In this document: positions 1-64,000 of the stretch, in pieces
Layout of the letters: every line of letters starts with the position of its first letter
Numbering within the stretch: the stretch's first letter is position 1
Source: Deltaproteobacteria bacterium HGW-Deltaproteobacteria-2
GTDB taxonomy: Bacteria > Desulfobacterota > Syntrophia > Syntrophales > Smithellaceae
Reading direction: 5' to 3'
DNA: 64,000 nt
NCBI GenBank assembly: GCA_002840505.1
Contig: PHBC01000005.1
Coordinates: 186,001-250,000, forward strand
Made by a program: the position numbers and the translations under genes
Notes under the pieces: model-generated
Database searches by the model: none
What the model saw: only the letters and a program-made list of their open reading frames with translations
Told to the model about the DNA's origin: nothing

Positions 1-224
1 TGCAGGCAGGCCAGTCCCCCGCAGGCCACCATTTTGATGAAACGTCCGGCGCGGCGCATCGGCTGCCCCATGACTTCGTTCACCAGACCATCGGCATTAA
101 GGGGTAGTTCGCTTTCTTCCCAAAGCGCATCGCGATTGGGCATCAGCGGCGGGCCGATATAACTCGCCGCGATCACCGGCATGGCCGCTGTAGATTTATT
201 TTGTCTGATATTTTCCATATTCAT
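1..224 (-). CDS. Partial beta-ketoacyl synthase-like protein (N-terminus only)
   Basis: An open minus-strand frame of 74 codons runs off the left edge from an ATG at 224. A segment near its C-terminal end (MRRAGRFIKMVACGGLACL) resembles the early conserved helix of ketosynthases and chain-length factors. There the pattern is R-R-x-x-R-F followed by small residues and A-L. It lies just downstream of a ketosynthase and an ACP on the same strand, which fits an aryl-polyene-type ketosynthase or chain-length factor. The catalytic part is outside the window, so activity cannot be judged. There is no strong Shine-Dalgarno before the ATG; a second in-frame ATG lies two codons later. The family call is tentative. 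Confidence 0.5.
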   Translation of the reverse strand, partial: MNMENIRQNKSTAAMPVIAASYIGPPLMPNRDALWEESELPLNADGLVNEVMGQPMRRAGRFIKMVACGGLACL

Positions 225-233
225 AATTTTTTT

Positions 234-606
234 GTCATTCCCGCGCAGGCGGGAATCCAGTTTGTAATTAAATAGAATTATTTCCTTTTCGCCTTTTATC
301 TTTTTTTCGGAATAAATTATTAAACCAGCTAAAGTCGATGGAAGCATAGTAATCATTTCCATCATTCTTCTTAATTACATTTCCAAAGAAAAACTTTAAC
401 GGCCAGTTATTGCCTCGCCAAGCATACATTCCAAATAACGCGGCAAGCGCAAGTACTAATATGGAATCAGTCCAATTACCTACTATTATTGAATTTAATA
501 TGTATCCCCAAGTAAGGAAGACCGCCAAAATCCCGGACAGTATTCGCCACTGTTTATTCATAGATCATCCTTTTCGTTTCTGGATTCCCGTCTGCGCGGG
601 AATGAC
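234..606. repeat. Inverted 27-bp palindromic repeats flanking a small gene
   Basis: The 27-mer at 234-260 and the reverse complement of 580-606 match at 26 of 27 positions. Each copy has fixed flanks (GTCAT before, ATCCAG after) around an ATTCCCGC-type hairpin. The two copies face each other and enclose the 97-residue membrane protein gene. A related doublet lies at 15419-15487. This is a REP-like intergenic element seen directly in the sequence; any role in mobility or mRNA stability is inference. Confidence 0.8.
268..561 (-). CDS. Small inner-membrane protein of unknown function
   Basis: A 97-residue protein with two closely spaced hydrophobic segments at about residues 6-28 and 31-48. A charged C-terminal tail ends in a Lys/Arg-rich stretch (RKKDKRRKGNN). 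AAGGATGAT precedes the ATG with suitable spacing, so the start looks real. I do not recognise the family. It lies between the ketosynthase and the partial ketosynthase-like gene of the polyketide region but is separated from both by palindromic repeats, so it may be a passenger rather than a pathway member. Confidence 0.6.
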   Translation of the reverse strand: MNKQWRILSGILAVFLTWGYILNSIIVGNWTDSILVLALAALFGMYAWRGNNWPLKFFFGNVIKKNDGNDYYASIDFSWFNNLFRKKDKRRKGNNSI

Positions 607-658
607 AGGCGAGTGTTATTCCCGTCCATACACAATGACATCGTTTTAAGATTGCCAC

Positions 659-676
659 GTCCCGACAAGTCGGGAC
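659..676. repeat. Palindrome GTCCCGAC-AA-GTCGGGAC
   Basis: A perfect inverted repeat with 8-bp arms, embedded in a longer intergenic stretch with ATTGCCAC on one side and CGCAATGAC on the other. It resembles the dispersed ATTGCGAG-type repeats common in anaerobic deltaproteobacteria. It sits just downstream of the 697-1857 ketosynthase and could act as a 3' stabiliser or weak terminator, but no T-run follows. Confidence 0.55.
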
Positions 677-696
677 TCGCAATGACATTTCCTATT

Positions 697-1857
697 TCAT
701 TCCTTGATAATCAAATAACTCGAGCATGTTCCGCCGAAGCCGAAAAATGTAAACAGATAAGCTCCGTCATGCGCTGCGATGTTTGTCTGAGAAGGCGCGA
801 AACCAATTTCCGGATCAATTTCGGTAAAGCCGAAACTGCGCGGGATAAATCCTTCTTCACAGCAGGAAAGCCATGTGGCTGTTTCCACCGCGCCTGCCGC
901 GCCCAGCGTGTGGCCTATAGCTCCTTTGAGGGAAACCACCGGAGGAAGTCTTTCTCCAAAAAGTTTGACCAGACCTCTTCCCTCGGAAAGATCATTGTCT
1001 CTTGTGCCTGTGCCGTGGGCCTTAATGGCCACGACATCGTCGGCGGATATGCACGCAGATGTTAATGTTTGTTGAACTACCTCGCTAACAGTTACTCCAT
1101 CAATTCCCGCGGAAGTCATACTTTTGATGTCGTTGTACTGATAGCCGCCGGCAAATTTATATTTTGAGGGAGATGATTTATCCGCATCCAGAATAACAAC
1201 GGCGGCGGCTTCACCGATTTGCATGCCGGCACGGGTCGCGCAAAAAGGCCGGCATTGGTCGTAATCAAACAGGAGCAGGCTGGCAAATCCATGCAGGGTC
1301 ATGTTCAGTAGCGGTTCAAAGCCGACAACTATCGCGCGGCGGATTTTTTTTCGCTGGATAAGATCGGCAGCAACAACCAGAGCATGCGAGCTCGAAACAC
1401 AGGCCATACTGAAGGTCAGCGCCATGCCAGTGATGCCATATTTATTGACGATTAAATCGGCCACCTCGCCAGGGCCGCGGTTGCGGCACGATATAGCCGG
1501 TGATTCCTTATCCGGATTTTTACGGACAGCTTCGGTAAATTCATATTCGTTGCGGATAAAAAGACCGCCTGTCGTGCCCACCAGCACACTGGATTCGGCA
1601 ATTTCCTCCGCGGAAAGATTCGCCCGCGTAAAAGCTTCCGTAAGCGCGCTCTCCAGCATGGCCATGGATTTATCGAAAGGATTGCCGGAATAGGAAACTT
1701 CGAAAGCCTTATATTCGCGGTTGATTAAATGAGAGGAGACGCCTGCCGCTGCCGGAGGTGCTTTTCCCGCGATTAAATTACATGCTGAATCAGGAGCGCT
1801 CCACCCCAGTGAAGTTACAGCACCCCAGCCACGCACATAAATATCCCCATTGGTCAT
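697..1857 (-). CDS. Beta-ketoacyl-ACP synthase, FabF/KAS II-like
   Basis: This 386-residue condensing enzyme performs decarboxylative Claisen condensation of an acyl chain with malonyl-ACP. The full catalytic triad is visible: Cys near residue 153 in SMACVSSSHAL, His near 280 in KAHGTGTRDND, and His near 315 in GAIGHTLGAAG. It is therefore an active ketosynthase rather than a chain-length factor. Its ATG overlaps the stop of the upstream ACP gene by ATGA, implying translational coupling and a shared substrate. With the LPLAT, MMPL exporter and ammonia-lyase on the same strand, the context fits aryl-polyene-type chain building rather than primary fatty acid synthesis. Confidence 0.88.
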   Translation of the reverse strand: MTNGDIYVRGWGAVTSLGWSAPDSACNLIAGKAPPAAAGVSSHLINREYKAFEVSYSGNPFDKSMAMLESALTEAFTRANLSAEEIAESSVLVGTTGGLFIRNEYEFTEAVRKNPDKESPAISCRNRGPGEVADLIVNKYGITGMALTFSMACVSSSHALVVAADLIQRKKIRRAIVVGFEPLLNMTLHGFASLLLFDYDQCRPFCATRAGMQIGEAAAVVILDADKSSPSKYKFAGGYQYNDIKSMTSAGIDGVTVSEVVQQTLTSACISADDVVAIKAHGTGTRDNDLSEGRGLVKLFGERLPPVVSLKGAIGHTLGAAGAVETATWLSCCEEGFIPRSFGFTEIDPEIGFAPSQTNIAAHDGAYLFTFFGFGGTCSSYLIIKE

Positions 1858-2165
1858 CTTTTAACCTTCGGTGCGTCGATGATAAAATCGGCCAGCGAGT
1901 CAAACGATTGCATCGCTTTGGCCGCCGTCGAGGCGTTTTTCAGTTCCACGCCGAACTCAAATCTTATTTCCATGGCGATTTCCATGGCGTCGAGACTATC
2001 CAGTTGTAGCGGTCCGGGACCGCCGATAAAAGGAACATCGGTAGGTACATCCTCCGGCTTCACGTCCGTAATTTCGCAGGCCCTGATAATCAATTCCTTG
2101 AGCTTGAAAATTAATTCTTCCCTTGATGATACATTTAATTCTTTCAACTTCTGATTTACATCCAT
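1854..2165 (-). CDS. Acyl carrier protein
   Basis: A 103-residue ACP. The phosphopantetheine attachment serine is about residue 57 in LQLDSLDAMEI, followed by the usual acidic recognition helix. The chosen ATG at 2165 has AAGGAGAG eight bases upstream; a longer frame starting at 2195 lacks this support. The start lies inside the last codons of the ABC permease gene and the stop overlaps the ketosynthase start, so the three genes are coupled. It is the only ACP seen in the window. It is the likely carrier for the KS enzymes and the candidate acyl donor for the BtrH-like proteins upstream. Confidence 0.9.
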   Translation of the reverse strand: MDVNQKLKELNVSSREELIFKLKELIIRACEITDVKPEDVPTDVPFIGGPGPLQLDSLDAMEIAMEIRFEFGVELKNASTAAKAMQSFDSLADFIIDAPKVKR

Positions 2166-3277
2166 TTGACTCTCCTTCCCGCTATAAAGAAACAAGCCAG
2201 CGCGAAAAACAGCAAGACGACCAGTTTAGGCAATATCGTGCTGAATTCCGCGTTGCGTAAAAAAACATCCAGATAAGACTGATGTGCCCAGTATATCGGC
2301 GATATCATCGCCAGCTTTCGCATCGTATTTGACATGACAAAGTGCGGTATCATAATGCCGCCCAGCACCCCCATCAGAATTGCACCCGTTGCCGCCAGAG
2401 TTGAAGTCTGCTCCAGCGTTTTGGCCAGCGTCGCGATCAATACACCGAAGCTGGTTGTCGCGGCCGCCACGACCAGTGTAATAGGGATTAAATGCCAGAC
2501 ATGGGTTCCCATTTGAAAAGGGGTACCGATAACGTAGGGTGCTATAAAAGCACCGACAAACAGCATTAACACAAATTGAATAATGTTGATGATGTAATAA
2601 GGGATAATTTTCCCCAGGGCAATGACGCTGGGGCTGACGGAATATGTAAAAAGACGCTGCAGGGTACCGTCATTTTTTTCTTTCAGAAAAAAGATGGACA
2701 TGGGAATGGCAATAAAAAACATCGCGAATATCGCGTAAGCCGGTACCGTCAGCTGAAGAGGGCTGGGGACATCCATTTCTTTCTTTGTTTTCTCAGTGAT
2801 CATACCGGCCACCAGGGCATCAATGTTGTCTATGCCCATGACGACTTCCACGGTCAGGCTGGTCATCAGCGAACGGACGGCGACTTTGTAGCCTGTATCG
2901 AATACGGGATCAAAATAAAGTTCCACAGGTCGTGTTCCTTCCTCGAAACCTTTGGGAATGATCACCAGCACCTGCGTTTTACCATACTCAAAAATACGAT
3001 CTTTATCAAAACCTGGCGGCAGTTCAACTCGTTTAATCATCTTATTCGACTGTATTTTTTGCTCCAGCAGGTTCGCTTTGGGTGATTTGCATTCGTTTTC
3101 AATAACCGTAGTAATTTTTTTTTCATATATTTTGTCCGCGTAGAGGCCCTTAAACGCCAGAGTCATGAAAAAAATCAGGGCCAGCGGCATGAAAAAAAGA
3201 AGCAGGATCGTCTGCTTGTCGCGAAGCATGATCAACGTTTCTTTCTTGACGATTTCTTTCAGTTGCTGTTTAATCAA
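2156..3277 (-). CDS. ABC-2 type transporter permease
   Basis: A 373-residue membrane protein. A first transmembrane segment near residues 25-45 is followed by a long extracytoplasmic domain of about 140 residues. Five further hydrophobic segments between roughly 175 and 370 give the standard ABC-2 (NodJ/YhhJ-like) layout. It should pair with the ATPase encoded upstream at 3466-4209 to form a lipid, polyketide or drug exporter. A 188-bp GC-rich hairpin-bearing gap separates the two genes. Its 3' end overlaps the ACP gene by 10 bp, linking export to the polyketide genes. Confidence 0.85.
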   Translation of the reverse strand: MIKQQLKEIVKKETLIMLRDKQTILLLFFMPLALIFFMTLAFKGLYADKIYEKKITTVIENECKSPKANLLEQKIQSNKMIKRVELPPGFDKDRIFEYGKTQVLVIIPKGFEEGTRPVELYFDPVFDTGYKVAVRSLMTSLTVEVVMGIDNIDALVAGMITEKTKKEMDVPSPLQLTVPAYAIFAMFFIAIPMSIFFLKEKNDGTLQRLFTYSVSPSVIALGKIIPYYIINIIQFVLMLFVGAFIAPYVIGTPFQMGTHVWHLIPITLVVAAATTSFGVLIATLAKTLEQTSTLAATGAILMGVLGGIMIPHFVMSNTMRKLAMISPIYWAHQSYLDVFLRNAEFSTILPKLVVLLFFALACFFIAGRRVKWM

Positions 3278-3403
3278 GTTATATTCACCTGCATTAAAAA
3301 ATTTTACTTCATTTTTGCAAATTTACAAATGGATTATTCACAGCATAACGCGGCGGCAAGGAGGAGGCCCCGCCGTCGTATTGTAATACGTTGAAGAAGT
3401 CGA

Positions 3404-3421
3404 CCCCGGCCTGCGCCGGGG
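3404..3421. repeat. GC-rich hairpin between ABC transporter genes
   Basis: CCCCGGC and GCCGGGG arms of 7 bp flank a 4-base loop. The hairpin sits in the 188-bp gap between the ABC ATPase and permease genes. There is no T-tract on either side, so it is more likely a dispersed palindromic element or an mRNA-processing hairpin than a strong terminator. Confidence 0.5.
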
Positions 3422-3465
3422 CAGGCTCGCCAACAAAGTTATGCAAAGAAGAATCCTTTTGTGCT

Positions 3466-4209
3466 TTAATCATCACGCAGCCCCCGCCCTGTCTTTTCCA
3501 GGAAGAATTTTTCCAGATTGTCTATTGAGGACATCGACCCGTCGAAAATGATCTTGCCCCTGTCCAGCAATGTTATATTGGAGCACAGGCGGGCGGCTTC
3601 TTCCATTATATGCGTGGATAACAAAATAGTCATGCCCGATGAATTAAGTTTCATCAGCGTTTCGTAAATATGGTTACGGCTCTGCGGATCGACGCCAACA
3701 GTTGGCTCATCGAGCAGTAACAGTTTCGGCGAATGCAGCAGCGCCACGGCCAGATTCAGGCGTCTTTGCATTCCTCCGGAATAAGTTGAAACCAGTTTGT
3801 CGGCATGATCGGTAAGTCCTGTCTGGGCAAGCACATAATCCGATCTTTCGGCGACCTGTTTATCGGAGAGATTGGCCATAACACCGAAGAAATGCAGATT
3901 CTCCAGGGCCGTCAGAGACATGTAAAGCGCAATGGCCTGAGGCGCGCAGCCGATGGACATCAAAGCGGTGTTATCGGGCATTTTATTTCCCAGAACAAAA
4001 ACTTCTCCCGAGTAGCCTCTTAAAACGCCGGTGATGATTTTCATCAGCGTGGTTTTACCTGCTCCATTGGGGCCCAAAAGCGCGTGAATCTTTCCCTGTT
4101 CCACCGACATGGAAAAATTATGCAGGGCGTACTCGATTCCTCCGGCTGCCGATTTATCAGTCGGTGAATTATAAGAAAAAGATATTCCGGAAATTTCCAG
4201 AGCCTTCAT
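3466..4209 (-). CDS. ABC transporter ATP-binding protein
   Basis: A 247-residue ABC ATPase with Walker [11 protein letters not shown] (about residues 46-55), signature YSGGMQRRL (about 143-151), Walker [11 protein letters not shown] and the H-loop STHIME. This is the drug/lipid exporter (CcmA/NatA) type rather than an importer. It overlaps the upstream BtrH-like gene by 4 bp (ATGA), so ABC export and the BtrH-like enzyme are co-translated. The partner permease is the next gene downstream. Confidence 0.9.
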
Positions 4210-5237
4210 GCTTTGAGTTTCCTGACAACTTTCTGCAAATTGTTGAAAAATGCTTCTTCGCGGTTCGCGCAGGTCAGCATCAATTCCCCCGCTTTGGCAA
4301 ACGTCGCTTCCTCTTTGCCTCTTTTCTTGATGATGCGTGCGGATACCACGGAAAATTCACGCCAGTTGTTGCCAATGGCATCCATCTCTTCTGCCAGACC
4401 GGCAAGCTCGGCCGAACCGAACAGCCCGGCGGCTTCATGCATAAAGGCGGCATACATGTAACGGAATCCGGCGCCACCCGTGCCGGTCTCTTCCACCCAT
4501 CGGACTAAACCGGCAAGATTACGACAGGCTTCCTGAAAACCAAGTTTATCGGGACTTTTAACGACTCTTTTTGCTAAAAAACGAATACCCCGAACGCCAA
4601 AAATCGGTATGGGGATTTTCAACATTGCGTTGCAGGAATCCTTCATTCCCTTGATGCAGGCTGTGCGCAAATCAGGATGGGGATTTACGGATTTGGTGTA
4701 ATACATATGACCACGGGGGTTCAAAGGACCAGGCACGAAACGTGCCTGCTGCAGGCCATCCGCCGTACAATCGACCACAGCAAATGTCGGGTCGCTGATA
4801 CGAAAACCGCATTCGATCTCACGCAAAACAATGATGTTGTGTCCGCTAAAATTATGGCGGTGACGTTCGGATACATAGGGAAGCCAGTAGAGATTAGTAG
4901 CCAAACCGACAATCTTTCCGGTTTTAAGCACCTGTCTTAGTTCGTCCATGCCTTTTTGCGGATCGCGATAAGTCTTGATCACAAAATTCGCACCCAGCCT
5001 TTTGGCCGCCTTGCGAAAGACCGATCCGGGTTTAGACCGAAAAGCAGTGATCGGCAAATGTGAAAGTTTCAAAAACGGCAGATAGCCGAAAAAAATACCG
5101 CTGCCGATACCGAAAACCATCGGCTCGGAAATATCCACGCCCTGATGACGAAACAGGGCGGATGTAACACCTGTCTCACAATGCGCGGCCTGCTGATGGA
5201 CAAATGGTTTACCATCGGTTGCGAGTTCTGTCGTCAT
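4206..5237 (-). CDS. BtrH-like acyltransferase family protein (copy 1)
   Basis: About 343 residues, resembling the butirosin BtrH N-terminal domain plus DUF4872-type C-terminus. BtrH moves an acyl group from an acyl carrier protein to an amine acceptor. The N-terminal HCETGVTSALF block supplies a candidate catalytic Cys and is followed by a FGIGSGIFFGYLPF segment. FSGHNIIVL and RISDP suggest a papain-like core His and Asp. The MTTE start at 5237 matches the MTT start of the second copy, although an upstream ATG at 5249 is possible. It lies between its small HTH partner and the ABC ATPase, close to the ACP. Function by homology only. Confidence 0.7.
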   Translation of the reverse strand: MTTELATDGKPFVHQQAAHCETGVTSALFRHQGVDISEPMVFGIGSGIFFGYLPFLKLSHLPITAFRSKPGSVFRKAAKRLGANFVIKTYRDPQKGMDELRQVLKTGKIVGLATNLYWLPYVSERHRHNFSGHNIIVLREIECGFRISDPTFAVVDCTADGLQQARFVPGPLNPRGHMYYTKSVNPHPDLRTACIKGMKDSCNAMLKIPIPIFGVRGIRFLAKRVVKSPDKLGFQEACRNLAGLVRWVEETGTGGAGFRYMYAAFMHEAAGLFGSAELAGLAEEMDAIGNNWREFSVVSARIIKKRGKEEATFAKAGELMLTCANREEAFFNNLQKVVRKLKA

Positions 5238-5261
5238 AAAAAATAGCATCCTTCCTCAATT

Positions 5262-5645
5262 TTAGATATTCGGCACGGTTTTTAATTCTTCCAGTGTAAT
5301 CCTTAGGGCCTTTGTGTAACGATTTAAAACGGATGGTTTAAGTTTGGCAAATATCTCGGGGCGCAAATGCCTGTTGACCCGGAATACCGCTATACCCGCT
5401 GCCTTGGCCAGCATCTTCGGGGTCAACTGACGCATTTCTATATAATAACAAAGAGGGCTTTTCTGACCGGCAATCACTGCTTTTCTGATTTCCTCGAGAT
5501 TGGCGCGATTACCGGAAATAAGCAGGGCTACAGATACTTTTTCCGCCCAGGGAGCGTTTGTCTCAAGAACATATTGCCCTTTATCGTTTTGCTTGTAATA
5601 CGCTTTCGGCAACCCATCATTAAAAAGTTCATCTTCTAATTCCAT
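5262..5645 (-). CDS. Small HTH-like protein paired with BtrH-like gene (copy 1)
   Basis: A 127-residue protein. Its C-terminal half (about 70-127) reads like an XRE-type helix-turn-helix: ELTPKML-type helix, AKAAGIAVFRVNRHLRP, then a final KALRITLEELKTVP that matches the usual KALGVSLDEL helix. The N-terminal half is unfamiliar. A homologous gene occupies the same position before the second BtrH-like gene. It may be a DNA-binding regulator, or the HTH-like fold may serve as a partner or adaptor for BtrH. The upstream region carries an operator-like palindrome also found before the other copy. Confidence 0.6.
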   Translation of the reverse strand: MELEDELFNDGLPKAYYKQNDKGQYVLETNAPWAEKVSVALLISGNRANLEEIRKAVIAGQKSPLCYYIEMRQLTPKMLAKAAGIAVFRVNRHLRPEIFAKLKPSVLNRYTKALRITLEELKTVPNI

Positions 5646-5684
5646 GGCCGGTTCCTTTTGATTGTATTGAAGTTTTTCTTCTTA

Positions 5685-5720
5685 TACTAATATCAGCAAG
5701 GTGAAAAGTAATTTTTCACC
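5685..5720 (-). promoter_or_regulatory. Operator-like inverted repeats upstream of HTH copy 1
   Basis: TACTAATATCAGCA at 5685-5698 is an imperfect copy of the perfect palindrome at 7323-7336. It is followed by a hairpin with 8-bp arms, GGTGAAAA (5700-5707) and TTTTCACC (5713-5720). Read on the minus strand, TATAAG lies between the palindrome and the gene and could be part of a -10. The matching layout upstream of both HTH genes suggests shared, possibly autogenous control. Confidence 0.45.
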
Positions 5721-5794
5721 TAAAAGAATCTGATAACTTACATTGATTGTAACAAAAAACAGAAAAAAATTGATGAAGAAAATGTTATGTTACT

Positions 5795-6847
5795 TCAGGC
5801 TTTTAGCTTTCCCACTACATCCCGCAGGTTTTTGAAAAGTTCTCCTTCTCTGCCCGCGCAGATCAGCATCAAACCGCCTGCTTTATCGAATGTTTCTTCT
5901 TTTTTTGATTTTCGCTGTTTGATAATGCGCGAGGATACCACGGCAAATTCACGCCAGGTATCGCCGATGGCCGTCATATCATTGGATAATTCATTAAGTT
6001 CTTTCGAGCCGAAAAGTTCGGCGGCTTCCTGCAGAAATGCCGCGTACATATAGCGGAATCCGGCACCGCCGGTACCCATTTCTTCCTGAAAGCGCAAAAC
6101 GTGAGCGAGTTGCCGACAGGCTTCGACATAACCCAGTTTTTCCGGCCATTTAATAATTTTCCGGGCAACAAGACGTATCCCTTTTACACCGAAAAGAGGT
6201 ATGGGGATTTTAAGCATCTGATTGCAGGTATCCAGCATACCGTCAATGCAGGCCTTTTTGATGTCGGGGTTGGGATTGACGTACATGGGGTAATACATCA
6301 AACCGCGGGCTTCCATGGGACCGCGCGCGAAACGCGCCCTTTCCATATCGTATGCTGAACAATCCGTCGTGTATTCCATCAAGGCCGGGTCGCTTATCCG
6401 GAAACCGTTTTCATTTTCATACAGGACGATGAAGTTGTGTCCGCTGAAATTAAAGCGATAGCGTCTCGGAAAAAAGGAAAGCCAGTAGACATTGGTTGTC
6501 ACCGCGGCAATCTGTCCGGTCCGGATAACGCGGCGCAATTCATCCATGCCTTTTTGCGGGCTGCGAAAGCGTTTTCTGTAGACCTTTGCGCCCAGCCTTT
6601 TGGCCGTTTTTTTGAAAACAAGTCCCGGCATTGACCTGAAAGTGGTGATGGGCAGCCCTGTCCATTTGATGAACGGCAGATGGCCGAAAAAAAGACCGCT
6701 GCCGATACCGAAAATCATTGGTTCGGACAGGTGAAGGCCCTTATCGAAAAACAAGGCGGATGTCACTCCCGTTTCACAATGTGCGGCCGTGCAATGGGTA
6801 TAAGTTTTGCCGTTGGCTAAAGTTTCTGTTGTCACGGGTGTCGTCAT
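5795..6847 (-). CDS. BtrH-like acyltransferase family protein (copy 2)
   Basis: A 350-residue paralogue of the 4206-5237 product over its whole length. It shares the AHCETGVTSALF Cys block, FGIGSGLFFGHLPF, the FSGHNFIVL His block, RISDPA, and the C-terminal GTGGAGFRYMYAAFL motif. All candidate catalytic residues are kept in both copies, so neither looks decayed. It follows its HTH partner by 18 bp. Family knowledge (BtrH) points to acyl transfer from an ACP; the acceptor is unknown. Alternative: a peptidase-like enzyme of the same fold. Confidence 0.7.
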   Translation of the reverse strand: MTTPVTTETLANGKTYTHCTAAHCETGVTSALFFDKGLHLSEPMIFGIGSGLFFGHLPFIKWTGLPITTFRSMPGLVFKKTAKRLGAKVYRKRFRSPQKGMDELRRVIRTGQIAAVTTNVYWLSFFPRRYRFNFSGHNFIVLYENENGFRISDPALMEYTTDCSAYDMERARFARGPMEARGLMYYPMYVNPNPDIKKACIDGMLDTCNQMLKIPIPLFGVKGIRLVARKIIKWPEKLGYVEACRQLAHVLRFQEEMGTGGAGFRYMYAAFLQEAAELFGSKELNELSNDMTAIGDTWREFAVVSSRIIKQRKSKKEETFDKAGGLMLICAGREGELFKNLRDVVGKLKA

Positions 6848-6865
6848 GAATAATGATTACCTTTC

Positions 6866-7276
6866 TTATGGATTTCGGGGTACGGTGCTCAGCTCTTCCC
6901 TTGTGATGGCTAGGGCTTTCGCGTAACAGTCCAATACATCGGGCTTCAGTTTGGCAAATATTTCCGGACGTAAATGCCGTTTGACCCGGAATGCGGCAAT
7001 GCCGGCTGTTTTCCCCAAAAATTTTGGTATCATCTGCCGCAGTTCCATATAATAAGCAAGGGGGCTCTGCCGACCGGCTAGCACCGCTTTTCTGGTTTCT
7101 TCAACTTTGGCTCTATATTCATCATAGGCCATTCTGTTTACCATTTCATCTACCACCCAGCCCTTACTGGGCACCATGACATATTTCCCCTTGTCATCGA
7201 GGGCGTAATTTCCTTTTTTTAGCCACCCCTCTGTAAAATCGGGTACGTCATCCTGAGGAACTTCATTCACTTTCAT
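6866..7276 (-). CDS. Small HTH-like protein paired with BtrH-like gene (copy 2)
   Basis: A 136-residue paralogue of the 5262-5645 product. Shared blocks include EETRKAVLAGRQSPLAYYME, LGKTAGIAAFRVKRHLRPEI and AKALAITREELSTVP. The C-terminal 60 residues look like an XRE-type helix-turn-helix; the N-terminus is unfamiliar and differs in length from copy 1. It appears to be the first gene of the minus-strand operon that runs to the left window edge. The promoter region carries a perfect 14-bp palindrome. Confidence 0.6.
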   Translation of the reverse strand: MKVNEVPQDDVPDFTEGWLKKGNYALDDKGKYVMVPSKGWVVDEMVNRMAYDEYRAKVEETRKAVLAGRQSPLAYYMELRQMIPKFLGKTAGIAAFRVKRHLRPEIFAKLKPDVLDCYAKALAITREELSTVPRNP

Positions 7277-7322
7277 GGATAACTCCTGTCAAGTTTGATG
7301 ATTATTTACAGGTTATTTCTTA

Positions 7323-7336
7323 TACTAAATTTAGTA
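7323..7336 (-). promoter_or_regulatory. Perfect 14-bp palindrome TACTAAATTTAGTA
   Basis: Located 47 bp upstream of the HTH copy 2 start. The surrounding TTCTTATACTAA and GAAAAG elements are shared with the region upstream of HTH copy 1. Symmetry, position and duplication make it a candidate operator for the HTH proteins themselves. This is inference; no binding data are available. Confidence 0.5.
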
Positions 7337-7363
7337 ATGCGAAAAGAGAAAAGTGACTTTCCT

Positions 7364-8254
7364 TTACGATTCTTTTTTGTTTATTTTTTTGCCTAAAAAA
7401 GGTTCGAAATGATGCCACTCGAAAGGATGCTTGCGGGCAAACTCTGCCAAATCATCAGCATAAGCCTGCGCCGATTCCTGCACCACTTTTTTCCTGTCCG
7501 CGCGGGAAGCAGCAATAGCCTTGCGTCCCGGCGATACCTTGATATGGTATTTTCCGATGGCCTCCTGATAAACAAAAAAAGTCATTAGCGGCGCGCCGGT
7601 CATCAGCGCGAACAAATGCGGCGTGTCCGGAAGGTTGACTTCATGCCCCAAGAAATTCACCAAGACATTACTCTGTTCTCCCCACAGACGATCGCCCGTC
7701 ATGGACACAATGCCGCCCTCGCGTAAAAAATTGATTCCTTCGATCAAGGCGAAAGGTGATTTTTCATCTTCGGAGGTTACCACCACTCTAATGCCGCTTT
7801 TCGCCAGAATCTGTTTTTGAATATGTTCAATCTGCTCTTTGTGTTTAGCTCCCAGATACAGCATGATCGGCAGGCCTTTTTTGTTCAGCGTTTGCGCTGC
7901 CAGCTCCCAGTTGCCGATGTGCGACATTATTAAGATAGCGCCCGTCTTTTTTTGTACCGCCTCCTCCAGATATTCCCATCCTTCCTTGACATATTCAATA
8001 TCTTCTTCATCAAGGCGGATGAACCTGTGGATATAGACATCGGTAAATTTATGATACTGACGCCACGCGCACCCCAGATGATAGAAAAAGTTTCTGTCGG
8101 AAAAAAGAGCTCCGTAAAATTTCAGGCTATCCGCCACGCGCACCGGGAAAAGGAAAAAGTAACCGGTAGCGATAAACCAGGAAAAGATGCGGAAAAACCA
8201 CAACCCCAGCCACCGGGTTAGATAAAGCAATATTTTATAAGGCAGCTTTTTCAT
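7364..8254 (-). CDS. LpxL/HtrB-type lysophospholipid acyltransferase
   Basis: About 296 residues. A hydrophobic N-terminal segment (residues 5-35) precedes the catalytic H-x4-D/E block, seen as SHIGNWELAAQ, and a later GDRLWGE segment typical of lipid A acyltransferases. Family members transfer acyl chains to lipid A or other lipids at the inner membrane. Acyltransferases of this kind are standard members of aryl-polyene clusters, where they attach the polyene to a lipid anchor. I chose ATG 8254: the longer frame from 8308 translates a repeated intergenic hairpin (8268-8288) and is unlikely to be protein. Confidence 0.85.
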   Translation of the reverse strand: MKKLPYKILLYLTRWLGLWFFRIFSWFIATGYFFLFPVRVADSLKFYGALFSDRNFFYHLGCAWRQYHKFTDVYIHRFIRLDEEDIEYVKEGWEYLEEAVQKKTGAILIMSHIGNWELAAQTLNKKGLPIMLYLGAKHKEQIEHIQKQILAKSGIRVVVTSEDEKSPFALIEGINFLREGGIVSMTGDRLWGEQSNVLVNFLGHEVNLPDTPHLFALMTGAPLMTFFVYQEAIGKYHIKVSPGRKAIAASRADRKKVVQESAQAYADDLAEFARKHPFEWHHFEPFLGKKINKKES

Positions 8255-8267
8255 AAATCCATTATTC

Positions 8268-8430
8268 CCCCTCTTTTCTAAAGAGGGGTGAGGGGAGATT
8301 TTTGTCATGTCGAACCGCAGGGAGACATCTTTTATTATTTAAAAAGATTTCTCTTCACCCCGACAAATCGGGGTTCATCGAAATGACAAACTGTTTCAAA
8401 TCCCTCTTGCTCTCCCTTTAGAAAAGGGAG
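8268..8430. repeat. Cluster of dispersed intergenic hairpins
   Basis: CCCCTCTTT-TCT-AAAGAGGGG at 8268-8288 and CTCCCTTT-AGA-AAAGGGAG at 8412-8430 flank an element containing a CCCCGAC-AAAT-CGGGG-type hairpin with GTCAT ends. Similar CTCCCTTT and CCCGCCC-ACCA-GGGGCGGG elements recur at about 14545-14580. The elements look like genome-wide repeats rather than gene-specific regulators. Confidence 0.55.
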
Positions 8431-8439
8431 AAATTTTTA

Positions 8440-11400
8440 TCATTTCTTCCCCACAAACCATTTTTCTTCGATTCCTTTTGAGTCAGAAGTGGAAACGCTG
8501 ACGGCAAAGCCCGCCTTTTTCATGAAATCGGCAATTTCCAGTTCTGCGCGGAATCGGTTGGGCATGCGCGTAATTTTTAATCTAACTGTCTCTATCCAGC
8601 GTTTCCACGGATTGGGTTTATCCGATGGAATGGTTGCGCGGACAAGCAATGTGCCGTCCGCGGTTAGTTTATCGTAAATCCGTTGAAAAGCAATTTGAAC
8701 TTCCTTATCGGAAATTAAATGCAGCATATCCAGCATGAGCACGTAATCGACAAGTCCTTCAACTTCGGGCAAGTCCGGCGCTCGTCCAACAACAATTGAG
8801 CCGCGATTGCCGATGACACGCGAGGCAATAAGCACGCGCTCCTCATCCGGTTCAATGCCGAAAACATGGGCCTGCGGATAAATTTCCAGAAGCCAGGTAG
8901 CGGGGACTCCAAACCCGCATCCGATGTCAATTATTCTGCTGGGGTTCTGGACATACTTGTTCAGTTCCTTGAACATCGGGTCAATCATCATCTTCATGCG
9001 GGCGAAAACGCGCGGATAAGCGGGCAGATGACGGTAGCGTAAAATTGTCCGGCGCAAATGTTCTTTGGAACCAATCGTAAATTCACCCGTAGGATATTGA
9101 ACCGGGGCAAATATTTTTTTCATCAGAACCGGAAGGATAAAGAACACTCCTATCAAACAATAACTGATTCCTAAAAATGAAACTATTCCGATGCTGCGCA
9201 AAAGCGCGTGATTCGCAAGTGCCAACACACCAAAACCTATTAATGTGGTAAATGCCGCCAGAAAAATCGCCAGCTTGATGGTATGCATTGCCGGATGTTT
9301 TTCATCAAAGTTGCGCTGATAATGGCAGATATAGTAAAACGCATAATCATCCCCCATGCCCATAATGACAATCCACAGCATAATACTGGGGATATCCAAC
9401 GGATGGCCGATAATTTTCAACGTTCCCAGAGTGGCGCAAAGAGCGAAAACGATCGGTGCCAGCGCTGCAAGCGACAATTGCCAGTCCAGGAAATATAAAA
9501 AAGTAACAAGCACAATCCCGATGCTGATGATAATAGCGATTTCCAGAAAAAGATTTTTCAGAAAATCGCCCAGCCTTTTGTTGAACAAATCCCCGTCAAA
9601 TATCTTGGCCAGGCCGCTTTGGGAAATCCGTTCGAAAAAATCTTCCGCGTTATAATTTTTTCCGGCAACAAGCAGGCTCAGTTGTGTAAAACCGGTAGGG
9701 CTTTGGGCAATACCAAGCATTTCAAAATACTTTTGAGGTATCTCGAAGGATTCGGGACTTTCCTGATTCATTATTTTCCAGAAGGGTTCAAAAGCATTGG
9801 GCGCGAAGCCGTTTTCTTTGGCTGCCGCGTTTATATCTCGCTTAAAAGCAGCTATGCGGTCTTTATTCCAGAAAGCGCGCCAGGCCGCAAAATTGCTTTT
9901 GACTGTATTCTGAGACGGAAACAAGATGGAAGGTAGAAAAGCAGGAGATAACTTTTCCTGCCGCACATCGCTTGACAGCCATGCCATTAACTGATCATTT
10001 TTTTTCTGCATTTGAGCAATGCTTGGAGCTTCCAGAAGAACATAGCATTTGCCGGAAAGATTGCCCCACACACTTTGCATTTTTTTGTCGGCGTTTATTG
10101 TCTCGTTGCTCATGGAATTCATGGTGTTCATATCGACATTAAATACTGGTTTGGCGAAAAACAGCATTATCAGACCAAAGACAATAGCAGCAATAAATTT
10201 CCAATTCGCAGGTGCGGCAAATTTCTTAACCGCATTGAAAAGAAGGGGATTGCTTGGTTTTGCTGCCGGCGGCATGGCCGGAAATATTTTCGGAAAAACA
10301 AAGTGAACAAAAAGAAGAGCAAAGGTAACTCCGAGAGCGGAAAAAACGCCAATTTGTGCCAGAATTTTAAAATCGCTGATCAGCAGTAAAAGGAACGCGC
10401 CAACTGTTGTCAGTACCGCCAGAAGTTCCGCCGACCAGACCTCCCGCGCAACCTCCTTGCCGTAAGTAGTCTGGGGCTGATCCAGAAAAAGCAGGTACGC
10501 AATTCCCAGATCAACAGTAAAAGCCATAATGGCACCGCCGAAACCGACGGCCAGCATCGACATGGATTTAAACAAGAAAGAACAAATAAACAGGGCGGCA
10601 ATTGCTCCCACGGTCGATGGCAGAAGCGCCAGCAGGCCGATGAGCGGACGGGGAAAAGCGAAGATAAGCAAAAGAGCGATGCCCAATGTCGTTAATATTA
10701 TGGCCATCTGCATGTCGCGTTTGGCAATGGTTTCATTATCCAGAGCCACGCGATAAGCGCCGACAGATGTCAGTGTATATTTATTAGTTGAATCCACATT
10801 TGCTGCCAGTTCTTTACTGCAATCATCAAGGAGTTTTTCAATTTTAACGGCGGTTGATGTATCAGTTCCCGAACCTTTGATTCTGGCGATGATAAGAGCA
10901 TTTCTCCCGTCTTCGGAAATCAGCTGTGCCTGATAAAACTGGGCTTTGTTGGCGGGAAGCAGAGCGGACATCTGCCCCAGAATAACGCCGGAAAAACCCA
11001 GCGGGTCTTTGGCAATCATTTCGCTTCTGCCGATTCCTTCAAGCTGTTCCAGTGACTGCCGATTTTGCACCATTGCTTCTCTGATTTTATCAGGCGACAG
11101 AAGCGGCGCAATTTTCTGTTCCAGATCGGCAGCGCTCAAAAGCGCGGGTAGGTTATCGTTTACATGCGCCATGAGTTCCGGAAAGTTCTTCGCGTCATCT
11201 CCTATACCGACTTTGGTGAAAAGGTTGCTTTTGCTAAGTTTTTCCGAAAGGGTTACTGCCGTACTAACCAGTTTGTCGCGATCAGGGTTTGTCTGTTCAA
11301 GGTTGATGAATATTTTATCCTGAACGGGCAGGTGTTTGATAATAAGACGCGCGTCAGCCAGCACCGGATCATTGTGCGGCATTGATTCCAGAATGTCTGT

Positions 11401-11502
11401 TTCGATTTTCAGATTTTTGGATTCCCAGAAAAAAAGCACCGCCACAATCAGAGTAACTACAAAAACAATGGACCATTTGATTTGATATTTTTGCAGGGAC
11501 AT
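8440..11502 (-). CDS. MMPL/RND-family exporter fused to a C-terminal SAM methyltransferase
   Basis: About 1,020 residues. Residues about 10-830 form a two-repeat MMPL/RND-like permease: an N-terminal TM, a large periplasmic domain, a five- to six-TM bundle, then the same layout again with VIMGMGDDYAFYYICHY. Residues about 845-1020 form a class I methyltransferase with motif I RIIDIGCGFG and an acidic GIEPDEE loop. MMPL exporters in aryl-polyene clusters are thought to move the polyene lipid to the outer membrane, and those clusters also encode methyltransferases, usually as separate genes. ATG 11502 is preferred over GTG 11508 because AAAGGTG lies just upstream. Confidence 0.85.
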   Translation of the reverse strand: MSLQKYQIKWSIVFVVTLIVAVLFFWESKNLKIETDILESMPHNDPVLADARLIIKHLPVQDKIFINLEQTNPDRDKLVSTAVTLSEKLSKSNLFTKVGIGDDAKNFPELMAHVNDNLPALLSAADLEQKIAPLLSPDKIREAMVQNRQSLEQLEGIGRSEMIAKDPLGFSGVILGQMSALLPANKAQFYQAQLISEDGRNALIIARIKGSGTDTSTAVKIEKLLDDCSKELAANVDSTNKYTLTSVGAYRVALDNETIAKRDMQMAIILTTLGIALLLIFAFPRPLIGLLALLPSTVGAIAALFICSFLFKSMSMLAVGFGGAIMAFTVDLGIAYLLFLDQPQTTYGKEVAREVWSAELLAVLTTVGAFLLLLISDFKILAQIGVFSALGVTFALLFVHFVFPKIFPAMPPAAKPSNPLLFNAVKKFAAPANWKFIAAIVFGLIMLFFAKPVFNVDMNTMNSMSNETINADKKMQSVWGNLSGKCYVLLEAPSIAQMQKKNDQLMAWLSSDVRQEKLSPAFLPSILFPSQNTVKSNFAAWRAFWNKDRIAAFKRDINAAAKENGFAPNAFEPFWKIMNQESPESFEIPQKYFEMLGIAQSPTGFTQLSLLVAGKNYNAEDFFERISQSGLAKIFDGDLFNKRLGDFLKNLFLEIAIIISIGIVLVTFLYFLDWQLSLAALAPIVFALCATLGTLKIIGHPLDIPSIMLWIVIMGMGDDYAFYYICHYQRNFDEKHPAMHTIKLAIFLAAFTTLIGFGVLALANHALLRSIGIVSFLGISYCLIGVFFILPVLMKKIFAPVQYPTGEFTIGSKEHLRRTILRYRHLPAYPRVFARMKMMIDPMFKELNKYVQNPSRIIDIGCGFGVPATWLLEIYPQAHVFGIEPDEERVLIASRVIGNRGSIVVGRAPDLPEVEGLVDYVLMLDMLHLISDKEVQIAFQRIYDKLTADGTLLVRATIPSDKPNPWKRWIETVRLKITRMPNRFRAELEIADFMKKAGFAVSVSTSDSKGIEEKWFVGKK

Positions 11503-11573
11503 GAACACCTTTAAATTCGTTTATTTATCGGTATTTGACAATGATTTTATTGTGAGACTCAAATTTCAAAAAC

Positions 11574-11600
11574 GAATAACCTAAAGGTCACTATAGGTGT
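11574..11600 (+). repeat. 27-mer intergenic repeat, copy A
   Basis: Starts GAATAACCTAAAGGTCAC and matches 33699-33725 at 25 of 27 positions. Both copies are in non-coding DNA, 22 kb apart and in the same orientation. Confidence 0.65.
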
Positions 11601-11673
11601 ATTGAAATTTGTAAGTCGTAGTGAGTCCCAAATTTCAGAAGCGCAGCTCACTGAAATTTGTTGGACGAACTAT

Positions 11674-11697
11674 CCAATTCCGATTAATCGGAATTGG
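11674..11697. repeat. Perfect 24-bp palindrome
   Basis: CCAATTCCGATT and its exact reverse complement abut with no loop. Flanks (CGAACTAT before, followed by AATCCCG) resemble those of the hairpin at 14420-14444 (CGAATTAT before, TATCCC after), suggesting one repeat family with a variable palindromic core. Confidence 0.65.
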
Positions 11698-12042
11698 GAA
11701 CAATCCCGCAAAGCGGAGGGTACTATAGTACCAGTGATAAACCATATTTTGCCGGTAGTGGCAAGACAAAAAGCCTTGGAGAAAAGCTTTATCAATACTT
11801 GTTTCCTGTGTTCAGATGATTGACAGGATGTTTTCAGGCGACCCGCAAAATCAGCCCTTCTGTTTCTTGAATTAAGTGGTATGCTATAAGAAATTCAAAA
11901 GCTTATACAATTGGCTGAAATTCATAAATTCGTAGCCATGTCTATGCCTTGTCAAATTGCTTGCAATTGCTTATAAAGAAGAGTAAAAGCACGCGCTAGT
12001 GATTAGGGGAAGACGGTTAAGGAGCCGTATTTACAAAATATT

Positions 12043-12387
12043 ATGGCATCAAAAATTATTTTTTCTAATCTCAGCCGTAACGATGATTATACAATATTGC
12101 TTAATGGTCAGGACATGGGCACCATTTTTCCGCTGAAAGCTATTACAATCGACGTGGAAAAGGGGAGATACGAGCTGGATGTCAAAGGCAGTAATGAAGA
12201 AGGATTGCCGAGTATGTGCAATCCTGTTCAGATTACTATAGCAGATGGCAAGAACGTCCATTTGAAGATAGTTGCTCTACACTTTGCGATCGGCATATAC
12301 GACGAAAAGGGGAAGCAGTTAAATGACAAGGATGGTGTCTTTTGCGGATATGTTGCCGATGGTGTTCATATAGATAATCCTGAATAA
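12043..12387 (+). CDS. Small beta-rich protein of unknown function
   Basis: A 114-residue protein with no signal peptide. The composition suggests a small beta-sandwich: a GxYELDVKGS-like strand pattern resembling PEGA/carbohydrate-binding-like repeats, then IADGKNVHLKIVAL. The stop overlaps the ATG of the KimA-like transporter gene (TAATG), so the two are probably co-translated. That coupling suggests an accessory role for the transporter, but nothing in the sequence names it. Confidence 0.6.
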   Translation: MASKIIFSNLSRNDDYTILLNGQDMGTIFPLKAITIDVEKGRYELDVKGSNEEGLPSMCNPVQITIADGKNVHLKIVALHFAIGIYDEKGKQLNDKDGVFCGYVADGVHIDNPE

Positions 12388-14369
12388 TGAATATTCCTGA
12401 TAACAAACCGCATCAATCGCTCTTTGATCGCCTGAAACATCGTTTTATCGGCGAGCCTCGCAATATCAACGAACCATCTCTCTTTCACAAAATTTCACTG
12501 ATTCCGATTCTTGCATGGATCGGTTTAGGCGCCGACGGCCTGTCATCGTCCTCCTACGGTCCTGAAGAAGCCTTCAAGGCCTTGGGGCCCCACACCTATC
12601 TGGCTATCTTTATTGCTATAGCGACCGCGTTCACGGTGTTCATTATTGCTTTCGCTTATTCCCGCATCATTGAAAAATTTCCCCACGGCGGCGGCGGATA
12701 CATGGTATCCACCCACACGATCAGCAGTGGCGCGGGCGTAATTTCCGGTTCGGCCCTTCTGGTCGATTATATCCTGACAATTACCGTCTCTCTGGCCGCC
12801 TGCGGAGATGCCATTTTCAGCTATCTTCCTGCCGCCTTTTTGCATTACAAGCTACCCTTTGTTATGGGGTTGATCGTTCTGCTGGTCTTTCTCAACCTAC
12901 GGGGCATGAAGGAGTCGGTAACTTTTCTCGCGCCTATCTTTATAACTTTCGTTATCACCCATGTCCTGCTGATAGGTTATGGATTATATTCTCACGTCGG
13001 TGAATTAGGACCGGTGGCCCAACGATACAGCGGTGGGATCAGCATGGATCTATCCACGATAGGGTTTGTCGGGATTATGGCGATTTTTTTACGCGCCTTT
13101 TCCATGGGCGGAGGTACTTATACAGGGATTGAGGCCGTTTCCACGGCCATGCACATCATGCGGGAACCGAAAGTTCAAACGGGGAAGCGCACCATGCTTT
13201 ATCTGGCCGTGTCGCTGGCTATAACGGCATCGGGCCTGCTTTTCTGTTACGCACTGTTTGATATCAAACCGGCAACAGGGAGAACCCTTAACGCCATTCT
13301 GGCGGATATGACCTTTAGTGGCTGGTATCTGGGAGGTGCCCTGGCTTTTATTACCATCCTGTCCGAAGGAGCCCTCCTTATCGTCGGCGCTCAGTCTGGC
13401 TTTGCCGGCGGTCCCAGTATCATGGCCAACATGGCCAAGGACTCCTGGCTGCCCAGACGTTTTTCAGCTCTTTCGGAACGCCTGACTATGCAAAACGGTG
13501 TCCTCCTCATGGGAGCGGCTTCCCTGGCGGTGCTTTTATATACCAGAGGTTCTGTAACGGCCCTTGTTGTCATGTATTCGATCAACGTTTTTCTTGATTT
13601 TACACTCTCCCAGTTCGGCATGTCGAAGTTCTTCTTTCAAAACCGCAGTAAGGATAAGGCTTGGGCAAGCCATATTTCTATTCACATCATAGGATTAATT
13701 CTTTGTTTGACGATCCTGCTCGTGACGGTTTTTGAGAAATTCGGAGAGGGGGGCTGGGTTACTCTGGTCATCACGTCAACGCTGATTGGCTTGTGCTATC
13801 TGATTAAAAGCCATTACCTGAAAGTGCGCAAGGGCGTGCGTCAGTTGGAGGAAATCCTTTCTTCCATTCCATCCGGGCAGAAGCCTAATGAAGAGCCTCT
13901 TAATCAGAATGAACGGACAGCCATTCTTTTGGTTAGCGGTTATAACGGATTTGGCCTGCACTCATGGCTTTCTGTCTTCAGAGAATTCCCCAAACTCTAT
14001 CGCAATTTTATTTTTGTGTCCGTGGCGGAAATTGATTCGGGGGCTTTTAAAGGTGCCTCGGAGATAGACGCACTGAAAGCATCGATCGCAGAGCAACTCG
14101 AAAAATATGTCAAGTTAGCCCGTTCTTATGGTTATGCCGCTGATTATCGTATGGACGTAGCAACGGATGTTGTAGAGGCAGCGACCAACCTCTGCCAGAA
14201 AATTGTACAGGAGTTTCCTAAATCGTCAGTATTTACGGGTAAGCTCGTTTTCCGTCAGGAGAATGCCTTCCAGAAGATTCTTCACAACGAGACTGCCTTT
14301 GCCATTCAAAGACGCCTGCAGTGGGAAGGCATCACAACTGTTATTCTCCCGGTTCGTGTGAATATCTGA
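12387..14369 (+). CDS. APC-superfamily transporter, KimA/YdaO-like
   Basis: A 660-residue protein with about 12 transmembrane segments in the first 460 residues, followed by a cytoplasmic domain of about 190 residues. The N-terminal GADGLSSSSYGPEEAF matches the D-x-L-S-S-x-x-Y-x-x-E-E signature of KimA-type potassium-proton symporters. GGGGYMVS follows in the third segment. KimA homologues import K+, and some are controlled by c-di-AMP through the C-terminal domain. The C-terminal domain here (AILLVSGYNGFG onward) is universal-stress-like in layout. A general amino-acid permease is the alternative call. It is an insertion of plus-strand genes in the polyketide region. Confidence 0.7.
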   Translation: MNIPDNKPHQSLFDRLKHRFIGEPRNINEPSLFHKISLIPILAWIGLGADGLSSSSYGPEEAFKALGPHTYLAIFIAIATAFTVFIIAFAYSRIIEKFPHGGGGYMVSTHTISSGAGVISGSALLVDYILTITVSLAACGDAIFSYLPAAFLHYKLPFVMGLIVLLVFLNLRGMKESVTFLAPIFITFVITHVLLIGYGLYSHVGELGPVAQRYSGGISMDLSTIGFVGIMAIFLRAFSMGGGTYTGIEAVSTAMHIMREPKVQTGKRTMLYLAVSLAITASGLLFCYALFDIKPATGRTLNAILADMTFSGWYLGGALAFITILSEGALLIVGAQSGFAGGPSIMANMAKDSWLPRRFSALSERLTMQNGVLLMGAASLAVLLYTRGSVTALVVMYSINVFLDFTLSQFGMSKFFFQNRSKDKAWASHISIHIIGLILCLTILLVTVFEKFGEGGWVTLVITSTLIGLCYLIKSHYLKVRKGVRQLEEILSSIPSGQKPNEEPLNQNERTAILLVSGYNGFGLHSWLSVFREFPKLYRNFIFVSVAEIDSGAFKGASEIDALKASIAEQLEKYVKLARSYGYAADYRMDVATDVVEAATNLCQKIVQEFPKSSVFTGKLVFRQENAFQKILHNETAFAIQRRLQWEGITTVILPVRVNI

Positions 14370-14419
14370 TGAGACGAAGATATTACAAACGGAGTACGGT
14401 AATATCTGTTAGTCGAATT

Positions 14420-14444
14420 ATCCAATAGCTAAGGGCTATTGGAT
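14420..14444. repeat. Hairpin ATCCAATAGC-loop-GCTATTGGAT
   Basis: 10-bp arms and a 5-base loop, 50 bp after the KimA-like stop. It could serve as a weak terminator but no T-run follows. Its flanks resemble the palindrome at 11674-11697. Confidence 0.55.
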
Positions 14445-14611
14445 ATTATCCCAGGTGCAGAGTGACGTAGGATAAAGTACCATATAAATCTTTCCTCACT
14501 TGAGGGGAGGAAATTAAAAGGAGGGTGAAATATTTTTATCAAAGCCCCCTCCCTTTAATTCCCGCCCACCAGGGGCGGGAAAACTATATTGCTATTTTAT
14601 AAAATTAATTA

Positions 14612-15325
14612 TTATTTCAGGAAAAATATCCGACTGAAAATTAACCGGCTGAAGGTTGAGGAATTGCGTAAGAAATCAACGAATGGGCGAAAGTGGGAAA
14701 TTCTTTCTCCATTGGGATTGTAATTAACACGTACCGGAGCTTCTATTACCGGAATGCCGTTTCTTCTGGCGTGAACTAGAATTTCAACTTCAAACTGAAA
14801 CCGCCGCGCCTTTGTTTTTAAATTAAGCACCTCGGGCAAGGGATATATGCGAAATCCGCTTTGAGAATCCGAAATAGCCGGTCCTCCGGAAGTTCGCACC
14901 CAGAAGTTGGAAAACTTCCTCCCAAAACTGCTTGTCCAAGGCACATGTTTGCCTTCCATACCGGTTCTGGCTCCCACCACAATCGGCCTTATTTTTTTCG
15001 GAATAGCTTTAATTATTTTTCGCGCATCTTCCGGATAGTGCTGGCCGTCAGCGTCGATAGTGATGGCCCAGTCGGCCACATTTGATGCCGCGGCAAAGCC
15101 GGTTAAAATGGCTGCGCCTTTGCCCTGATTTTGCTCATGCCGCACGATTTTTATACCGGCTATATCTTTAATTTGATCATACGAGTTATCAGTTGAGCCG
15201 TCGTCAACAACAAAGACGGGATAGCCCATGGCCTGCGCATTCTTAACAACCTGCGCCACAGTTCCCGCATGATTGTAGACGGGAATGACAAACGCAAAAC
15301 GGGTGTTTTTGTTTTCAATTCTCAT
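14612..15325 (-). CDS. Family 2 glycosyltransferase (dolichyl-phosphate-mannose synthase-like)
   Basis: A 237-residue GT-A fold enzyme. It has AFVIPVYNH at the N-terminus, the nucleotide-binding VVDDGSTDNS (about 46-55) and the metal-binding DxD-like TIDADGQHYPEDA (about 100). A SGFRIYPL segment is typical of the DPM1-like branch. There are no transmembrane segments, so the lipid acceptor would be met at the membrane surface. GT2 enzymes are regular members of aryl-polyene clusters, where they modify the polyene headgroup. It stands alone between KimA and FkbM but on the cluster strand. Confidence 0.85.
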   Translation of the reverse strand: MRIENKNTRFAFVIPVYNHAGTVAQVVKNAQAMGYPVFVVDDGSTDNSYDQIKDIAGIKIVRHEQNQGKGAAILTGFAAASNVADWAITIDADGQHYPEDARKIIKAIPKKIRPIVVGARTGMEGKHVPWTSSFGRKFSNFWVRTSGGPAISDSQSGFRIYPLPEVLNLKTKARRFQFEVEILVHARRNGIPVIEAPVRVNYNPNGERISHFRPFVDFLRNSSTFSRLIFSRIFFLK

Positions 15326-15418
15326 TATCTTTCGACTTTAACAAACAGTGTCTTAAGCCGTTTGTTTATCTTCCTTATTAGTTACAAATAGCATAAAAAG
15401 TTAAATTGATAAACAATT

Positions 15419-15487
15419 GTCATACCGGCGAAGGCCGGTATCCAGGAAAAATTAAATCTGGATTACCTGGTCACGCCAGGCAATGAC
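15419..15487. repeat. Inverted doublet of GTCAT...ATCCAG palindromic elements
   Basis: The 27-mer at 15419-15445 (GTCAT, ACCGGC-GAAG-GCCGGT hairpin, ATCCAG) faces a 30-mer at 15458-15487 (CTGGAT, CCTGG-TCACG-CCAGG hairpin, ATGAC). The same flanks with a different hairpin core occur at 234-260 and 580-606. The core varies while the ends are fixed. Confidence 0.7.
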
Positions 15488-15542
15488 ATTTTATACCAAT
15501 TTTTAATCTAACTTTCTTGATATCAAAAGAGTGTGATTCTGT

Positions 15543-15572
15543 TTGACAAGCGATATTAAAGAAAGATAGGCT
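15543..15572 (+). promoter_or_regulatory. Candidate sigma-70 promoter for FkbM gene
   Basis: TTGACA at 15543-15548 and TAGGCT at 15567-15572 with an 18-bp spacer, about 75 bp upstream of the start. The -35 is consensus; the -10 is weak. Confidence 0.4.
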
Positions 15573-15646
15573 TTAGAAAAATTAAGGCAGAATTATTGTT
15601 GGACCGGATGAATTACCTTATTGCAGTAGTTTAGTTAGAGGTAGTG

Positions 15647-16366
15647 ATGAAAATAACCAAGTCCATTTCAAAATTGATGCATGCAGCAATATACCCATTC
15701 CTCGAAAGAAAATCTCTTCATTTGTCTCAGGCCGGGCAGGACATCTGGGTGTTTGGCGAAGTTTTTAACGAAATGAGAAATGGGTACTTCATAGATTTAG
15801 GCGCACATGACGGGATCTATTTAAGCAACACATATATATTGGAGTGCAAATATGATTGGAGGGGGATTTGCGTTGAGGCAAATCCGGCTAGTTTTAAACT
15901 GCTGAGGAAAAACAGGCAAGCCGTATGTATCAACGCGTGTCTCGATGGTCAAGAGGGCTTTGTTGATTTTGCCAAAAGAGGTTTGATGGGCGGCATAATA
16001 GCACCGGATAAATTCAATAAAGATGGCGAATCATGCGAGGTATTCAGGGTAAAAACACAAACCTTAAATAATCTTTTAAAAGAAATGGACACACCTCATG
16101 AAGTTGATTACCTTTCTATTGATATTGAAGGAGCGGAAGAAAGCGTATTGAAGGAATTCAACTTCAACGATTATCTATTTAAGTGCATAACCATAGAACG
16201 TCCCACCGGTACGCTTAAAAAAATATTTACCGATAATGGATACATTCTCATCAAGGAAATTCCTTTTTTTGAGTGCTTTTATGTACACGAAAGCTTTTTC
16301 GGCCAATACTGTACCAATCTGTTTGACTTCTACAATAAAAAGTATCTGGCGATGCGCTGGAAGTGA
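15647..16366 (+). CDS. FkbM-family SAM methyltransferase
   Basis: A 239-residue protein. It has the FkbM pattern: FIDLGAHDGIYLSNT (about 46-60, SAM motif I), the acidic CVEANP loop (about 78) and YLSIDIEGAEESVLKEF (about 158-174). FkbM enzymes methylate sugar hydroxyls or other oxygens of secreted glycans and polyketides. It is monocistronic and opposite in strand to the polyketide genes, so a role in their product is possible but unproven. ATG 15647 fits AGAGG better than the GTG one codon earlier. The A+T-rich codon use compared with neighbours hints at a separate origin. Confidence 0.8.
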   Translation: MKITKSISKLMHAAIYPFLERKSLHLSQAGQDIWVFGEVFNEMRNGYFIDLGAHDGIYLSNTYILECKYDWRGICVEANPASFKLLRKNRQAVCINACLDGQEGFVDFAKRGLMGGIIAPDKFNKDGESCEVFRVKTQTLNNLLKEMDTPHEVDYLSIDIEGAEESVLKEFNFNDYLFKCITIERPTGTLKKIFTDNGYILIKEIPFFECFYVHESFFGQYCTNLFDFYNKKYLAMRWK

Positions 16367-16439
16367 GGCGTATTTTTCATACGCCGCAGCGCCTCAAGGA
16401 TGAAGCGCAATCCCGATAACATCGGGACAGGTGGCCTCT

Positions 16440-18158
16440 TTACGGAGTCGTCCCATCCGGTAGGAATGCTACCCCCCACGTCCCCGGTCCCATATGCGCG
16501 CCGGAAGTCAGAGACAAAGGTTGCACAATAATTTCTGCCTGCCTGTAGAGGTTCGTCACCATTTTTTTAACGGTGCCATTCACCCAGTTTTTGTTGTTGG
16601 AATATTCCAGCATTATCAATGCGCGGGAATCATTTTTGAGTGAAGCGGCAAGTTTTGCCAGGGCGAACTTTACCTGATCTTCCTGATTTCTGACCGTACC
16701 GACTTTTTTTGCTCCTTCGGGCAGAGGCGATATTACCGGTTTCATGTTCAGCTTATCGCCAAAGAAGGCGCTGGTTTTGGAAAGACGGCCGCCTGCCGCT
16801 AAGTATTGTAGTTTATCGAGAAACACGTACTCCTCACATTTCTCCACAGCTTTTTTGGCGAAATCAAAAGTATTTTTAATATCATTTGTCCGGGCAAGAT
16901 GTTGAGCAGTTGCCAACGCGATTGTCCCCAATCTGCCGGAGGCCGCACCGGTGTCAATTATTAAAAGCCTGTCATCCTTGTCATGTTCTTTTTTCCACGC
17001 AAGCGCTTCCTGATAATTGCCGGTAAATACGGAACCCACGCACAGATATAAAACTTTTTCAAACCGCTCCAGAACGCTTTCGTAGAACTGATGCCGCTCG
17101 TAAACAGAAGCTTGAGAAGTGGTTACTTTCACTTCCTTGTTCATCGCGCTATAGAGTTCTTCGGGATGAAAGTTAGTCTCCGGCAGGCATTTTTCACCGA
17201 TGGTCAGATAACTGTTCAGAAGCGTGAAACCGTATTTCCTGGCGTCCTGACTGGTCACGGAACCCGCGGCGTCGGTCATGATGTGCAATGGCCCTGTATT
17301 GGCATGTTTGAATTCTTCAATTTGAGAAGCCAGATTGTCATCTTCCCAATTTATTACGTTGCCCAGACCGGAAATTTGAGACCGTACCTTTTCCTTGTCT
17401 TGAGTGTGCAAATGGATTTTATAAAAATCACCTTCGGGAATAATAATAACTTCTTCCTGCGTACTGGTGATTATCTTTAATTCATCGGGAGAATAGTTGG
17501 GCGCTTTGACGACGAAATCAACGCAATAACCTGATTCCGTGTTTTCCTGAAAAGAAGACGATATTCGTAAACGATTTTTAAATGTCTCCGTGACTGGGCG
17601 GCAATTATCAGGAATGCTGGCCAGCGCGTAAAAAAAACCTTCAAAAAAGATATACATTCCCAGAGCGCCCGCATCCACTACTCCCGCATCTTTCAACCGT
17701 GGCAGTTGCTCATTAGTTGCATGAACTGCTTTTTCCAGACCGGCGATTATTTTATCAACAGTTTCTTTATCGGTAGTTACTTTCCCAGGCAGGACATCCG
17801 CAAGAGCATCAAAAACGCTGAGCATTGTGCCGGGCCGTGGATTGCTCAAAGCCTTCCAGGCTTTGGCCGTTCCCTCCCTCGCGCGGTCCGCGAGTTCAGA
17901 GATATTCTCCATGGCGCAAAAAGCAGAAAAAAACTGAGAAGCGATATTGCCGGAATTGCCGCGTGCCGATAAAAGGAGCTGATGAATAATTTTTTCTTTC
18001 GGTTGGCCGGCATTGCGCAAGGGGAGAAGACTTACCGAGAGGTTTCTTCCTGTATCACCGTCAGCAACAGGGAAAACATTGATGGAATCAAGCAGGTCGG
18101 CGCGGGCAGCCAGACGTTCCAGCCCGGCGATAAAAGATTTTTGCAAAGTTTCTTCCAT
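16440..18158 (-). CDS. DhaL (DAK2) - DegV fusion, fatty acid kinase-like
   Basis: A 572-residue protein joining two halves that are separate in the FakA/FakB fatty acid kinase. Residues about 1-190 are the ATP-binding DhaL/DAK2 domain, with NVFPVADGDTGRNL and ARGNSGNIASQFF. Residues about 205-280 resemble the middle domain of FakA (GYCVDF, KIHLHTQD). Residues about 290-570 are a DegV/FakB fatty-acid-binding domain, with TDAAGSVT, TSQASV and AGGRLSKT. FakB presents a fatty acid that FakA phosphorylates to acyl-phosphate. It is the last gene of the rSAM-HAL-thioesterase operon, only 1 bp after the thioesterase, so it may handle a free polyene or aryl acid. Confidence 0.8.
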   Translation of the reverse strand: MEETLQKSFIAGLERLAARADLLDSINVFPVADGDTGRNLSVSLLPLRNAGQPKEKIIHQLLLSARGNSGNIASQFFSAFCAMENISELADRAREGTAKAWKALSNPRPGTMLSVFDALADVLPGKVTTDKETVDKIIAGLEKAVHATNEQLPRLKDAGVVDAGALGMYIFFEGFFYALASIPDNCRPVTETFKNRLRISSSFQENTESGYCVDFVVKAPNYSPDELKIITSTQEEVIIIPEGDFYKIHLHTQDKEKVRSQISGLGNVINWEDDNLASQIEEFKHANTGPLHIMTDAAGSVTSQDARKYGFTLLNSYLTIGEKCLPETNFHPEELYSAMNKEVKVTTSQASVYERHQFYESVLERFEKVLYLCVGSVFTGNYQEALAWKKEHDKDDRLLIIDTGAASGRLGTIALATAQHLARTNDIKNTFDFAKKAVEKCEEYVFLDKLQYLAAGGRLSKTSAFFGDKLNMKPVISPLPEGAKKVGTVRNQEDQVKFALAKLAASLKNDSRALIMLEYSNNKNWVNGTVKKMVTNLYRQAEIIVQPLSLTSGAHMGPGTWGVAFLPDGTTP

Positions 18159-18159
18159 T

Positions 18160-18576
18160 TCAGAAACCGAAAGCGCGGCGAATTTCCTCCGGCATGCTGA
18201 ACAACATTTCCATTCCCGGAATTTTTACCGCCACCTGTTCCGTGCGGCCGCGCGTGCATATTTTCCCATCTGTCGCTTTGCGAATTTCAAAATCAACAAT
18301 CAATTTTACATATGCGTCAACAAGCGTTGCCTTGCAGATTATTTCGTCGTTGTGACGCAGGGGAAGAACATGCTTGGTCGAGGTTTTGATAATGGGAAAG
18401 ATTAACTGATACTTTTCAAAGAAAGAGTATAAATCAATACCGTTATGTTCGAAAAGCGCCGCGCGCGCGATTTCAAAGTAGTTCAAATAGTTAGCATGCC
18501 AGACTATTTGCATCGGGTCGAGATCGAAAAACGGGACTTTAATTTTTACTTCAAAACTTTTTTGTTTTTCTTTCAT
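18160..18576 (-). CDS. Hotdog-fold acyl-CoA/acyl-ACP thioesterase (4HBT/YbgC-like)
   Basis: A 138-residue single hotdog domain. PFFDLDPMQIVWHANYLNYF (about 15-34) has the catalytic Asp and the H-x-x-Y layout of the 4-hydroxybenzoyl-CoA thioesterase family. It overlaps the ammonia-lyase stop by 4 bp, so it is translationally coupled to aryl acid formation. Aryl-polyene clusters usually have such a thioesterase. It could release the aryl polyene acid or proofread the carrier. No signal peptide; cytoplasmic. Confidence 0.85.
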   Translation of the reverse strand: MKEKQKSFEVKIKVPFFDLDPMQIVWHANYLNYFEIARAALFEHNGIDLYSFFEKYQLIFPIIKTSTKHVLPLRHNDEIICKATLVDAYVKLIVDFEIRKATDGKICTRGRTEQVAVKIPGMEMLFSMPEEIRRAFGF

Positions 18577-20126
18577 GGCTTTATCTTAAAAAAATCGGAA
18601 TATTTAATCACTTCGCAGATATTTTTTATATCTTTATCCATTTCCCTGTCTTCTAAAATCGGCGCGCTGACTGACCGGATTTTTCCCATGATGGCGGCCA
18701 GCAGGGGTCTTGCTTCGATATTGTTTCTGATGTCGCAGGCCTGTGCCGCTGCCAGAAGATGAATGGCGACAACTCGTTCCGTTAAAGTGCATATTCTTTC
18801 GGCATCGCGCGCCGAAATGGTTCCCATGCTGACCTTATCTTGATTGTGCGATTCCGTGGAGCGTGAGAAAGAAGCCGCCGGCATGGTTAATTTCAGAGCT
18901 TCCGCAGTCAGTGCGGATGATGAAATGGACATGGCCTTGAAGCCGTGCCGCAAGCCCTTTTCGTTAGGCGGCTTTCTGACCAGATCACCGGGAAGCCCTC
19001 GGTTTAAACTCGGACTGACCAGGAGCATTATCTGGCGGTCGCACATATCGGCAACAGATGCCAGCGCGGCTTTCAAGCCGTCCATGGCGAAAGCGATATG
19101 CCCGCCGTAAAAATTGCCGCCCATCAGCACTTCGCCGGTTGCGGGATTGAAAATAGGATTATCGTTGGAGCTGTTGGCTTCAATCTCGACCCATTTCTTT
19201 ATCCAGTCGAGGCTATCATATAAAACTCCGGCTACCTGCGGAGAACAACGCAGAGAATAAGGATCCTGCAGGGTTTCCAGAGAATCGTCCTCCAGGTGTC
19301 CTGCCGACACTTTTGTTTTCAAGAGACGTAGAATCTGCGCGGCTACAAAAGTTTGACCGGGAAATGGTTTCGCTTCGGAAATTACCGGGTGGTAATGATC
19401 TGCGTTTCCTTTAAGTGCGTGAATGGAGAGCGCTGTGGCGTAAATCGTGGCGGATAAAATCCGCAAGGCTCTTTCGATATCCAGAACCGCTATGCCCGTC
19501 ATTGTAGTTGTGCCGTTGACCATGGCCAACGGCTCTTTGGGACGATAATGATAGGGTTTTATTCCGGCCTTTTTCATGGCCTTGGCCGCGGTCATTTTTT
19601 TACCCTGATAAATAACCTCGCGCTCACCCATCAGACATGCTCCAATATAGGACATCGGTGTCAAATCACCGGATGCGCCGACTGAGCCTTCGCAGGGGAC
19701 AATCGGCGTTATGCCGTTATTTAGAAAATCAGCGAGTTGCTGAAGCAAAGCAATTGATACACCGGAGTAACCGCGCGCCAGGCAAATGATACGGCACAAC
19801 ATGGCTGCTCTTGTTTCTTCGATGCCGATGGGTTCTCCCGTACCGCAACCGTGAAAAGTAAAAATATTGACACCGTTTTTCAAGGCAATATCCAATGGCA
19901 TGCGCTTGCCACATGATTTGCCGTAACCGGTTGTTACTCCGTACACAGGTATTCCCTTGCGCATGGATTCCATAAGAATATTTTGAGTTTTTTCCATCTT
20001 CCTGACAAATTTACTGTCTTTACTAATCCGTACAGGCACACCGTAGCGGGCCACGGCAATAATATCCTCAAATCTGACATTGCTACCGTCAATGACTACG
20101 GAGGCTTTGTTCACATTTCTTTTCAT
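18573..20126 (-). CDS. Aromatic amino acid ammonia-lyase (HAL/PAL/TAL family)
   Basis: A 517-residue lyase. The A-S-G triad that forms the MIO cofactor is at about 151-153 in GSVGASGDLTP. The N-terminal Tyr loop reads YGVTTGYGKS (about 62-71). The substrate-selectivity pair aligns to Phe91-His92 in FTFHGCGTGEP, compared with Ser-His in histidine lyases, His-Leu in tyrosine lyases and Phe-Leu in phenylalanine lyases. The amino acid used is therefore not decided by sequence. Context (thioesterase, ketosynthases, GT2, MMPL) favours making an aryl starter such as 4-hydroxycinnamate over histidine catabolism; no other hut genes are present. Confidence 0.88.
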   Translation of the reverse strand: MKRNVNKASVVIDGSNVRFEDIIAVARYGVPVRISKDSKFVRKMEKTQNILMESMRKGIPVYGVTTGYGKSCGKRMPLDIALKNGVNIFTFHGCGTGEPIGIEETRAAMLCRIICLARGYSGVSIALLQQLADFLNNGITPIVPCEGSVGASGDLTPMSYIGACLMGEREVIYQGKKMTAAKAMKKAGIKPYHYRPKEPLAMVNGTTTMTGIAVLDIERALRILSATIYATALSIHALKGNADHYHPVISEAKPFPGQTFVAAQILRLLKTKVSAGHLEDDSLETLQDPYSLRCSPQVAGVLYDSLDWIKKWVEIEANSSNDNPIFNPATGEVLMGGNFYGGHIAFAMDGLKAALASVADMCDRQIMLLVSPSLNRGLPGDLVRKPPNEKGLRHGFKAMSISSSALTAEALKLTMPAASFSRSTESHNQDKVSMGTISARDAERICTLTERVVAIHLLAAAQACDIRNNIEARPLLAAIMGKIRSVSAPILEDREMDKDIKNICEVIKYSDFFKIKP

Positions 20127-20129
20127 CAG

Positions 20130-21383
20130 CTAAAATTTCCTTTCCTGTGTTACCGGTTGACGCACGCGTGGCTTGTACGTCCCGTCCACTTTTTCTTTAT
20201 CCACAACATTTTTCAACATCTTGAACATTTTATAATTTTGAGGTTCTTCCTCGTAAAATTTGTCCCAGGCGTAATAATAAAGCGACTGCAATTCATCCGA
20301 AGTTAATAATTTAGGCTGAAAAACAACTTTTCCGCAAGTATAATCATTCCAGTCGTAAGAAAAAATTCTTTTTTCGTTGTGCAAATCATCAAAAGTGCGT
20401 GTATGCGGAAAAGGAGTAAGCACGGTGAATTCCGCCATATCCAAATCGATTTCCAGCAGAAAATCAACCAGCTTCTTTATATAATTTTCGTCGTGATAAT
20501 CGAGGCCCATCAAAATGCTTCCTTCCACGGCGATGCCATAGTCGTGATAGCGCTTGACACGGTCGCGGATAAAATCGGAAGAATCAAAAATTGCCTGATA
20601 AACAAACCATGCACCAGCCCGCGCTGCCAGATCCAGCACCTTGTCGTCATCTTCAATGGGATGACAGCAAAACTTCTTCTTCAGCGGAATCATTTCTCTG
20701 AATAAATCTATTTCCCATTGTTTGTCCTGCGCCAGCGAATTATCCACCAGAAAAAGCCTGTTGTTGTTGATACTGGACAATTCTTCGACAACTTTATCCA
20801 GTGGGCGGGGACGGAATTTTTTACCACCCAGGAATCTCACTGCGCAAGGATAACAATTAAAGCGGCAGCCACGTGAGGCGTGCACCAGATCAACCATCTG
20901 GATGCCGCGATAATTATAAACCTCGCGATCTAAAATGCTGCGGCGTGCAGTACCGACAGTTTCAATAGCAGGTAAATCCTGCATATAGTCGTATACCTTC
21001 TGCAATTTGCCATTCCGGAAATCAGAAAACACCTGCTCCATCCGGCCTTCGGCTTCTCCCAGAAAAACGCAGTCGGCGTGTTGTTGTGTTTCTTCGGCGT
21101 GCAGCATGGTGGCGATACCGCCCATCATTACCTTGATCCCTTTTTCGCGAAACTTGTCGGCTATTTCCCAGCCGCGTTTTATTTGTGCCGTCAGCATGAC
21201 CGAAATACCGACAAAATCGGCAGGCTGGTCAAAATCAATTTCCTGTATGTTTTCGTCGATAAAATCCACTTCTACATAATCAGGCAAAGTAGCGGCAAAA
21301 ACAACCGGTCCGTGCGGCGGCAGAATAAACCGTGTTTGACGATCCAGCTTTTCCCATTTTGGATAAATCAGTTTAAATTTCAT
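20130..21383 (-). CDS. B12-binding-domain radical SAM protein
   Basis: A 417-residue protein. Residues about 1-130 look like a cobalamin-binding Rossmann-type domain. The radical SAM cluster motif is at about 173-180 as GCRFNCYPC, a C-x3-C-x2-C pattern. It ends 3 bp before the ammonia-lyase start and is the first gene of the four-gene operon. Family members include B12-dependent methylases and ring-forming enzymes, with low sequence specificity for function. In the N-terminal domain I do not see a clear D-x-H-x-x-G cobalamin lower-axial motif, so base-off binding or loss of cobalamin is open. Confidence 0.8.
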   Translation of the reverse strand: MKFKLIYPKWEKLDRQTRFILPPHGPVVFAATLPDYVEVDFIDENIQEIDFDQPADFVGISVMLTAQIKRGWEIADKFREKGIKVMMGGIATMLHAEETQQHADCVFLGEAEGRMEQVFSDFRNGKLQKVYDYMQDLPAIETVGTARRSILDREVYNYRGIQMVDLVHASRGCRFNCYPCAVRFLGGKKFRPRPLDKVVEELSSINNNRLFLVDNSLAQDKQWEIDLFREMIPLKKKFCCHPIEDDDKVLDLAARAGAWFVYQAIFDSSDFIRDRVKRYHDYGIAVEGSILMGLDYHDENYIKKLVDFLLEIDLDMAEFTVLTPFPHTRTFDDLHNEKRIFSYDWNDYTCGKVVFQPKLLTSDELQSLYYYAWDKFYEEEPQNYKMFKMLKNVVDKEKVDGTYKPRVRQPVTQERKF

Positions 21384-21597
21384 GTTTTTTCTTTCAAGCA
21401 GTTAATAGTTTTTATAATACGCTTCATTGTTTACAATATTTTATGATTTCCGCCAATAAAAAATTATACGTCAGCCCTATTGGCTATTTTAAATTATTTC
21501 CTCCAAAGATATTGCAGGAATAATTTCCTCATTTTTCTATTTTATTATTTTATGATAAGTTCCAGTCAGTAATCCTTGATTTTCATAGAAAGATGGT

Positions 21598-21828
21598 ATG
21601 GAATTCAGTACACAACAAATAGGTAAATTTTTAATTCTAACAGGAGTTTTGATTGCGCTGGCGGGAGCGTTGTTAATGATTTTAGGGCGTGCAGGTTTGT
21701 TCAAATTGCCCGGTGATTTTGTATTAAGCGGTAAAAACTGGAAAATCTATTTCCCTGTAGCCACCAGTATAGTAATATCAATTATACTGACTATTATCAT
21801 TTGGATAATAAATTATTTCCGTAAATAA
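21598..21828 (+). CDS. DUF2905 family small membrane protein
   Basis: A 76-residue protein with two transmembrane segments (about 9-30 and 48-70) and the family hallmark GRAGLFKLPGDFVL between them, followed by KNWKIYFPVATSI. DUF2905 proteins are widespread, conserved and uncharacterised. It sits in front of the Sir2 gene with a gap of 95 bp. Confidence 0.85.
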   Translation: MEFSTQQIGKFLILTGVLIALAGALLMILGRAGLFKLPGDFVLSGKNWKIYFPVATSIVISIILTIIIWIINYFRK

Positions 21829-21923
21829 GAAATTGCGTGTAAAGAAGATGGCATATAACTATTTAAATGACAGGCGTCTTGTTAGATACCGGTATGATAT
21901 TTTGAAATCAGGGAGGAACCCAA

Positions 21924-22712
21924 ATGTCTTCCATTGAACAAGCGGCTAAAATCATTTCTTCGGCCCGGAAAGGCGCGGCTTTTACGGGGGCCGGCATTTC
22001 CGCTGCCAGCGGTATATCCACCTACCGGGATTCCGGCGGATTGTGGGATCGTTACGGATCACAGGGCATGCTCAATGTCTTAGCCAAACATCCGGACAAG
22101 ACGCATGAGATTTTGGACGGTTTCTTCTCTGCCCTGGAAAAAGCCCGGCCGAATCCGGCGCACCTGGCCATTGCCCAACTCGAAGAAATGGGTCACCTTG
22201 AGGCTGTCATTACCCAGAATGTGGACAATCTCCACAGGGAAGCCGGAAGCAAGTCCGTCTACGAATTGCATGGAAACCTGTTCCGGTTTCGCTGCATGAC
22301 CTGCGGGAGGAAACAAGGATCTAGGCGGGAGGCTTTTTTTGAGATCGTCCGCCCGGTGCTGAACAAAGCCGATGCATTTTCTTTGGAAGCGTTGTTGAAT
22401 GCCTTTCCCAAATGCAAATGCGGGGGAATGACACGGCCGGACTTTGTCAGTTTTGGGGAGGCCGTTCAGGATTTGCCCGAGGCGAAAATCGCCGCTCAAA
22501 CCTGCGATGTCATGTTGATCGTAGGTACCTCAGGCGTGGTCTACCCGGCGGCCGCTTTGCCTGAAATTGCTAAATCCTCTGGTGCGTGCCTCATAGAGAT
22601 CAATTGGAAGGAATCGGAACTGACCTCTTTGTGCAATCTCTCAATCCGGGCTCAGGCAACCGATGCCTTGCCCCGGATTCTGGCATGTCTAACGCCTTCA
22701 AAAACACCGTGA
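21924..22712 (+). CDS. Sir2-family NAD-dependent protein deacylase
   Basis: A 262-residue sirtuin. It has GAGISAASGISTYRD (NAD binding, about 18-32), TQNVDNLHREAG and the catalytic His in YELHGNLFRFRC. A zinc site is formed by C-M-T-C and a C-K-C pair, and GTSGVVYPAA completes the NAD pocket. It removes acetyl or longer acyl groups from lysines, consistent with an organism whose acyl-CoA flux would acylate proteins. GGGAGGA just upstream of the ATG supports the start. No Tyr/Arg succinyl-pocket pair is obvious, so a desuccinylase role is not supported. Confidence 0.92.
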   Translation: MSSIEQAAKIISSARKGAAFTGAGISAASGISTYRDSGGLWDRYGSQGMLNVLAKHPDKTHEILDGFFSALEKARPNPAHLAIAQLEEMGHLEAVITQNVDNLHREAGSKSVYELHGNLFRFRCMTCGRKQGSRREAFFEIVRPVLNKADAFSLEALLNAFPKCKCGGMTRPDFVSFGEAVQDLPEAKIAAQTCDVMLIVGTSGVVYPAAALPEIAKSSGACLIEINWKESELTSLCNLSIRAQATDALPRILACLTPSKTP

Positions 22713-22938
22713 AAGACCCCATTCTTTCTTTATGTGTGGAGTCGGCTCAGAAAAGAAGAAACCTTGATTAAATATTTCAGCCGGTAATGATCAATTTTAT
22801 AAATGAGAATTTCATAATGGGTTACTTCTTGAAAATCTCGTTTCTAAAGTATTAATTTTATGCTAGGTAATAACCACACAACTACAGGCTGTATTCATAG
22901 AAATATACTAAACGTTGTCAGTCATTGAAGGAGAACAC

Positions 22939-23445
22939 ATGAACGCTCTTAGAAATACTTTGATAGTTATTTTGTTAAGTATAGCAACCACTTCAATGGC
23001 AGCACCAGCCAGTGAAAATTCGATAAAGCAATTGCTGGCTGTTACTCAAGCACAAAAGCTTGCTGATAATATGCAAACCCAAATCAATTTACAGATGAAC
23101 AATATCATTCAGCAGGCACTTAAGGGAAAGACTCCTACCGCAAAACAACAAAAGGCTATATCAAATATGAAGAACAGAGTGACGGCTCTCATGCAAAAAG
23201 AGTTTGCATGGGAAAAACTGGAAAAAATGTATATCCGCCTTTACAGGGAATCGTTTACTGAAGAAGAAGTCGCCGGAATGTTGTCGTTCTACAAAACAAC
23301 AGCAGGTAAGGCGGCTATCAACAAAATGCCGGTGTTGATGCAAAAATCCATGCAGGAGATTCAGGGTATGATTTCTGAATCAATTCCGCAAATGCAAAAA
23401 ATCGAAAGTAATTTCGCTGCTGAAATGAAGTCTGCAAACAATTAA
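22939..23445 (+). CDS. DUF2059 family exported protein
   Basis: A 168-residue protein with a signal peptide (residues 1-22, cleavage near SMAAPA) and the DUF2059 signature EEEVAGMLSFYKTTAGKA followed by MPVLMQKSMQE. The rest is helical and Gln/Met/Lys-rich. GAAGGAG six bases before ATG 22939 sets the start; an ATG-less extension upstream is ignored. Periplasmic, function unknown. Confidence 0.85.
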   Translation: MNALRNTLIVILLSIATTSMAAPASENSIKQLLAVTQAQKLADNMQTQINLQMNNIIQQALKGKTPTAKQQKAISNMKNRVTALMQKEFAWEKLEKMYIRLYRESFTEEEVAGMLSFYKTTAGKAAINKMPVLMQKSMQEIQGMISESIPQMQKIESNFAAEMKSANN

Positions 23446-23544
23446 AGCTGGCATTATTATTTTTTTCTGCCTGAGATCCTCAATTTTGATGTCCTCTGAA
23501 CTTTACTTAATATGCTTTAATATTATTAAAGTGAGGTCAATATC

Positions 23545-24000
23545 ATGGATGGTTTAGTATCTAAAAAAGAAACATTGATAAAGTTGCAGCACCTGGAAGG
23601 TATTAAATGCTTTGCCTGCAGTCCTTCAAATCCCGTCGGCTTGAAGATGGATTTTTATGCTGATGAAACATTTGTTTCTTCATGGCTTACGTTAGCAGAT
23701 CATTTCTGTAGTTGGGACAAATATGCCCATGGGGGGATTGTGGCAACTGTTTTGGATGAAATCATGAGTTGGGCTGCGGTCTATTTTAAGAAAAAGTTTG
23801 TTTTTACCAAATCAATTAATGTTAATTATTTAAAACCTGTTTTTACGGATACCGAAATTAGGGCAGAGGGAAGGGTTCTGGAGTGTTTAAGCGAAAGGAA
23901 GGTCGTTATGGAAGGGTGTGTTTACAACAGTAACGATGAACTATGCGCTAAGTCCACAGGGGAATATGTTCTTATTGATTCTTTTACAGGAAAAACTTAA
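23545..24000 (+). CDS. PaaI-type hotdog thioesterase
   Basis: A 151-residue hotdog protein. HGGIVATVLDEIMSWAA holds the H-G-G-x-x-x-x-x-x-D/E catalytic segment, followed by the typical SINVNYLKPV strand. C-F-A-C near the N-terminus is common in this subgroup. It hydrolyses acyl- or aryl-CoA thioesters. It is monocistronic, with GTGAGGT before the ATG. The exact substrate cannot be read from the sequence. Confidence 0.85.
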   Translation: MDGLVSKKETLIKLQHLEGIKCFACSPSNPVGLKMDFYADETFVSSWLTLADHFCSWDKYAHGGIVATVLDEIMSWAAVYFKKKFVFTKSINVNYLKPVFTDTEIRAEGRVLECLSERKVVMEGCVYNSNDELCAKSTGEYVLIDSFTGKT

Positions 24001-24203
24001 TCTCTCTAATCTGAACATCTGCGGATTATGTAGTCGTATACCATTAACATGTTGATGATTTTTACGTTACTCTCTTTCCATCAGCAATTTTCACTTGTCA
24101 GCGCACAATAATCCTGAGCACTTGCAGATGTAATCTTTTGCTCTTTTGGGATAACTGAAAATCTGAGTGTCGGTTGTTCAATTCTGCCCTGATCCACAAT
24201 AAC

Positions 24204-24241
24204 AAAAAGGGATTAACCATCGATGGTTAATCCCCTTTTTG
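24204..24241. terminator. Strong bidirectional intrinsic terminator
   Basis: AAAAAGG, then GATTAACCAT-CGATGG-type arms forming a near-perfect hairpin, then CCCCTTTTTG. T-runs appear on both strands. It lies just past the TRAP receptor stop on the minus strand and about 200 bp past the thioesterase on the plus strand. Confidence 0.85.
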
Positions 24242-24257
24242 TTGATAGTTTTTTAAT

Positions 24258-25307
24258 TTACTTTTTGCTTCGAAATTCCGCTAAAAGTTTTTTAACATAA
24301 TCCAAGTCGTCTTTTGAGTAATACTCCTTTTCGGCAAAGTCATCCCACACATGAAGGACTCTATTTTTAAAAGCTTCAGTTTCATCCGGCGTCATTTTAA
24401 CCTCTTTCATTCCGTGTTTATACATGGCGGCAATGCCCTTTTCATTAATTGCCCGGATTTTCTCTCTAAAATCCTTCTCCATTGTTTTTATGTAATTATC
24501 AACAGCTATTTGCTCTTCCTTGGGAAGTTTGTTCCATGCTTTTAACGATACAACACCGCCAGCCGGAGAATATCGTATGGGAAGAGGATTAATGTATTTC
24601 ATCACGCTATATAGCTGAGCACCGACCGCCCATATTGCTGGGCTGATAAGAGCATCACATATCCCTGTACGGACTGCCGCAGATACTTCAGTAGGTCGAA
24701 CTGGTACGGGACTTGCGCCCAAAGCCATAAGGGTCTTTTCTTCCATTGGACCATACCATGTTTGAAAGCGGCTTTTCTTAATATCATCAAAAGTCCTGAT
24801 TTCGCGCTTTGTGGAGTAAATTTGATCAAAGCCCTGTTCTGCCAGAATAACAAGGTGATATCCTCTTTTTTCAAACCATTCATTAATGCGCGGCCTCATC
24901 TTTGAATAAACATATTCAACTTCGTCATAATTATTAAACAAGAACGGAAGCGCAAACAAGGTCATCTCCGGACAAACCATCACCATTCCATGTCCGGAAA
25001 ATCCGCCTCCCTGCAACTGCCCGTTTATCATTTTGGCCAATATATCCGGGTCATCTCCCATCCTGCCGCCGTAATACCAGTCCAAGACAACTCGGCCATT
25101 TGTCGCCTTATCTATCCCGGGATTAACAATATCTCTTATTAAAGCAGCCCATCCCAACTGTTCCGGAGCTATTGTCCCCATTTTAAAGACATAAATCGTT
25201 TTATCGCTTTTGGTTTGTTTAATGTTTTCCCCCCATGCCATAGAGAAAGACCCCATAAAAAACACAACAATTCCTATAAACAAAAGCCATACGATATTGC
25301 GTTTCAT
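24258..25307 (-). CDS. TRAP transporter solute-binding protein, DctP family
   Basis: A 349-residue periplasmic receptor with a signal peptide of about 26 residues (MKRNIVWLLFIG start, AWGEN cleavage region). The DctP fold is seen in FALPFLFNNYDEVEYVY and in RTGICDALISPAIWAVG, which lies near the conserved carboxylate-binding Arg area. Such receptors bind organic acids. The membrane subunits DctQ and DctM are absent nearby, so it is an orphan receptor that must work with a distant transporter. Its own promoter and the terminator at 24204 make it monocistronic. Confidence 0.88.
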   Translation of the reverse strand: MKRNIVWLLFIGIVVFFMGSFSMAWGENIKQTKSDKTIYVFKMGTIAPEQLGWAALIRDIVNPGIDKATNGRVVLDWYYGGRMGDDPDILAKMINGQLQGGGFSGHGMVMVCPEMTLFALPFLFNNYDEVEYVYSKMRPRINEWFEKRGYHLVILAEQGFDQIYSTKREIRTFDDIKKSRFQTWYGPMEEKTLMALGASPVPVRPTEVSAAVRTGICDALISPAIWAVGAQLYSVMKYINPLPIRYSPAGGVVSLKAWNKLPKEEQIAVDNYIKTMEKDFREKIRAINEKGIAAMYKHGMKEVKMTPDETEAFKNRVLHVWDDFAEKEYYSKDDLDYVKKLLAEFRSKK

Positions 25308-25509
25308 AAAAATCTCCTTTCTAAAATATTTTTAAAATATAATTACAAGTTTTTCTTTTCCAGATAAATTTAATACATAATAACACTATTAATTTTTTTT
25401 AAAAGAAAAAAAACTGTTTGATTTAGAAACAATTGGTATGTTTTATTAATTAGGGTACTCTTATTGTTGGGATAATGTAATTTATTTCTGTTACAGCAAA
25501 AAATCTAAC

Positions 25510-26781
25510 CTACTGAAACTCCTCGCTATACGTACGACATTTTTTCCCAAAAATCAAATAGGCATAAGTGCCGCCGAAAGAAATTCCGGCCAGAACGGCA
25601 TTATTGATTTTCAGTTCTTTTTTCTCTCCCATGACTAATGCAAGTGGTCTTAGAGGATTCGTCAGTCCAATCACCGGTGGCAGAGTATTTTCTCCCATTG
25701 AAAGCGCCAGAGCGCAAGCTCTGATGCCGCCGCTGGAAAAACTCTCTCCTGTTGATCCTTTTATTGACGTGACAAACGGTTTTTTCTCCGAAGAGGCAAA
25801 TATTTCTTCGTAAGCTTCAGCTTCCACAGCATCGAGTGTTTTGTCGCCGTTAGCCGCCGCGAAAATAGCCTGAATATCATTGATCGAAGTGTCTGCGTTT
25901 TTCAGCGCACGGTTAAATGTCTTTTTTATACATTCCGGTTTTTGCGGCCACGCGGTCGGTTTTGTCGGTGATGAACCCATGCCTGCTCCTTTGATTTCAC
26001 AATAGGGCTGGCGTCCTCTGGCGATTGCCGATTGCAGGCTCTCCAAACAAATTATGCCGCATCCTTCTCCGGCAATCATTCCATTTCGTTCTTTATCGAA
26101 AGGTCGGCAGGCTTCAATGCCACCGTTTTGGGGAGAAAGCGCGTGAAATTTTGTCAGCGATTTGTAGTAAAATTCAGATAAAATGTCTACGCCGCCGGCA
26201 AAAATAAAATCGGCAGTGCCGCGTCTGATTTCCGCGGCGGCATAGGCAATCGCGTTTTCGGCAGAAACGGCAAAATGCGTTATAGTCGTGTTGATGCCGC
26301 GAAATCCCAGTTCGATAGAAGTATGACCGGCAGCGGCGTTCATAACAGTATTTGGTACCAGTATAGGGTTGACAGATGCGGGTCCTCCGGAAAACAGCGT
26401 TCCCAAAAATTGAGCGGTTATATCAGTTGCTCCGAAAGCAGTACCGAGAACAATGCCAACGCGATCGCGGTTTGCTTCTGTGATTTGAAATCGGGCATCA
26501 TCCAGAGCAATGCGTGACGAGGCCGCCGCCATCAGTGATATTTTATCCATCTTACGCATGTTTTTCGCGGAGATGAAATCACGCGGATTGAAATTGCTAA
26601 CCTCTGCGCCCAGATGCGAGGGAAAATTGCTTGTGTCAAATGATTTGATTTGAGCAATTCCGGTTTCGCCGGAAAAAAGCCTGCGGCCAAATTCTTCCTT
26701 GCCGATTCCCAGAGGAGTTACCATGCCGATGCCGGTTACAACCACACGTTGAGCGTTGTCTGTTTGCTGATTTCTATTCAT
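25510..26781 (-). CDS. Ketosynthase-like chain-length factor (inactive KS)
   Basis: A 423-residue protein with the whole ketosynthase fold but all three catalytic residues replaced. The Cys position reads ITHFAVSAENAI (Phe near 170 in place of Cys), the first His block reads AAANGDKTLDA, and the second reads KGSTGESFSSGG instead of K-x-x-x-G-H. This is the pattern of KS-beta/chain-length factors that pair with an active KS-alpha. It overlaps the active KS gene by 8 bp, as expected for a heterodimer. Its start is coupled to the end of that gene. Confidence 0.82.
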   Translation of the reverse strand: MNRNQQTDNAQRVVVTGIGMVTPLGIGKEEFGRRLFSGETGIAQIKSFDTSNFPSHLGAEVSNFNPRDFISAKNMRKMDKISLMAAASSRIALDDARFQITEANRDRVGIVLGTAFGATDITAQFLGTLFSGGPASVNPILVPNTVMNAAAGHTSIELGFRGINTTITHFAVSAENAIAYAAAEIRRGTADFIFAGGVDILSEFYYKSLTKFHALSPQNGGIEACRPFDKERNGMIAGEGCGIICLESLQSAIARGRQPYCEIKGAGMGSSPTKPTAWPQKPECIKKTFNRALKNADTSINDIQAIFAAANGDKTLDAVEAEAYEEIFASSEKKPFVTSIKGSTGESFSSGGIRACALALSMGENTLPPVIGLTNPLRPLALVMGEKKELKINNAVLAGISFGGTYAYLIFGKKCRTYSEEFQ

Positions 26782-28018
26782 GGGCAGGACCCCTTTCGGA
26801 ATACCTGCCGAAAATTAAAGTGGTGTTGTTTCCTCCGAAAGCGAAGGAATTGGAAAGTACTGTGCGCAATGACGATTTTCTGGAACCGGATGTGACATAA
26901 TCCAGATCGCACTGCGGGTCATTTTCCTGATAATTGATTGTCGGCGGTATAAAACCGTCCTGCAGGGCCAGCGTCGAAACAATGCCCTCGAGCGCGCCGG
27001 AAGCCCCTAATGTGTGTGCGTGCATGGATTTGGTGGAACTGACCGGAATCGAGTAAGCGCGTTTACCGAAAACTTCCTTAATAGCTTTAGTTTCGGTAAC
27101 ATCATTGACCGGAGTGGCCGTGCCGTGCGCATTGATATAATCGATGTCGTCAACAGAAAGACCGCTGTCTTTCAGCGCCGCCTGCATGGAACGGATAGCG
27201 CCGGAGGCCTGTTCGTCGGGAGCGGTCATGTGAAAGGAATCGCAGGTTATGCCATATCCTAAAACCTCAGCGTAAATTTTTGCTCCTCTCTTAAGAGCGT
27301 TATCCAGTGATTCCAAAACCATTATTGCCGCGGCTTCGCCCAACGAGAGCCCGGCGCGATTTTTATCGAAAGGCCGGCATGTTTCAGGGTCAACTGATTT
27401 GAGTGCGTTAAAGGCGGCGTAAGTAAGCCGGCACATAGGCTCTACGCCTCCGGCAATCATGATAGAGGCATGACCGTTGGCGATTAAATCCCGCGCGTAG
27501 CCGATGGCGGTGGCGCCTGCGGAACAGGCTGTCATGAAAGTTGATTTAGGCCCCATAAAGCCGAAAGCGGAAGCAATATGGTCAGCGGAAGACGCGCAAA
27601 ACAAAGACGATAGGGTGGAAAAATTCGCATCTTTGCCGTTATTATTTAAGTAATCTCTATAGAATATTTCAGCCTCTAGAAGCCCGCCCGCGCCGCCACC
27701 GATGGCAAGGCCGATTTCTTCTTTCAATTCTTCCGGTGGAGGATAAAGCCCGGCGTCGCGCAATGCTTCCAATGTTGCGGCAAAGGAAAGCATATCTGCC
27801 CGCGACATTCTTTTAATAGAAAAATTTTCGGGAATATAATCACGGGCGATAAAGTTTTTGATTTGCCCGCCTGTCTGAGAACGAAATCCGGAGGCATCAA
27901 AAAGATCAATCGCTCCAATGCCGCAGACGCCTTCCTTAATGGCGCATGCAAAATCCGGCACATTCTTGGCGATTGCGTTTAATGTTCCTAATCCGGTGAT
28001 GACGATGCGTTTTCTCAA
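26774..28018 (-). CDS. Beta-ketoacyl synthase, active KS-alpha partner
   Basis: A 414-residue condensing enzyme with Cys165 in FMTACSAGATAIG, His in NAHGTATPVNDVTE and His in KSMHAHTLGASGA. In the last motif the usual Gly before His is Ala. It precedes and overlaps the inactive KS-like gene, forming a KS/CLF pair as in type II polyketide and aryl-polyene synthases. It is 24 kb from the ACP-linked ketosynthase but on the same strand, so the two sets may serve one pathway. No malonyl transferase or ketoreductase is seen nearby. Confidence 0.88.
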   Translation of the reverse strand: MRKRIVITGLGTLNAIAKNVPDFACAIKEGVCGIGAIDLFDASGFRSQTGGQIKNFIARDYIPENFSIKRMSRADMLSFAATLEALRDAGLYPPPEELKEEIGLAIGGGAGGLLEAEIFYRDYLNNNGKDANFSTLSSLFCASSADHIASAFGFMGPKSTFMTACSAGATAIGYARDLIANGHASIMIAGGVEPMCRLTYAAFNALKSVDPETCRPFDKNRAGLSLGEAAAIMVLESLDNALKRGAKIYAEVLGYGITCDSFHMTAPDEQASGAIRSMQAALKDSGLSVDDIDYINAHGTATPVNDVTETKAIKEVFGKRAYSIPVSSTKSMHAHTLGASGALEGIVSTLALQDGFIPPTINYQENDPQCDLDYVTSGSRKSSLRTVLSNSFAFGGNNTTLIFGRYSERGPAHE

Positions 28019-28032
28019 ATCAAATCCTTATC

Positions 28033-28163
28033 AATAGGCTGTTGAAAAACACTCGTCTGCTGCGTTGTGCTGCAAACCGCACCGCTCGACGTATGTCTAT
28101 ATACGCCTCGCGGTTCGCTTCTTACGCGCCTTGCATCTGAGCATTTTTGAGCAGCCCATCAAG
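28033..28163. mobile_element. MITE-like non-coding repeat with inverted ends
   Basis: About 130 bp begin with GGCTGTTGAAAAACACTC and end with GAGCATTTTTGAGCAGCC, imperfect inverted repeats of each other. The interior has CTGCGTTGTGCTGC and TCGACGTATGTCTATATACGCCTCGCGGTTCG, followed by ACGCGCCTTGCATCT. I recognise this as a type of dispersed element common in deltaproteobacterial genomes. No coding capacity. It lies between the KS start and the MBL gene promoter. Confidence 0.7.
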
Positions 28164-28231
28164 TGAAGTAAGAAGAGTGTTCTGGACCTTAAGAAAACTT
28201 AATTTGGCCCCGATAAAAAGTCAAACAAATA

Positions 28232-28260
28232 TTGACATATAAAACCGGACTTCCTATACT
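28232..28260 (+). promoter_or_regulatory. Sigma-70 promoter, MBL gene
   Basis: TTGACA (28232-28237), a 17-bp spacer starting TATAAAA, and TATACT (28255-28260). The start codon is about 60 bp downstream. One of five promoters in this region that begin TTGACATA. Confidence 0.8.
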
Positions 28261-28320
28261 TTTAGCGGCCAATCTTTGTCAAGATGGTCTTAAAATTGTA
28301 AGGATGCTCAAGGTGCAGAT

Positions 28321-29196
28321 GTGATTTTTCCCAGTCAAGTTACAGATAATCTCAGGATTTTAGGCAATGAATATTTTCATTTTTATCTGATACAGGGGAA
28401 CGATACCTGTGCCCTAGTGGAAATTGGAATATCTGCAACGGCCGATATTCTGTTGGAGCAATTATCCTCCATGGGTGCAGAGCCTGATTTCCTGATTGTC
28501 ACCCATCCCCATAGCGATCATGTTACAAGTTTGGATTACCTAAAGCAGGCTTTTCCCAAAGCGAAAGTAATAGCGGGCAAAGGAGCAGAATCATTTCTCA
28601 ATCATCCCAAGGCCATGAAAAGTATGATGACTGAAGACCGTCATATGATGGAATCTATGATATCTCAAGGTCTCTTTACCTGCAGGCCGGTAATTGCGTT
28701 TCCGCCATCGCTATCCGGATGCACGATCATGAACGATGGCGACGAACTTGATCTCGGAGGATTGATGATCAGCTTTTTGGAGGCGAGAGGACATTCTCCG
28801 GGAAATATCCTCGTTCATATTCCTGATTTAAAAACTCTTCTGGTATCGGACAGTCTGGGGAACCGCTATCCCGGGCAAGGATTTTTCCCTACCTTCTTTA
28901 CAGGTTATACCGATTACCTGGCAACAATTGATCGTCTTTCGGCACTTAATCCGCAGATTCTCGGCCTTGCCCACAACGGTTTGTTCTCCAGAGATGAAGA
29001 TATTAAGGCGATATTTCAAAAATCCCGGGAAGCTGCAAATTATGTGAAGAAATATATTATTAATGATGATCGTGATGATGAAACGATCGCCCGAAATCTT
29101 TTCAAACTTTATTACAATGATGAACTCACCATTTATTCGCCGGAAAATATTTTGAACTGCTGCAGGTTATTGGTACGCAGGATCAGAGAATTATAA
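28321..29196 (+). CDS. MBL-fold metallo-hydrolase
   Basis: A 291-residue protein starting with GTG (AAGGTG upstream). The metal site reads THPHSDHVTSLD (H-x-H-x-D-H, about 60-71), and ARGHSPGNILV and LAHNGLF supply later His ligands. This is the glyoxalase II/beta-lactamase-like fold. Asp in VSDSLG is the likely bridging ligand. The substrate is not predictable; a thioester or lactone hydrolase is plausible. Single-gene unit with its own promoter. Confidence 0.85.
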   Translation: MIFPSQVTDNLRILGNEYFHFYLIQGNDTCALVEIGISATADILLEQLSSMGAEPDFLIVTHPHSDHVTSLDYLKQAFPKAKVIAGKGAESFLNHPKAMKSMMTEDRHMMESMISQGLFTCRPVIAFPPSLSGCTIMNDGDELDLGGLMISFLEARGHSPGNILVHIPDLKTLLVSDSLGNRYPGQGFFPTFFTGYTDYLATIDRLSALNPQILGLAHNGLFSRDEDIKAIFQKSREAANYVKKYIINDDRDDETIARNLFKLYYNDELTIYSPENILNCCRLLVRRIREL

Positions 29197-29233
29197 TTTG
29201 CTTGGCGTAAGAAACAAAAAGGAAATAAAATGG

Positions 29234-29262
29234 TTGACATACAAAATTCTTCTTCATAATGT
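29234..29262 (+). promoter_or_regulatory. Sigma-70 promoter, cstA
   Basis: TTGACA (29234-29239), 17-bp spacer starting TACAAAA, TAATGT (29257-29262), about 95 bp before the ATG. Shares the TTGACATA start with four neighbours. Confidence 0.65.
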
Positions 29263-29354
29263 TTCCACCGTGATTACGGGTACGACTCCAATGCAATCTT
29301 ATGGATATAACCTTTTCTTTGATGTCGTAAATAAATCTTTTGTTGAGGAACAGA

Positions 29355-31316
29355 ATGATTAAGAAAATATTTTGGATAATAATTTGCTTAATCGGAGCCG
29401 TGGCATTTGGCGCGGTTGTGGGAGTATGGAATCCTTCAGAAAAAGTGAACGCTCTGTGGATTGTAACTGCCGCTGCGTGCATTTATCTTGTGACATACAG
29501 ATTTTACAGCGCCTTTATTGCAGCAAAGATATTCGCGCTCTCCGGCGACCATAAGACGCCTGCCTTTACAATGCGTGACGGCATAGATTATCATCCTACG
29601 AACAGATATGTACTCTTCGGGCATCACTTTGCGGCCATCGCCGGCGCCGGTCCGCTCATCGGGCCGATGCTGGCGGCTCAGTTCGGTTATCTTCCCGGTT
29701 TCCTGTGGATACTTATAGGAGCAGCGCTCTGCGGAGCCGTGCACGATATGGTGATTCTGGTGGCTTCGGTGCGCCGTAACGGGCACTCACTGGCGCAGAT
29801 TGCACGGGACGAAGTGGGTCCAATTGGAGGAGTTGCCGCATCATTCGCTATTCTTTTTATCATCATCGTTGCTCTTGCCGGTCTGGGGCTGGCGGTGGTC
29901 AATGCCCTCACCCACAGTGCCTGGGGCACGTTTACAATTGCCATGTCGATTCCCATTGCTTTTTTTATGGGCTTCTATTTGTACAAAATACGTCGAGGGA
30001 AAGTGGGTGAAGTAACTGTCATCGGAGTTACACTTCTCATCGCGGCAGTCATTGGCGGTCATTATATACCAGGCTCTGGGCTTGAACCCATATTCAATCT
30101 CAACAGAAACACTCTGATAATCTGCATGGCCCTGTACGGCCTTATTGCATCGGTTCTGCCCGTATGGATGCTTTTATGCCCCAGGGACTACCTCTCAACG
30201 TACATGAAGATAGGGACGATCCTGCTGCTGGCGGTAGGCGTGATTTTTATCGCGCCGAATCTGCAAATGCCGGCCTTGACAAAATTCATAGGCGGCGGCG
30301 GTCCGGTTATTCCCGGCAGGATATTTCCCTTCATGTTTATTACCATCGCGTGCGGAGCCATATCCGGTTTCCACGCTCTGATATCTTCCGGCACTACACC
30401 TAAAATGATAAGCTCGGAGAAAGACATACGCTTGATTGGTTTCGGGTCGATGCTGGTGGAGGGTTTCGTTTCGATGATGGCGCTTGTTGCGGCGTGCATC
30501 CTGCTGCCGGGCGATTACTTCGCGATTAACACTACTCTTTCGTTCGACCAACTGGCGGCCATTGGTTTTCCCGTTGACCGCATCAAGGAACTTTCCGCTA
30601 TGGTAGAAGTCAACGTGGTAGGACGTCCCGGCGGCGCGGTTTCTCTTGCTGTGGGTATGGCCTCTATTCTGGGCAGTCTGCCCGGAATGAATGGCCTTAT
30701 GCCTTACTGGTATAATTTCGCGCTGATGTTCGAAGCCTTATTCATCCTTACCACTGTTGATACAGGCACGCGCGTGGCGCGTTTTCTAGTTCAGGAAATG
30801 GGGGGATTCGTCTATAAGCCGCTCGCACGCCGGGGATGGTATCCCGGCATATTCATATCAAGCTTGTTTGTTGTTGGCTGCTGGGGATTTCTTATTTACA
30901 CCGGGACGGTAAAAACTATCTGGCCGATGTTCGGCGTGGCGAATCAGCTTCTAGCGGCCATCGCGCTGGGTGTAGGAACCACGATCATCATTAAGGAAAG
31001 TAAACTGCGTTATTCCATGGTAACTTTCATTCCCATGCTTTTCATGTTTACAACGACCTTGACTGCTGCAGTTCAGTTGATCATATCCTATTGGACAAAA
31101 GGCCGGGCTGAGATGGCCTTGGGCCTTGCCACTTTACATACAATTCTTGTTAGCGTGATGGCAATATTAGCGGTCGTGGCGCTGCTGAACATGATCCATC
31201 GCTGGTATTTGCTGGTCATTAAAAAAGAGGGATTGGCGCCGCGCTCTCCGGACGGCAAAGTGATGTATCCGAACGTTGCCGGCGAGACATGCGATGCAAA
31301 TGAGTTACATTTGTAA
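29355..31316 (+). CDS. cstA: CstA family carbon starvation/pyruvate-peptide transporter
   Basis: About 653 residues with some 16-18 transmembrane segments. CstA hallmarks are visible: FGHHFAAIAGAGPLIGPMLAAQFGYLPG split across residues about 90-120, GAVHDMVILVASVRRNG, SGFHALISSGTTPK, and the late DTGTRVARFLVQE. CstA/YjiY proteins import pyruvate and perhaps peptides under carbon limitation. ATG 29355 has GAGGAA at correct spacing; a TTG five codons earlier is unlikely. Single-gene unit. Confidence 0.92.
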   Translation: MIKKIFWIIICLIGAVAFGAVVGVWNPSEKVNALWIVTAAACIYLVTYRFYSAFIAAKIFALSGDHKTPAFTMRDGIDYHPTNRYVLFGHHFAAIAGAGPLIGPMLAAQFGYLPGFLWILIGAALCGAVHDMVILVASVRRNGHSLAQIARDEVGPIGGVAASFAILFIIIVALAGLGLAVVNALTHSAWGTFTIAMSIPIAFFMGFYLYKIRRGKVGEVTVIGVTLLIAAVIGGHYIPGSGLEPIFNLNRNTLIICMALYGLIASVLPVWMLLCPRDYLSTYMKIGTILLLAVGVIFIAPNLQMPALTKFIGGGGPVIPGRIFPFMFITIACGAISGFHALISSGTTPKMISSEKDIRLIGFGSMLVEGFVSMMALVAACILLPGDYFAINTTLSFDQLAAIGFPVDRIKELSAMVEVNVVGRPGGAVSLAVGMASILGSLPGMNGLMPYWYNFALMFEALFILTTVDTGTRVARFLVQEMGGFVYKPLARRGWYPGIFISSLFVVGCWGFLIYTGTVKTIWPMFGVANQLLAAIALGVGTTIIIKESKLRYSMVTFIPMLFMFTTTLTAAVQLIISYWTKGRAEMALGLATLHTILVSVMAILAVVALLNMIHRWYLLVIKKEGLAPRSPDGKVMYPNVAGETCDANELHL

Positions 31317-31373
31317 TTTATTTTTCTCCGCTGACATACGTTTGATTTAAAAAAGTGTAAAGGAAATAATTCC

Positions 31374-32408
31374 ATGAGAAGATTAGTCAACATTCCCTTA
31401 ATTGTTTTGATGTTGCTCCTATGGAGCGGTTGCGTTTTTAGCCAGGACAATCTTCAGTTTATAAACCTGGGTAATTATCGTCTGGAGAATGGCCAGATTA
31501 TCCGTAACTGTCGCCTAGCCTATCGCACCTTTGGCGTTTTGAATACAGATAAATCCAACGTCGTTCTGTTTCCCACCTGGCTTGCCGGAACGACAAAAGA
31601 TTTGGTCGATCTGGAATTAATCGGACCGGGAAAATTGGCTGACAGCTCAAAGTACTTTATTGTGGCAGTCGATGCTTTTGGTAGCGGCGTATCCTCTTCG
31701 CCGTCCAACAGCAAGCGTCAGCCTGATCAGTCCTTTCCGCCATTTTCCATTAAAGATATGGTGAATGTCCAGCATCTTCTTCTAGCCAAATATCTGCATT
31801 TAACTCGTATTCATGGCGTAATCGGTATGTCTATGGGCGCAATGATGGCCTATCAATGGATGATTTCCTATCCCGACTTCATGAATAAGGTTGTTGCTGT
31901 TGTTGGGTCGCCTCGGTTGACTTCGTATGATCTTCTTCTTTGGCAAACAGAACTTAATGTCATCAATAATGCTTGCGCGAGAAAATCAAAAAAGGAAAAT
32001 ACAGGCATGAAAACAGTAGCGGGAGTTCATAATCTGCATTCAAGAACACCTCATTACATTACGGCCAATACACCGCCTGAATACTTTCCTCAATTTTTGG
32101 CCGAAGCGGAAAAGAGCATCATGAAGTTTAACGCCTATGATTGGGCGTGGCAATTAAAGGCTATCATGGGTCATGATATTTATCGTTCGTTCGAAGGGGA
32201 AATTGAGCCCGCCGCAAAAACTATACGGGCAAAAGCACTCATTGTCTGGGCCGGGCAGGATCTTACGGTCAATTCGGAACCAGCCCGGACGCTGGCCAGG
32301 TATTTGAATGCCGACACCCTGGAATTGCAAGGCGATTGCGGTCATTTGTCTTTTCTTTGTGAGAACGAGGTATTGCGTGATAAGGTCAATCAATTTTTGA
32401 ATGATTGA
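31374..32408 (+). CDS. MetX-like alpha/beta hydrolase, exported
   Basis: A 344-residue protein of the homoserine O-acetyltransferase branch of alpha/beta hydrolases. The nucleophile elbow is GVIGMSMGAMMAYQW (Ser near 150), with VWAGQDLTV (Asp) and GDCGHLSF (His) completing the triad. An N-terminal hydrophobic signal ends in LLWSGCVFSQ, so it is exported, possibly as a lipoprotein although the lipobox is poor (Trp at -3). Export argues against a biosynthetic MetX role and for a periplasmic esterase or acyltransferase. Confidence 0.8.
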   Translation: MRRLVNIPLIVLMLLLWSGCVFSQDNLQFINLGNYRLENGQIIRNCRLAYRTFGVLNTDKSNVVLFPTWLAGTTKDLVDLELIGPGKLADSSKYFIVAVDAFGSGVSSSPSNSKRQPDQSFPPFSIKDMVNVQHLLLAKYLHLTRIHGVIGMSMGAMMAYQWMISYPDFMNKVVAVVGSPRLTSYDLLLWQTELNVINNACARKSKKENTGMKTVAGVHNLHSRTPHYITANTPPEYFPQFLAEAEKSIMKFNAYDWAWQLKAIMGHDIYRSFEGEIEPAAKTIRAKALIVWAGQDLTVNSEPARTLARYLNADTLELQGDCGHLSFLCENEVLRDKVNQFLND

Positions 32409-32421
32409 CCGATCATTTTAA

Positions 32422-32450
32422 TTGACATACACGATCACCCATCGTATTAT
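32422..32450 (+). promoter_or_regulatory. Sigma-70 promoter, DUF4404 gene
   Basis: TTGACA (32422-32427), 17-bp spacer starting TACACG, TATTAT (32445-32450), about 65 bp before the start. Confidence 0.7.
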
Positions 32451-32514
32451 TTTAACTGTGCAGCGGAGAGGTTCAGGGAACATTTGGAATAAAAAATAAT
32501 AAAGGTGGGAGAAA

Positions 32515-32847
32515 ATGATTCAAGATCGTCTTGATAAAATTGAAGAGAAACTGAAGCAGAGCAATGCGGTTAAAGAAAACGATAAAGCTGAATTGTTGAA
32601 CCTCCTGAAGACTCTGAGAACGGAAATTGCCGACCTTTCCCAAACTCACCATGAGCAGGCGGAAAGCGTTGTAAGATTTGCCGAATTATCCGCCCATGAA
32701 GCCACGCGCAGCGAAAAGAGTTCGGACCTCATTAATTTGTCGATTGAAGGTTTGACTTCATCGGTTCAGGGTTTCGAAGTATCTCATCCAAGACTGGTGG
32801 AGATTATCAATACTTTTTGCACAATGCTTGCTAAGCTTGGAATATAG
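32515..32847 (+). CDS. DUF4404 family small protein
   Basis: A 110-residue, largely helical protein. The N-terminal half is a heptad-like coiled coil (LDKIEEKLKQ, LLNLLKTLRTEIADL). The C-terminus, FEVSHPRLVEIINTF then LAKLGI, matches the F-E-x-x-H-P-x-L...L-A-x-x-G-I ending of DUF4404. Function unknown in the family. GGTGGGAG before the ATG supports the start. Confidence 0.75.
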   Translation: MIQDRLDKIEEKLKQSNAVKENDKAELLNLLKTLRTEIADLSQTHHEQAESVVRFAELSAHEATRSEKSSDLINLSIEGLTSSVQGFEVSHPRLVEIINTFCTMLAKLGI

Positions 32848-33013
32848 ATCCTCTGTTTTGGATGCCTGTCCCATTGATTTATTTACTTCTGAAGTTGATT
32901 ATCGCTCTGATCAAAAATGCAACAACGAAATGTATGGAAATTGGTAAGTTGAATCCCAATGTATGGGGATAAAGCTTGAGACAACATACGTAGCAGGGGA
33001 AAGGCAGCGAGAT

Positions 33014-33676
33014 ATGATGGTTATCGGTATCAATGGAAGCCCGAGAAAAAACGGGAATACAGCGACTCTGCTGACAAAAGCACTGGAAGGTGCGGCGTCA
33101 CAAGGGGCTGACACCGAACTGGTGCATCTGTACGATCTTTCTTTTAAGGGATGCAGCAGTTGCTTTGCGTGTAAGCTCACTGGTGTATCGCACACCGGAA
33201 TATGTGCTCAGAAAGACGACTTGAGTCCGATACTCAAAAAGATTGTGAACAAAGCTGATGCTCTTATCCTGGGGACACCGATATATTTCGGATCGATGAC
33301 CGGTGAAATGCGTTCATTCATAGAAAGACTTCTGTTCGCTCCCCTCGTATATAGCATGCCGCCCAGGTCTGTATTGCCGCGAAAAATCAATACGGGGATT
33401 CTCTACACTATGAACATTACCGAGGAAATGTGCGAAGAACAAGGTTTGAGAACAATGTTCCAATCTACGGAGAAATCGTTTCGCATGATCTTTGGTGGGA
33501 CGGTTGAAACCTTTTGCTGCTATGACACCTGTCAGTTTCCCGACTATTCTAAAGTCGTTATGGAGTATATGGATCCGGTACAGAAAGCGAAACGGCATGA
33601 GCAGGAGTTTCCGAATGACTGTCGGAAAGCATTCGAGTTCGGTTGCCGGATTACCGGTAAATCACGCTATATTTAG
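33014..33676 (+). CDS. NADPH-dependent FMN reductase / iron-sulfur flavoprotein-like
   Basis: About 220 residues. MVIGINGSPRKNGNTATLL is the FMN phosphate loop at the N-terminus. CSSCFACKLTG with further Cys at SHTGICAQ gives a C-x2-C-x2-C plus C pattern typical of iron-sulfur flavoproteins. GTPIYFGSMTGEMRSFIERL is the second flavin loop. I place the start at ATG 33014 with GGGGAAAGG upstream, because the longer frame from 32963 adds residues outside the fold. Probably a cytoplasmic redox carrier. Confidence 0.82.
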   Translation: MMVIGINGSPRKNGNTATLLTKALEGAASQGADTELVHLYDLSFKGCSSCFACKLTGVSHTGICAQKDDLSPILKKIVNKADALILGTPIYFGSMTGEMRSFIERLLFAPLVYSMPPRSVLPRKINTGILYTMNITEEMCEEQGLRTMFQSTEKSFRMIFGGTVETFCCYDTCQFPDYSKVVMEYMDPVQKAKRHEQEFPNDCRKAFEFGCRITGKSRYI

Positions 33677-33698
33677 TGAGTTCCAAGCCTAATACCCT

Positions 33699-33725
33699 GA
33701 ATAACCTTAAGGTCACTATAGGGGT
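33699..33725 (+). repeat. 27-mer intergenic repeat, copy B
   Basis: Starts GAATAACCTTAAGGTCAC and differs from 11574-11600 at two positions. It lies 23 bp after the flavoprotein stop. No role is apparent. Confidence 0.65.
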
Positions 33726-33832
33726 GCCATGGCGCTACCTGGATACGCGATGTAACTGCGTCGGAATTGATAAGTTGAATCATGATATATCGAGACAAAC
33801 CGGAAAATAATATACAAAAATAATATACATGG

Positions 33833-33861
33833 TTGACATAAAAGACCGATATCCCTATACT
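33833..33861 (+). promoter_or_regulatory. Consensus sigma-70 promoter
   Basis: TTGACA (33833-33838), 17-bp spacer starting TAAAAGA, TATACT (33856-33861). It drives the small membrane protein gene at 33963, leaving a 5' UTR of about 95 bases. Confidence 0.8.
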
Positions 33862-33962
33862 GTCCTCACAAGAAGATGGTTTTTATATACTTCTGCGGCA
33901 GTTGTAAAGATGCGTTAATGCAGAAATAATCGTAATCATAAATTATGACGGGGGAGGTCTTT

Positions 33963-34133
33963 ATGTTGAAAATAGCTAAAATATGTTTTGTTATATCCGG
34001 ATTTCTTCTTATTGCAGATTCCACTTTAATGATTCTGAATAAGCCGAATCCCCTTGGACTTCCGCTTCCCTGTCCCATAACACTCTCTATATTAGGTATA
34101 GGTTTGATTTTATTTTCACTAGCAAAAAAATAA
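33963..34133 (+). CDS. Small two-TM membrane protein of unknown function
   Basis: About 56 residues with two hydrophobic segments separated by NKPNPLGLPLPCP. GGGAGGT lies five bases before ATG 33963, and a near-consensus promoter lies upstream, which supports a real gene despite its size. A start at 33945 without a ribosome binding site is less likely. Family not recognised. Confidence 0.6.
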   Translation: MLKIAKICFVISGFLLIADSTLMILNKPNPLGLPLPCPITLSILGIGLILFSLAKK

Positions 34134-34297
34134 GACTGAAGTGTATTCGAGATCACGGCGTTGCTATTGGTAAATCGATTTTAAGCGTGTCAAAACAAAG
34201 CGCAGTAGGATATACGTGGATAGGATCATGGTTCTTGTAACTCAACCATGAATAAATATTTTATAAAATAAAATTTATGATTCAAGAAAGGAGTTTT

Positions 34298-35020
34298 ATG
34301 CGTAGATTTATTATTTGTGTTTTTATTTTTCTGTTGGCTGTTCCGGCATGGGCTGCCCAGCCACAAACTGAAGACCAGAAAGCCCTTTACGCGCTTGGAG
34401 CTGATCTGGCTAAAAAACTGTCTATTTTTAACCTGTCTGCCGAGGAGTTTGACTTTGTCAAGCAGGGTATGAGCGATGCAGCTGCCGGTAAAAAGTTAGA
34501 TGCAGAACCGGAAGCCTATCAGCAAAGCATTGGTATTTTGTTTCAAACAAGAATGCTGGCCGCCGCGCAAAAGCAAAAAGAATTGTCCAAACCTTTTTTA
34601 GAGAAAGCAGCCAAGGAAAAAGACGCGCAGAAGATGGCCTCAGGTCTTATTTACCAGCCAATTAAGGCCGGAACCGGCGCTCAACCCAAATCCTCAGACG
34701 TCGTCAAAGTTCATTACACAGGCACTTTTATTGACGGCAAGGAATTTGACAGCTCTGTTAAGCGTGGTCAACCTTTGGAATTCCAGTTGGGACAGGTTAT
34801 CCCCTGCTGGACAGAAGGTCTCACGAAAATGAAAGTCGGCGGCAAGGCTAAATTAATATGTCCTTCGGATATCGCTTACGGCGATCAGGGTAGACCGCCT
34901 ATAGTTCCCGGAGGATCAACACTGATCTTTGAAGTGGAACTGCTGGATACTAAACATACTCCCGCAGCAGCTTCAACTACCAAGAAACCATCAACGTCCA
35001 AGGCAAAAGCAAAGAAATAG
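34298..35020 (+). CDS. FKBP-type peptidyl-prolyl isomerase, periplasmic (Mip/FkpA-like)
   Basis: A 240-residue protein. A signal peptide (residues 1-20, AVPAWA cleavage) is followed by an FKBP N-terminal helical dimerisation domain (about 25-105). The FKBP catalytic domain (about 120-215) carries VHYTGTFIDGKEFDSS, IPCWTEGLTKMKVGGKA and PSDIAYGDQG. It catalyses proline isomerisation in envelope protein folding. A Lys/Ser/Thr-rich tail closes the protein. ATG 34298 follows AAGGAG; the earlier in-frame ATG at 34277 is rejected because it would break the signal peptide. Confidence 0.92.
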   Translation: MRRFIICVFIFLLAVPAWAAQPQTEDQKALYALGADLAKKLSIFNLSAEEFDFVKQGMSDAAAGKKLDAEPEAYQQSIGILFQTRMLAAAQKQKELSKPFLEKAAKEKDAQKMASGLIYQPIKAGTGAQPKSSDVVKVHYTGTFIDGKEFDSSVKRGQPLEFQLGQVIPCWTEGLTKMKVGGKAKLICPSDIAYGDQGRPPIVPGGSTLIFEVELLDTKHTPAAASTTKKPSTSKAKAKK

Positions 35021-35045
35021 TTCGTTTTAAAAATCATATGAACGT

Positions 35046-35071
35046 AAGAGCGGGCTGAAAACCCGCTCTTA
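35046..35071 (+). terminator. Intrinsic terminator after FKBP gene
   Basis: AAGAGCGGG and CCCGCTCTT arms flank a 7-base loop, followed by ATT. The T-run is short. It lies immediately before the next promoter at 35072. Confidence 0.65.
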
Positions 35072-35100
35072 TTGACATATGAAGATGATTCTTCTATACT
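35072..35100 (+). promoter_or_regulatory. Consensus sigma-70 promoter for MoxR operon
   Basis: TTGACA (35072-35077), 17-bp spacer starting TATGAAG, TATACT (35095-35100), about 58 bp before the MoxR ATG. It abuts the preceding terminator. Confidence 0.8.
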
Positions 35101-35157
35101 CACACCCCACGGACAAATTCTTTATTATCTGTATAATTTCAGAAGGATTAAGTTATT

Positions 35158-36066
35158 ATGAAATATGAAAGTGTCGCGGATGTTCAGTCACGACTAATAA
35201 AGGCCGGATACATCCCCTCTAAAGAAATTGCTACAGTCGTTTTTCTGGCTGCGGCGACGCAAAAACCGGTTTTAGTTGAAGGGCCGGCCGGTGTCGGCAA
35301 GACAGAACTGGCCAAAGCCGTAGCCCGCTCTCTGGACCGGGAGCTTATTCGTCTCCAGTGTTATGAAGGATTGGATGAAGCCAAGGCTCTTTATGAATGG
35401 GAATATGCCAAACAGCTTCTTTATACCCAAATGGTTAAAGACCGGCTCAACGACATCATTTCTTCCGCTGCGACCCTAACTCAGGCAGTTGATCAGATAG
35501 CCGCTCAGGAAGACGCTTTTTTCTCTGACCGTTTCATTCAGTCCCGGCCGCTTCTGCAGGCCATCAGCTCGGAGAAACCAGTCGTGCTTCTTGTGGACGA
35601 AGTGGACAAATCCGATCCGGAATTCGAAGCGTTTCTGCTGGAGCTTTTAAGCGACTTTCAGGTTTCCATTCCCGAACTGGGCACCCGCAAGGCCATTCAG
35701 ATTCCTTTTGTACTTTTGACATCCAACAACTACCGCGATATGAGCGATGCGCTGAAACGCCGCTGTGTTCATCTTTACATCGATTATCCCGCACGGGACG
35801 CGGAGATTTCCATTGTCCGGCTCAAAATTCCGGGAATCGAGGAAAAACTCTGTAACTCATTGGTTGACGCGATCCGTAAAATTCGCACACTGAATTTGAA
35901 AAAAAGTCCCAGCATTTCCGAGACGATTGACTGGGCGCAATCGCTAATCGCTCTGCAGATCAACGAACTGACGCCGGAGGTTGTTTCGGAGACACTCAAT
36001 ATAATTTGCAAATACCAGATTGACATGGAAAAAGTTCGTAAAAATATAAATCGTATTTTGCAGTAG
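35158..36066 (+). CDS. MoxR-type AAA+ ATPase
   Basis: A 302-residue protein. Walker A GPAGVGKTELAKA (about 42-54), Walker B VVLLVDEVDKSDPEFE, sensor 1 LTSNNYRDMSDALKRR and a C-terminal lid are all in place. MoxR ATPases act with von Willebrand A domain proteins to insert metals or remodel enzyme complexes; the next gene encodes such a partner. Together with the CoxE-like VWA protein they resemble the CoxD/CoxE chaperone pair of molybdenum hydroxylases, but no such enzyme is in the window. Promoter directly upstream. Confidence 0.88.
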   Translation: MKYESVADVQSRLIKAGYIPSKEIATVVFLAAATQKPVLVEGPAGVGKTELAKAVARSLDRELIRLQCYEGLDEAKALYEWEYAKQLLYTQMVKDRLNDIISSAATLTQAVDQIAAQEDAFFSDRFIQSRPLLQAISSEKPVVLLVDEVDKSDPEFEAFLLELLSDFQVSIPELGTRKAIQIPFVLLTSNNYRDMSDALKRRCVHLYIDYPARDAEISIVRLKIPGIEEKLCNSLVDAIRKIRTLNLKKSPSISETIDWAQSLIALQINELTPEVVSETLNIICKYQIDMEKVRKNINRILQ

Positions 36067-36077
36067 ATTAAAAATGT

Positions 36078-37457
36078 ATGGTCAAACTCATTCAACAATT
36101 TGTGTCCTGCTGTCGTGCGGCGGGAATGCGTGTATCAACTTCGGAAGTCCTCGACAGTCTCAACCAGATGAAATTGATTAATCCGACCGATGAGTCGCAA
36201 TTCCGGTCTCTGCTTCGCGCCAATTTTGCCAAAAGTATGCGCGACGTGCAGCACTTCGACCGCCTCTATCATCTCTTCTTTCATGAAATGCGCATGGATA
36301 CTGCCGATATTAAACAGGCGGCCTCTTATTCCGAGCAAATAAAAAAAGCCGCGGAAATTCTCAAACAAATGCCGCATGATGATACTGTTTACGACGCCGT
36401 CGTGGACTTTATGCAGGGCAATCCCATGGCACTTCTCAAGGAAATGCGCCGGATTCAAACGGAAGAAGAAGTGACCATGTTGCGCTTTAACCTGGGGCCT
36501 TTGGGCAATCGCCTCAACGTGATGATCCAGATTAATAAAGCTGCATCCGCCGCTAAAGATCTGGTAGAGGACAACTACGCGAAAACTGATTCAGTCGCCG
36601 GGCGCGAACTTGCCGCCTATTTCGAAGAACGCGTGGCTGCCGCCCGCTCCATTCTTGCCTATGAACCACATCCGGGAGATTCCGGCACCAGAACAACCAA
36701 AACGGAAGAACAAAAACTCAAAGGGCTGGGCGAAAAATCATTTTCTTCTTTTACCCGCGAGGAATTGGAAGAAATGCGTGAAGCAATTGATAAGCTGGTC
36801 CGCAAATTAAAAAACATTGTCAGCCGCCGGTATGCTGTCCGCAACAGAGGAAGTATAGATGTCAAAAAAACTCTGCGCGCTTCGGCCAAATACAATGGCG
36901 TTCCGGTGGAGATCAAATACCGACGCAGGGCAAAACGCAAAAGCCGAATTGTCACATTGTGCGATGTATCCGGTTCAGTTTGGGCGGCAGCGCGTTTCAT
37001 GCTTAATCTGCTTTACTCCTTGCAGGATTGCTTTGACAAAGTTAACAGCTTTGTCTTTATTGATCAGTTATCGGACGTAACTTCCATATTCGAAGAAAAT
37101 GAAATTAACGAGGCGATTCGTCTGGTGCTGGAGAAATCTGATGTGAATTACAACGCATCAACCGATTACGGCGAAACTTTTCGCAATTTCAAGAAGGATC
37201 ATATGGATCTTCTGACCAAGAAGACAACGCTGATAATTGTCGGTGATGGGCGCACCAATTATATGAATCCCGAAGACGCGATTCTCGGCCAGATGCGGGA
37301 GAAATGTCGTAGAGTTATCTGGCTCAATCCAGAGCAGGAAAATCTCTGGGGCTCCGGTGACAGCGAAATCAGGTCTTATACGCCTCACTGTCATGAGGTG
37401 CGCCAGTGCCGCAACGTCAATCAATTATTTACTTTCATCGAGGAGCTGGTTTTATAA
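36078..37457 (+). CDS. VWA-domain protein, CoxE-like
   Basis: A 459-residue cytoplasmic protein. The C-terminal half (about 290-455) is a VWA domain with an intact MIDAS motif DVSGSV (about 297-302) and later Thr and Asp (STDYG and VGDGRTNY). The N-terminal half is helical. It starts 11 bp after the MoxR stop. It should act with MoxR in ATP-driven maturation of an unknown enzyme. Confidence 0.85.
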   Translation: MVKLIQQFVSCCRAAGMRVSTSEVLDSLNQMKLINPTDESQFRSLLRANFAKSMRDVQHFDRLYHLFFHEMRMDTADIKQAASYSEQIKKAAEILKQMPHDDTVYDAVVDFMQGNPMALLKEMRRIQTEEEVTMLRFNLGPLGNRLNVMIQINKAASAAKDLVEDNYAKTDSVAGRELAAYFEERVAAARSILAYEPHPGDSGTRTTKTEEQKLKGLGEKSFSSFTREELEEMREAIDKLVRKLKNIVSRRYAVRNRGSIDVKKTLRASAKYNGVPVEIKYRRRAKRKSRIVTLCDVSGSVWAAARFMLNLLYSLQDCFDKVNSFVFIDQLSDVTSIFEENEINEAIRLVLEKSDVNYNASTDYGETFRNFKKDHMDLLTKKTTLIIVGDGRTNYMNPEDAILGQMREKCRRVIWLNPEQENLWGSGDSEIRSYTPHCHEVRQCRNVNQLFTFIEELVL

Positions 37458-37458
37458 A

Positions 37459-38583
37459 ATGAATACTATCGCATCAGAAAAATCTTACAGTTGGATATCT
37501 CGCTTTGCCATCGAACACATCGCTTCACGCTCAGATTTACAGACAATTCAGAATTTCCCTCAGGACATCTGGCAGAAAATGGGTGAAGCCGGATTTTTTA
37601 AAATAGGAATAGCGCCGGAGTACGGTGGCAGCGGTGGCGGATTCAAGCAACTTACCGAAGCGGGCGAAGTTTTCGTTCGCAGTGGTTACAATATGGGGCT
37701 GGCACTGTCATGGCTGTACCAGCAGATTATTGCCCTGCGCGTTATCTCTGCTTTTGGCAATGAGAAACAACGAAAGCAATATCTGCCGCTGATGGCTCAG
37801 GGAAAGTTAATCGTGTCCTTTGCCGTTTCCGAACCAAAGCACGGAGCGCGTCCCAAATTACTGACCTCTACAGCAGTGCCTGACGGTAATTTCTATAAAA
37901 TCAATGCGGACAAAATTTATTTAACCAACGCGCCGATTGCCGGACTTTTCATTGTCATAGCGATAACCGGTGAAGAGAAAGGACAGAAAAAATTCAGCGC
38001 CTTTCTGGTTTCGACTAATGATAATGGAGTTATCGTCAAACCACAGATGAAATTCGACTTCCTAAAACCTGCACCGCACGGCGGAATTAAATTAAATGAC
38101 TGCCGTATGCCTTCTTCTGCCATTTTGGGTGAAAAAGACACCGCTTATACGAATATTGTCATACCATTTAGTGATGCGGAAAGTGTTGTTCTGATGGGCG
38201 CAGTGACAGGCGGAATGGGTGCTGAACTTATGGAATTAATCGTGGAAAGTGAAAAGCGCAACATTAATAAAGATAAACTTTTGCAAAGCGAAGTGGGAGC
38301 TTTAGATTCCCTGCTGGAAACAATGCGCGCCATTGCCCGCGATGCAGCGCAAAAGCTGGACGAACACGATAGCGCCGCTGTACCTCTGATAGTCACATTC
38401 AAAGAACTGGTTGCCGGTTTTCAATTGAGGATATCTGCCGCGGTTGCTAAATGGGAAATCAAAACAAAAGAACGTTATAATGTTCTTCAGACAGACATCA
38501 ACGTTCTGGGAGCGCTGCAGGAAAAAACCTTACAGGATAAGCAGGCAAAGCTGGGCGACGAACTGCTACACGGAGCCAGATAA
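37459..38583 (+). CDS. Acyl-CoA dehydrogenase-like flavoprotein, shortened
   Basis: A 374-residue protein with the acyl-CoA dehydrogenase N-terminal and middle domains (APEYGGSGGG; FAVSEPKHGARP in place of the usual T-E-P-x-x-G-S-D). The C-terminal helical domain is short and lacks the usual Y-E-G-T segment carrying the catalytic Glu. It begins 1 bp after the VWA gene, so it is the third gene of the MoxR operon. Either a divergent dehydrogenase or a non-catalytic relative. Confidence 0.7.
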   Translation: MNTIASEKSYSWISRFAIEHIASRSDLQTIQNFPQDIWQKMGEAGFFKIGIAPEYGGSGGGFKQLTEAGEVFVRSGYNMGLALSWLYQQIIALRVISAFGNEKQRKQYLPLMAQGKLIVSFAVSEPKHGARPKLLTSTAVPDGNFYKINADKIYLTNAPIAGLFIVIAITGEEKGQKKFSAFLVSTNDNGVIVKPQMKFDFLKPAPHGGIKLNDCRMPSSAILGEKDTAYTNIVIPFSDAESVVLMGAVTGGMGAELMELIVESEKRNINKDKLLQSEVGALDSLLETMRAIARDAAQKLDEHDSAAVPLIVTFKELVAGFQLRISAAVAKWEIKTKERYNVLQTDINVLGALQEKTLQDKQAKLGDELLHGAR

Positions 38584-38619
38584 AAAATCTGGCCGGAAAA
38601 TGAAAAATGAAGGTTTTTG

Positions 38620-38880
38620 TTATTTAATTTCGTCGATCCACTTTATTATGGATTTGTTGAGAATAAGGCTGTCTTTTTTTTCTGTTATTTTTGTAGATAA
38701 CTTGAAAGACTGCATCTGCTCTTGATAATTAATTTCCACGTCATTTATTAATACAAAAGCTTCATTGGTGCTTTTAATTATATCAAAGAGCTTTTGTCCT
38801 GGTAAAACATTAATAGAGCATTTTATGGAAGTGCCATCCGTGCAAATAATAGTTGTTTGCTTTTTTTGCATTTCTATCAT
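38620..38880 (-). CDS. Small cytoplasmic protein, DUF6812-like
   Basis: An 86-residue protein with a strand-rich pattern: TIICTDGTSIKCSINVLPGQ, then LFDIIKSTNEAFVLINDVEI. This resembles small families with a T-x-x-G-x-x-I-x-x-x-V-x-x-x-P-G-x-x-L-x-D layout. AAGGAGGAGG eight bases before the ATG gives a strong start. Function unknown. Confidence 0.6.
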   Translation of the reverse strand: MIEMQKKQTTIICTDGTSIKCSINVLPGQKLFDIIKSTNEAFVLINDVEINYQEQMQSFKLSTKITEKKDSLILNKSIIKWIDEIK

Positions 38881-39340
38881 TCTTATCGCCTCCTCCTTGC
38901 CTTACACCAGTTTATTAATCAGCCATTTTTGATAATATCTTGTTTAAACCTCAGGAAAGATGGAATTTTACAAATTTTATTCTTACTTATGCTTTTTACT
39001 ATACCGCAAATTAAGTCTATTTCAAGTAAATTATTATCGGATGTTTTGTTTTATGAAAAGATATACCGGTGAATAGAAAAACTGGATTTGGGAAGGGCAA
39101 GGTATCATATATAGCGACTGGTTTTTCTTTATTTTAAATTATTGTCAGACAGTGCAACCCGGCATATGAATAGATATACGCCGGGTTGCTTGCAGGTCTA
39201 ACGCTTCCAAGAGGGGGGATAAAAATGGACAGCATTAGGTGGTGACATAATCATGTATGCATAGCTTTTATAATGTTGTTTACGGCTTTCTTTATTTTCC
39301 TCCAAGGTGTATTATCAATACACCTACAAACATTAAATCA
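38881..39340. other. 460-bp intergenic region
   Basis: A+T-rich. The only clear structure is GCAACCCGGC (39154-39163) pairing with GCCGGGTTGC (39180-39189), a perfect 10-bp stem located 150 bp past the activase stop on the minus strand. No T-run follows, so it is only a possible terminator or RNA 3' stabiliser for the long minus-strand operon. No gene seen. Confidence 0.5.
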
Positions 39341-40132
39341 TTATTTGCGACGCTGAGCAAAGACAGCAGCACCCAAGGCACCGATTATTTGCGGGTCAAC
39401 GGGCAGAGGTGTTACTTCCATATTGATGACTTTGGTGAGCGCTTTGATCAAACCATGGCTTTTGGCACATCCGCCGGTTACGGTCACCTGGGGGCGCATA
39501 CCAATACGTTTAAGCAAAGAAAAGCAACGTTTGGAAACAGCCGTCTGGATGCCGGCGGCGATGTCTTCTGGTGGATTACGGCGGGCCAGAAGACTAATGA
39601 CTTCGCTTTCAGCGAAGACACTGCACTGGGCCGTGACGGGAATAATCTTTTTAGCCTTTAAGGAGAGGTCTGAAAATTCATCAAGATCCATACGGAAGAT
39701 GCGGCTCATCGCTTCGAAAAAGCGACCGGTCCCGGCTGCGCACTTGTCGTTCATAGCGAACTCCAGCACAGAGCCGTCGCCGTCGATGGAGATGGTCTTA
39801 ACATCCTGTCCGCCGATATCAACAATAGTTTTGATGGCCGGTGCGCAGGAAAATGTTCCCATCGCGTGACAACTGATTTCCGAAATATTTTCATTGGCAA
39901 AGGCCACTTCGTTGCGGCCATAGCCGGTGCCGACCAAGTAGGTCAGATTTTTGTAGCTGCCGATGTCCGGGACCTGGGCACAGGCCTTTTCCAGTGCCTG
40001 TATGGAAGTAACTTCCGGGTCTATCTCGCTGGGCACGATGATGCTGGCAACCATATTGCCGTTTTCATCCAATATTACCGCTTTACCAGTGGTGGAACCT
40101 ACATCGCATCCACCAAAATATTTTTTCGTCAT
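39341..40132 (-). CDS. 2-hydroxyacyl-CoA dehydratase/reductase activase (HgdC/BcrA-type ATPase) 3
   Basis: A 263-residue ASKHA-fold ATPase. It has GGCDVGSTTGKAV (phosphate 1), VDIGGQDVK (phosphate 2) and the two cysteines that hold a [4Fe-4S] cluster at the dimer interface: Cys131 in NDKCAAGTGRF and Cys170 in TAQCSVFAESE. It pumps single electrons to the dehydratase/reductase using ATP. It is the last gene of the 58-39 kb run, after the Fe-S protein that may feed it. Confidence 0.9.
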   Translation of the reverse strand: MTKKYFGGCDVGSTTGKAVILDENGNMVASIIVPSEIDPEVTSIQALEKACAQVPDIGSYKNLTYLVGTGYGRNEVAFANENISEISCHAMGTFSCAPAIKTIVDIGGQDVKTISIDGDGSVLEFAMNDKCAAGTGRFFEAMSRIFRMDLDEFSDLSLKAKKIIPVTAQCSVFAESEVISLLARRNPPEDIAAGIQTAVSKRCFSLLKRIGMRPQVTVTGGCAKSHGLIKALTKVINMEVTPLPVDPQIIGALGAAVFAQRRK

Positions 40133-40174
40133 GTTTATTCTTCTCCCTGTTATTATAATATTATCCTGTTGTAT

Positions 40175-41485
40175 TTATAGATCCAGCATCCAACCCTTAC
40201 CCTGTATTCGGGCAATGCTTCTGGCTGAAGATAGAAATGAGGATCTGAAAATATTACTCATAAGGGCCTGCTTAACCGGAGTCAGCTTCAGAAAAGCCCC
40301 AACGAATGTTCTCATATAGTCCTGGGTTATACTCATGGGATTATCGAATAGTTGATTCTGCAGTGTGCCGCGCTCGAGCGCTGCCAACATAGTCACCTCG
40401 AAAAGAGATTCCGGGTGTAAAACCTTACTTTCCCGCGGTATCATTTCCATTGCCTTGAAGGAACATTTGGCAATACATACTCCGCAACCCACGCATATAT
40501 CGGTATTCAGCTTGCAAGTTTTCTTTTTCATATTTTTGGGATCATTTGCAGATACCAGGCTCAAGGCATTTACAGGACATACTTTGACGCATTTTCCGCA
40601 CCCAGTGCACTTGCCTGCATCAATCTTGGAAATGAAATTGGAAGTAACGACGCAATTCTGATATCCGTACTTGGTCAATCCGCCTAAAAAGTTGCAGCAA
40701 CACTTGCAGCAGTGACAGATGGCCACGGGATTCTTTTTAGTATTGACGGCGCAGAAGACGAGACTATATTCCTTTGACCGGGCGAAATTGTCCAGCATCT
40801 CGGATTTCGTGACTTTGCGCGCAAAGTTGTTCCTTATGCCATAATCTGCTCCGATTCCTAAAAGACTGCAGCAATCCGTGGGTGCATCGCATCCCCTGGT
40901 TCCGTTATGCAGTTTTTCGCTTCTGCAGGAGCAAAGACCGATGGCCCACTTATCAGTGCTTTCAATTAGCGATGAAGCTTTCTCGTAATCGAAGAATTCC
41001 GTGTGACTGTCAGCCGTAATTGATTCTTCGACGGGAATAACGCGAAGCGCGGAGACCTTTTCATTGTTTGAAAAATTAGCTGCGTGTACGGAGCCGAAGT
41101 ATTCGTGAAAGAGATCGGCCATTCTCTTCTTGTTGAGATTGTTGTCGGTCCTCATCATGGTAAATTCGAATATTCCTATAGCTATAGGCCAGGGCATATA
41201 GTAGTACCGGCCATGTTTTTCGTTCCATGTGTCCATGACAAGCCCCTTCCTGCACAGACTATCTAATATGTTTTGCAGGCTGGTCTTCTCGATTTTGGTG
41301 ATTTGTGAGATTCTTTCCAGCGTCGAGAGAGTATAGGGCATCTTTACCACGACATCAGCCTCATCAGTGGTATAAAGCTCTTTCAAAATGCTGTGCCAAG
41401 TTTCATTCCAAGGTGCCTTCACATGCAGGTTATCTATCTTTTCCCCAAGCTTACGATAAATATGGCCATCATCGGTAATGTGCAT
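40175..41485 (-). CDS. Cys-rich 2x[4Fe-4S] ferredoxin-like protein with HTH-like N-terminus
   Basis: About 436 residues. Two ferredoxin motifs are present (CTGCGKCVKVCP near 295 and CVGCGVCIAKC near 332). They are preceded by two unusual Cys clusters: LCSCRSEKLHNGTRGC...CC near 185-208, and ICHCCKCCCNF near 257-266. The N-terminal 100 residues read like a winged-helix (TLSTLERISQITKI). It probably supplies low-potential electrons to the neighbouring activase or dehydratase. ATG 41485 has AGGAG upstream; TTG 41491 is too close to it. A deleted copy of this gene remains at 43191-43249. Confidence 0.78.
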   Translation of the reverse strand: MHITDDGHIYRKLGEKIDNLHVKAPWNETWHSILKELYTTDEADVVVKMPYTLSTLERISQITKIEKTSLQNILDSLCRKGLVMDTWNEKHGRYYYMPWPIAIGIFEFTMMRTDNNLNKKRMADLFHEYFGSVHAANFSNNEKVSALRVIPVEESITADSHTEFFDYEKASSLIESTDKWAIGLCSCRSEKLHNGTRGCDAPTDCCSLLGIGADYGIRNNFARKVTKSEMLDNFARSKEYSLVFCAVNTKKNPVAICHCCKCCCNFLGGLTKYGYQNCVVTSNFISKIDAGKCTGCGKCVKVCPVNALSLVSANDPKNMKKKTCKLNTDICVGCGVCIAKCSFKAMEMIPRESKVLHPESLFEVTMLAALERGTLQNQLFDNPMSITQDYMRTFVGAFLKLTPVKQALMSNIFRSSFLSSARSIARIQGKGWMLDL

Positions 41486-41527
41486 ATGCAAGTCTCCTAT
41501 ATTGAACTAAAGAAGCAACAATCCTCG

Positions 41528-43048
41528 TTATTGATCAATTGGCTTAGCCTTCATAACGTTTTCCATGAAAAAATCAACCTGCCGCATCATGTTTTCGTGA
41601 GAGACAATGCGCTCGTCGGAAAGATCGTAATCCAATACAAGCAAAGGAATGCCTTTCTCCCGACATTTTTCGCGCAGTATTCCGTTCATTGCCTGACCAC
41701 CCTTACAGCCCACGTGATTGGAAACCCAGACCATATCCAGATCGAACTGCTTGACCATGCGGAATATATCTTCCAGATAGTTTTCGGCCGGACCTCGGGT
41801 ATGGCGAACCATCGGACCCTGCATGATGGTCTTTCCCCAGCCTTTGACCATAGTCTCGGGTGAAGTTGTGTCAATTGGTTCATGATGATTATAGGTCATG
41901 CTATCGTTAATAAGAAAAATGCCGTATTTCTTTTCAGCCCATATAAAAATGTCACTGAAATGCAAAAAGGGCGGATTCCAGAGAACTGCCCTGTACCGCT
42001 CGTTCTTCTTGGCAGGAATATTGTTTTCCAGATTTTTTCGCGCCATTTTCACGAGCTTTTCGTAGTGCTGAATTGAAGCAGGATCACCGGCGGAAACGTT
42101 GAAATGCCACAGGTGACTCAACCACACTGCTATGCCTGCCACAGGGGAAGGCCTTTTCCTACTCATTTCCCATAACTCCATTTCAAGTTCCAGCATGCGA
42201 TTGCGTCCTTCAAAGAACCGGCGCATACGATTCCAGTCCATGCGTTTAGGGGTGTGTTTTTCCAGAAAGCCGATCATACCCATAACGTCTTTGGCGAAAA
42301 GTTGTTCTGCGCGCTCGTTGTAGAAATTATAGGGAGCATCCAGCCGGTAGGTGGGGATATCACCATATGCCCGCTGGATGAAGGCATAAGAAGCCGCTCC
42401 TGCATCGCAGGGCAGGTTAGAACTCACCATGGCCACGCCCTTGGGCGTATGACCTTTAAGAACCATACCTACAGTTGCCTTGGGCAAACTGCATGCATCG
42501 GGATTCATGCCAGAGTTTTCCGCCTCATCAATGTATTTTAAAGTGCCGTCCGATACCAGAATGGGCAGGATAATGCCCCAGAGTTCAAGCATGTAACAGT
42601 TCAAGCCCATTCCACGTGCGATATCATAAGGGACAAGGTCCTCAAAAATAACTAGATTCTCAGCATCCCACAGCATATTCCGCAGTTCATTAATAACACC
42701 TAATGTTACAGAGTGAACCGTTATGCAAATTGCATCATGATAAATACCTGTATTATCTCGCGCCGCACGATTGGCCAATCCGTTAACACGAATCAGTATC
42801 AGTATCCACGGATGTTTGATCAGCTTACGAATAAATGTAATAGGACCGAGCTTGAAAATGGAATACAATATCCATTGAATAATTGCCGCCCAGTTCATGA
42901 TCCAGTATTTCGTAAAAACAAGAGCCTCCCTGGGATGCGGCGCACTGAAATAATATCCGATAAGAGATCTTTTAAAAAAACCTTTCGACAATTCCGGCAG
43001 ACGCATGATTGTATTTCTGGTATTATCAAAAACAGTATTGAGCTTCAC
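41528..43048 (-). CDS. 2-hydroxyacyl-CoA dehydratase/benzoyl-CoA reductase-type subunit (alpha, copy 2)
   Basis: A 506-residue HgdB/BcrB-family (HGD-D) protein starting with GTG after AGGAGG. Conserved Cys blocks include LNCYMLELWG, NPDACSLPKA, SSNLPCDAGA and NHVGCKGGQAMNG; some of these would ligate the [4Fe-4S] cluster. The N-terminal 100 residues are an extension with aromatic-rich amphipathic stretches not seen in typical members. It is a close paralogue of the 43292-44812 product along its whole length. It follows the duplication scar and precedes the Fe-S protein. Cytoplasmic, CoA-thioester substrate, identity unknown. Confidence 0.82.
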   Translation of the reverse strand: MKLNTVFDNTRNTIMRLPELSKGFFKRSLIGYYFSAPHPREALVFTKYWIMNWAAIIQWILYSIFKLGPITFIRKLIKHPWILILIRVNGLANRAARDNTGIYHDAICITVHSVTLGVINELRNMLWDAENLVIFEDLVPYDIARGMGLNCYMLELWGIILPILVSDGTLKYIDEAENSGMNPDACSLPKATVGMVLKGHTPKGVAMVSSNLPCDAGAASYAFIQRAYGDIPTYRLDAPYNFYNERAEQLFAKDVMGMIGFLEKHTPKRMDWNRMRRFFEGRNRMLELEMELWEMSRKRPSPVAGIAVWLSHLWHFNVSAGDPASIQHYEKLVKMARKNLENNIPAKKNERYRAVLWNPPFLHFSDIFIWAEKKYGIFLINDSMTYNHHEPIDTTSPETMVKGWGKTIMQGPMVRHTRGPAENYLEDIFRMVKQFDLDMVWVSNHVGCKGGQAMNGILREKCREKGIPLLVLDYDLSDERIVSHENMMRQVDFFMENVMKAKPIDQ

Positions 43049-43069
43049 GTAAGCCTCCTTATGAATTCA

Positions 43070-43190
43070 TTATTTGCCCATGCTTTCAATAAACGCCTGT
43101 ACGAAGCTGACCTTCACCGCCAAGACGATATTCCCGCTCCACCTTGAGTACCGGTTTGCCCTTTTCACGCAATGCGGTTACCAACGGCAT
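43070..43190 (-). pseudogene. Remnant of beta-subunit gene 3' end
   Basis: This segment aligns with the last about 130 bp of the intact 378-residue beta gene (44834 onward). It includes the stop codon, the MGK end and the blocks matching GCCTGTACG, AGCTGACCTTC and ATTCCCGCTCCA. A 9-bp gap and several substitutions are present. The start and more than 85 percent of the gene are missing. It lies where a full beta gene is expected, upstream of alpha copy 2. Confidence 0.8.
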
Positions 43191-43249
43191 GGCATCTTTA
43201 CCACCACATCCACCTAATCAGGAGTATAAAGCTCCTTGGTAATGTGCAT
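43191..43249 (-). pseudogene. Remnant of Fe-S protein gene 5' end
   Basis: From the ATG at 43249 the first 13 bp match the start of the intact Fe-S gene (41485). A deletion of about 91 bp follows, then a stretch matching 41336-41382 (ATCTTTACCAC, ATAAAGCTC). The Shine-Dalgarno region (AGGAGACTTGCAT on the minus strand) is kept. It joins the beta remnant through a short shared GGCATC, consistent with a microhomology deletion. Confidence 0.8.
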
Positions 43250-43291
43250 ATGCAAGTCTCCTATATGGAACTAAAGAAGTAATAATCTTCT

Positions 43292-44812
43292 TTATTGATC
43301 AATGCGTTTAGCCTTCATGACATTTTCCATAAAGAAATCCACCTGCCGCATCATGTTTTCATGAGATACAATCCGCGGGTCAAAGAGGTCGTAATCCAGG
43401 ATGAGCAGGGGGATACCTTTGGCGCGGCACTGTTCGCGCAGAACGCCGTTCATGGCCTGACCGCCCTTGCACCCAACATGGTTGGCGATCCAGATCATAT
43501 CGAGATCGAATTGCTTGTACATACGAAAGATATCGTCCAAGTAGTTTTCAGCCGGTCCGCGGGTATGGCGCACCATGGGTCCCTGCATGATGGTCCTGCC
43601 CCAGTCCCTGATCATTGTTTCAGGGCTAGTTATGTTGATGGGTTCATGATGATTATAGGTCATGCTGTCGTTGAGAACGACTACACCATACTTCTGCTCG
43701 GCCCAATTTAACATGTCAACAAAATGGAGGAAGGGGGGGTTCCAGATTACTGTACGGTATTTCTCGTTCTTCGTGGCAGGAGTATTATTCTCAAGATTCT
43801 TACGTGCCATTTTAACGAGCTTTTCGTAATGTCGAATCGACGTCGGATTCCCGGCTGAGACATTGAAATGCCATATATGACTCAGCCACACTGCCGCGCC
43901 CGCCAGAGGGGCCGGCTTGATCCTGGTCATTTCCCACAGCTCCATCTCGAGTTCCAGCATGCGGTTGCGTCCCTGGCATATCTCACGCATACGATCCCAG
44001 TCCATGCGCCCGGGGGTGTGTTCTTCCAGAAATGCGATCATGCCCTTAACGTCCTTGGCAAAGAGCTTCTCGGCCCGCTCATTGTAAAAATTATACGGCA
44101 CATCCAGTCGGTAAGTGGGGATATCATTATCTACACGCCGGATAAAGGCATAGGAGGCCGCGCCGGCATCACAGGGCATATTGGAACTCACCATGGCCAC
44201 ACCCTTGGGCGTGTGACCCTTGATGACCATGCCCACGGTGGCCTTGGGCAGACTGCAGGCATCGGGATTCATACCCGAGTTTTCGGCCTCGTCTATATAT
44301 TTTAAAGTTCCTTCGGATGTTAAGATAGGCAGGACAATGCCCCAAAGTTCAAGCATGTAACAATTCAATCCCATTCCGCGCGCAATATCGTAAGGAACAA
44401 GATCCTCGAAAATAACCAGATTTTCAGCATCAAACAGCATGTTTCGCAGTTCTTCAATGACGCCTAAGGCCACGGTGTGGACCGTTATGCAAAGCGCATC
44501 ATGATAAACGCCGGTCTGGCCACGCGCTAAACGATTGGCAAGTCCGTTGACACGAAGCAAGGTCAGTATCCAAGGATGCTTGACCAGAGCGCGTATTAAT
44601 CCAATGGGCCCGAGCTTAAAAATGGATTGCCCTATCCAGTACAGAATTGCCCCCCAGTTCATGATCCAGTATTTTGTAAAAACCATAGCATCCCGGGGAT
44701 GCGGCGCAGAGAAATAATATCCGATGAGAGATCTCTTTAGGAACCCTTTCGTTGCATCCGGCAGACGCATGATGGTATTTTTGGTATTGTCCAAGACAGT
44801 ATTGAGTTTCAC
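43292..44812 (-). CDS. 2-hydroxyacyl-CoA dehydratase/benzoyl-CoA reductase-type subunit (alpha, copy 1)
   Basis: A 506-residue HGD-D family protein with a GTG start (GGAAG upstream). Same Cys blocks as copy 2: LNCYMLELWG, NPDACSLPKA, SSNMPCDAGA and NHVGCKGGQAMNG. The long N-terminal extension (about residues 1-110, aromatic and hydrophobic) is also shared. It lies 21 bp after the intact beta gene, with which it should form the heterodimer. Substrate unknown; an electron-transfer, radical dehydration or ring reduction is expected from the family. Confidence 0.83.
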   Translation of the reverse strand: MKLNTVLDNTKNTIMRLPDATKGFLKRSLIGYYFSAPHPRDAMVFTKYWIMNWGAILYWIGQSIFKLGPIGLIRALVKHPWILTLLRVNGLANRLARGQTGVYHDALCITVHTVALGVIEELRNMLFDAENLVIFEDLVPYDIARGMGLNCYMLELWGIVLPILTSEGTLKYIDEAENSGMNPDACSLPKATVGMVIKGHTPKGVAMVSSNMPCDAGAASYAFIRRVDNDIPTYRLDVPYNFYNERAEKLFAKDVKGMIAFLEEHTPGRMDWDRMREICQGRNRMLELEMELWEMTRIKPAPLAGAAVWLSHIWHFNVSAGNPTSIRHYEKLVKMARKNLENNTPATKNEKYRTVIWNPPFLHFVDMLNWAEQKYGVVVLNDSMTYNHHEPINITSPETMIRDWGRTIMQGPMVRHTRGPAENYLDDIFRMYKQFDLDMIWIANHVGCKGGQAMNGVLREQCRAKGIPLLILDYDLFDPRIVSHENMMRQVDFFMENVMKAKRIDQ

Positions 44813-44833
44813 GTAAGCTTCCTTATGACACCG

Positions 44834-45970
44834 TTATTTACCCATGCTTTCGATGAAGGCCTGTACGCGTGTGCGCAGCTGACCTTCGCCGCTAAGGTGG
44901 TATTCCCGCTCCAGTTTGAGTACCGGTATTCCCTTATCACGCAACGCAGTTACGAGAGTCATGGAATCCACGCCCCAGAGATCACAGAATTTGATAATTT
45001 CGAGCACCACGCCATCTGCGTTGTATTCTTTCACGGTGTCGACAATTATATTCAGCCGGCGATCGAAATCTTCCATCATACGCGGACAGAGCGTCTTTTT
45101 AAAGGTGTATTCAGCCATTATTTTGTAGGGGCTATCATTATTGAGTTCTATGGTTTTGAATCCGGGAATTGTTCCGGTACAGAAACGGTCTGCTACAACC
45201 AGACATCCCTGCGATTCGATTATCTTTATAAATTCCGGGTTATGTAAATGACCGCCTACAACCACCAGGCGTGCCCGGGAATTCTTTATACCCTCACGTT
45301 GTTCAAGCTCTTTCTTGAAATCGAGGATATAAGGAAGGATCAAATCCTTGGGCGATGTCAGAGAAGCCATGACGATCTGGTGAAATTCGGTGCCGCTGAT
45401 GGGTGGATTAGGTTTCTTGCGCAATTCACCGATAGATTGAATTGTACTGGCAAAATCGTTCCACTGGCGCATGGCCTTTCTGAGCGATTCATCGCTCATG
45501 TCCACGCCGAAATGACCGGCAAGTTTATCAGCGAGTGTCTTCAGTTCATCCGTCATCCAGACGAGCGTATCCTTGTTTACTTTACGCGGTACGTCCAGGA
45601 TATGATTAAAGTCAGGCTTCTGGAGATATTCCAGGTTATCGTAGAGACGCTGCATATGGGCACACGAAGGAACAAATACCCACCCTTTCAGCAGATCAAA
45701 ACGTCCATCCATGGCAAATTCTAACAGGCCGCGGACGTAGCTGCAGGTGAAACTCGAAAGATAATTATCCGCGATCTCGGTTCCGGCCAGGCCGGGCGCG
45801 TGCAGACGCACCGGGAAAAGTTTGTCTGCCATGAGCAAAGCCTCGGGCACGAACGAACAGGAATACGCAATAGGTATGCGCCCGCTTTGCTCCGCTTGTT
45901 CAACCAAACGATTTTGCGGACTCTCCAAAAGTTCTTCAAATACCTTCATGGTTTTGCTAGGTGGTGCCAT
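44834..45970 (-). CDS. 2-hydroxyacyl-CoA dehydratase/benzoyl-CoA reductase-type subunit (beta, set 1)
   Basis: A 378-residue HGD-D family protein of the BcrC/HgdB small-subunit type. Likely cluster-binding Cys appear in AYSCSFVPEALL (about 34), FTCSYVRGLLEF (about 74) and VPSCAHMQRLYD (about 102). ILDVPRK is the usual motif following. It precedes the alpha subunit by 21 bp. A truncated second copy remains at 43070-43190. Confidence 0.83.
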   Translation of the reverse strand: MAPPSKTMKVFEELLESPQNRLVEQAEQSGRIPIAYSCSFVPEALLMADKLFPVRLHAPGLAGTEIADNYLSSFTCSYVRGLLEFAMDGRFDLLKGWVFVPSCAHMQRLYDNLEYLQKPDFNHILDVPRKVNKDTLVWMTDELKTLADKLAGHFGVDMSDESLRKAMRQWNDFASTIQSIGELRKKPNPPISGTEFHQIVMASLTSPKDLILPYILDFKKELEQREGIKNSRARLVVVGGHLHNPEFIKIIESQGCLVVADRFCTGTIPGFKTIELNNDSPYKIMAEYTFKKTLCPRMMEDFDRRLNIIVDTVKEYNADGVVLEIIKFCDLWGVDSMTLVTALRDKGIPVLKLEREYHLSGEGQLRTRVQAFIESMGK

Positions 45971-46004
45971 ACTAATATTCCTCCTTCATTCAACTTCTAT
46001 TCCA

Positions 46005-46838
46005 TCAGTAGATGCTTTCTCCCCGTTTTAGGTCTCCGAAGAGACGTGCAAAGATCGTATTATAGAGGGATGAAATCACCAAATTCCCGTACCACCAGGA
46101 TTCGTTTAAGGCTTCTTTGGGACAAATGTTCTGACAGTGGTAACAGCGGATGCATCGGCCATCCAGGACCGGATATGGTGCAAGCTTAATACTCTGCACC
46201 GGACATTCCTTGGCGCAGAGCTCACACTGATTGCATCGGCTCTGTGTAAGTTTTGGCTTGGGCAGAATGATGCGCAGCAGAAAAGGCTTCGCTATGAGAC
46301 CTACCAGTTGATAAAATCCCAAAGTTGGTTTAAGCGCGTCCGGACGGCTCTCCGGCATGGTGCCCGCATCGCAGGACTTAAGATGTTTTTCCACGGCCAA
46401 AGCAAAGGTACGAGCTTCGGCCAAATCTTTGGCGTTAGGACGGTTCGGCAGCCGGCCAATCAGACACGGTGCCGGGTGGTGTACCATACCCCGGCTCATG
46501 AAGCCGCCGATGACATTCGATCCTTTTTTGCGCAGCTCCCGGGTTAGCTCATAAAGAACACGACCGGGTGCTCCGCCCGCAGTGGCGAAAACAAAAGCCT
46601 GTTTATCTTGAATGGCTGGCCATGTACGCAACCAGGTTTTAACTGCTGAAGGGGCCTGGCTTTCGAAACATGGAGAGCCCACGCCCAGTAAATCACATTT
46701 TTTGATATCTTCCGGATCAACATCCTGTATAGTCGAGACGCGGACGGTGTGTTTTTTTTTGCGCAGGACGGTGGCCATGGCTTCCGCAACTTTGCGCGTC
46801 TGTCCTGTTTGCGAAAAATATACTATTGCAATATTCAT
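46005..46838 (-). CDS. Flavodoxin-ferredoxin fusion (EFR1-type)
   Basis: About 277 residues. Residues 1-155 form a flavodoxin-like domain starting MNIAIVYFSQTGQTRKVAEA with an FMN phosphate loop. The C-terminal 70 residues hold two [4Fe-4S] motifs, CNQCELCAKECP and CIRCYHCQNICP. Such fused electron carriers may deliver electrons to ATP-dependent activases. It sits between the CooC-type gene and the set 1 beta subunit, with an unusually wide gap of 107 bp from the CooC-type gene. Confidence 0.82.
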   Translation of the reverse strand: MNIAIVYFSQTGQTRKVAEAMATVLRKKKHTVRVSTIQDVDPEDIKKCDLLGVGSPCFESQAPSAVKTWLRTWPAIQDKQAFVFATAGGAPGRVLYELTRELRKKGSNVIGGFMSRGMVHHPAPCLIGRLPNRPNAKDLAEARTFALAVEKHLKSCDAGTMPESRPDALKPTLGFYQLVGLIAKPFLLRIILPKPKLTQSRCNQCELCAKECPVQSIKLAPYPVLDGRCIRCYHCQNICPKEALNESWWYGNLVISSLYNTIFARLFGDLKRGESIY

Positions 46839-46945
46839 AGAATACTCTCTTATAATCAATAAAAAAATCAGTGTAGCAGCTTCATCTTTTCCGGAATACC
46901 AGTGATGGTGATAGAAAACATCATGGAGAATATTCCTGAAAATTA

Positions 46946-47773
46946 TTAATGACTATGACTATGCATAGAAGAACATGTGCAACCCGGATTAAAAATTTCC
47001 AGTGGAATAATTCGCATAGTCTCCAGACATTGGCGAACCGAATTGAGCGCGGTACAATCCGGGAGCATTAAAAAACTCTTCCCCTCGATGTCGCTGTTTC
47101 TTATGTTCTCGTCCTCGGGAATAAATCCCAGGAATTCTATATCTTCAGGTAACTGCATCTTGCCCAGTTCCTGTTTGTCGCGTATCCGGTTAATAATATA
47201 TCCTACACGTTCGTAATGTACGGCATCAGCGGCCACCTTTTTAAGTGTAGAAATCACTCCGACACCTTTGGCCGATTGGTCGGACACAAGAATGAGGTGG
47301 GTAACGCTTTCCATGACGCGCCGGTTAATCTGTTCGACCCCGGCTTCGCCGTCAATCACCACGTAATCAAAATTACTGGAAAGCGATTTGATAATATCTT
47401 TCAGCATATCATTTACCTTGCAGTAGCATCCTTCCGTCTCCGGCCTGCCGATGGCCAGAAAAGCCAGGTTTCCCCGTTCCTCCAGGGCATTCGTAAGTTC
47501 ATAATCGAGCAGCGAGATGATCTGTTTTTTATCGCCGCCCTCACGTTTCTCGATTTTATTTATCAGCAAATTGCGCACGTCATCTACGGTACAGCGCACG
47601 CTGATGTCCAGAGCGGACGCAAGGCCCACGGCAGGATCGGCGTCAATGGCCAGTACCCGTGCCCGGGGATCCTCTATGAGAATTTTCGTTACTGCCGCGG
47701 ATATCGATGTTTTTCCCACTCCGCCCTTGCCGCAAATAGCTATAATTTTGGTCTTTCTCTTAGCGACGCACAT
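46946..47773 (-). CDS. CooC-type P-loop ATPase with CxC motif and His-rich tail
   Basis: A 275-residue deviant-Walker ATPase (MinD/CooC family). It has GKGGVGKTSISAAV (about 15-28), AIDADPAVG (about 43-51) and the CooC-specific Cys116-x-Cys118 pair in TEGCYCKVND. In CooC and AcsF the CxC pair binds nickel during maturation of CO dehydrogenase or acetyl-CoA synthase. The extreme C-terminus, PGCTCSSMHSHSH, adds a second C-x-C and three His, a likely metal-binding tail. The start overlaps the CdhC-like gene by 14 bp, so the two are tightly coupled. Confidence 0.85.
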   Translation of the reverse strand: MCVAKRKTKIIAICGKGGVGKTSISAAVTKILIEDPRARVLAIDADPAVGLASALDISVRCTVDDVRNLLINKIEKREGGDKKQIISLLDYELTNALEERGNLAFLAIGRPETEGCYCKVNDMLKDIIKSLSSNFDYVVIDGEAGVEQINRRVMESVTHLILVSDQSAKGVGVISTLKKVAADAVHYERVGYIINRIRDKQELGKMQLPEDIEFLGFIPEDENIRNSDIEGKSFLMLPDCTALNSVRQCLETMRIIPLEIFNPGCTCSSMHSHSH

Positions 47774-48500
47774 TTGGTTCTTCCTTTTTTAAATTGTTCC
47801 TGATATTCCGGAGATCCTCCACCTCATCGCACACATCGACAAATTCGCAGGAATCGCATTCGAAGGACATTTCCGCGGCCATTTTGTTGAGGGCACCGAT
47901 AAGTCGCGACGCTTTGTCACCTAACACACCCAACTCCCGAACATCCGCAGGCGACGATGTCACGAAAACGATTTCCACCGATTCCACGAAATCGACATTA
48001 CGATACATCTGGGCAAGGGCGCTGCCAAGGGTTGCGAAATTCATCCCCTGGCTTATTGCTTTCTTACTTACCCGGCTCCACTCCCGCCCATACTGCGAGA
48101 CGGATCTCATCATGTATCCGGAGAGGTTGAGATCGTACCGTGCCATTTCCAACTCCCGGTGTCGTTCGTAACAGTTGTCCTCCGTCATTCCCCGTACTCC
48201 CAGGAGTACCACTTTACCGAAGGGAAGATTCTTCTGTTTCGAGTCACCAATATCCGGACCAATAAGTGTTATCCGTCCATCGTTGATTTTTTTTGCATCG
48301 TTGGACCACAGCATGAAGGAAGCGGACTCATCCCGTGGATTGCCCAGCTCAATTGCAGTATCGGGCTCGAGCACTACATTTCCTTTACCGGCAATGGGCC
48401 AGCTCGACAATCGCGGAATTGCATATTCCCTGCTTCCTTCGGCATTTTTCTTTTGAAGGTAATCCCGCAAGTCGGCTATAACATTATCAAAGAGATTCAT
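47760..48500 (-). CDS. Stand-alone acetyl-CoA-synthase-like (CdhC-domain) protein
   Basis: A 246-residue protein matching the middle domain of acetyl-CoA synthase (AcsB/CdhC). The order is: AIELGNP, DGRITLIGPDIGD, LPFGKVVLLGVRGMTEDN, ERHRE, EWSRVSKKAISQGMNFATLG, and a V-E-x-V-x-V-x-x-x-T-S strand. The end, FECDSCEFVDVCDEV, keeps a C-x2-C-x5-C in the place where ACS has the first A-cluster cysteines. The rest of the A-cluster domain, including the C-G-C nickel site, is missing. It cannot be a complete ACS; it may be a cluster carrier or scaffold. Coupled to CooC-type gene. Function unknown. Confidence 0.75.
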   Translation of the reverse strand: MNLFDNVIADLRDYLQKKNAEGSREYAIPRLSSWPIAGKGNVVLEPDTAIELGNPRDESASFMLWSNDAKKINDGRITLIGPDIGDSKQKNLPFGKVVLLGVRGMTEDNCYERHRELEMARYDLNLSGYMMRSVSQYGREWSRVSKKAISQGMNFATLGSALAQMYRNVDFVESVEIVFVTSSPADVRELGVLGDKASRLIGALNKMAAEMSFECDSCEFVDVCDEVEDLRNIRNNLKKEEPNVRR

Positions 48501-48536
48501 TTTCCTCTCATTTTGTAGCGGCGGTTCTCTCTGTTT

Positions 48537-49325
48537 TCACTTCTTTTTAGATGATTCCAGCGCGTCCATGGCAATGAGAGCTGCACCAAGGGCTCCATTA
48601 ATCTGGGGATTTTCCACCCGATGCAATTTCACACCGAGGGCTCTCTCCAGAGCGGAAAACATTCCGGAGTTTTTTGCCACGCCACCGGTCATCACGGCAT
48701 CCGGAACTACAAGAATGCTCTTGGCCAGTGAGGCTGCCCGGTTGGCAACGGCCTGGTGTAGCGCACTGATTATATCAGGAATCTCTTTCCCCTCATTTAC
48801 GAGTGAAATAATTTCGGTTTCGGCAAAAATCACACACTGGTTGGACAGAGTAAGTTTTTCCTTGGCCTGCTCGGCTATAGCGCCCATATCATCCAATTTT
48901 ATATCAAGGGAATCGGCGATAATTTCGAGAAATCGTCCTGTGCCTGAAGCGCACTTGTCGTTATATACATAACGTTCTACATTTCCTTTTTCATCAATCC
49001 TGATGGACTTCGCATCCTGCCCGCCGATATCAACTACCGTACGTGCTGACGGCACCTGCCAGACAGCTCCTCTGCCATGACAGACAATTTCAGATTCTGA
49101 AGAGTTCATAAAGGGGATATGCTTACGACCATAGCCGGTACCTACGCTGTACTCAATGTCCTCAATTTTTATGCCGGCCTTTTCAACGGTGCGTTTGATT
49201 ACGTCAAGTGCCGACTTCTCCGGTTGCGCAGACGCTAGAATAACCTCCGAAGCCAGTATTTTCCCATCCTTTAAAATCACGGCCTTGGCCGTGAGAGATC
49301 CGATATCACAACCTGCAGTAATCAT
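48537..49325 (-). CDS. CoA-reductase/dehydratase activase 2 (BzdQ/HgdC-like)
   Basis: A 262-residue ASKHA-fold ATPase. It has AGCDIGSLTAKAV, VDIGGQDAKSIR and the cluster cysteines in NDKCASGTGRFLE and SNQCVIFAETE. Overlaps the preceding activase by 4 bp (TGA/ATG). Two adjacent, non-identical activases after two HGD-D subunits recall the four-subunit BzdNOPQ/BcrCBAD benzoyl-CoA reductases, where the two ATPases form a heterodimer. Confidence 0.9.
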   Translation of the reverse strand: MITAGCDIGSLTAKAVILKDGKILASEVILASAQPEKSALDVIKRTVEKAGIKIEDIEYSVGTGYGRKHIPFMNSSESEIVCHGRGAVWQVPSARTVVDIGGQDAKSIRIDEKGNVERYVYNDKCASGTGRFLEIIADSLDIKLDDMGAIAEQAKEKLTLSNQCVIFAETEIISLVNEGKEIPDIISALHQAVANRAASLAKSILVVPDAVMTGGVAKNSGMFSALERALGVKLHRVENPQINGALGAALIAMDALESSKKK

Positions 49326-50113
49326 TTGGCACCTCCACTGACTTTTTCCATGGCGAAGAGCGCGGCTCCAATAGCTCCTGCAATCTGCGGGTCTTCGCGA
49401 CGTATCCTTTTAATTCGTATTCCCAGATTCTTTTCCAGCGCGTTGACCACACCGTTGTTTTTGGCCACTCCACCCGTCATACACACATCACTTTCCAATC
49501 CAATGTTGTTGGCCAGAGTGGACATGCGGCTGGCCATGGCGTTATTGACTCCCGCGGCAATATCTTCAATAGGAACCTTGTCATTCAGATGCTGTATTAC
49601 ATCGGCCTGGGCCCAAACCGTGCATGCCGATGCAAAGGTGACGGGATGTCTGGAACGAAGCGACATCTCTCCCATCTCCTCGAGTTTCAGATTCATCACC
49701 TTGGCCATTACTTCGAGAAAACGGCCGGTTCCGGAAGCGCACTTGTCGTTGGTGATAAATTTCACCATGTCGCCTTTATCATCCAAACGGAGGGCCTTGC
49801 AATCCTGTCCGCCGATATCGATGACAGTTCTTACCGAAGGTACCAGCCAGCGGGCGCCTTTGCCGTGACAGGCAATCTCTGAAATGGCTTCATTAATAAA
49901 GGATATCTTGTCGCGGCCGTATCCGGTTCCCACGCATCTTTTTATATCTTTTATGGTCAGGCCTGCCTTAGACAAAGCCATACCCATTACTTCATCTGCC
50001 GATTCCCAGGGGCGAGCCTTTGATTTGATAATAACCGATTCAATAATTTTGCCGTTCTTCATGATGACGGCCTTGGACGTTAATGATCCTACATCGCATC
50101 CTGCTACAAACAT
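49322..50113 (-). CDS. CoA-reductase/dehydratase activase 1 (BzdP/BcrA-like)
   Basis: A 263-residue ASKHA-fold ATPase: AGCDVGSLTSKAV, IDIGGQDCKALR, NDKCASGTGRFLE and SACTVWAQADVIQ. The second cluster segment deviates from its neighbour (Q-A-D for A-E-S/T), suggesting the two activases are specialised. Overlaps the upstream alpha-type gene by 1 bp. It transfers electrons at the cost of ATP to the HGD-D subunits. Confidence 0.9.
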   Translation of the reverse strand: MFVAGCDVGSLTSKAVIMKNGKIIESVIIKSKARPWESADEVMGMALSKAGLTIKDIKRCVGTGYGRDKISFINEAISEIACHGKGARWLVPSVRTVIDIGGQDCKALRLDDKGDMVKFITNDKCASGTGRFLEVMAKVMNLKLEEMGEMSLRSRHPVTFASACTVWAQADVIQHLNDKVPIEDIAAGVNNAMASRMSTLANNIGLESDVCMTGGVAKNNGVVNALEKNLGIRIKRIRREDPQIAGAIGAALFAMEKVSGGAK

Positions 50114-51519
50114 TATACAAGCCTCCTTACCTTAAGAAATTCCATAAAACGCTCTTCCGTGGCTTCCCAGGACTGCACGCGCACGTCAAAGGCGTCGGCA
50201 TACATGATATATGTCGGATATCCGGCTTTTTCTGTGTCTCGAGCCAGGAGCTTTACCATTCCCCAAGTATTGCGGCACCCCGGTGTTCCGTTGTAAACAA
50301 TGAAGTCCGCGCTGTAAATCTTGGCCAGACCAAGAGTATCTTCCAACCACATATTGGGAGCATCATAAGGGCCGCGAATTGATTTGACCATGGGCATGCG
50401 CGAATTAATCATGCTTACGCTGTCAATCAAAGCATCCGGACTCTTCGTATCAATAATATAAGCTGCGTCTTCTTTGTGGTAGTGTGCCACGTGCGGTGCG
50501 TTGTGTGACCAGAAATGACTCAGAATATTGCCCTGATAACAGATGCCATTGCTGTCCAACATTTGCCAAAACTGCAAATTCTGAGCGTAATGATCGATAT
50601 AACAGAAGAAAGCCCGCAGCTTTTCGACGCCTCCGCTTAATCCGGAAATATTTTTCGCGGCGTTTTCCCGTGCTATTTTCAGCATGGATTCGAGCACACC
50701 GGTACATTCCGGCATTCCCGCGAAAAGAAACCGTGAGGCATACACCATCAGATTGTAAGGGACAGGTAAAGGGCTGGGTATTAGCCGAGCCAGATCTTCC
50801 AATTCAGCAATGAGTTCATCCTGCTTCGCCACTTCCAGAAGATTCACTTTTAACCGATCATAATCGAGCTTTTTCCCCGTATGTTCTTCCAGAAATCGTA
50901 TGAGCGCCTTGAAGTCATCCCGATGGTATTCATGGGAACGCTCACCGGTTAGATCCGGCGGGAAATCAAGCTGAAAGAAAGGTTTCTTAAGGTAGGCTGA
51001 GGCGAAGGAGAACGCATTGGCGTTAGTGTCGCAAACGCCCGGTGTATCCGTGACAAACATGTCAACATCCGCACCGATACCTGCCAGATATGCGCCTACG
51101 GCTCCTCGTTGAGAGGAACAGGATGTTTCGGTAAAGCCCACTTCGTTGCAGTAATCCAGAAACTCCGCAGTGCCTCTTTTATACGTGAAGGCCATCATAA
51201 CGGAAAGAACTTCCAGACAGATAGGCATGATGTCCATGGCGTAAAAAATAGCCGGAGAAAAACAAAAAGTGGTGATGGCAGTCTTGTTGCCTTTTTCCTT
51301 GGCAAAAACCAGATTCTCCAGATATTTTGAACATATCCCGATAAACTTCTCCCCGGGCTCGCCAGTGCTCAATATTGCATTAACAACCCCTTTAAAATAA
51401 GGGATATATTTAAGTATTGTTTGGTATTCCTTTTCCGTTCCGCTTTTCAAGCGTGAAGCTGCCGAAAAGGCATTCCACATCATCCAATCAAAATTATATT
51501 CTCGCGTTTCTTTTCTCAT
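50113..51519 (-). CDS. Benzoyl-CoA reductase/HGD-type subunit (BzdO/BcrB-like, set 2)
   Basis: A 468-residue HGD-D family protein, shorter than the 506-residue alphas and lacking their N-terminal extension. Cys candidates for the [4Fe-4S] cluster are in TTFCFSPAIF, TETSCSSQRGAV and GTPGCRNTWGM. NVLLSTGEPG-like and HEYHRDDF segments fit the family. It overlaps the beta gene by 4 bp and the activase by 1 bp. The order beta-alpha-activase-activase equals BzdN-O-P-Q in class I benzoyl-CoA reductases, but the reductase substrate cannot be inferred. Confidence 0.83.
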   Translation of the reverse strand: MRKETREYNFDWMMWNAFSAASRLKSGTEKEYQTILKYIPYFKGVVNAILSTGEPGEKFIGICSKYLENLVFAKEKGNKTAITTFCFSPAIFYAMDIMPICLEVLSVMMAFTYKRGTAEFLDYCNEVGFTETSCSSQRGAVGAYLAGIGADVDMFVTDTPGVCDTNANAFSFASAYLKKPFFQLDFPPDLTGERSHEYHRDDFKALIRFLEEHTGKKLDYDRLKVNLLEVAKQDELIAELEDLARLIPSPLPVPYNLMVYASRFLFAGMPECTGVLESMLKIARENAAKNISGLSGGVEKLRAFFCYIDHYAQNLQFWQMLDSNGICYQGNILSHFWSHNAPHVAHYHKEDAAYIIDTKSPDALIDSVSMINSRMPMVKSIRGPYDAPNMWLEDTLGLAKIYSADFIVYNGTPGCRNTWGMVKLLARDTEKAGYPTYIMYADAFDVRVQSWEATEERFMEFLKVRRLV

Positions 51520-52664
51520 GCGGCAGCCCTCCTCTGCTGTATTCTTTCGATAAAGGCGTCAACACGCATTTTCATTCTACCCGTTTCTACCAAGGGGCCG
51601 TACTCGCGCTCCAAACGCATGCAAGGTATGCCCTGTGCTTCCAAGTCCTTCTCGAACAGTCCGTTTTCGGCACCATGAAGATCGCAAAATCGGATGTTTT
51701 GCAGAATAACGCCTTCAATTTTCGCCTTTTCTACTTTTTGTGTGAGTATGTCTAATCTTCTACGATAATCTCCATACATGCGGGGACAATCATTGTGCCC
51801 CAGATATCGCTTGCAGAGTGCTGATACTGGATCACCATCTTCGTCCACTCTGTCGCTATAAAAGCGCGAACCGAAACAAAGATTGTCGGCAACTACTAAG
51901 GATTTTTCCCCTTCAATCACCTTGACCAGTTCCACATCATCATTGGCACTGCCCACGAGCATCAAACGCACGCGTCCTTTAATCCCCGGTGATTTTTCGG
52001 CATTAGAAATAAACTGCTCCAGTAATTTATTGTATTCTTCCCGGGGCATGGTGGTGCCGGAAAGTATAACCGCCAAAGCTTCTTCTCCTGTGAAGGGAGG
52101 AGCATCCAGAGTGCGCAGCGCTTCGAAACGATCAAGGAGAACTCTGCTTTGATTATACAGTTTGATAGACTTTTTCAGATCGGCTTCGGCAATCTTCACC
52201 TTAAAGTGTTCTTCTACTGCCGCAATTAGGCGTCGGGTTTCATCAGTCAGCCACTTAATAGTGTAGTCCGAGTATTTATGAGGGACGCCGTAATGAAAAA
52301 AGAAAGGGGGGATGACGCCCTCTACGTCGCTGCCGGCCTTGCGCCAGCACTCATCGAGCCTTCGCATCGAATCGCAACCCGGGGTGATAATTGCGCCGTC
52401 TAAAAAATTAAACTTACCCTCTCCGGCCAACTGCAGCATGCATTTGGGAAGGCTGCAAATAAAAGGTCCGAAATAGGTATCACCGATTGTAGTGTCGGTG
52501 GAGCCAAAGCCTCGTATTCTAAAGGGAAGTATTCCCGCAGCATGAAAGATTTCATCGGGCACATACGAACAAGTATAGCCGACCACTTTTTTCCCGCTTT
52601 CTTTCCACTGCTTTACATATTTATTGTTGAGTACGGTGGAAGTCTCAAAAAATTCTTTCATCAT
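51516..52664 (-). CDS. Benzoyl-CoA reductase/HGD-type subunit (BzdN/BcrC-like, set 2)
   Basis: A 382-residue HGD-D family protein. Cluster-type Cys are in GYTCSYVPDEIF (about 33), PFICSLPKCML (about 71) and TPGCDSMRRLDECW (about 98). QNIRFCDLHGAE near the C-terminus matches the substrate-region motif of this family. It overlaps the 410-residue helical protein gene by 4 bp and the BzdO-like gene by 4 bp, so the set is translated as a unit. Confidence 0.84.
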   Translation of the reverse strand: MMKEFFETSTVLNNKYVKQWKESGKKVVGYTCSYVPDEIFHAAGILPFRIRGFGSTDTTIGDTYFGPFICSLPKCMLQLAGEGKFNFLDGAIITPGCDSMRRLDECWRKAGSDVEGVIPPFFFHYGVPHKYSDYTIKWLTDETRRLIAAVEEHFKVKIAEADLKKSIKLYNQSRVLLDRFEALRTLDAPPFTGEEALAVILSGTTMPREEYNKLLEQFISNAEKSPGIKGRVRLMLVGSANDDVELVKVIEGEKSLVVADNLCFGSRFYSDRVDEDGDPVSALCKRYLGHNDCPRMYGDYRRRLDILTQKVEKAKIEGVILQNIRFCDLHGAENGLFEKDLEAQGIPCMRLEREYGPLVETGRMKMRVDAFIERIQQRRAAA

Positions 52665-53893
52665 ACGACGGCCTCCTTGCTGTTAATGGCGCTTTTCAAA
52701 TATGCCAGCGCTTCCTCAATTTCCGCGGGAACACCCGCAACATCAGGTCTCAAAAGATCTGCTATTCCTCTGATAAGGGGCGGCAATACTTCGGACGCCA
52801 CCGGTTTAAGAGATTCCACAACGTCATCTGTCAACCAGCGCACCGTTTCCCCAACCTCGTTCGCATCCACTGAATTTATTGTTTGCGATAAAGTATTTCG
52901 TATGATTCCGGGAGTGGTAGCACGTACGCGATTTAACATTCCGCACAATCTGCTGATCGTACTTGCTATCTCCTGGGCATCAATTTCACCCATTCCCTTG
53001 GCAAATTCACGCGCTATATCTTCGTCGGAAAACAAGCGCTCAAAGGCGTCGGCCTTGCGACTCCATTTTCGAATTGAAGCGATCATCGAAACAAAATGGC
53101 TTTGAAAGAACTCCCTGGATAGCTCCGGACTCTGCTCCAGCAAATCAATAAAGCTCTGCAACGCCATTTCTTTGATTTCAGCTAAAGAATTTTTGGTTTT
53201 AAGTAAAAGATTGATGTCGATCGCGCTCATAGTCTCACGCGTGATGCGCGATAAGGTATTGGCCGATTGAGGCTTGCCCGGCTCTCCCAGAAGAGCACTG
53301 CCGGTGTGTACCTTTCGAACCAACTCGCTAAGCTCATTAATAAGCAGTCCGATTTCTTTGCCGTCGATTTCATCAGCCAGAGACAATACAACGTCGGCGA
53401 GAAGGTCCGGCGCCAGATTATTTATTGGTGTTAAAGTTTCTTTCACTGCCGAAACAGCTGTATTTGCGACTGATGGAAGAAGAGAAAGCAGACAGACCAC
53501 TTTAGCGGGATATCGCCACATCTCCTCATTGGCCATTTTAACTACTGCAGTAATATCGTCTTGGGAGCAATCCAATGCTTCCTTTAATTCTCCAAAATCT
53601 ATATTTTCAATTATTTCCCGAAATCCGGGACGCAGAATTTCCGCATAATCCACATCGCCGGTTAACGTGTTTTCAGTTTTACCTTTTGCGGACAGAACTT
53701 CGTTAAAAATCTTTTCCACATTCGCGGACATCCGCATTTTTAGTTTGCTGTCACCAGACCAGTCTTGAAGCGCCGCGTGAACAATAGACATTATTAGTTT
53801 TCTTGCCGCGGGTGTTTTTACTATCCTCCACACAACCATGCCCGTCATATCGGCGACGCTCTCTGGTTGAATCGATTTTTCAACACATTTCAT
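52661..53893 (-). CDS. Unknown helical protein A (about 410 residues)
   Basis: An almost wholly helical, soluble protein, with no Cys cluster and no signal peptide. It shares a repeated unit with the two following proteins: LLSLLPSVANTAV, then NNLAPDLLADVVLSLADEID and GKEIGLLINELSEL. The unit appears to occur more than once along this protein (for example again in NSVDANEVGETVRW). I choose ATG 53893 because GGAGG lies eight bases upstream; a longer frame starts at 53908. The family is not recognised. Its coupling to the BzdN-like gene suggests a structural or assembly role. Confidence 0.7.
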   Translation of the reverse strand: MKCVEKSIQPESVADMTGMVVWRIVKTPAARKLIMSIVHAALQDWSGDSKLKMRMSANVEKIFNEVLSAKGKTENTLTGDVDYAEILRPGFREIIENIDFGELKEALDCSQDDITAVVKMANEEMWRYPAKVVCLLSLLPSVANTAVSAVKETLTPINNLAPDLLADVVLSLADEIDGKEIGLLINELSELVRKVHTGSALLGEPGKPQSANTLSRITRETMSAIDINLLLKTKNSLAEIKEMALQSFIDLLEQSPELSREFFQSHFVSMIASIRKWSRKADAFERLFSDEDIAREFAKGMGEIDAQEIASTISRLCGMLNRVRATTPGIIRNTLSQTINSVDANEVGETVRWLTDDVVESLKPVASEVLPPLIRGIADLLRPDVAGVPAEIEEALAYLKSAINSKEAVV

Positions 53894-53963
53894 GGAATAT
53901 GCCTCCATTCAAAATTTAAACTTCAATTTCCACTCAATAGTTTTTGTAAAACTATCCCTTTCG

Positions 53964-54605
53964 CTACTTCCGGCGTTTCATCCTTTTACGGAGAAGCTGC
54001 CATGCCCAGGAAACCAAATGCAGCTTCTGGTCGAGTACAGCATTGACGATAGTGTGGGTCGCATCACGGAGCTCATCACCGTCGACATTTGCCACTACGT
54101 CAGAAACGAATTTGTTCACTATGCGCGGGTCGCTTATGCTGATTTCGTTGACAAAACGGCACGCTGAATTGATTCCCTGACCGATTAGCGGCGGAACCTC
54201 TTGAGTTATTGCCTTGCTGACCGCTTCCCTCAGTTCGGGTGAAGCTTCCCAAAGATTTTTTATCATTGTGGAGTAGGCTTCAACCAGGGCTTTAAATTCA
54301 TCAGTGTCAATATCCTTTATAATACTGCCAAGATAATCTCTGAGCAGTTCCGGTGAAAATTTTTCATTGAGTTGATTTCCAGTTGCCGCCAGAGCACCTA
54401 CACAGGAGTTGACAATAGGCGGAATGGAGCCCAAAATGGACAAAATAACCTCCGGATCCTGCCAGATAAGAGCTATCACCAGCGGATGGGATTTGTCCGG
54501 TTTTATGTTTTGTAAAGAATTACGTATTATATCTTTCACAAAGGGTGTGCGTAATACCTCTTTGAGCACTCCTCCCTCGGCGGGCATCACGGCGCTATTT
54601 TCCAT
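53964..54605 (-). CDS. Unknown helical protein B
   Basis: A 213-residue helical protein, Lys/Arg-rich at the C-terminus (RKRMKRRK). Shared with protein C are LRTPFVKDIIRNSLQNI, IWQDPEVILSILGSIPPIVNS, and LNEKFSPELLRDYLGS. The first ATG overlaps the end of protein C by 11 bp. No known domain recognised. Basic tail could bind membrane or nucleic acid, or another subunit. Confidence 0.68.
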   Translation of the reverse strand: MENSAVMPAEGGVLKEVLRTPFVKDIIRNSLQNIKPDKSHPLVIALIWQDPEVILSILGSIPPIVNSCVGALAATGNQLNEKFSPELLRDYLGSIIKDIDTDEFKALVEAYSTMIKNLWEASPELREAVSKAITQEVPPLIGQGINSACRFVNEISISDPRIVNKFVSDVVANVDGDELRDATHTIVNAVLDQKLHLVSWAWQLLRKRMKRRK

Positions 54606-55032
54606 GTTCTTCTCCCTCCGTATTAGTATTGGAAGCCTCTTGCTCCTTGTATGCCTCTTCCGCTACGATCCACAATTCAGTTGCCAGCAATTTTCCGTTG
54701 CGGACGATACTTTCCAGTGATTTTTTATCAAGTGATAAAACCATCGATTTCATAAAATCGTGCAGCAGTAGAGGTGAAAACTTATCGTTAAGCTGAATGA
54801 GCAGTTCATCCAGGCCTTGAATTAAGGAATTGAAGATAGAAGGAACGGCGCCCAGCAATCCCAGAAAAAACTCCGGGTCCTGCCACATCATCGTTCTAAC
54901 CAGTCTTCGGCTCGCTTCGGGATCGATATTCTGCAGTACTGTTCTTGTGCCTTCTTTGAAGCCCGGTTTTTTGAGCAGTTCCTTAAGAACTCGATCGGTT
55001 AAGTCAATTACTCCTTTATTGGCTTCTTCCAT
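54595..55032 (-). CDS. Unknown helical protein C
   Basis: A 145-residue helical protein, acidic at the C-terminus (NTNTEGEEHGK). It shares KPGFKEGTRTVLQNI, WQDPEFFLGLLGAVPSIFNS and LNDKFSPLLLHDFM with protein B over about 90 residues. The start is set at ATG 55032 by AGGAG upstream; a longer frame starting at 55173 overlaps the dehydrogenase gene and lacks a ribosome binding site. Function unknown. Confidence 0.68.
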   Translation of the reverse strand: MEEANKGVIDLTDRVLKELLKKPGFKEGTRTVLQNIDPEASRRLVRTMMWQDPEFFLGLLGAVPSIFNSLIQGLDELLIQLNDKFSPLLLHDFMKSMVLSLDKKSLESIVRNGKLLATELWIVAEEAYKEQEASNTNTEGEEHGK

Positions 55033-55042
55033 TTTTTTTCTC

Positions 55043-56326
55043 CTATAATGTCTTGCAGTTGAAGAAATACCGGGCTGCTTCCATCTGACAGAGCTGCTTG
55101 CCGCCCATCCATAACTGAATGATTTTGATATCGCGCCAATGCTTTTCAATATCGTATTCGCGGTCGGCACCATATGGGCCGAGAACGTCCATTGCCTTTC
55201 CGAAAATATCCACCGCTCTGTCTGAGACGAAGTCTTTGAGGTTACGCATCTTGCAGGCTACTTCATCCGTATAGATGGGATAGCCGTATGGTTTGTTGCG
55301 CCTGTCGCCCATTCTTGCCGCTTCATAGGTCAGAATTCTGCAAACATCTATATCGCCGGCGATCCGGCCGATAATGCTGGCAATGTGGTCGTCTTCTTTC
55401 AGGGGTTTGTTCTTGTAAGTTTTCGTCGATACGAAGTCATAGAGAATTTCGTAAAGGTTGAGCATCGCGCCGCACAGAAATCCCATACTGGCCGCTAATC
55501 CCCAGGGAATGATTTCGCGGAAGACCTGAGCGTCCATCCCTGGTCCGTGAGCGCGGTACCAGACGGGAACCCTAACATCTTCAAACCAGATATCGCCGTT
55601 TTTATCGGCGGCCATACCGGCTTTTTCATAAGGGCCTCCCTGGGTTACACCTTTGGCATCGGCGGGAACAAATATCATGGCGAAGTCGTTGGGGTCATTT
55701 GATCCCAGTTTCGTTGTGCACGGAACGCTAAACAGCTTAGCTACACCACCGGTATTGGTAGGCCAAAGCTTGTGACCGTTTATAACCCATTCATCGCCCT
55801 CTAAACGGGCAAGGGTGCGGATGGTTTTGCCTCCGAGAATGTCCATGTTTTCGATATCCGCTCCGCCTTGAGGTTCCGTCATGGCATTGGCCGCGAAGAC
55901 CGCTTTGTCAGCATTGCAGAACATGGGGGCGAATTCTTTGGCCAGCCGCCAGTTGACATGAGGATCGACCAGAATAGTCGTGAGCGGCCAATAGGTAACC
56001 ATAAAAGCCACAGCCATGGCCGTGTCTGCCCGTCCGACCTCTTCCGCCAACGCGCAGGAAACTGTGAAGGCGGAATCGGATTGTCCAATGCCCCAGCCTC
56101 CCAGCTCCGGCGGGAATAGCGCTTTTTGAAGGCCGACGCCTTTATTTCCCATAAGCTTGTCGAAGGCCGGCTCAATCATGTGATGGTTTTTCCAGTCTTC
56201 ATCGTATTTGCGTCTGAAGGGCATTACCTCCTTGGCGGCCCAGTTTCTAATGACACTGCGGATGTGTTTGTCCATAGGTGATATATATTCTTCCGGTTTT
56301 GAGAATTCATCGAAGTTTTTCATCAT
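55043..56326 (-). CDS. Acyl-CoA dehydrogenase family protein 1
   Basis: A 427-residue FAD enzyme. N-terminal helical domain, middle domain with NAMTEPQGGADIENM (substrate and FAD contact), and C-terminal domain ending LGPYGADREYDIEKHWRDIK. Where the usual catalytic Glu lies (Y-E-G-T), this reads LWMGGKQ, so the base must be elsewhere or the enzyme differs in chemistry. It overlaps the spacing of the next dehydrogenase by 11 bp and both precede the unknown helical proteins. Tandem dehydrogenases next to ring reductases act on cyclic CoA esters in some syntrophs; that is only analogy here. Confidence 0.82.
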   Translation of the reverse strand: MMKNFDEFSKPEEYISPMDKHIRSVIRNWAAKEVMPFRRKYDEDWKNHHMIEPAFDKLMGNKGVGLQKALFPPELGGWGIGQSDSAFTVSCALAEEVGRADTAMAVAFMVTYWPLTTILVDPHVNWRLAKEFAPMFCNADKAVFAANAMTEPQGGADIENMDILGGKTIRTLARLEGDEWVINGHKLWPTNTGGVAKLFSVPCTTKLGSNDPNDFAMIFVPADAKGVTQGGPYEKAGMAADKNGDIWFEDVRVPVWYRAHGPGMDAQVFREIIPWGLAASMGFLCGAMLNLYEILYDFVSTKTYKNKPLKEDDHIASIIGRIAGDIDVCRILTYEAARMGDRRNKPYGYPIYTDEVACKMRNLKDFVSDRAVDIFGKAMDVLGPYGADREYDIEKHWRDIKIIQLWMGGKQLCQMEAARYFFNCKTL

Positions 56327-56337
56327 TCGTCTCCTTT

Positions 56338-57579
56338 TTAAATCTCTTTGCAGTCAAAGAAAAACCGCGCCGTATCCATCTTTACCGGCGCCTCGGCACC
56401 GACTCCGCACAGGTATGACTGGATGGTCTTGACATCCCTCCAGTGTTTTTCCACATGCCACTCCTTGGAGTAGCCGGCGGACCCCATAAGTTCCAATCCT
56501 CTGTTTATTGCCCGCATTACATTCTGTTGTATTTTTGATCCGATAACCTGCGAAATTGTGTAAACTCTTTGGCTGCCGCTTTGTCCCCAGTCATTCGGCT
56601 TGGACATTGTTTGAGCAAGATCATAAACCAGTAATCTAGAGGTGAAGACCTCGTCCGCTACATCAGCCAGAACGGAGGCGCAGAGGGGATTTTCTTTCAT
56701 CATGTAACCGCCCTTGATTGTTCTTGTCTCGGACCAGTCGCCGACCATTTCAAAAAAGTTCATGCCCGTTCCTACGCTTACACCGCCGAGCAGAAGATTT
56801 AACCAGGTGTAGATTTCCTCTACGACACCCTGACGGGAGATAACATATGCTTTGGGAATTCTTACATTATTGAAACTGACATCGGCATTAAAGGTGGAGT
56901 TTAAACCGGTTTCCAGAAGAGTCTTGCCGCGAACTATATTGGTGTCGTTACCGGGGACAAAAGCGATACAGGGCTTGCCTGCTTTGTCGGCGCAAACCAC
57001 ACAAAAAAGATCAGCTGTGGCGCCACTGTTAATCGGCCGGAGATCTTTGCCATTAACGACATAACCATCGCCTTCCGGCTCAATGGTAGCAAGAATCGAT
57101 CGGCCCAGGAATAAGGGGGTATCCTGTCCAACATTTCCCATTCCGGGAAGGATAAGGGAAAAAGTTTTTAATTCTTCACCGCAGTAAACAGGCGCGAGCG
57201 CGTCACACAGGGCTTTGTCGAAATTTGGAGCCATAGTGATCGTGGCTAAGATCGTGTATTTGACGGCGGTTGCTACGCCTATAGCGGCGTCTGCTCGTCC
57301 GATTTCGGTGAGAATGGAAACCAAGCCCGGCGCGTTGGCAGGATTAGTCCAGCCAAATCCGCCGTGTTCTTCGGGCAGGATAAGTCTTTGCAGGCCGATA
57401 GTGAGATTGAGCGTTTTGCTCTTTTCAATAAAGAGCTTTTCGTAATTTTCCCTATACTCCTGACGCTTGGAAATAATCTCTTTGTCGGCCCATTGCCTTA
57501 CCAGATTAATAATAGGTTTCGACTCCTCATCCACCAATTCCTTTGGGTAAACAAACAACTCATCCAGGGCTTTGTTCAT
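56338..57579 (-). CDS. Acyl-CoA dehydrogenase family protein 2
   Basis: A 413-residue dehydrogenase-fold protein. Acyl-CoA dehydrogenase features include LPEEHGGFGWTNPANA, the GRADAAIGVAT middle segment and GSAGYSKEWHVEKHWRDVK. The catalytic-Glu segment reads SYLCGVGAEAP, again lacking Glu in the Y-E-G-T position. ILPGMGNVGQ replaces the usual T-E-P-x-x-G-S-D contact. First structural gene after TetR, with GGAGGAG before the ATG. Confidence 0.8.
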   Translation of the reverse strand: MNKALDELFVYPKELVDEESKPIINLVRQWADKEIISKRQEYRENYEKLFIEKSKTLNLTIGLQRLILPEEHGGFGWTNPANAPGLVSILTEIGRADAAIGVATAVKYTILATITMAPNFDKALCDALAPVYCGEELKTFSLILPGMGNVGQDTPLFLGRSILATIEPEGDGYVVNGKDLRPINSGATADLFCVVCADKAGKPCIAFVPGNDTNIVRGKTLLETGLNSTFNADVSFNNVRIPKAYVISRQGVVEEIYTWLNLLLGGVSVGTGMNFFEMVGDWSETRTIKGGYMMKENPLCASVLADVADEVFTSRLLVYDLAQTMSKPNDWGQSGSQRVYTISQVIGSKIQQNVMRAINRGLELMGSAGYSKEWHVEKHWRDVKTIQSYLCGVGAEAPVKMDTARFFFDCKEI

Positions 57580-57611
57580 AGCTCCTCCTTTTCCCGATTA
57601 TTGTTTTTGTT

Positions 57612-58331
57612 TTATTTTTTTCGAGGTCCGGTTTTTCTTTTATTTTGAACTGTCTTTATTTTGCTTATGATTTTTTTCTTTTCAACGGTTGTCTTTTTAG
57701 GATCTATTGGATTCATCAAGACAGTGCGGATTACTTTCTTGAGTTTTTGCATAGCCTTTTCCAGATCATCAGGTGCATCCACGATAGGAGGCCTGAGGAT
57801 TGTGTTAAGGAAATCTATCTGATTGTCGTATTCGTTGGGTTCATCAAAGGCCAGCGAATGGAAAGAAAGTCCCAGAAAATAAATGAATATTGCCCGGGCA
57901 AACTGTCTGGAGATGTTTAGTCGCTCCGACATACCGGCCGTATAGCGTTCAGCAAAAAACGAATATACCTCCCTCCACTGCTTGATATCTACATTCCGGT
58001 AAACATCAATTGCCAGAAGCATGATGTCTTCATAGAGCTCGCCATTTTCCTTCCAGTAATCTATAATCATGTCAAAACGTTCACGGATGCTTTCGATAGA
58101 CTCCGTACGGCGGATATATTCATCTACGTTTTCATCGCCGAGCCAGGCAATCATCTGGGCGAGCATGTTTTCTTTGGAGGGGAAATAATGGTAGAGCGAT
58201 CCCGTAGAGACGCCGTTCTCGGCGGCAATTTCTTTCATGTTGATGTTGTGATATCCCCTGCGGGTGAATAGACGTAAACTGTTTTTCAATAACTCTTGAC
58301 GATATTCATCATGGTTGACGATTTTTGGCAT
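57612..58331 (-). CDS. TetR-family transcriptional regulator
   Basis: About 239 residues. N-terminal helix-turn-helix: LLKNSLRLFTRRGYHNINM then GVSTGSLYHYFPSKENML (about 27-44). Helical ligand-binding domain follows; the C-terminus is a Lys/Arg-rich tail of about 30 residues, unusual for TetR. ATG 58331 has AAGGAGGG nine bases upstream; a longer frame from 58400 runs across the promoter. First gene of the minus-strand 58-39 kb run and its likely repressor, possibly CoA-ester responsive as in FadR-like TetR proteins. Confidence 0.85.
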   Translation of the reverse strand: MPKIVNHDEYRQELLKNSLRLFTRRGYHNINMKEIAAENGVSTGSLYHYFPSKENMLAQMIAWLGDENVDEYIRRTESIESIRERFDMIIDYWKENGELYEDIMLLAIDVYRNVDIKQWREVYSFFAERYTAGMSERLNISRQFARAIFIYFLGLSFHSLAFDEPNEYDNQIDFLNTILRPPIVDAPDDLEKAMQKLKKVIRTVLMNPIDPKKTTVEKKKIISKIKTVQNKRKTGPRKK

Positions 58332-58384
58332 GGTCAAGTCCCTCCTTGTTTTATATCGAATAGGCGTTATAAAAAAAACATATA

Positions 58385-58400
58385 GACAAATTTTTGTCAA
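58385..58400 (-). promoter_or_regulatory. TetR promoter -35 overlapped by palindromic operator
   Basis: GACAAATTTTTGTC at 58385-58398 has 6-bp inverted arms and a 2-base centre. It overlaps TTGACA on the minus strand (58400-58395), a -35 candidate. A -10 candidate, TATAAC, lies farther than ideal. The overlap fits autorepression. Confidence 0.5.
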
Positions 58401-58742
58401 GAAATATTTTATCTTTTTTAAAAGATTTTTTATGAACAGTAATAAAAAATATCGTTGCCCTCGTGTAAGGATACGATTTCCAACTTAGTTGTACGAAACT
58501 TTAAAATTTTATCCGGCTTGAAACCATAATCGTTTAAGCCGGTGACTGCCGGTCACATAATTATTTTCTTGATTTTGAGTTCAAAAAAAGAAAGAACAAC
58601 GTATTCAATTTATTGTTACTATGTGCAATAAGACGTGCAACGGCTTAATTGGCAAAGAAAAAAATATATGTTATGAATCTTTTGAAGAATATGTTTCCCG
58701 GTGATTACGAAACATTTAATAATAGAGGTCTTTCGAGAAATA

Positions 58743-59237
58743 ATGACTACACCAATCATATCTATTGTCGGTAAATCCAATTCCGGCAAAACAACATTAA
58801 TAGAAAAACTGATTCCGGAACTGGTTAAAAGAGGATATCAGGTGGCTACAATCAAGCATAATGTTCACGGGTTTGACATAGATCATGAAGGAAAAGACAG
58901 CTGGCGTCATAAAAAAGCCGGTGCCCATACAACGGTGATTTCCTCCGCTCAACGGGCAGCTTTAATTGAAGACCTGGATCATGATCATTCGCTTGCCGAA
59001 ATCAGAGATAAATATATCAAAGGCGCGGACATAATTCTTTCCGAAGGTTACAAAGGCAATCCTTTCCCCAAAATTGAAATATTCCGTTCTGAACTAAAAC
59101 GTGATTTGTTATGTAAAAAAGAAGATAATTTATTGGCCATTGCTTCAGATATAATTATGGATACCGGTGTTCCTTGTTTCAATATCAATGACACCAAAGG
59201 CATTGTTGATTTAATTGAAAGTAAATTTTTAAAATAG
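58743..59237 (+). CDS. mobB: Molybdopterin-guanine dinucleotide biosynthesis protein MobB
   Basis: A 165-residue P-loop GTPase. Walker A is VGKSNSGKTTLIEKL (about 8-22), followed by TIKHNVHGFDIDHEGKDSW and SEGYKGNPFPKIEIFR, all MobB hallmarks. MobB helps load guanosine onto molybdenum cofactor; FdhE/formate dehydrogenase or other Mo/W enzymes should exist elsewhere. ATG 58743 is preferred to a GTG 14 codons earlier because it starts at the conserved region, though its ribosome binding site is weak. Confidence 0.88.
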   Translation: MTTPIISIVGKSNSGKTTLIEKLIPELVKRGYQVATIKHNVHGFDIDHEGKDSWRHKKAGAHTTVISSAQRAALIEDLDHDHSLAEIRDKYIKGADIILSEGYKGNPFPKIEIFRSELKRDLLCKKEDNLLAIASDIIMDTGVPCFNINDTKGIVDLIESKFLK

Positions 59238-59312
59238 TTATCCACTAAGGGGCCTATTGATAGTAGGTCGGATGGGTAGCATATATCGATTGCGATAGAA
59301 TAAGGATAAAAA

Positions 59313-60209
59313 ATGTTTTATTTATGGAATAGTAGAAAGTTTAGAATATTTCTATTTGTTTTTCTGGTTTTTACGCTGGCTGCTTGCGCTACTGTGCCGC
59401 CACCTGTCCCTCCCAAGCCGGCCCAAATTGCGGTTGTCCTGGGCGGTGGTGGGTCCAAGGGTTTCGCGCATATCGGCGTGCTGAAGGTGCTGGAAGCTCA
59501 GAAGATTCCTATACATATGATTGTAGGTACGAGCGCCGGCAGTCTGGTCGGCAGTTTATATGCCTCGGGCAAGACCGCCTTCGAACTGCAGGGAATTGCC
59601 ATGAAGATGGAGGCGGACAACGTGATCGATTATGATTGGAAGATATGGAAGGGCGGACTCATTAAGGGAGAGAAAATCGAAAGTTTTATCAACGCAAACA
59701 TTCATAATACTCCCATAGAAAAACTGAAAATCCGTTACTATGCAGTGGCTACTAATTCCGCTACCGGAGAAGAAGTGGTCTTTGCCAGGGGCAATACCGG
59801 TATGGCTGTGCATGCCAGCTGCTCTGTGCCGGGCGTGTTTCAACCTTCGAAGATCGGAAACAGCACCTATATAGATGGCGGTGTGGTTAGTCCTGTGGCC
59901 GTTGATGTAGCACGCCGTAACGGGGCGGATATTGTCATTGCCGTGGATATTTCCGGTGGTATCAATACCAATGTGCCCGATGGAATCATGGATACGATGA
60001 GAAAATCTATAGACATAATGTATGCCCGAATTGCTGAATATCAGATTAAAAATGCCGATATCGTGATCCGTCCGAACATGAAGAATATCGGCTCCACCGA
60101 TATGGATAAATTTAACGAGGCGATTTTTGAGGGTGAAAAGGCGGCCAGCGCAAAATTGCCGGAGATTCAGAAAATTATTGAAAAGCTGAAACGGGAAGGA
60201 AGGCTTTAG
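59313..60209 (+). CDS. Patatin-like phospholipase, lipoprotein (RssA-like)
   Basis: A 298-residue protein. N-terminal lipobox LAACATVPPP (Cys near 25), then the patatin oxyanion loop GGGGSKGFAHIGVL, nucleophile GTSAGSLVGS and the Asp dyad partner YIDGGVVSPV. It hydrolyses acyl esters, probably phospholipids, tethered to a membrane. Length and domain layout match the RssA/YlbK-type exported patatins. Single-gene unit followed by a TIM-barrel gene. Confidence 0.88.
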   Translation: MFYLWNSRKFRIFLFVFLVFTLAACATVPPPVPPKPAQIAVVLGGGGSKGFAHIGVLKVLEAQKIPIHMIVGTSAGSLVGSLYASGKTAFELQGIAMKMEADNVIDYDWKIWKGGLIKGEKIESFINANIHNTPIEKLKIRYYAVATNSATGEEVVFARGNTGMAVHASCSVPGVFQPSKIGNSTYIDGGVVSPVAVDVARRNGADIVIAVDISGGINTNVPDGIMDTMRKSIDIMYARIAEYQIKNADIVIRPNMKNIGSTDMDKFNEAIFEGEKAASAKLPEIQKIIEKLKREGRL

Positions 60210-60277
60210 AAAACCAACAGGGATTGATATAAATAACAGTCCTCATTTTCAAAAACAATACGGGAAAATAAATCAAT

Positions 60278-61024
60278 ATGATCACTATAGGCGCAAGGGC
60301 CCATACAATTGAAGAACTTCTCGAGGTAGGCAAGCTCGGCTACCCGTTTGTGGAAATTTCTCTTAATGATCCCGAGACCGTTACCGGCTGGATCCCTCAG
60401 CTTCTGGAAATAAAAGATAAATACGATGTTTCATTTCTGGCCCATTATCCCAACGAAGATAATCCTCTTGATGTGAATGTGCTTCAAAATAAATTCCTTC
60501 CGCGCATCAAAGCTCTGATGGATCTGTCACGACGGCTTGATATTACCAAAGCGACTATTCATTTCTGGATCGATCAAAGGTGGCTCCCGGCAGATCTACT
60601 TCCCGGTAAGCTGGAGCTGCTGTCCCGGATAGTGGACTATGGCAATGAATATGGAATTACCGTTTGCATAGAGAATTTAAGCGAACGTGCGGAGAGCTTC
60701 GGACCGGCATTCGAGGCCATCCCTGATCTCAGGATGACTTTGGATATCGGACATGCCCAGCTTCTGGCGAAAAAGAACACATCGTTTCGTTTTATAGAAG
60801 ATCACTTTTCCAGAATTGCTCATCTTCATGTACATGACAACCGTGGCGGAACAAGCGTTAAAGATGATCTCCATCTGCCACTGGGAGAAGGGATTGTGGA
60901 TTATATCGCCATTATAAAATCCCTCATTGAAAAGGGGTATGATTCAACCATCACCATGGAAGTAAAACCCGGGGACATGTCCAGGACAAAAAAGTCTTTG
61001 GAGGATTGTCTCCGAAAGACATAG
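60278..61024 (+). CDS. Sugar phosphate isomerase/AP endonuclease-fold TIM-barrel protein
   Basis: A 248-residue TIM barrel of the xylose isomerase-like superfamily. Metal-ligand type residues are visible in CIENLSERAESF, TLDIGHAQLL, LHVHDNRGGTSVKDD, HLPLGEG and TMEVKPG. The exact reaction is not predictable. An endonuclease IV role is unlikely without the usual His-rich set. It follows the patatin gene by 68 bp. Confidence 0.75.
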   Translation: MITIGARAHTIEELLEVGKLGYPFVEISLNDPETVTGWIPQLLEIKDKYDVSFLAHYPNEDNPLDVNVLQNKFLPRIKALMDLSRRLDITKATIHFWIDQRWLPADLLPGKLELLSRIVDYGNEYGITVCIENLSERAESFGPAFEAIPDLRMTLDIGHAQLLAKKNTSFRFIEDHFSRIAHLHVHDNRGGTSVKDDLHLPLGEGIVDYIAIIKSLIEKGYDSTITMEVKPGDMSRTKKSLEDCLRKT

Positions 61025-61140
61025 CGTGTTGTGCCTGCATCAGAAATAATCTCTTATCAAAAAGTAAAATAAATTATTCTAACTCCTTTATTCTCTTGAA
61101 AAAAAACACATTCTCATGTTAACGTAATCAGCAATTTTTT

Positions 61141-62616
61141 ATGGAGGTTATTAAGACCATTAATTTAATACAATTACTGAGAGATTCTGTTCAAAAATAT
61201 GGTGATCGCACCGCATTGATCAGCGATAAGCAATATATTACCTATAGTCAGTTAAACAGGGCAATAAACAGTGTTGCCGGTATAATTAAGCAGTCCGGTA
61301 TTGGAAAGGGAGATAACGTGGCTCTCATGCTCCCCAACATACCGGAATTTGCTTACAGTTATTTCGGTGCACTTAAAAACGGGGCGGCTATTGTTCCGCT
61401 GAACACATCTTCCACTTCATTCGAATTAACCTATTTGCTGAACAATTCGGATTCCAAAATTTTAATAACCCAGACGTCCCAGATTAAAAAGTATCAGGAA
61501 GCTAAAGATAAGCTTTTATCTTGTCATCAGGTAATTGCCGTGGATTCATTAAATCAGAACGGCGAGCTATTTGCCGGTGCGGATAGCGATGATTCTTCTT
61601 TCTGTTCGGATAAAATTACTCCGGAAGATCCGGCTGTAATTATATACACGGCGGGATTGACGGGGAAACCTCTGGGCGCGTTACTTACCCATCACAATCT
61701 ATGTGAAGAGCTCAATATGATTCAACCCATTTTTCGAAGAGGACCGGACGATGTCGGGCTTTGCCTTATTCCGTTGTTTCATTCTTTCGGAGCTACCGTA
61801 AATATGCTGAACGTCATTCAGGCAGGCTGTTCCACTGTCATGATGGATAGATTAACCATGGATAGTCTTTTTGGTGCCATTGAAAGAGAAAGAATTACAT
61901 ATATAGCAGCGGTGCCTCGCCTTTATATAGGAATGATATTATATGAAAAAGCGTCCAAATATGATTTGAGCTCTTTGAAAGTATGTGTCACCGGTGGTTC
62001 GGCCATGCCGCCTGAGTTCATACCTGTTTTTGAACAGAAATTCAATGTGCGCATTCTGGAAGGCTATGGTCTGACAGAAGCATCACCCGCCTGTTCTTTC
62101 AACCGTATAGAGAACGTTGCCAAACCAGGATCTATCGGTATCCCTTTGACCGGTATTGACATTAAAATTGTTGATGAATCCGGTCGGGAACTGCCACGCA
62201 ATGAAATCGGCGAGGTTGTTGTCCGGGGCGGCAACGTTATGAAGAACTACTATAAAGATGACGTGGCTACCGCTTCAGTAATCAAAGACGGCTGGCTTTA
62301 CACCGGCGACCTGGGCAGAATGGATGAGGAGAATTACATTTTTTTGACCGGTCTCAAAAAAAGAATGATCATTACCAGCGGATTCAACGTGTATCCGCGC
62401 GAAGTGGAAACGGTGCTGAACATGCATCCTGCAGTGCAGGTATCGCGCATATTAGGCAAGCCGGATTTAATGCGCGGCGAACTGGTTAAAGCGGAAGTTG
62501 TTCTCAAAGAAGGATATTCTCCCGACGATAAAGAAATTATCCGGTATTGTAAAGTATATCTATCCAACTATAAGGTTCCACGGGAAATTGAATTCGTGAA
62601 AGCGTTGTCTAATTAG
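61141..62616 (+). CDS. AMP-binding acyl-CoA synthetase-like protein lacking C-terminal Lys motif
   Basis: A 491-residue member of the acyl-CoA synthetase family. Motif A3 reads YTAGLTGKPLGALLTH (usual P-K-G Lys is Leu), A5 reads EGYGLTEASP, and A8 reads TGDLGRMDEENYIFLTGLKK. The protein stops right after the YKVPREIEFVKAL segment, so the P-K-T-x-x-G-K motif with the catalytic Lys of adenylation is missing, and no frameshifted version follows. It may be impaired in adenylation or be a variant ligase. The ATG has no upstream ribosome binding site; GGAGG lies just inside the gene. Confidence 0.78.
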   Translation: MEVIKTINLIQLLRDSVQKYGDRTALISDKQYITYSQLNRAINSVAGIIKQSGIGKGDNVALMLPNIPEFAYSYFGALKNGAAIVPLNTSSTSFELTYLLNNSDSKILITQTSQIKKYQEAKDKLLSCHQVIAVDSLNQNGELFAGADSDDSSFCSDKITPEDPAVIIYTAGLTGKPLGALLTHHNLCEELNMIQPIFRRGPDDVGLCLIPLFHSFGATVNMLNVIQAGCSTVMMDRLTMDSLFGAIERERITYIAAVPRLYIGMILYEKASKYDLSSLKVCVTGGSAMPPEFIPVFEQKFNVRILEGYGLTEASPACSFNRIENVAKPGSIGIPLTGIDIKIVDESGRELPRNEIGEVVVRGGNVMKNYYKDDVATASVIKDGWLYTGDLGRMDEENYIFLTGLKKRMIITSGFNVYPREVETVLNMHPAVQVSRILGKPDLMRGELVKAEVVLKEGYSPDDKEIIRYCKVYLSNYKVPREIEFVKALSN

Positions 62617-62629
62617 AGAGTGAACTGCT

Positions 62630-63181
62630 ATGGATATACTTTTACGAGCGGAAAATTTCATAAGCCGAAAATCTGATTCTAATTTAATCATTGCGATATT
62701 CGGAATTATTTATTTTGCATCGCAGATAAAAATCGCCTCAATCGTTCATCCGCTGGGTATTGATATGTTGCGTATTCAGACAACGCTATCGGGCGATACC
62801 TTCAAAGAAATAGCATCCGGATGGATTGCGTCGGGCCAAATCGGACTTTATTATAAGCATTTTTATTTCGATAATTTTCATCCGATCTGGTACAGCATAT
62901 TCTTAAGCCTGCTCATCGCCAGAGCGTTTAAAATCAACAATATTAATCCGAAATTCAACGTCTTTATCCTGACACCGTTTGTCGCCGGCATCTGTGATTT
63001 TTTTGAAAACATGATGCATCTGTACTTGCTGGCTGACCTGCAACGCGCAACACCAGCGCTGGTAGCGCTTTCCGGATTGGCGACGAATACCAAATGGTTT
63101 CTGGCTTTATCTGGAGTCGCTATCGTTTCTATTCTGATAGGCATCTCGATTGTGAAAAATTTCATAACGAAGAAAAAATAA
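62630..63181 (+). CDS. Membrane protein of unknown function
   Basis: A 183-residue protein with about four hydrophobic segments (near residues 20-40, 83-102, 110-130 and 145-175) and a Lys-rich tail. DFFENMMHLYLL in the middle could be a polar patch in the membrane. Family not recognised. It lies 13 bp after the ligase gene and 19 bp before the FAH gene, so it is part of one operon. Confidence 0.65.
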   Translation: MDILLRAENFISRKSDSNLIIAIFGIIYFASQIKIASIVHPLGIDMLRIQTTLSGDTFKEIASGWIASGQIGLYYKHFYFDNFHPIWYSIFLSLLIARAFKINNINPKFNVFILTPFVAGICDFFENMMHLYLLADLQRATPALVALSGLATNTKWFLALSGVAIVSILIGISIVKNFITKKK

Positions 63182-63200
63182 GTTACAGGAGATAGTTTAC

Positions 63201-64000
63201 ATGAAGTTGCTTAATTTTCAGGCTGAATCAGGCGGTGCGCCGAAGTTTGGAATTGTCATCAAGGGTTACGCTGTGTCTTTTGAAACGCTGCAGCAGAAAT
63301 CCGGGCAAACGCGTATCCAGCTTGCGGATATTTATTCATATCTGAGAAACTTGCCGACAAGCGAAGACGCGGCGAGAGAATTTTTGAAGTACGGAGAAGC
63401 TTACATTTCTTCTTTCAATGATAGAGAAAAAATACCACTGGAAAAGGCTAAAATACTTTCTCCTGTACCCGTTCCCCGGGCGCTGATCGATTTCGGTCTG
63501 TCACCGCGCCATCTGGGAAATTCGGCGGCGACTTTAATAAAGCATGCATTTGGTTTTTTCGGTTCGATTATCGCGCCGATTGTTAAAAACAGAATAAAAG
63601 CGGCAACCAGCGGGAAGATGATTTATTACAAAGGCAACCATAACGCGATTATAGGAGACAACGATACAATTCATTGGCCGGCGTATTCGTCTTATCTGGA
63701 TATTGAACCAGAACTGGCGGTGATTACCGGAAACGAAACGAGACCTATAGCCGGATATACTATCTTCAACGATTCGTCGGCTCGCGATGTACAGTTTAGG
63801 GAGATGATGGGATTGGGAGGTCCGGCCAGAAGCAAGGATTTCGATTGCAGTAACGGATTGGGACCGTTTATCGTTACTCCCGATGAAGTTGGCGATCCTC
63901 TCGCCTTGAATGTTAGGGTAAAAATAGGAGAGCGCTACGAATGGAAAGGGAGCACTTCCGAATATAGTGCGCGTCCTGAGAAAGCTGTTGAATTTCTTAA
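63201..64000 (+). CDS. Fumarylacetoacetate hydrolase-family protein (cut at right edge)
   Basis: At least 266 residues, open to the window end. FAH fold signatures: DIEPELAVITG (metal-binding E-x-E pair), GYTIFNDSSARDVQ, DFDCSNGLGPFIV. It acts on C-C bonds of beta-diketo acids or hydrates, isomerises or decarboxylates aromatic-derived acids. GGAG precedes the ATG at 63201. Its operon mates are a ligase-like protein and a membrane protein. The C-terminus is missing from the window. Confidence 0.85.
   Translation, partial: MKLLNFQAESGGAPKFGIVIKGYAVSFETLQQKSGQTRIQLADIYSYLRNLPTSEDAAREFLKYGEAYISSFNDREKIPLEKAKILSPVPVPRALIDFGLSPRHLGNSAATLIKHAFGFFGSIIAPIVKNRIKAATSGKMIYYKGNHNAIIGDNDTIHWPAYSSYLDIEPELAVITGNETRPIAGYTIFNDSSARDVQFREMMGLGGPARSKDFDCSNGLGPFIVTPDEVGDPLALNVRVKIGERYEWKGSTSEYSARPEKAVEFL

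Follow-up and report, generated by a model that had tools for sequence, protein, structure and literature searches.

Closest described systems

The genes of the BZD-type class I benzoyl-CoA reductase in Aromatoleum lie in the order N-O-P-Q. The potentials attained by double-cubane reductases are lower than those of the usual biological window. BzdNO is presented in the available sections of PMC11971306 as the first double-cubane reductase with a defined catabolic role. Other systems that resemble parts of the locus described here are the 2-hydroxyacyl-CoA dehydratases HadBC/HadI (PDB 3O3M); DCCP, a homodimer according to the same sections, with its reductase (PDB 6ENO); the CooC/AcsF nickel-insertion ATPases (PDB 3KJE); and the ACS beta subunit (AcsB/CdhC; PDB 1OAO and 7ZKJ). 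The nickel chaperones HypA/HypB have also been tied, from gene neighbourhood, to a non-classical reductase, the putative isoprene reductase (PMC10134865, available portion), but the enzyme and chaperone families of that operon are different. A search of open-access PMC full text turned up no paper in which genes of the benzoyl-CoA reductase/2-hydroxyacyl-CoA dehydratase (BCR/HAD) family are described together with CooC or a fragment of CdhC. The words dehydratase, BadF, benzoyl, and activase are absent from the available text on CODH gene context (PMC13056359). The methyl-CoM reductase activation complex was rejected as a precedent, as a word search of the main text of PMC12176620 returned no CooC, BcrA, HgdC, or Mmp15, and so were known benzene-activation clusters, whose genes as given in the available parts of PMC13101534 and PMC13416013 differ from those of the island.

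Gene content of the island

The window (the whole stretch of 64,000 nucleotides analysed) contains an island of about 19 kb (positions 39341 to 58400) in which 18 genes are tightly packed on the minus strand. All genes named in the initial annotation were confirmed on this strand, at the coordinates given below. The overlaps of 1 to 14 bases described there have the right range, with "many" amounting to 6 of the 17 junctions, and strong ribosome-binding sites precede many of the starts. The gene order is preserved in seven relatives of the same genus, recurs in a second family within the phylum, and is partly retained in a single Spirochaetes MAG; since it is maintained in other genomes, the island is more than a chance assembly. 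It had been set beforehand that absence of the association from related genomes would count against the proposal; the association is conserved, and the proposal was not refuted.

The island is headed, as in loci L029, L033 to L035, and L039, by a gene for a TetR-family regulator (57612 to 58331; Pfam TetR_N, E = 1e-15), whose ORF runs on to 58400 and whose start is probably the internal ATG (MPKIV) at 58331. Two proteins with an acyl-CoA dehydrogenase fold follow, namely, ACAD413 (56338 to 57579; Pfam ACAD domains and PDB phmmer) and ACAD427 (55043 to 56326; Pfam ACAD domains). ACAD413 has SYLCG where the canonical catalytic Glu motif is YEG, and the Glu is missing in 9 of 9 aligned rows; ACAD427 has LWMGG in its place, and of its 11 aligned rows 10 are without the Glu, which only a second L080 paralogue retains. 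Both proteins may carry the base at another position.

The next three genes encode the helical proteins Hel146 (54595 to 55032, starting near 55032 and not at 55173), Hel213 (53964 to 54605), and Hel415 (52661 to 53908, overlapping the HGD382 gene by 4 bases). They had been described as related and do form one conserved family tied to the first reductase, with hhalign probabilities of 99.9, 97.9, and 96.5% (99.9% for Hel213 to Hel146 and 97.9% for Hel213 to Hel415). No Pfam family was matched by Hel146 at an E value of ≤0.1 (scanned as the longer ORF, 54595 to 55173), by Hel213 over the cut-off, or by any of 18 Hel415 members at an E value of ≤0.01. The AF2 model of Hel415 is all-helical and of moderate confidence (pLDDT, 75; pTM, 0.57), and it has no Foldseek match in the PDB at an E value of ≤0.001. 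The island supplies a context for a protein family without a Pfam match.

Two predicted double-cubane reductases

Five genes of the island belong to PF06050 (HGD-D). The first set consists of HGD382 (51516 to 52664), a BzdN-like electron-storage subunit by alignment to BzdN; HGD468 (50113 to 51519), a BzdO-like active-site subunit with three cluster cysteines; and two ATP-dependent activases of the BadF/BcrA/HgdC family, ActA (49322 to 50113; PF01869, E = 1e-56; TIGR00241) and ActB (48537 to 49325; PF01869, E = 1e-56), which probably form a heterodimer. The second set contains HGD378 (44834 to 45970), another double-cubane subunit; HGD506a (43292 to 44812), an active-site subunit with a long N-terminal extension and an HGD-D match from residue 142; and its tandem duplicate HGD506b (41528 to 43048; 82% identity). 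Membrane anchoring of HGD506 was considered for its hydrophobic-looking N terminus and rejected, as the top 19-residue Kyte-Doolittle mean is 1.65 in HGD506b and falls at residue 147. FeS438 (40175 to 41491; Fer4 matches) combines a dicluster ferredoxin domain with additional conserved clusters of Cys, with 18 Cys invariant in 8 of 8 sequences, and ActC (39341 to 40132; PF01869, E = 7e-55) is a third activase that probably partners HGD378/HGD506. A fusion of flavodoxin and a ferredoxin-type 4Fe-4S domain, FldFd (46005 to 46859; Pfam Flavodoxin_3 and Fer4), is the probable electron donor.

HGD382 aligns with BzdN at all six double-cubane cysteines (C32, C70, C97, C263, C293, and C327; invariant in 20/20), and HGD378 also has the six [8Fe-9S] cysteines of BzdN (17/17). 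The cluster cysteines of the active-site subunits are C134, C163, and C415 in HGD468 (28/28) and C186, C214, and C448 in HGD506a (14/14 for HGD506). An invariant Glu lies 31 residues ahead of the first of these cysteines in both proteins (28/28 and 14/14) and is a candidate for the counterpart of the active-site Glu65 of BzdO, where the distance is 30 residues by the numbering in the available sections of PMC11971306. The activases each have two invariant cysteines, C125/C164 in ActA (26/26) and ActB (19/19) and C131/C170 in ActC (15/15). Judging by sequence, the island probably encodes two CoA-thioester reductases that depend on ATP and belong to the class I BCR/HAD family. The initial proposal is supported in that the locus is a probable island for ATP-driven reduction of CoA thioesters and carries an ACS-like component, a CooC-type ATPase with the metal-binding motif, and a conserved family of helical proteins. 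The enzymes are of the double-cubane type, with the six BzdN cysteines, and fall in a clade of their own (see below); of the two initial terms, reductase and dehydratase, the former is the better supported.

With BzdNOPQ of Aromatoleum sp. CIB (PMC11971306; PDB 8S02), the island shares the N-O-P-Q order, the six double-cubane and three active-site cysteines, and the two activases. It differs in having Asn (HGD468, 28/28) or Gly (HGD506, 14/14) at the position of BzdO His131, in N-subunits that lie off the BzdN branch, and in the added CooC, ACS fragment, and helical and ACAD-like proteins. Scores against the NCBIfam equivalogs for BzdN, BzdO, and BzdQ all fall far short of the cut-offs, with HGD382 reaching 127 of 454 bits, HGD506b 26 of 449, and ActA 193 of 380. 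The DCCP system has a similar six-cysteine [8Fe-9S] site and an ATP-dependent activase, whereas in the island the partner of the N-subunit is an active-site subunit with three cysteines, encoded by an adjoining O-subunit gene; the double_cubane equivalog is likewise below cut-off (165 and 158 of 350 bits). The HGD sets could instead be ordinary 2-hydroxyacyl-CoA dehydratases that carry out no net reduction, as their PF06050 fold, their activases, and the missing His131 would allow, HadB having Ala at this position (PMC11971306, available sections). We consider this unlikely, as HadC lacks the equivalents of C36 and C263, two of the six cysteines kept in the island N-subunits (HGD382 has both), the ActA/ActB pair fits the BzdNOPQ order, HadC is outside the island clade, and the HAD equivalogs are far under their cut-off (161 of 700 bits at best).

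A CooC-type ATPase and a fragment of acetyl-CoA synthase

The island also encodes a CooC-type deviant Walker A ATPase (46946 to 47773; phmmer to Carboxydothermus hydrogenoformans CooC1, E = 9e-20). The protein aligns with CooC1 over the deviant Walker A and CxC motifs, its tail is rich in Cys and His, and its best PDB match is CooC. The metal-binding motif, GCYC here, bears out the initial assignment: GC[YF]C is present in 35 of 35 homologues scanned and the Walker A pattern in 31 of 35. As the family is MinD/ParA-like and three scaffold-like helical proteins are at hand, the ATPase might act as a positioning or switch ATPase that organises a complex with the helical proteins and a CdhC-like adaptor and handles no metal. 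This is very unlikely given the GC[YF]C motif of all 35 homologues scanned, the PDB match to CooC itself, and the presence of CooC at loci without helical proteins (e.g., L087, L091, L093, L095, and L099).

The CdhC-like gene (47760 to 48500; PF03598, E = 1e-14) overlaps the CooC gene by 14 bases and lies between the activases and the second reductase. Its product matches only the middle (A2) domain of ACS, with an AF2 model of high confidence (pLDDT, 90.9) and a Foldseek match to ACS (E = 1e-10), and it ends within the A-cluster motif, at C215-x2-C218-x5-C224. These three cysteines are invariant in 39 of 39 sequences and align with the first three of the four A-cluster cysteines of full ACS, as in AcsB/CdhC. 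Unlike AcsB/CdhC, however, the protein lacks the fourth A-cluster cysteine and the ACS C-terminal domain, and C-G-C, the ACS nickel site, occurs in 0 of 44 sequences. The "CdhC-domain protein" of the initial annotation thus has an ACS middle domain, but its being a working ACS is not supported.

Clade and gene association

In a tree of N-subunits, a single clade of 65 rows (SH-aLRT, 98) contains every CooC- or CdhC-linked N-subunit present, and BzdN, HadC, MbdN, and DCCP all fall outside it, BzdN pairing with L193. This clade represents an undescribed group of probable reductases in the class I BCR/HAD family. With PDB rows left out, CooC is found in 49 of 65 clade rows, mostly next to the ACS fragment, versus 0 of 50 outside, and among rows not picked through CdhC it is found in 6 of 15 versus 0 of 50 (P = 6e-5). 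In seven clade rows CdhC is present and CooC is missing from the neighbourhood, and nine have neither in the fetched stretch; five of the latter stretches are short or end directly past the activases (L133, L140, L184, L187, and L191), and the remaining four rows (one each in L135 and L185, two in L183) show no obvious truncation. Among 395 genomes from the phylum, a clade N-subunit occurs in 31, a standalone CdhC-like gene in 29, and both in 25 (P = 7e-30), an association that is partly circular because CdhC-linked loci supplied the sequences for the N-subunit profile. Three CdhC-like genes (L100 to L102) have an ACAD gene as neighbour and no HGD-D gene within range.

Within the genus, 10 of 17 genomes contain CooC genes, and these same 10 contain the CdhC-like genes, in equal copy numbers. 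An ACS C-terminal domain and a CODH over cut-off were each found in 0 of these 17 genomes, several of which are incomplete MAGs. Only one of the 17 gave a 16S match, and the own genome gave none. The island CooC differs from CooC/AcsF in that its neighbour is a BCR/HAD-type reductase and that neither an ACS C-terminal domain nor a CODH over cut-off was detected in the genus. Some relatives of other families have a full ACS plus the standalone fragment (e.g., G094, G070, and G060), so that CooC there could serve both.

A strict rule connecting the residue at the His131 position with CooC was rejected. His is absent there from all 62 O-subunit rows of CdhC-bearing loci, and CooC-linked pairs have mostly small residues or Asn, but unlinked pairs can have them as well (e.g., CDGG in L146 and CDSA in L135).

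Role of the CooC/CdhC-like pair

Assembly of the [8Fe-9S] double cubane is one conceivable task for CooC and the CdhC-like protein. Six cysteines are present in 47 of 48 complete N-subunits of CdhC-bearing loci, and in the own genome the three linked pairs have them and the three unlinked pairs do not. A wider draw, however, gave many six-cysteine pairs without either gene: 27 of 41 N-subunits in phylum stretches drawn by PF06050 have the six cysteines, and 20 of these 27 lie outside the clade, in fetched stretches where neither CooC nor CdhC is present. The BzdNO cluster, moreover, was made in E. coli from a plasmid with bzdNO (PMC11971306, available sections). A double cubane can therefore form without the pair, and we rejected double-cubane maturation as its general role; as an account of the island it is highly improbable.

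The ACS fragment could itself be a catalytic or electron-transfer part. Its three cysteines would then carry an open [4Fe-4S] cluster (perhaps plus a metal) for relaying electrons or for binding of the CoA thioester, and CooC would be only the maturase of the fragment. The invariant A-cluster cysteines, the gene position with its CooC overlap, and the seven clade rows with the fragment alone are consistent with this. The nickel-site domain is missing, however, and CooC accompanies reductases at six loci where no CdhC-like gene was found (L136 to L139, L141, and L142), so that the fragment is not the only client of CooC. CooC of this CdhC-free set has GC[YF]C in 5 of 6 cases and C-F-C in the sixth, and at L136 and L137 the CooC gene as listed overlaps that of the active-site subunit by 4 bases. 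We regard a catalytic fragment as possible but doubtful.

Gene content, cysteine sets, the clade, and the CooC association, all read from sequence, would together be best explained by two ATP-driven radical reductases with dedicated metal handling by CooC and the ACS fragment, a reading to which we give an even chance as a whole. CooC and the fragment appear to be a metal-handling pair dedicated to the clade, with nickel a possible metal, and their presence in a genus in which no ACS was found hints at an unusual metal centre. For cluster types, electron path, metal loading, and partner roles, we infer the following. Reduced FldFd or FeS438 would pass electrons to the activase dimers (ActA/ActB; ActC), and ATP hydrolysis would drive each electron onto the [8Fe-9S] double cubane of HGD382 or HGD378, which would hold at least two electrons. 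From there they would reach the active site of HGD468 or HGD506, a [4Fe-4S] cluster held by three cysteines, and reduce the CoA thioester. The CooC-type ATPase would load a metal (nickel by analogy, with zinc or iron possible) or a cluster, either into the three-cysteine site of the fragment or directly into the active-site subunit. The helical proteins may serve the first reductase as subunits for docking or as a scaffold, and both ACAD-like flavoproteins may work on the same acyl group as the reductases.

In a bolder form, the clade would be a BCR/HAD branch that uses a heterometal, probably nickel. CooC, aided by a decommissioned ACS domain, would load nickel into the three-cysteine [4Fe-4S] site or close beside it, replacing the histidine-assisted water ligand; the outcome would be an ATP-driven Ni-Fe-S reductase of a new class, acting on a CoA thioester that is hard to reduce. 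We offer this tentatively and think it more doubtful than the general reading. If the pair loads a metal, an enzyme family doing Birch-like chemistry would gain a new metallocofactor; if it loads none, CooC and the ACS middle domain would have a new job. Either way, the clade comprises predicted double-cubane reductases with a built-in chaperone ATPase and ACS piece in a genus in which no ACS was found, and the defined gene set makes the metal-loading question testable.

Substrate context

The cyclic or unusual acyl-CoA substrate initially proposed is not supported, as the gene context is weak. A steroid or polycyclic substrate was also considered and set aside for the window island, where no evidence for it was found; it is suggestive for a second cluster of the own genome (C3) only. 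In C3 and in L044, a thiolase, a GMC oxidoreductase, and an AMP-ligase-like gene lie near the reductase, together with a nitroreductase in L044. The thiolase of both is of a SCP-x-like kind.

Composition and conservation of the island

The window corresponds to C5:186001-250000 in a genome of 3.28 Mb (11 contigs, 98% complete). The island occupies window positions 39341 to 58400, and its 18 minus-strand genes run from the TetR regulator gene (58400) to the gene of the third activase (39341). Six of the junctions overlap, by 1 to 14 bases, and many starts have strong ribosome-binding sites. By Pfam and NCBIfam, five of the encoded proteins are HGD-D (PF06050) members, three are BcrAD/BadFG activases, and two have acyl-CoA dehydrogenase (ACAD) folds; the remaining matches are a TetR regulator, a protein with a CdhC domain, an ATPase of the CooC/MinD type, a flavodoxin-ferredoxin, and a protein with a ferredoxin domain (FeS438). 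The genes of the active-site subunit HGD506 (41528 to 44812) are tandem duplicates 243 bases apart, with proteins 82% identical, and loci L076 and L078 likewise have two HGD506-type genes each.

The CdhC-like protein was searched for in 60 genomes, namely, the source genome and its relatives, and in a phylum draw of 395 genomes. Among the matches listed, standalone CdhC-like proteins were well separated from full-length acetyl-CoA synthase (ACS), scoring at least 98 bits versus at most 64 bits for the others, and 44 standalone loci outside the window were examined, with L043, a broken gene of lower score, dropped by the 80-bit limit. Most of the genomes are metagenome-assembled genomes (MAGs), the stretches are limited by contig ends or by the extent fetched, and the loci were chosen partly through CdhC (separated in the tests) and otherwise by hand. 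The joining of HGD, CdhC-like, and CooC genes, which the initial annotation had proposed to look for in related genomes, proved to be conserved: the island is present whole or in part in seven same-genus relatives (L033 to L039), its near-complete order recurs with small changes in another family of the phylum (f52), and the fetched stretches of the 44 loci contain HGD-D in 37 cases, an activase in 36, and CooC in 34. The recurring order is ACADs, helical proteins, HGD382, HGD468, ActA, ActB, CdhC, and CooC, followed by HGD378, HGD506, FeS438, and ActC. Seven of the 44 loci have no HGD-D in the stretch; L031 is half of one stretch whose HGD genes sit in L030, L041, L079, and L096 have the CdhC gene close to the end of a contig, and its readable side shows no HGD-D, and L100 to L102 have only an ACAD gene beside the CdhC-like gene.

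The island core, with the ACADs absent, is also found in a Spirochaetes MAG (L029, JALOTL010000006.1), in which HGD382 is nested within the window's genus in the tree and HGD378 is more distant; this would reflect either interphylum transfer or a misbinned contig. Beyond the home phylum, the loci covered come from this one MAG. The 16S fragment of a same-genus relative has exact sites for probes DELTA495a and SRB385Db, which fits Desulfobacterota. The named genome collection, scanned once by a method suited to close relatives, yielded one relative.

Double-cubane subunits and active site

In the BzdNO crystal structure, six cysteines of BzdN (Cys36/73/100/263/293/327) hold an [8Fe-9S] double cubane and three of BzdO (Cys95/128/380) hold the [4Fe-4S]-OH2 cluster of the active site, where Glu65 and His131 provide the acid-base groups; HadB has Ala where BzdO has His131 (PMC11971306). 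All six double-cubane cysteines match in an alignment of the N-subunit HGD382 with BzdN, and they are invariant in HGD382 (20/20 rows) and in the second N-subunit, HGD378 (17/17 rows). Of the 48 complete N-subunits at loci with CdhC, counted after removal of five partial rows, 47 have all six. The three active-site cysteines are kept in HGD468 (28/28) and HGD506 (14/14), both of which have, at the spacing expected from BzdO, a Glu that is a candidate equivalent of Glu65, whereas the position of His131 is occupied by Asn or Gly. Because the cysteine sets are kept and His131 is replaced, the HGD enzymes seem, by sequence, to belong with the double-cubane enzymes BzdN and DCCP and not with 2-hydroxyacyl-CoA dehydratase beta subunits, and their active site appears to differ from that of BzdO. 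Judging from the family, they are probably ATP-dependent reductases rather than dehydratases, in which electrons would pass from a donor to the activase, then to the double cubane, and then to the three-cysteine active site.

The source genome also has HGD-D pairs at C5:77395-79657 and C10:2575-4873 (L004, L005, L007, and L008), for which the genome search gave no CooC or CdhC. Their active-site subunit has a His three residues past the second cysteine (CDTH), its partner lacks three double-cubane cysteines, and the pairs are candidates for another benzoyl-CoA reductase-like enzyme.

A clade of N-subunits marked by CooC

Two sets of additional HGD-D loci were included, the first with 20 phylum stretches from N-subunit profile matches, including genomes chosen for a strong N-subunit match but no standalone CdhC, and the second with 40 stretches, mostly neighboring HGD pairs, handpicked among the PF06050 matches listed in 59 genomes. 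A quick maximum-likelihood search on 119 N-subunits, with SH-aLRT as the only support measure, groups all CooC- or CdhC-linked N-subunits in one 65-row clade (support of 98) that excludes BzdN, HadC, MbdN, and DCCP. Within the fetched stretches, 43 of the 65 rows have both CooC and CdhC, 7 have CdhC only, 6 have CooC only, and 9 have neither; outside the clade, all 50 rows (PDB rows excluded) have neither. With the CdhC-chosen rows removed, CooC accompanies 6/15 N-subunits inside the clade versus 0/50 outside (P = 6e-5). Among the matches listed, 31 genomes have a clade N-subunit and 29 have a standalone CdhC, with 25 shared, a co-occurrence that is partly circular since the N-subunit profile was built from CdhC-linked sequences.

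CooC and CdhC might instead accompany the double cubane in general. In the PF06050-drawn stretches, none of which has a CooC or CdhC match above 100 bits, six cysteines are present in 27 of the 41 N-subunits, and 20 of these 27 are outside the clade. Six-cysteine N-subunits with neither gene in the stretch largely refute the general association, and the pair therefore goes with the clade, not with the double cubane as such.

The ACS fragment, CooC, and its client

The CdhC-like protein corresponds to the ACS middle domain (AF2 pLDDT of 90.9; Foldseek to ACS, E value of 1e-10). The A-cluster motif reads C-x2-C-x8-C-x9-C in three full ACS proteins of the phylum; the aligned CdhC-like protein has C-x2-C-x5-C, which retains the first three of these cysteines, and stops after the third; the three are invariant (39/39). 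The C-G-C motif, the nickel site of ACS, is absent from all 44 CdhC-like proteins. In L100 (1944 to 2747), L101 (2024 to 2827), and L102 (9811 to 10614), the CdhC-like gene adjoins a gene resembling ACAD427, and neither HGD-D nor CooC is within reach. Genes for a DctP-type binding protein and a family III CoA transferase lie near it in L102. A flavoprotein may be the partner of the ACS fragment in these loci.

The closest PDB match of the island's CooC is CooC1 of Carboxydothermus (E value of 9e-20), and the GC[YF]C motif is kept in 35/35 homologs. At the dimer interface of CooC1, Zn or Ni is bound by the equivalent cysteines (PMC6006190). In the genus, CooC is found in 10/17 genomes, the same 10 as the CdhC-like protein and in equal copy numbers. 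Of the 17 genus genomes, none matches the ACS C-terminal domain and 11 match the CODH model, but only partially and below its cutoff; full ACS co-occurs in other families, outside the genus. CooC thus does not seem to serve CODH or ACS in the genus, and the reductase that it accompanies is its likeliest client. Motif, operon, and distribution moderately favor a role of CooC and the ACS fragment in handling metal for the clade; that the metal is nickel, located at the reductase active site, would be a speculative and rather unlikely guess.

At six loci, L136 (10340 to 11131), L137, L138, L139, L141, and L142, CooC lies directly with HGD-N, HGD-O, and activase genes with no detectable ACS fragment, and in L136 and L137 its listed coordinates share 4 bases with the gene of the active-site subunit; this is a simpler form of the reductase/CooC system. 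The source genome also has a second CdhC-CooC cluster (C3:608000-645000; L030 and L031) with its own HGD pair, two activases, a ferredoxin-like gene, an AMP-ligase-like gene, a thiolase, and a GMC oxidoreductase, and the related locus L044 has a nitroreductase in addition.

Helical and ACAD-like proteins

The three helical proteins (Hel146, Hel213, and Hel415) match no family over the cutoff and are mutually homologous (hhalign, 99.9, 97.9, and 96.5%). Hel415, which is modeled as entirely helical and matches no PDB structure, adjoins HGD382 with a 4-base overlap and is found in 21/22 rows of the HGD382 tree branch, the exception being L038, whose fetched stretch begins inside HGD382; it was found nowhere outside this branch among the loci scanned. 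In L184 (5239 to 14298, cut by the contig end), Hel415 is followed by one gene of HGD382 type, two of HGD468 type, and two activase genes. Directly before Hel415 are a TetR-like gene and an ORF resembling an oxidoreductase of the FAD type, both as judged from the first 40 residues only.

The canonical catalytic Glu is missing from ACAD413 in 9/9 rows and from ACAD427 in 10/11 rows. Dehydrogenase activity may have been lost in these proteins, or a different residue may serve as the base. The exception is a second ACAD427 paralog in L080 (10491 to 11753), which reads LYEGG near a paralog without the Glu (LWMGG).

Other genes in the window

In another ACAD-like gene (37357 to 38583), the C-terminal ACAD domain is not matched, and the start as listed overlaps the preceding VWA/CoxE-like gene, with an AAA ATPase just upstream. 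One ORF of 1,022 amino acids (8440 to 11508) combines an MMPL-type transporter domain with a C-terminal methyltransferase domain, and one protein (16440 to 18158) joins DAK2, FakA-like middle, and DegV domains as a fused fatty acid kinase-like protein.
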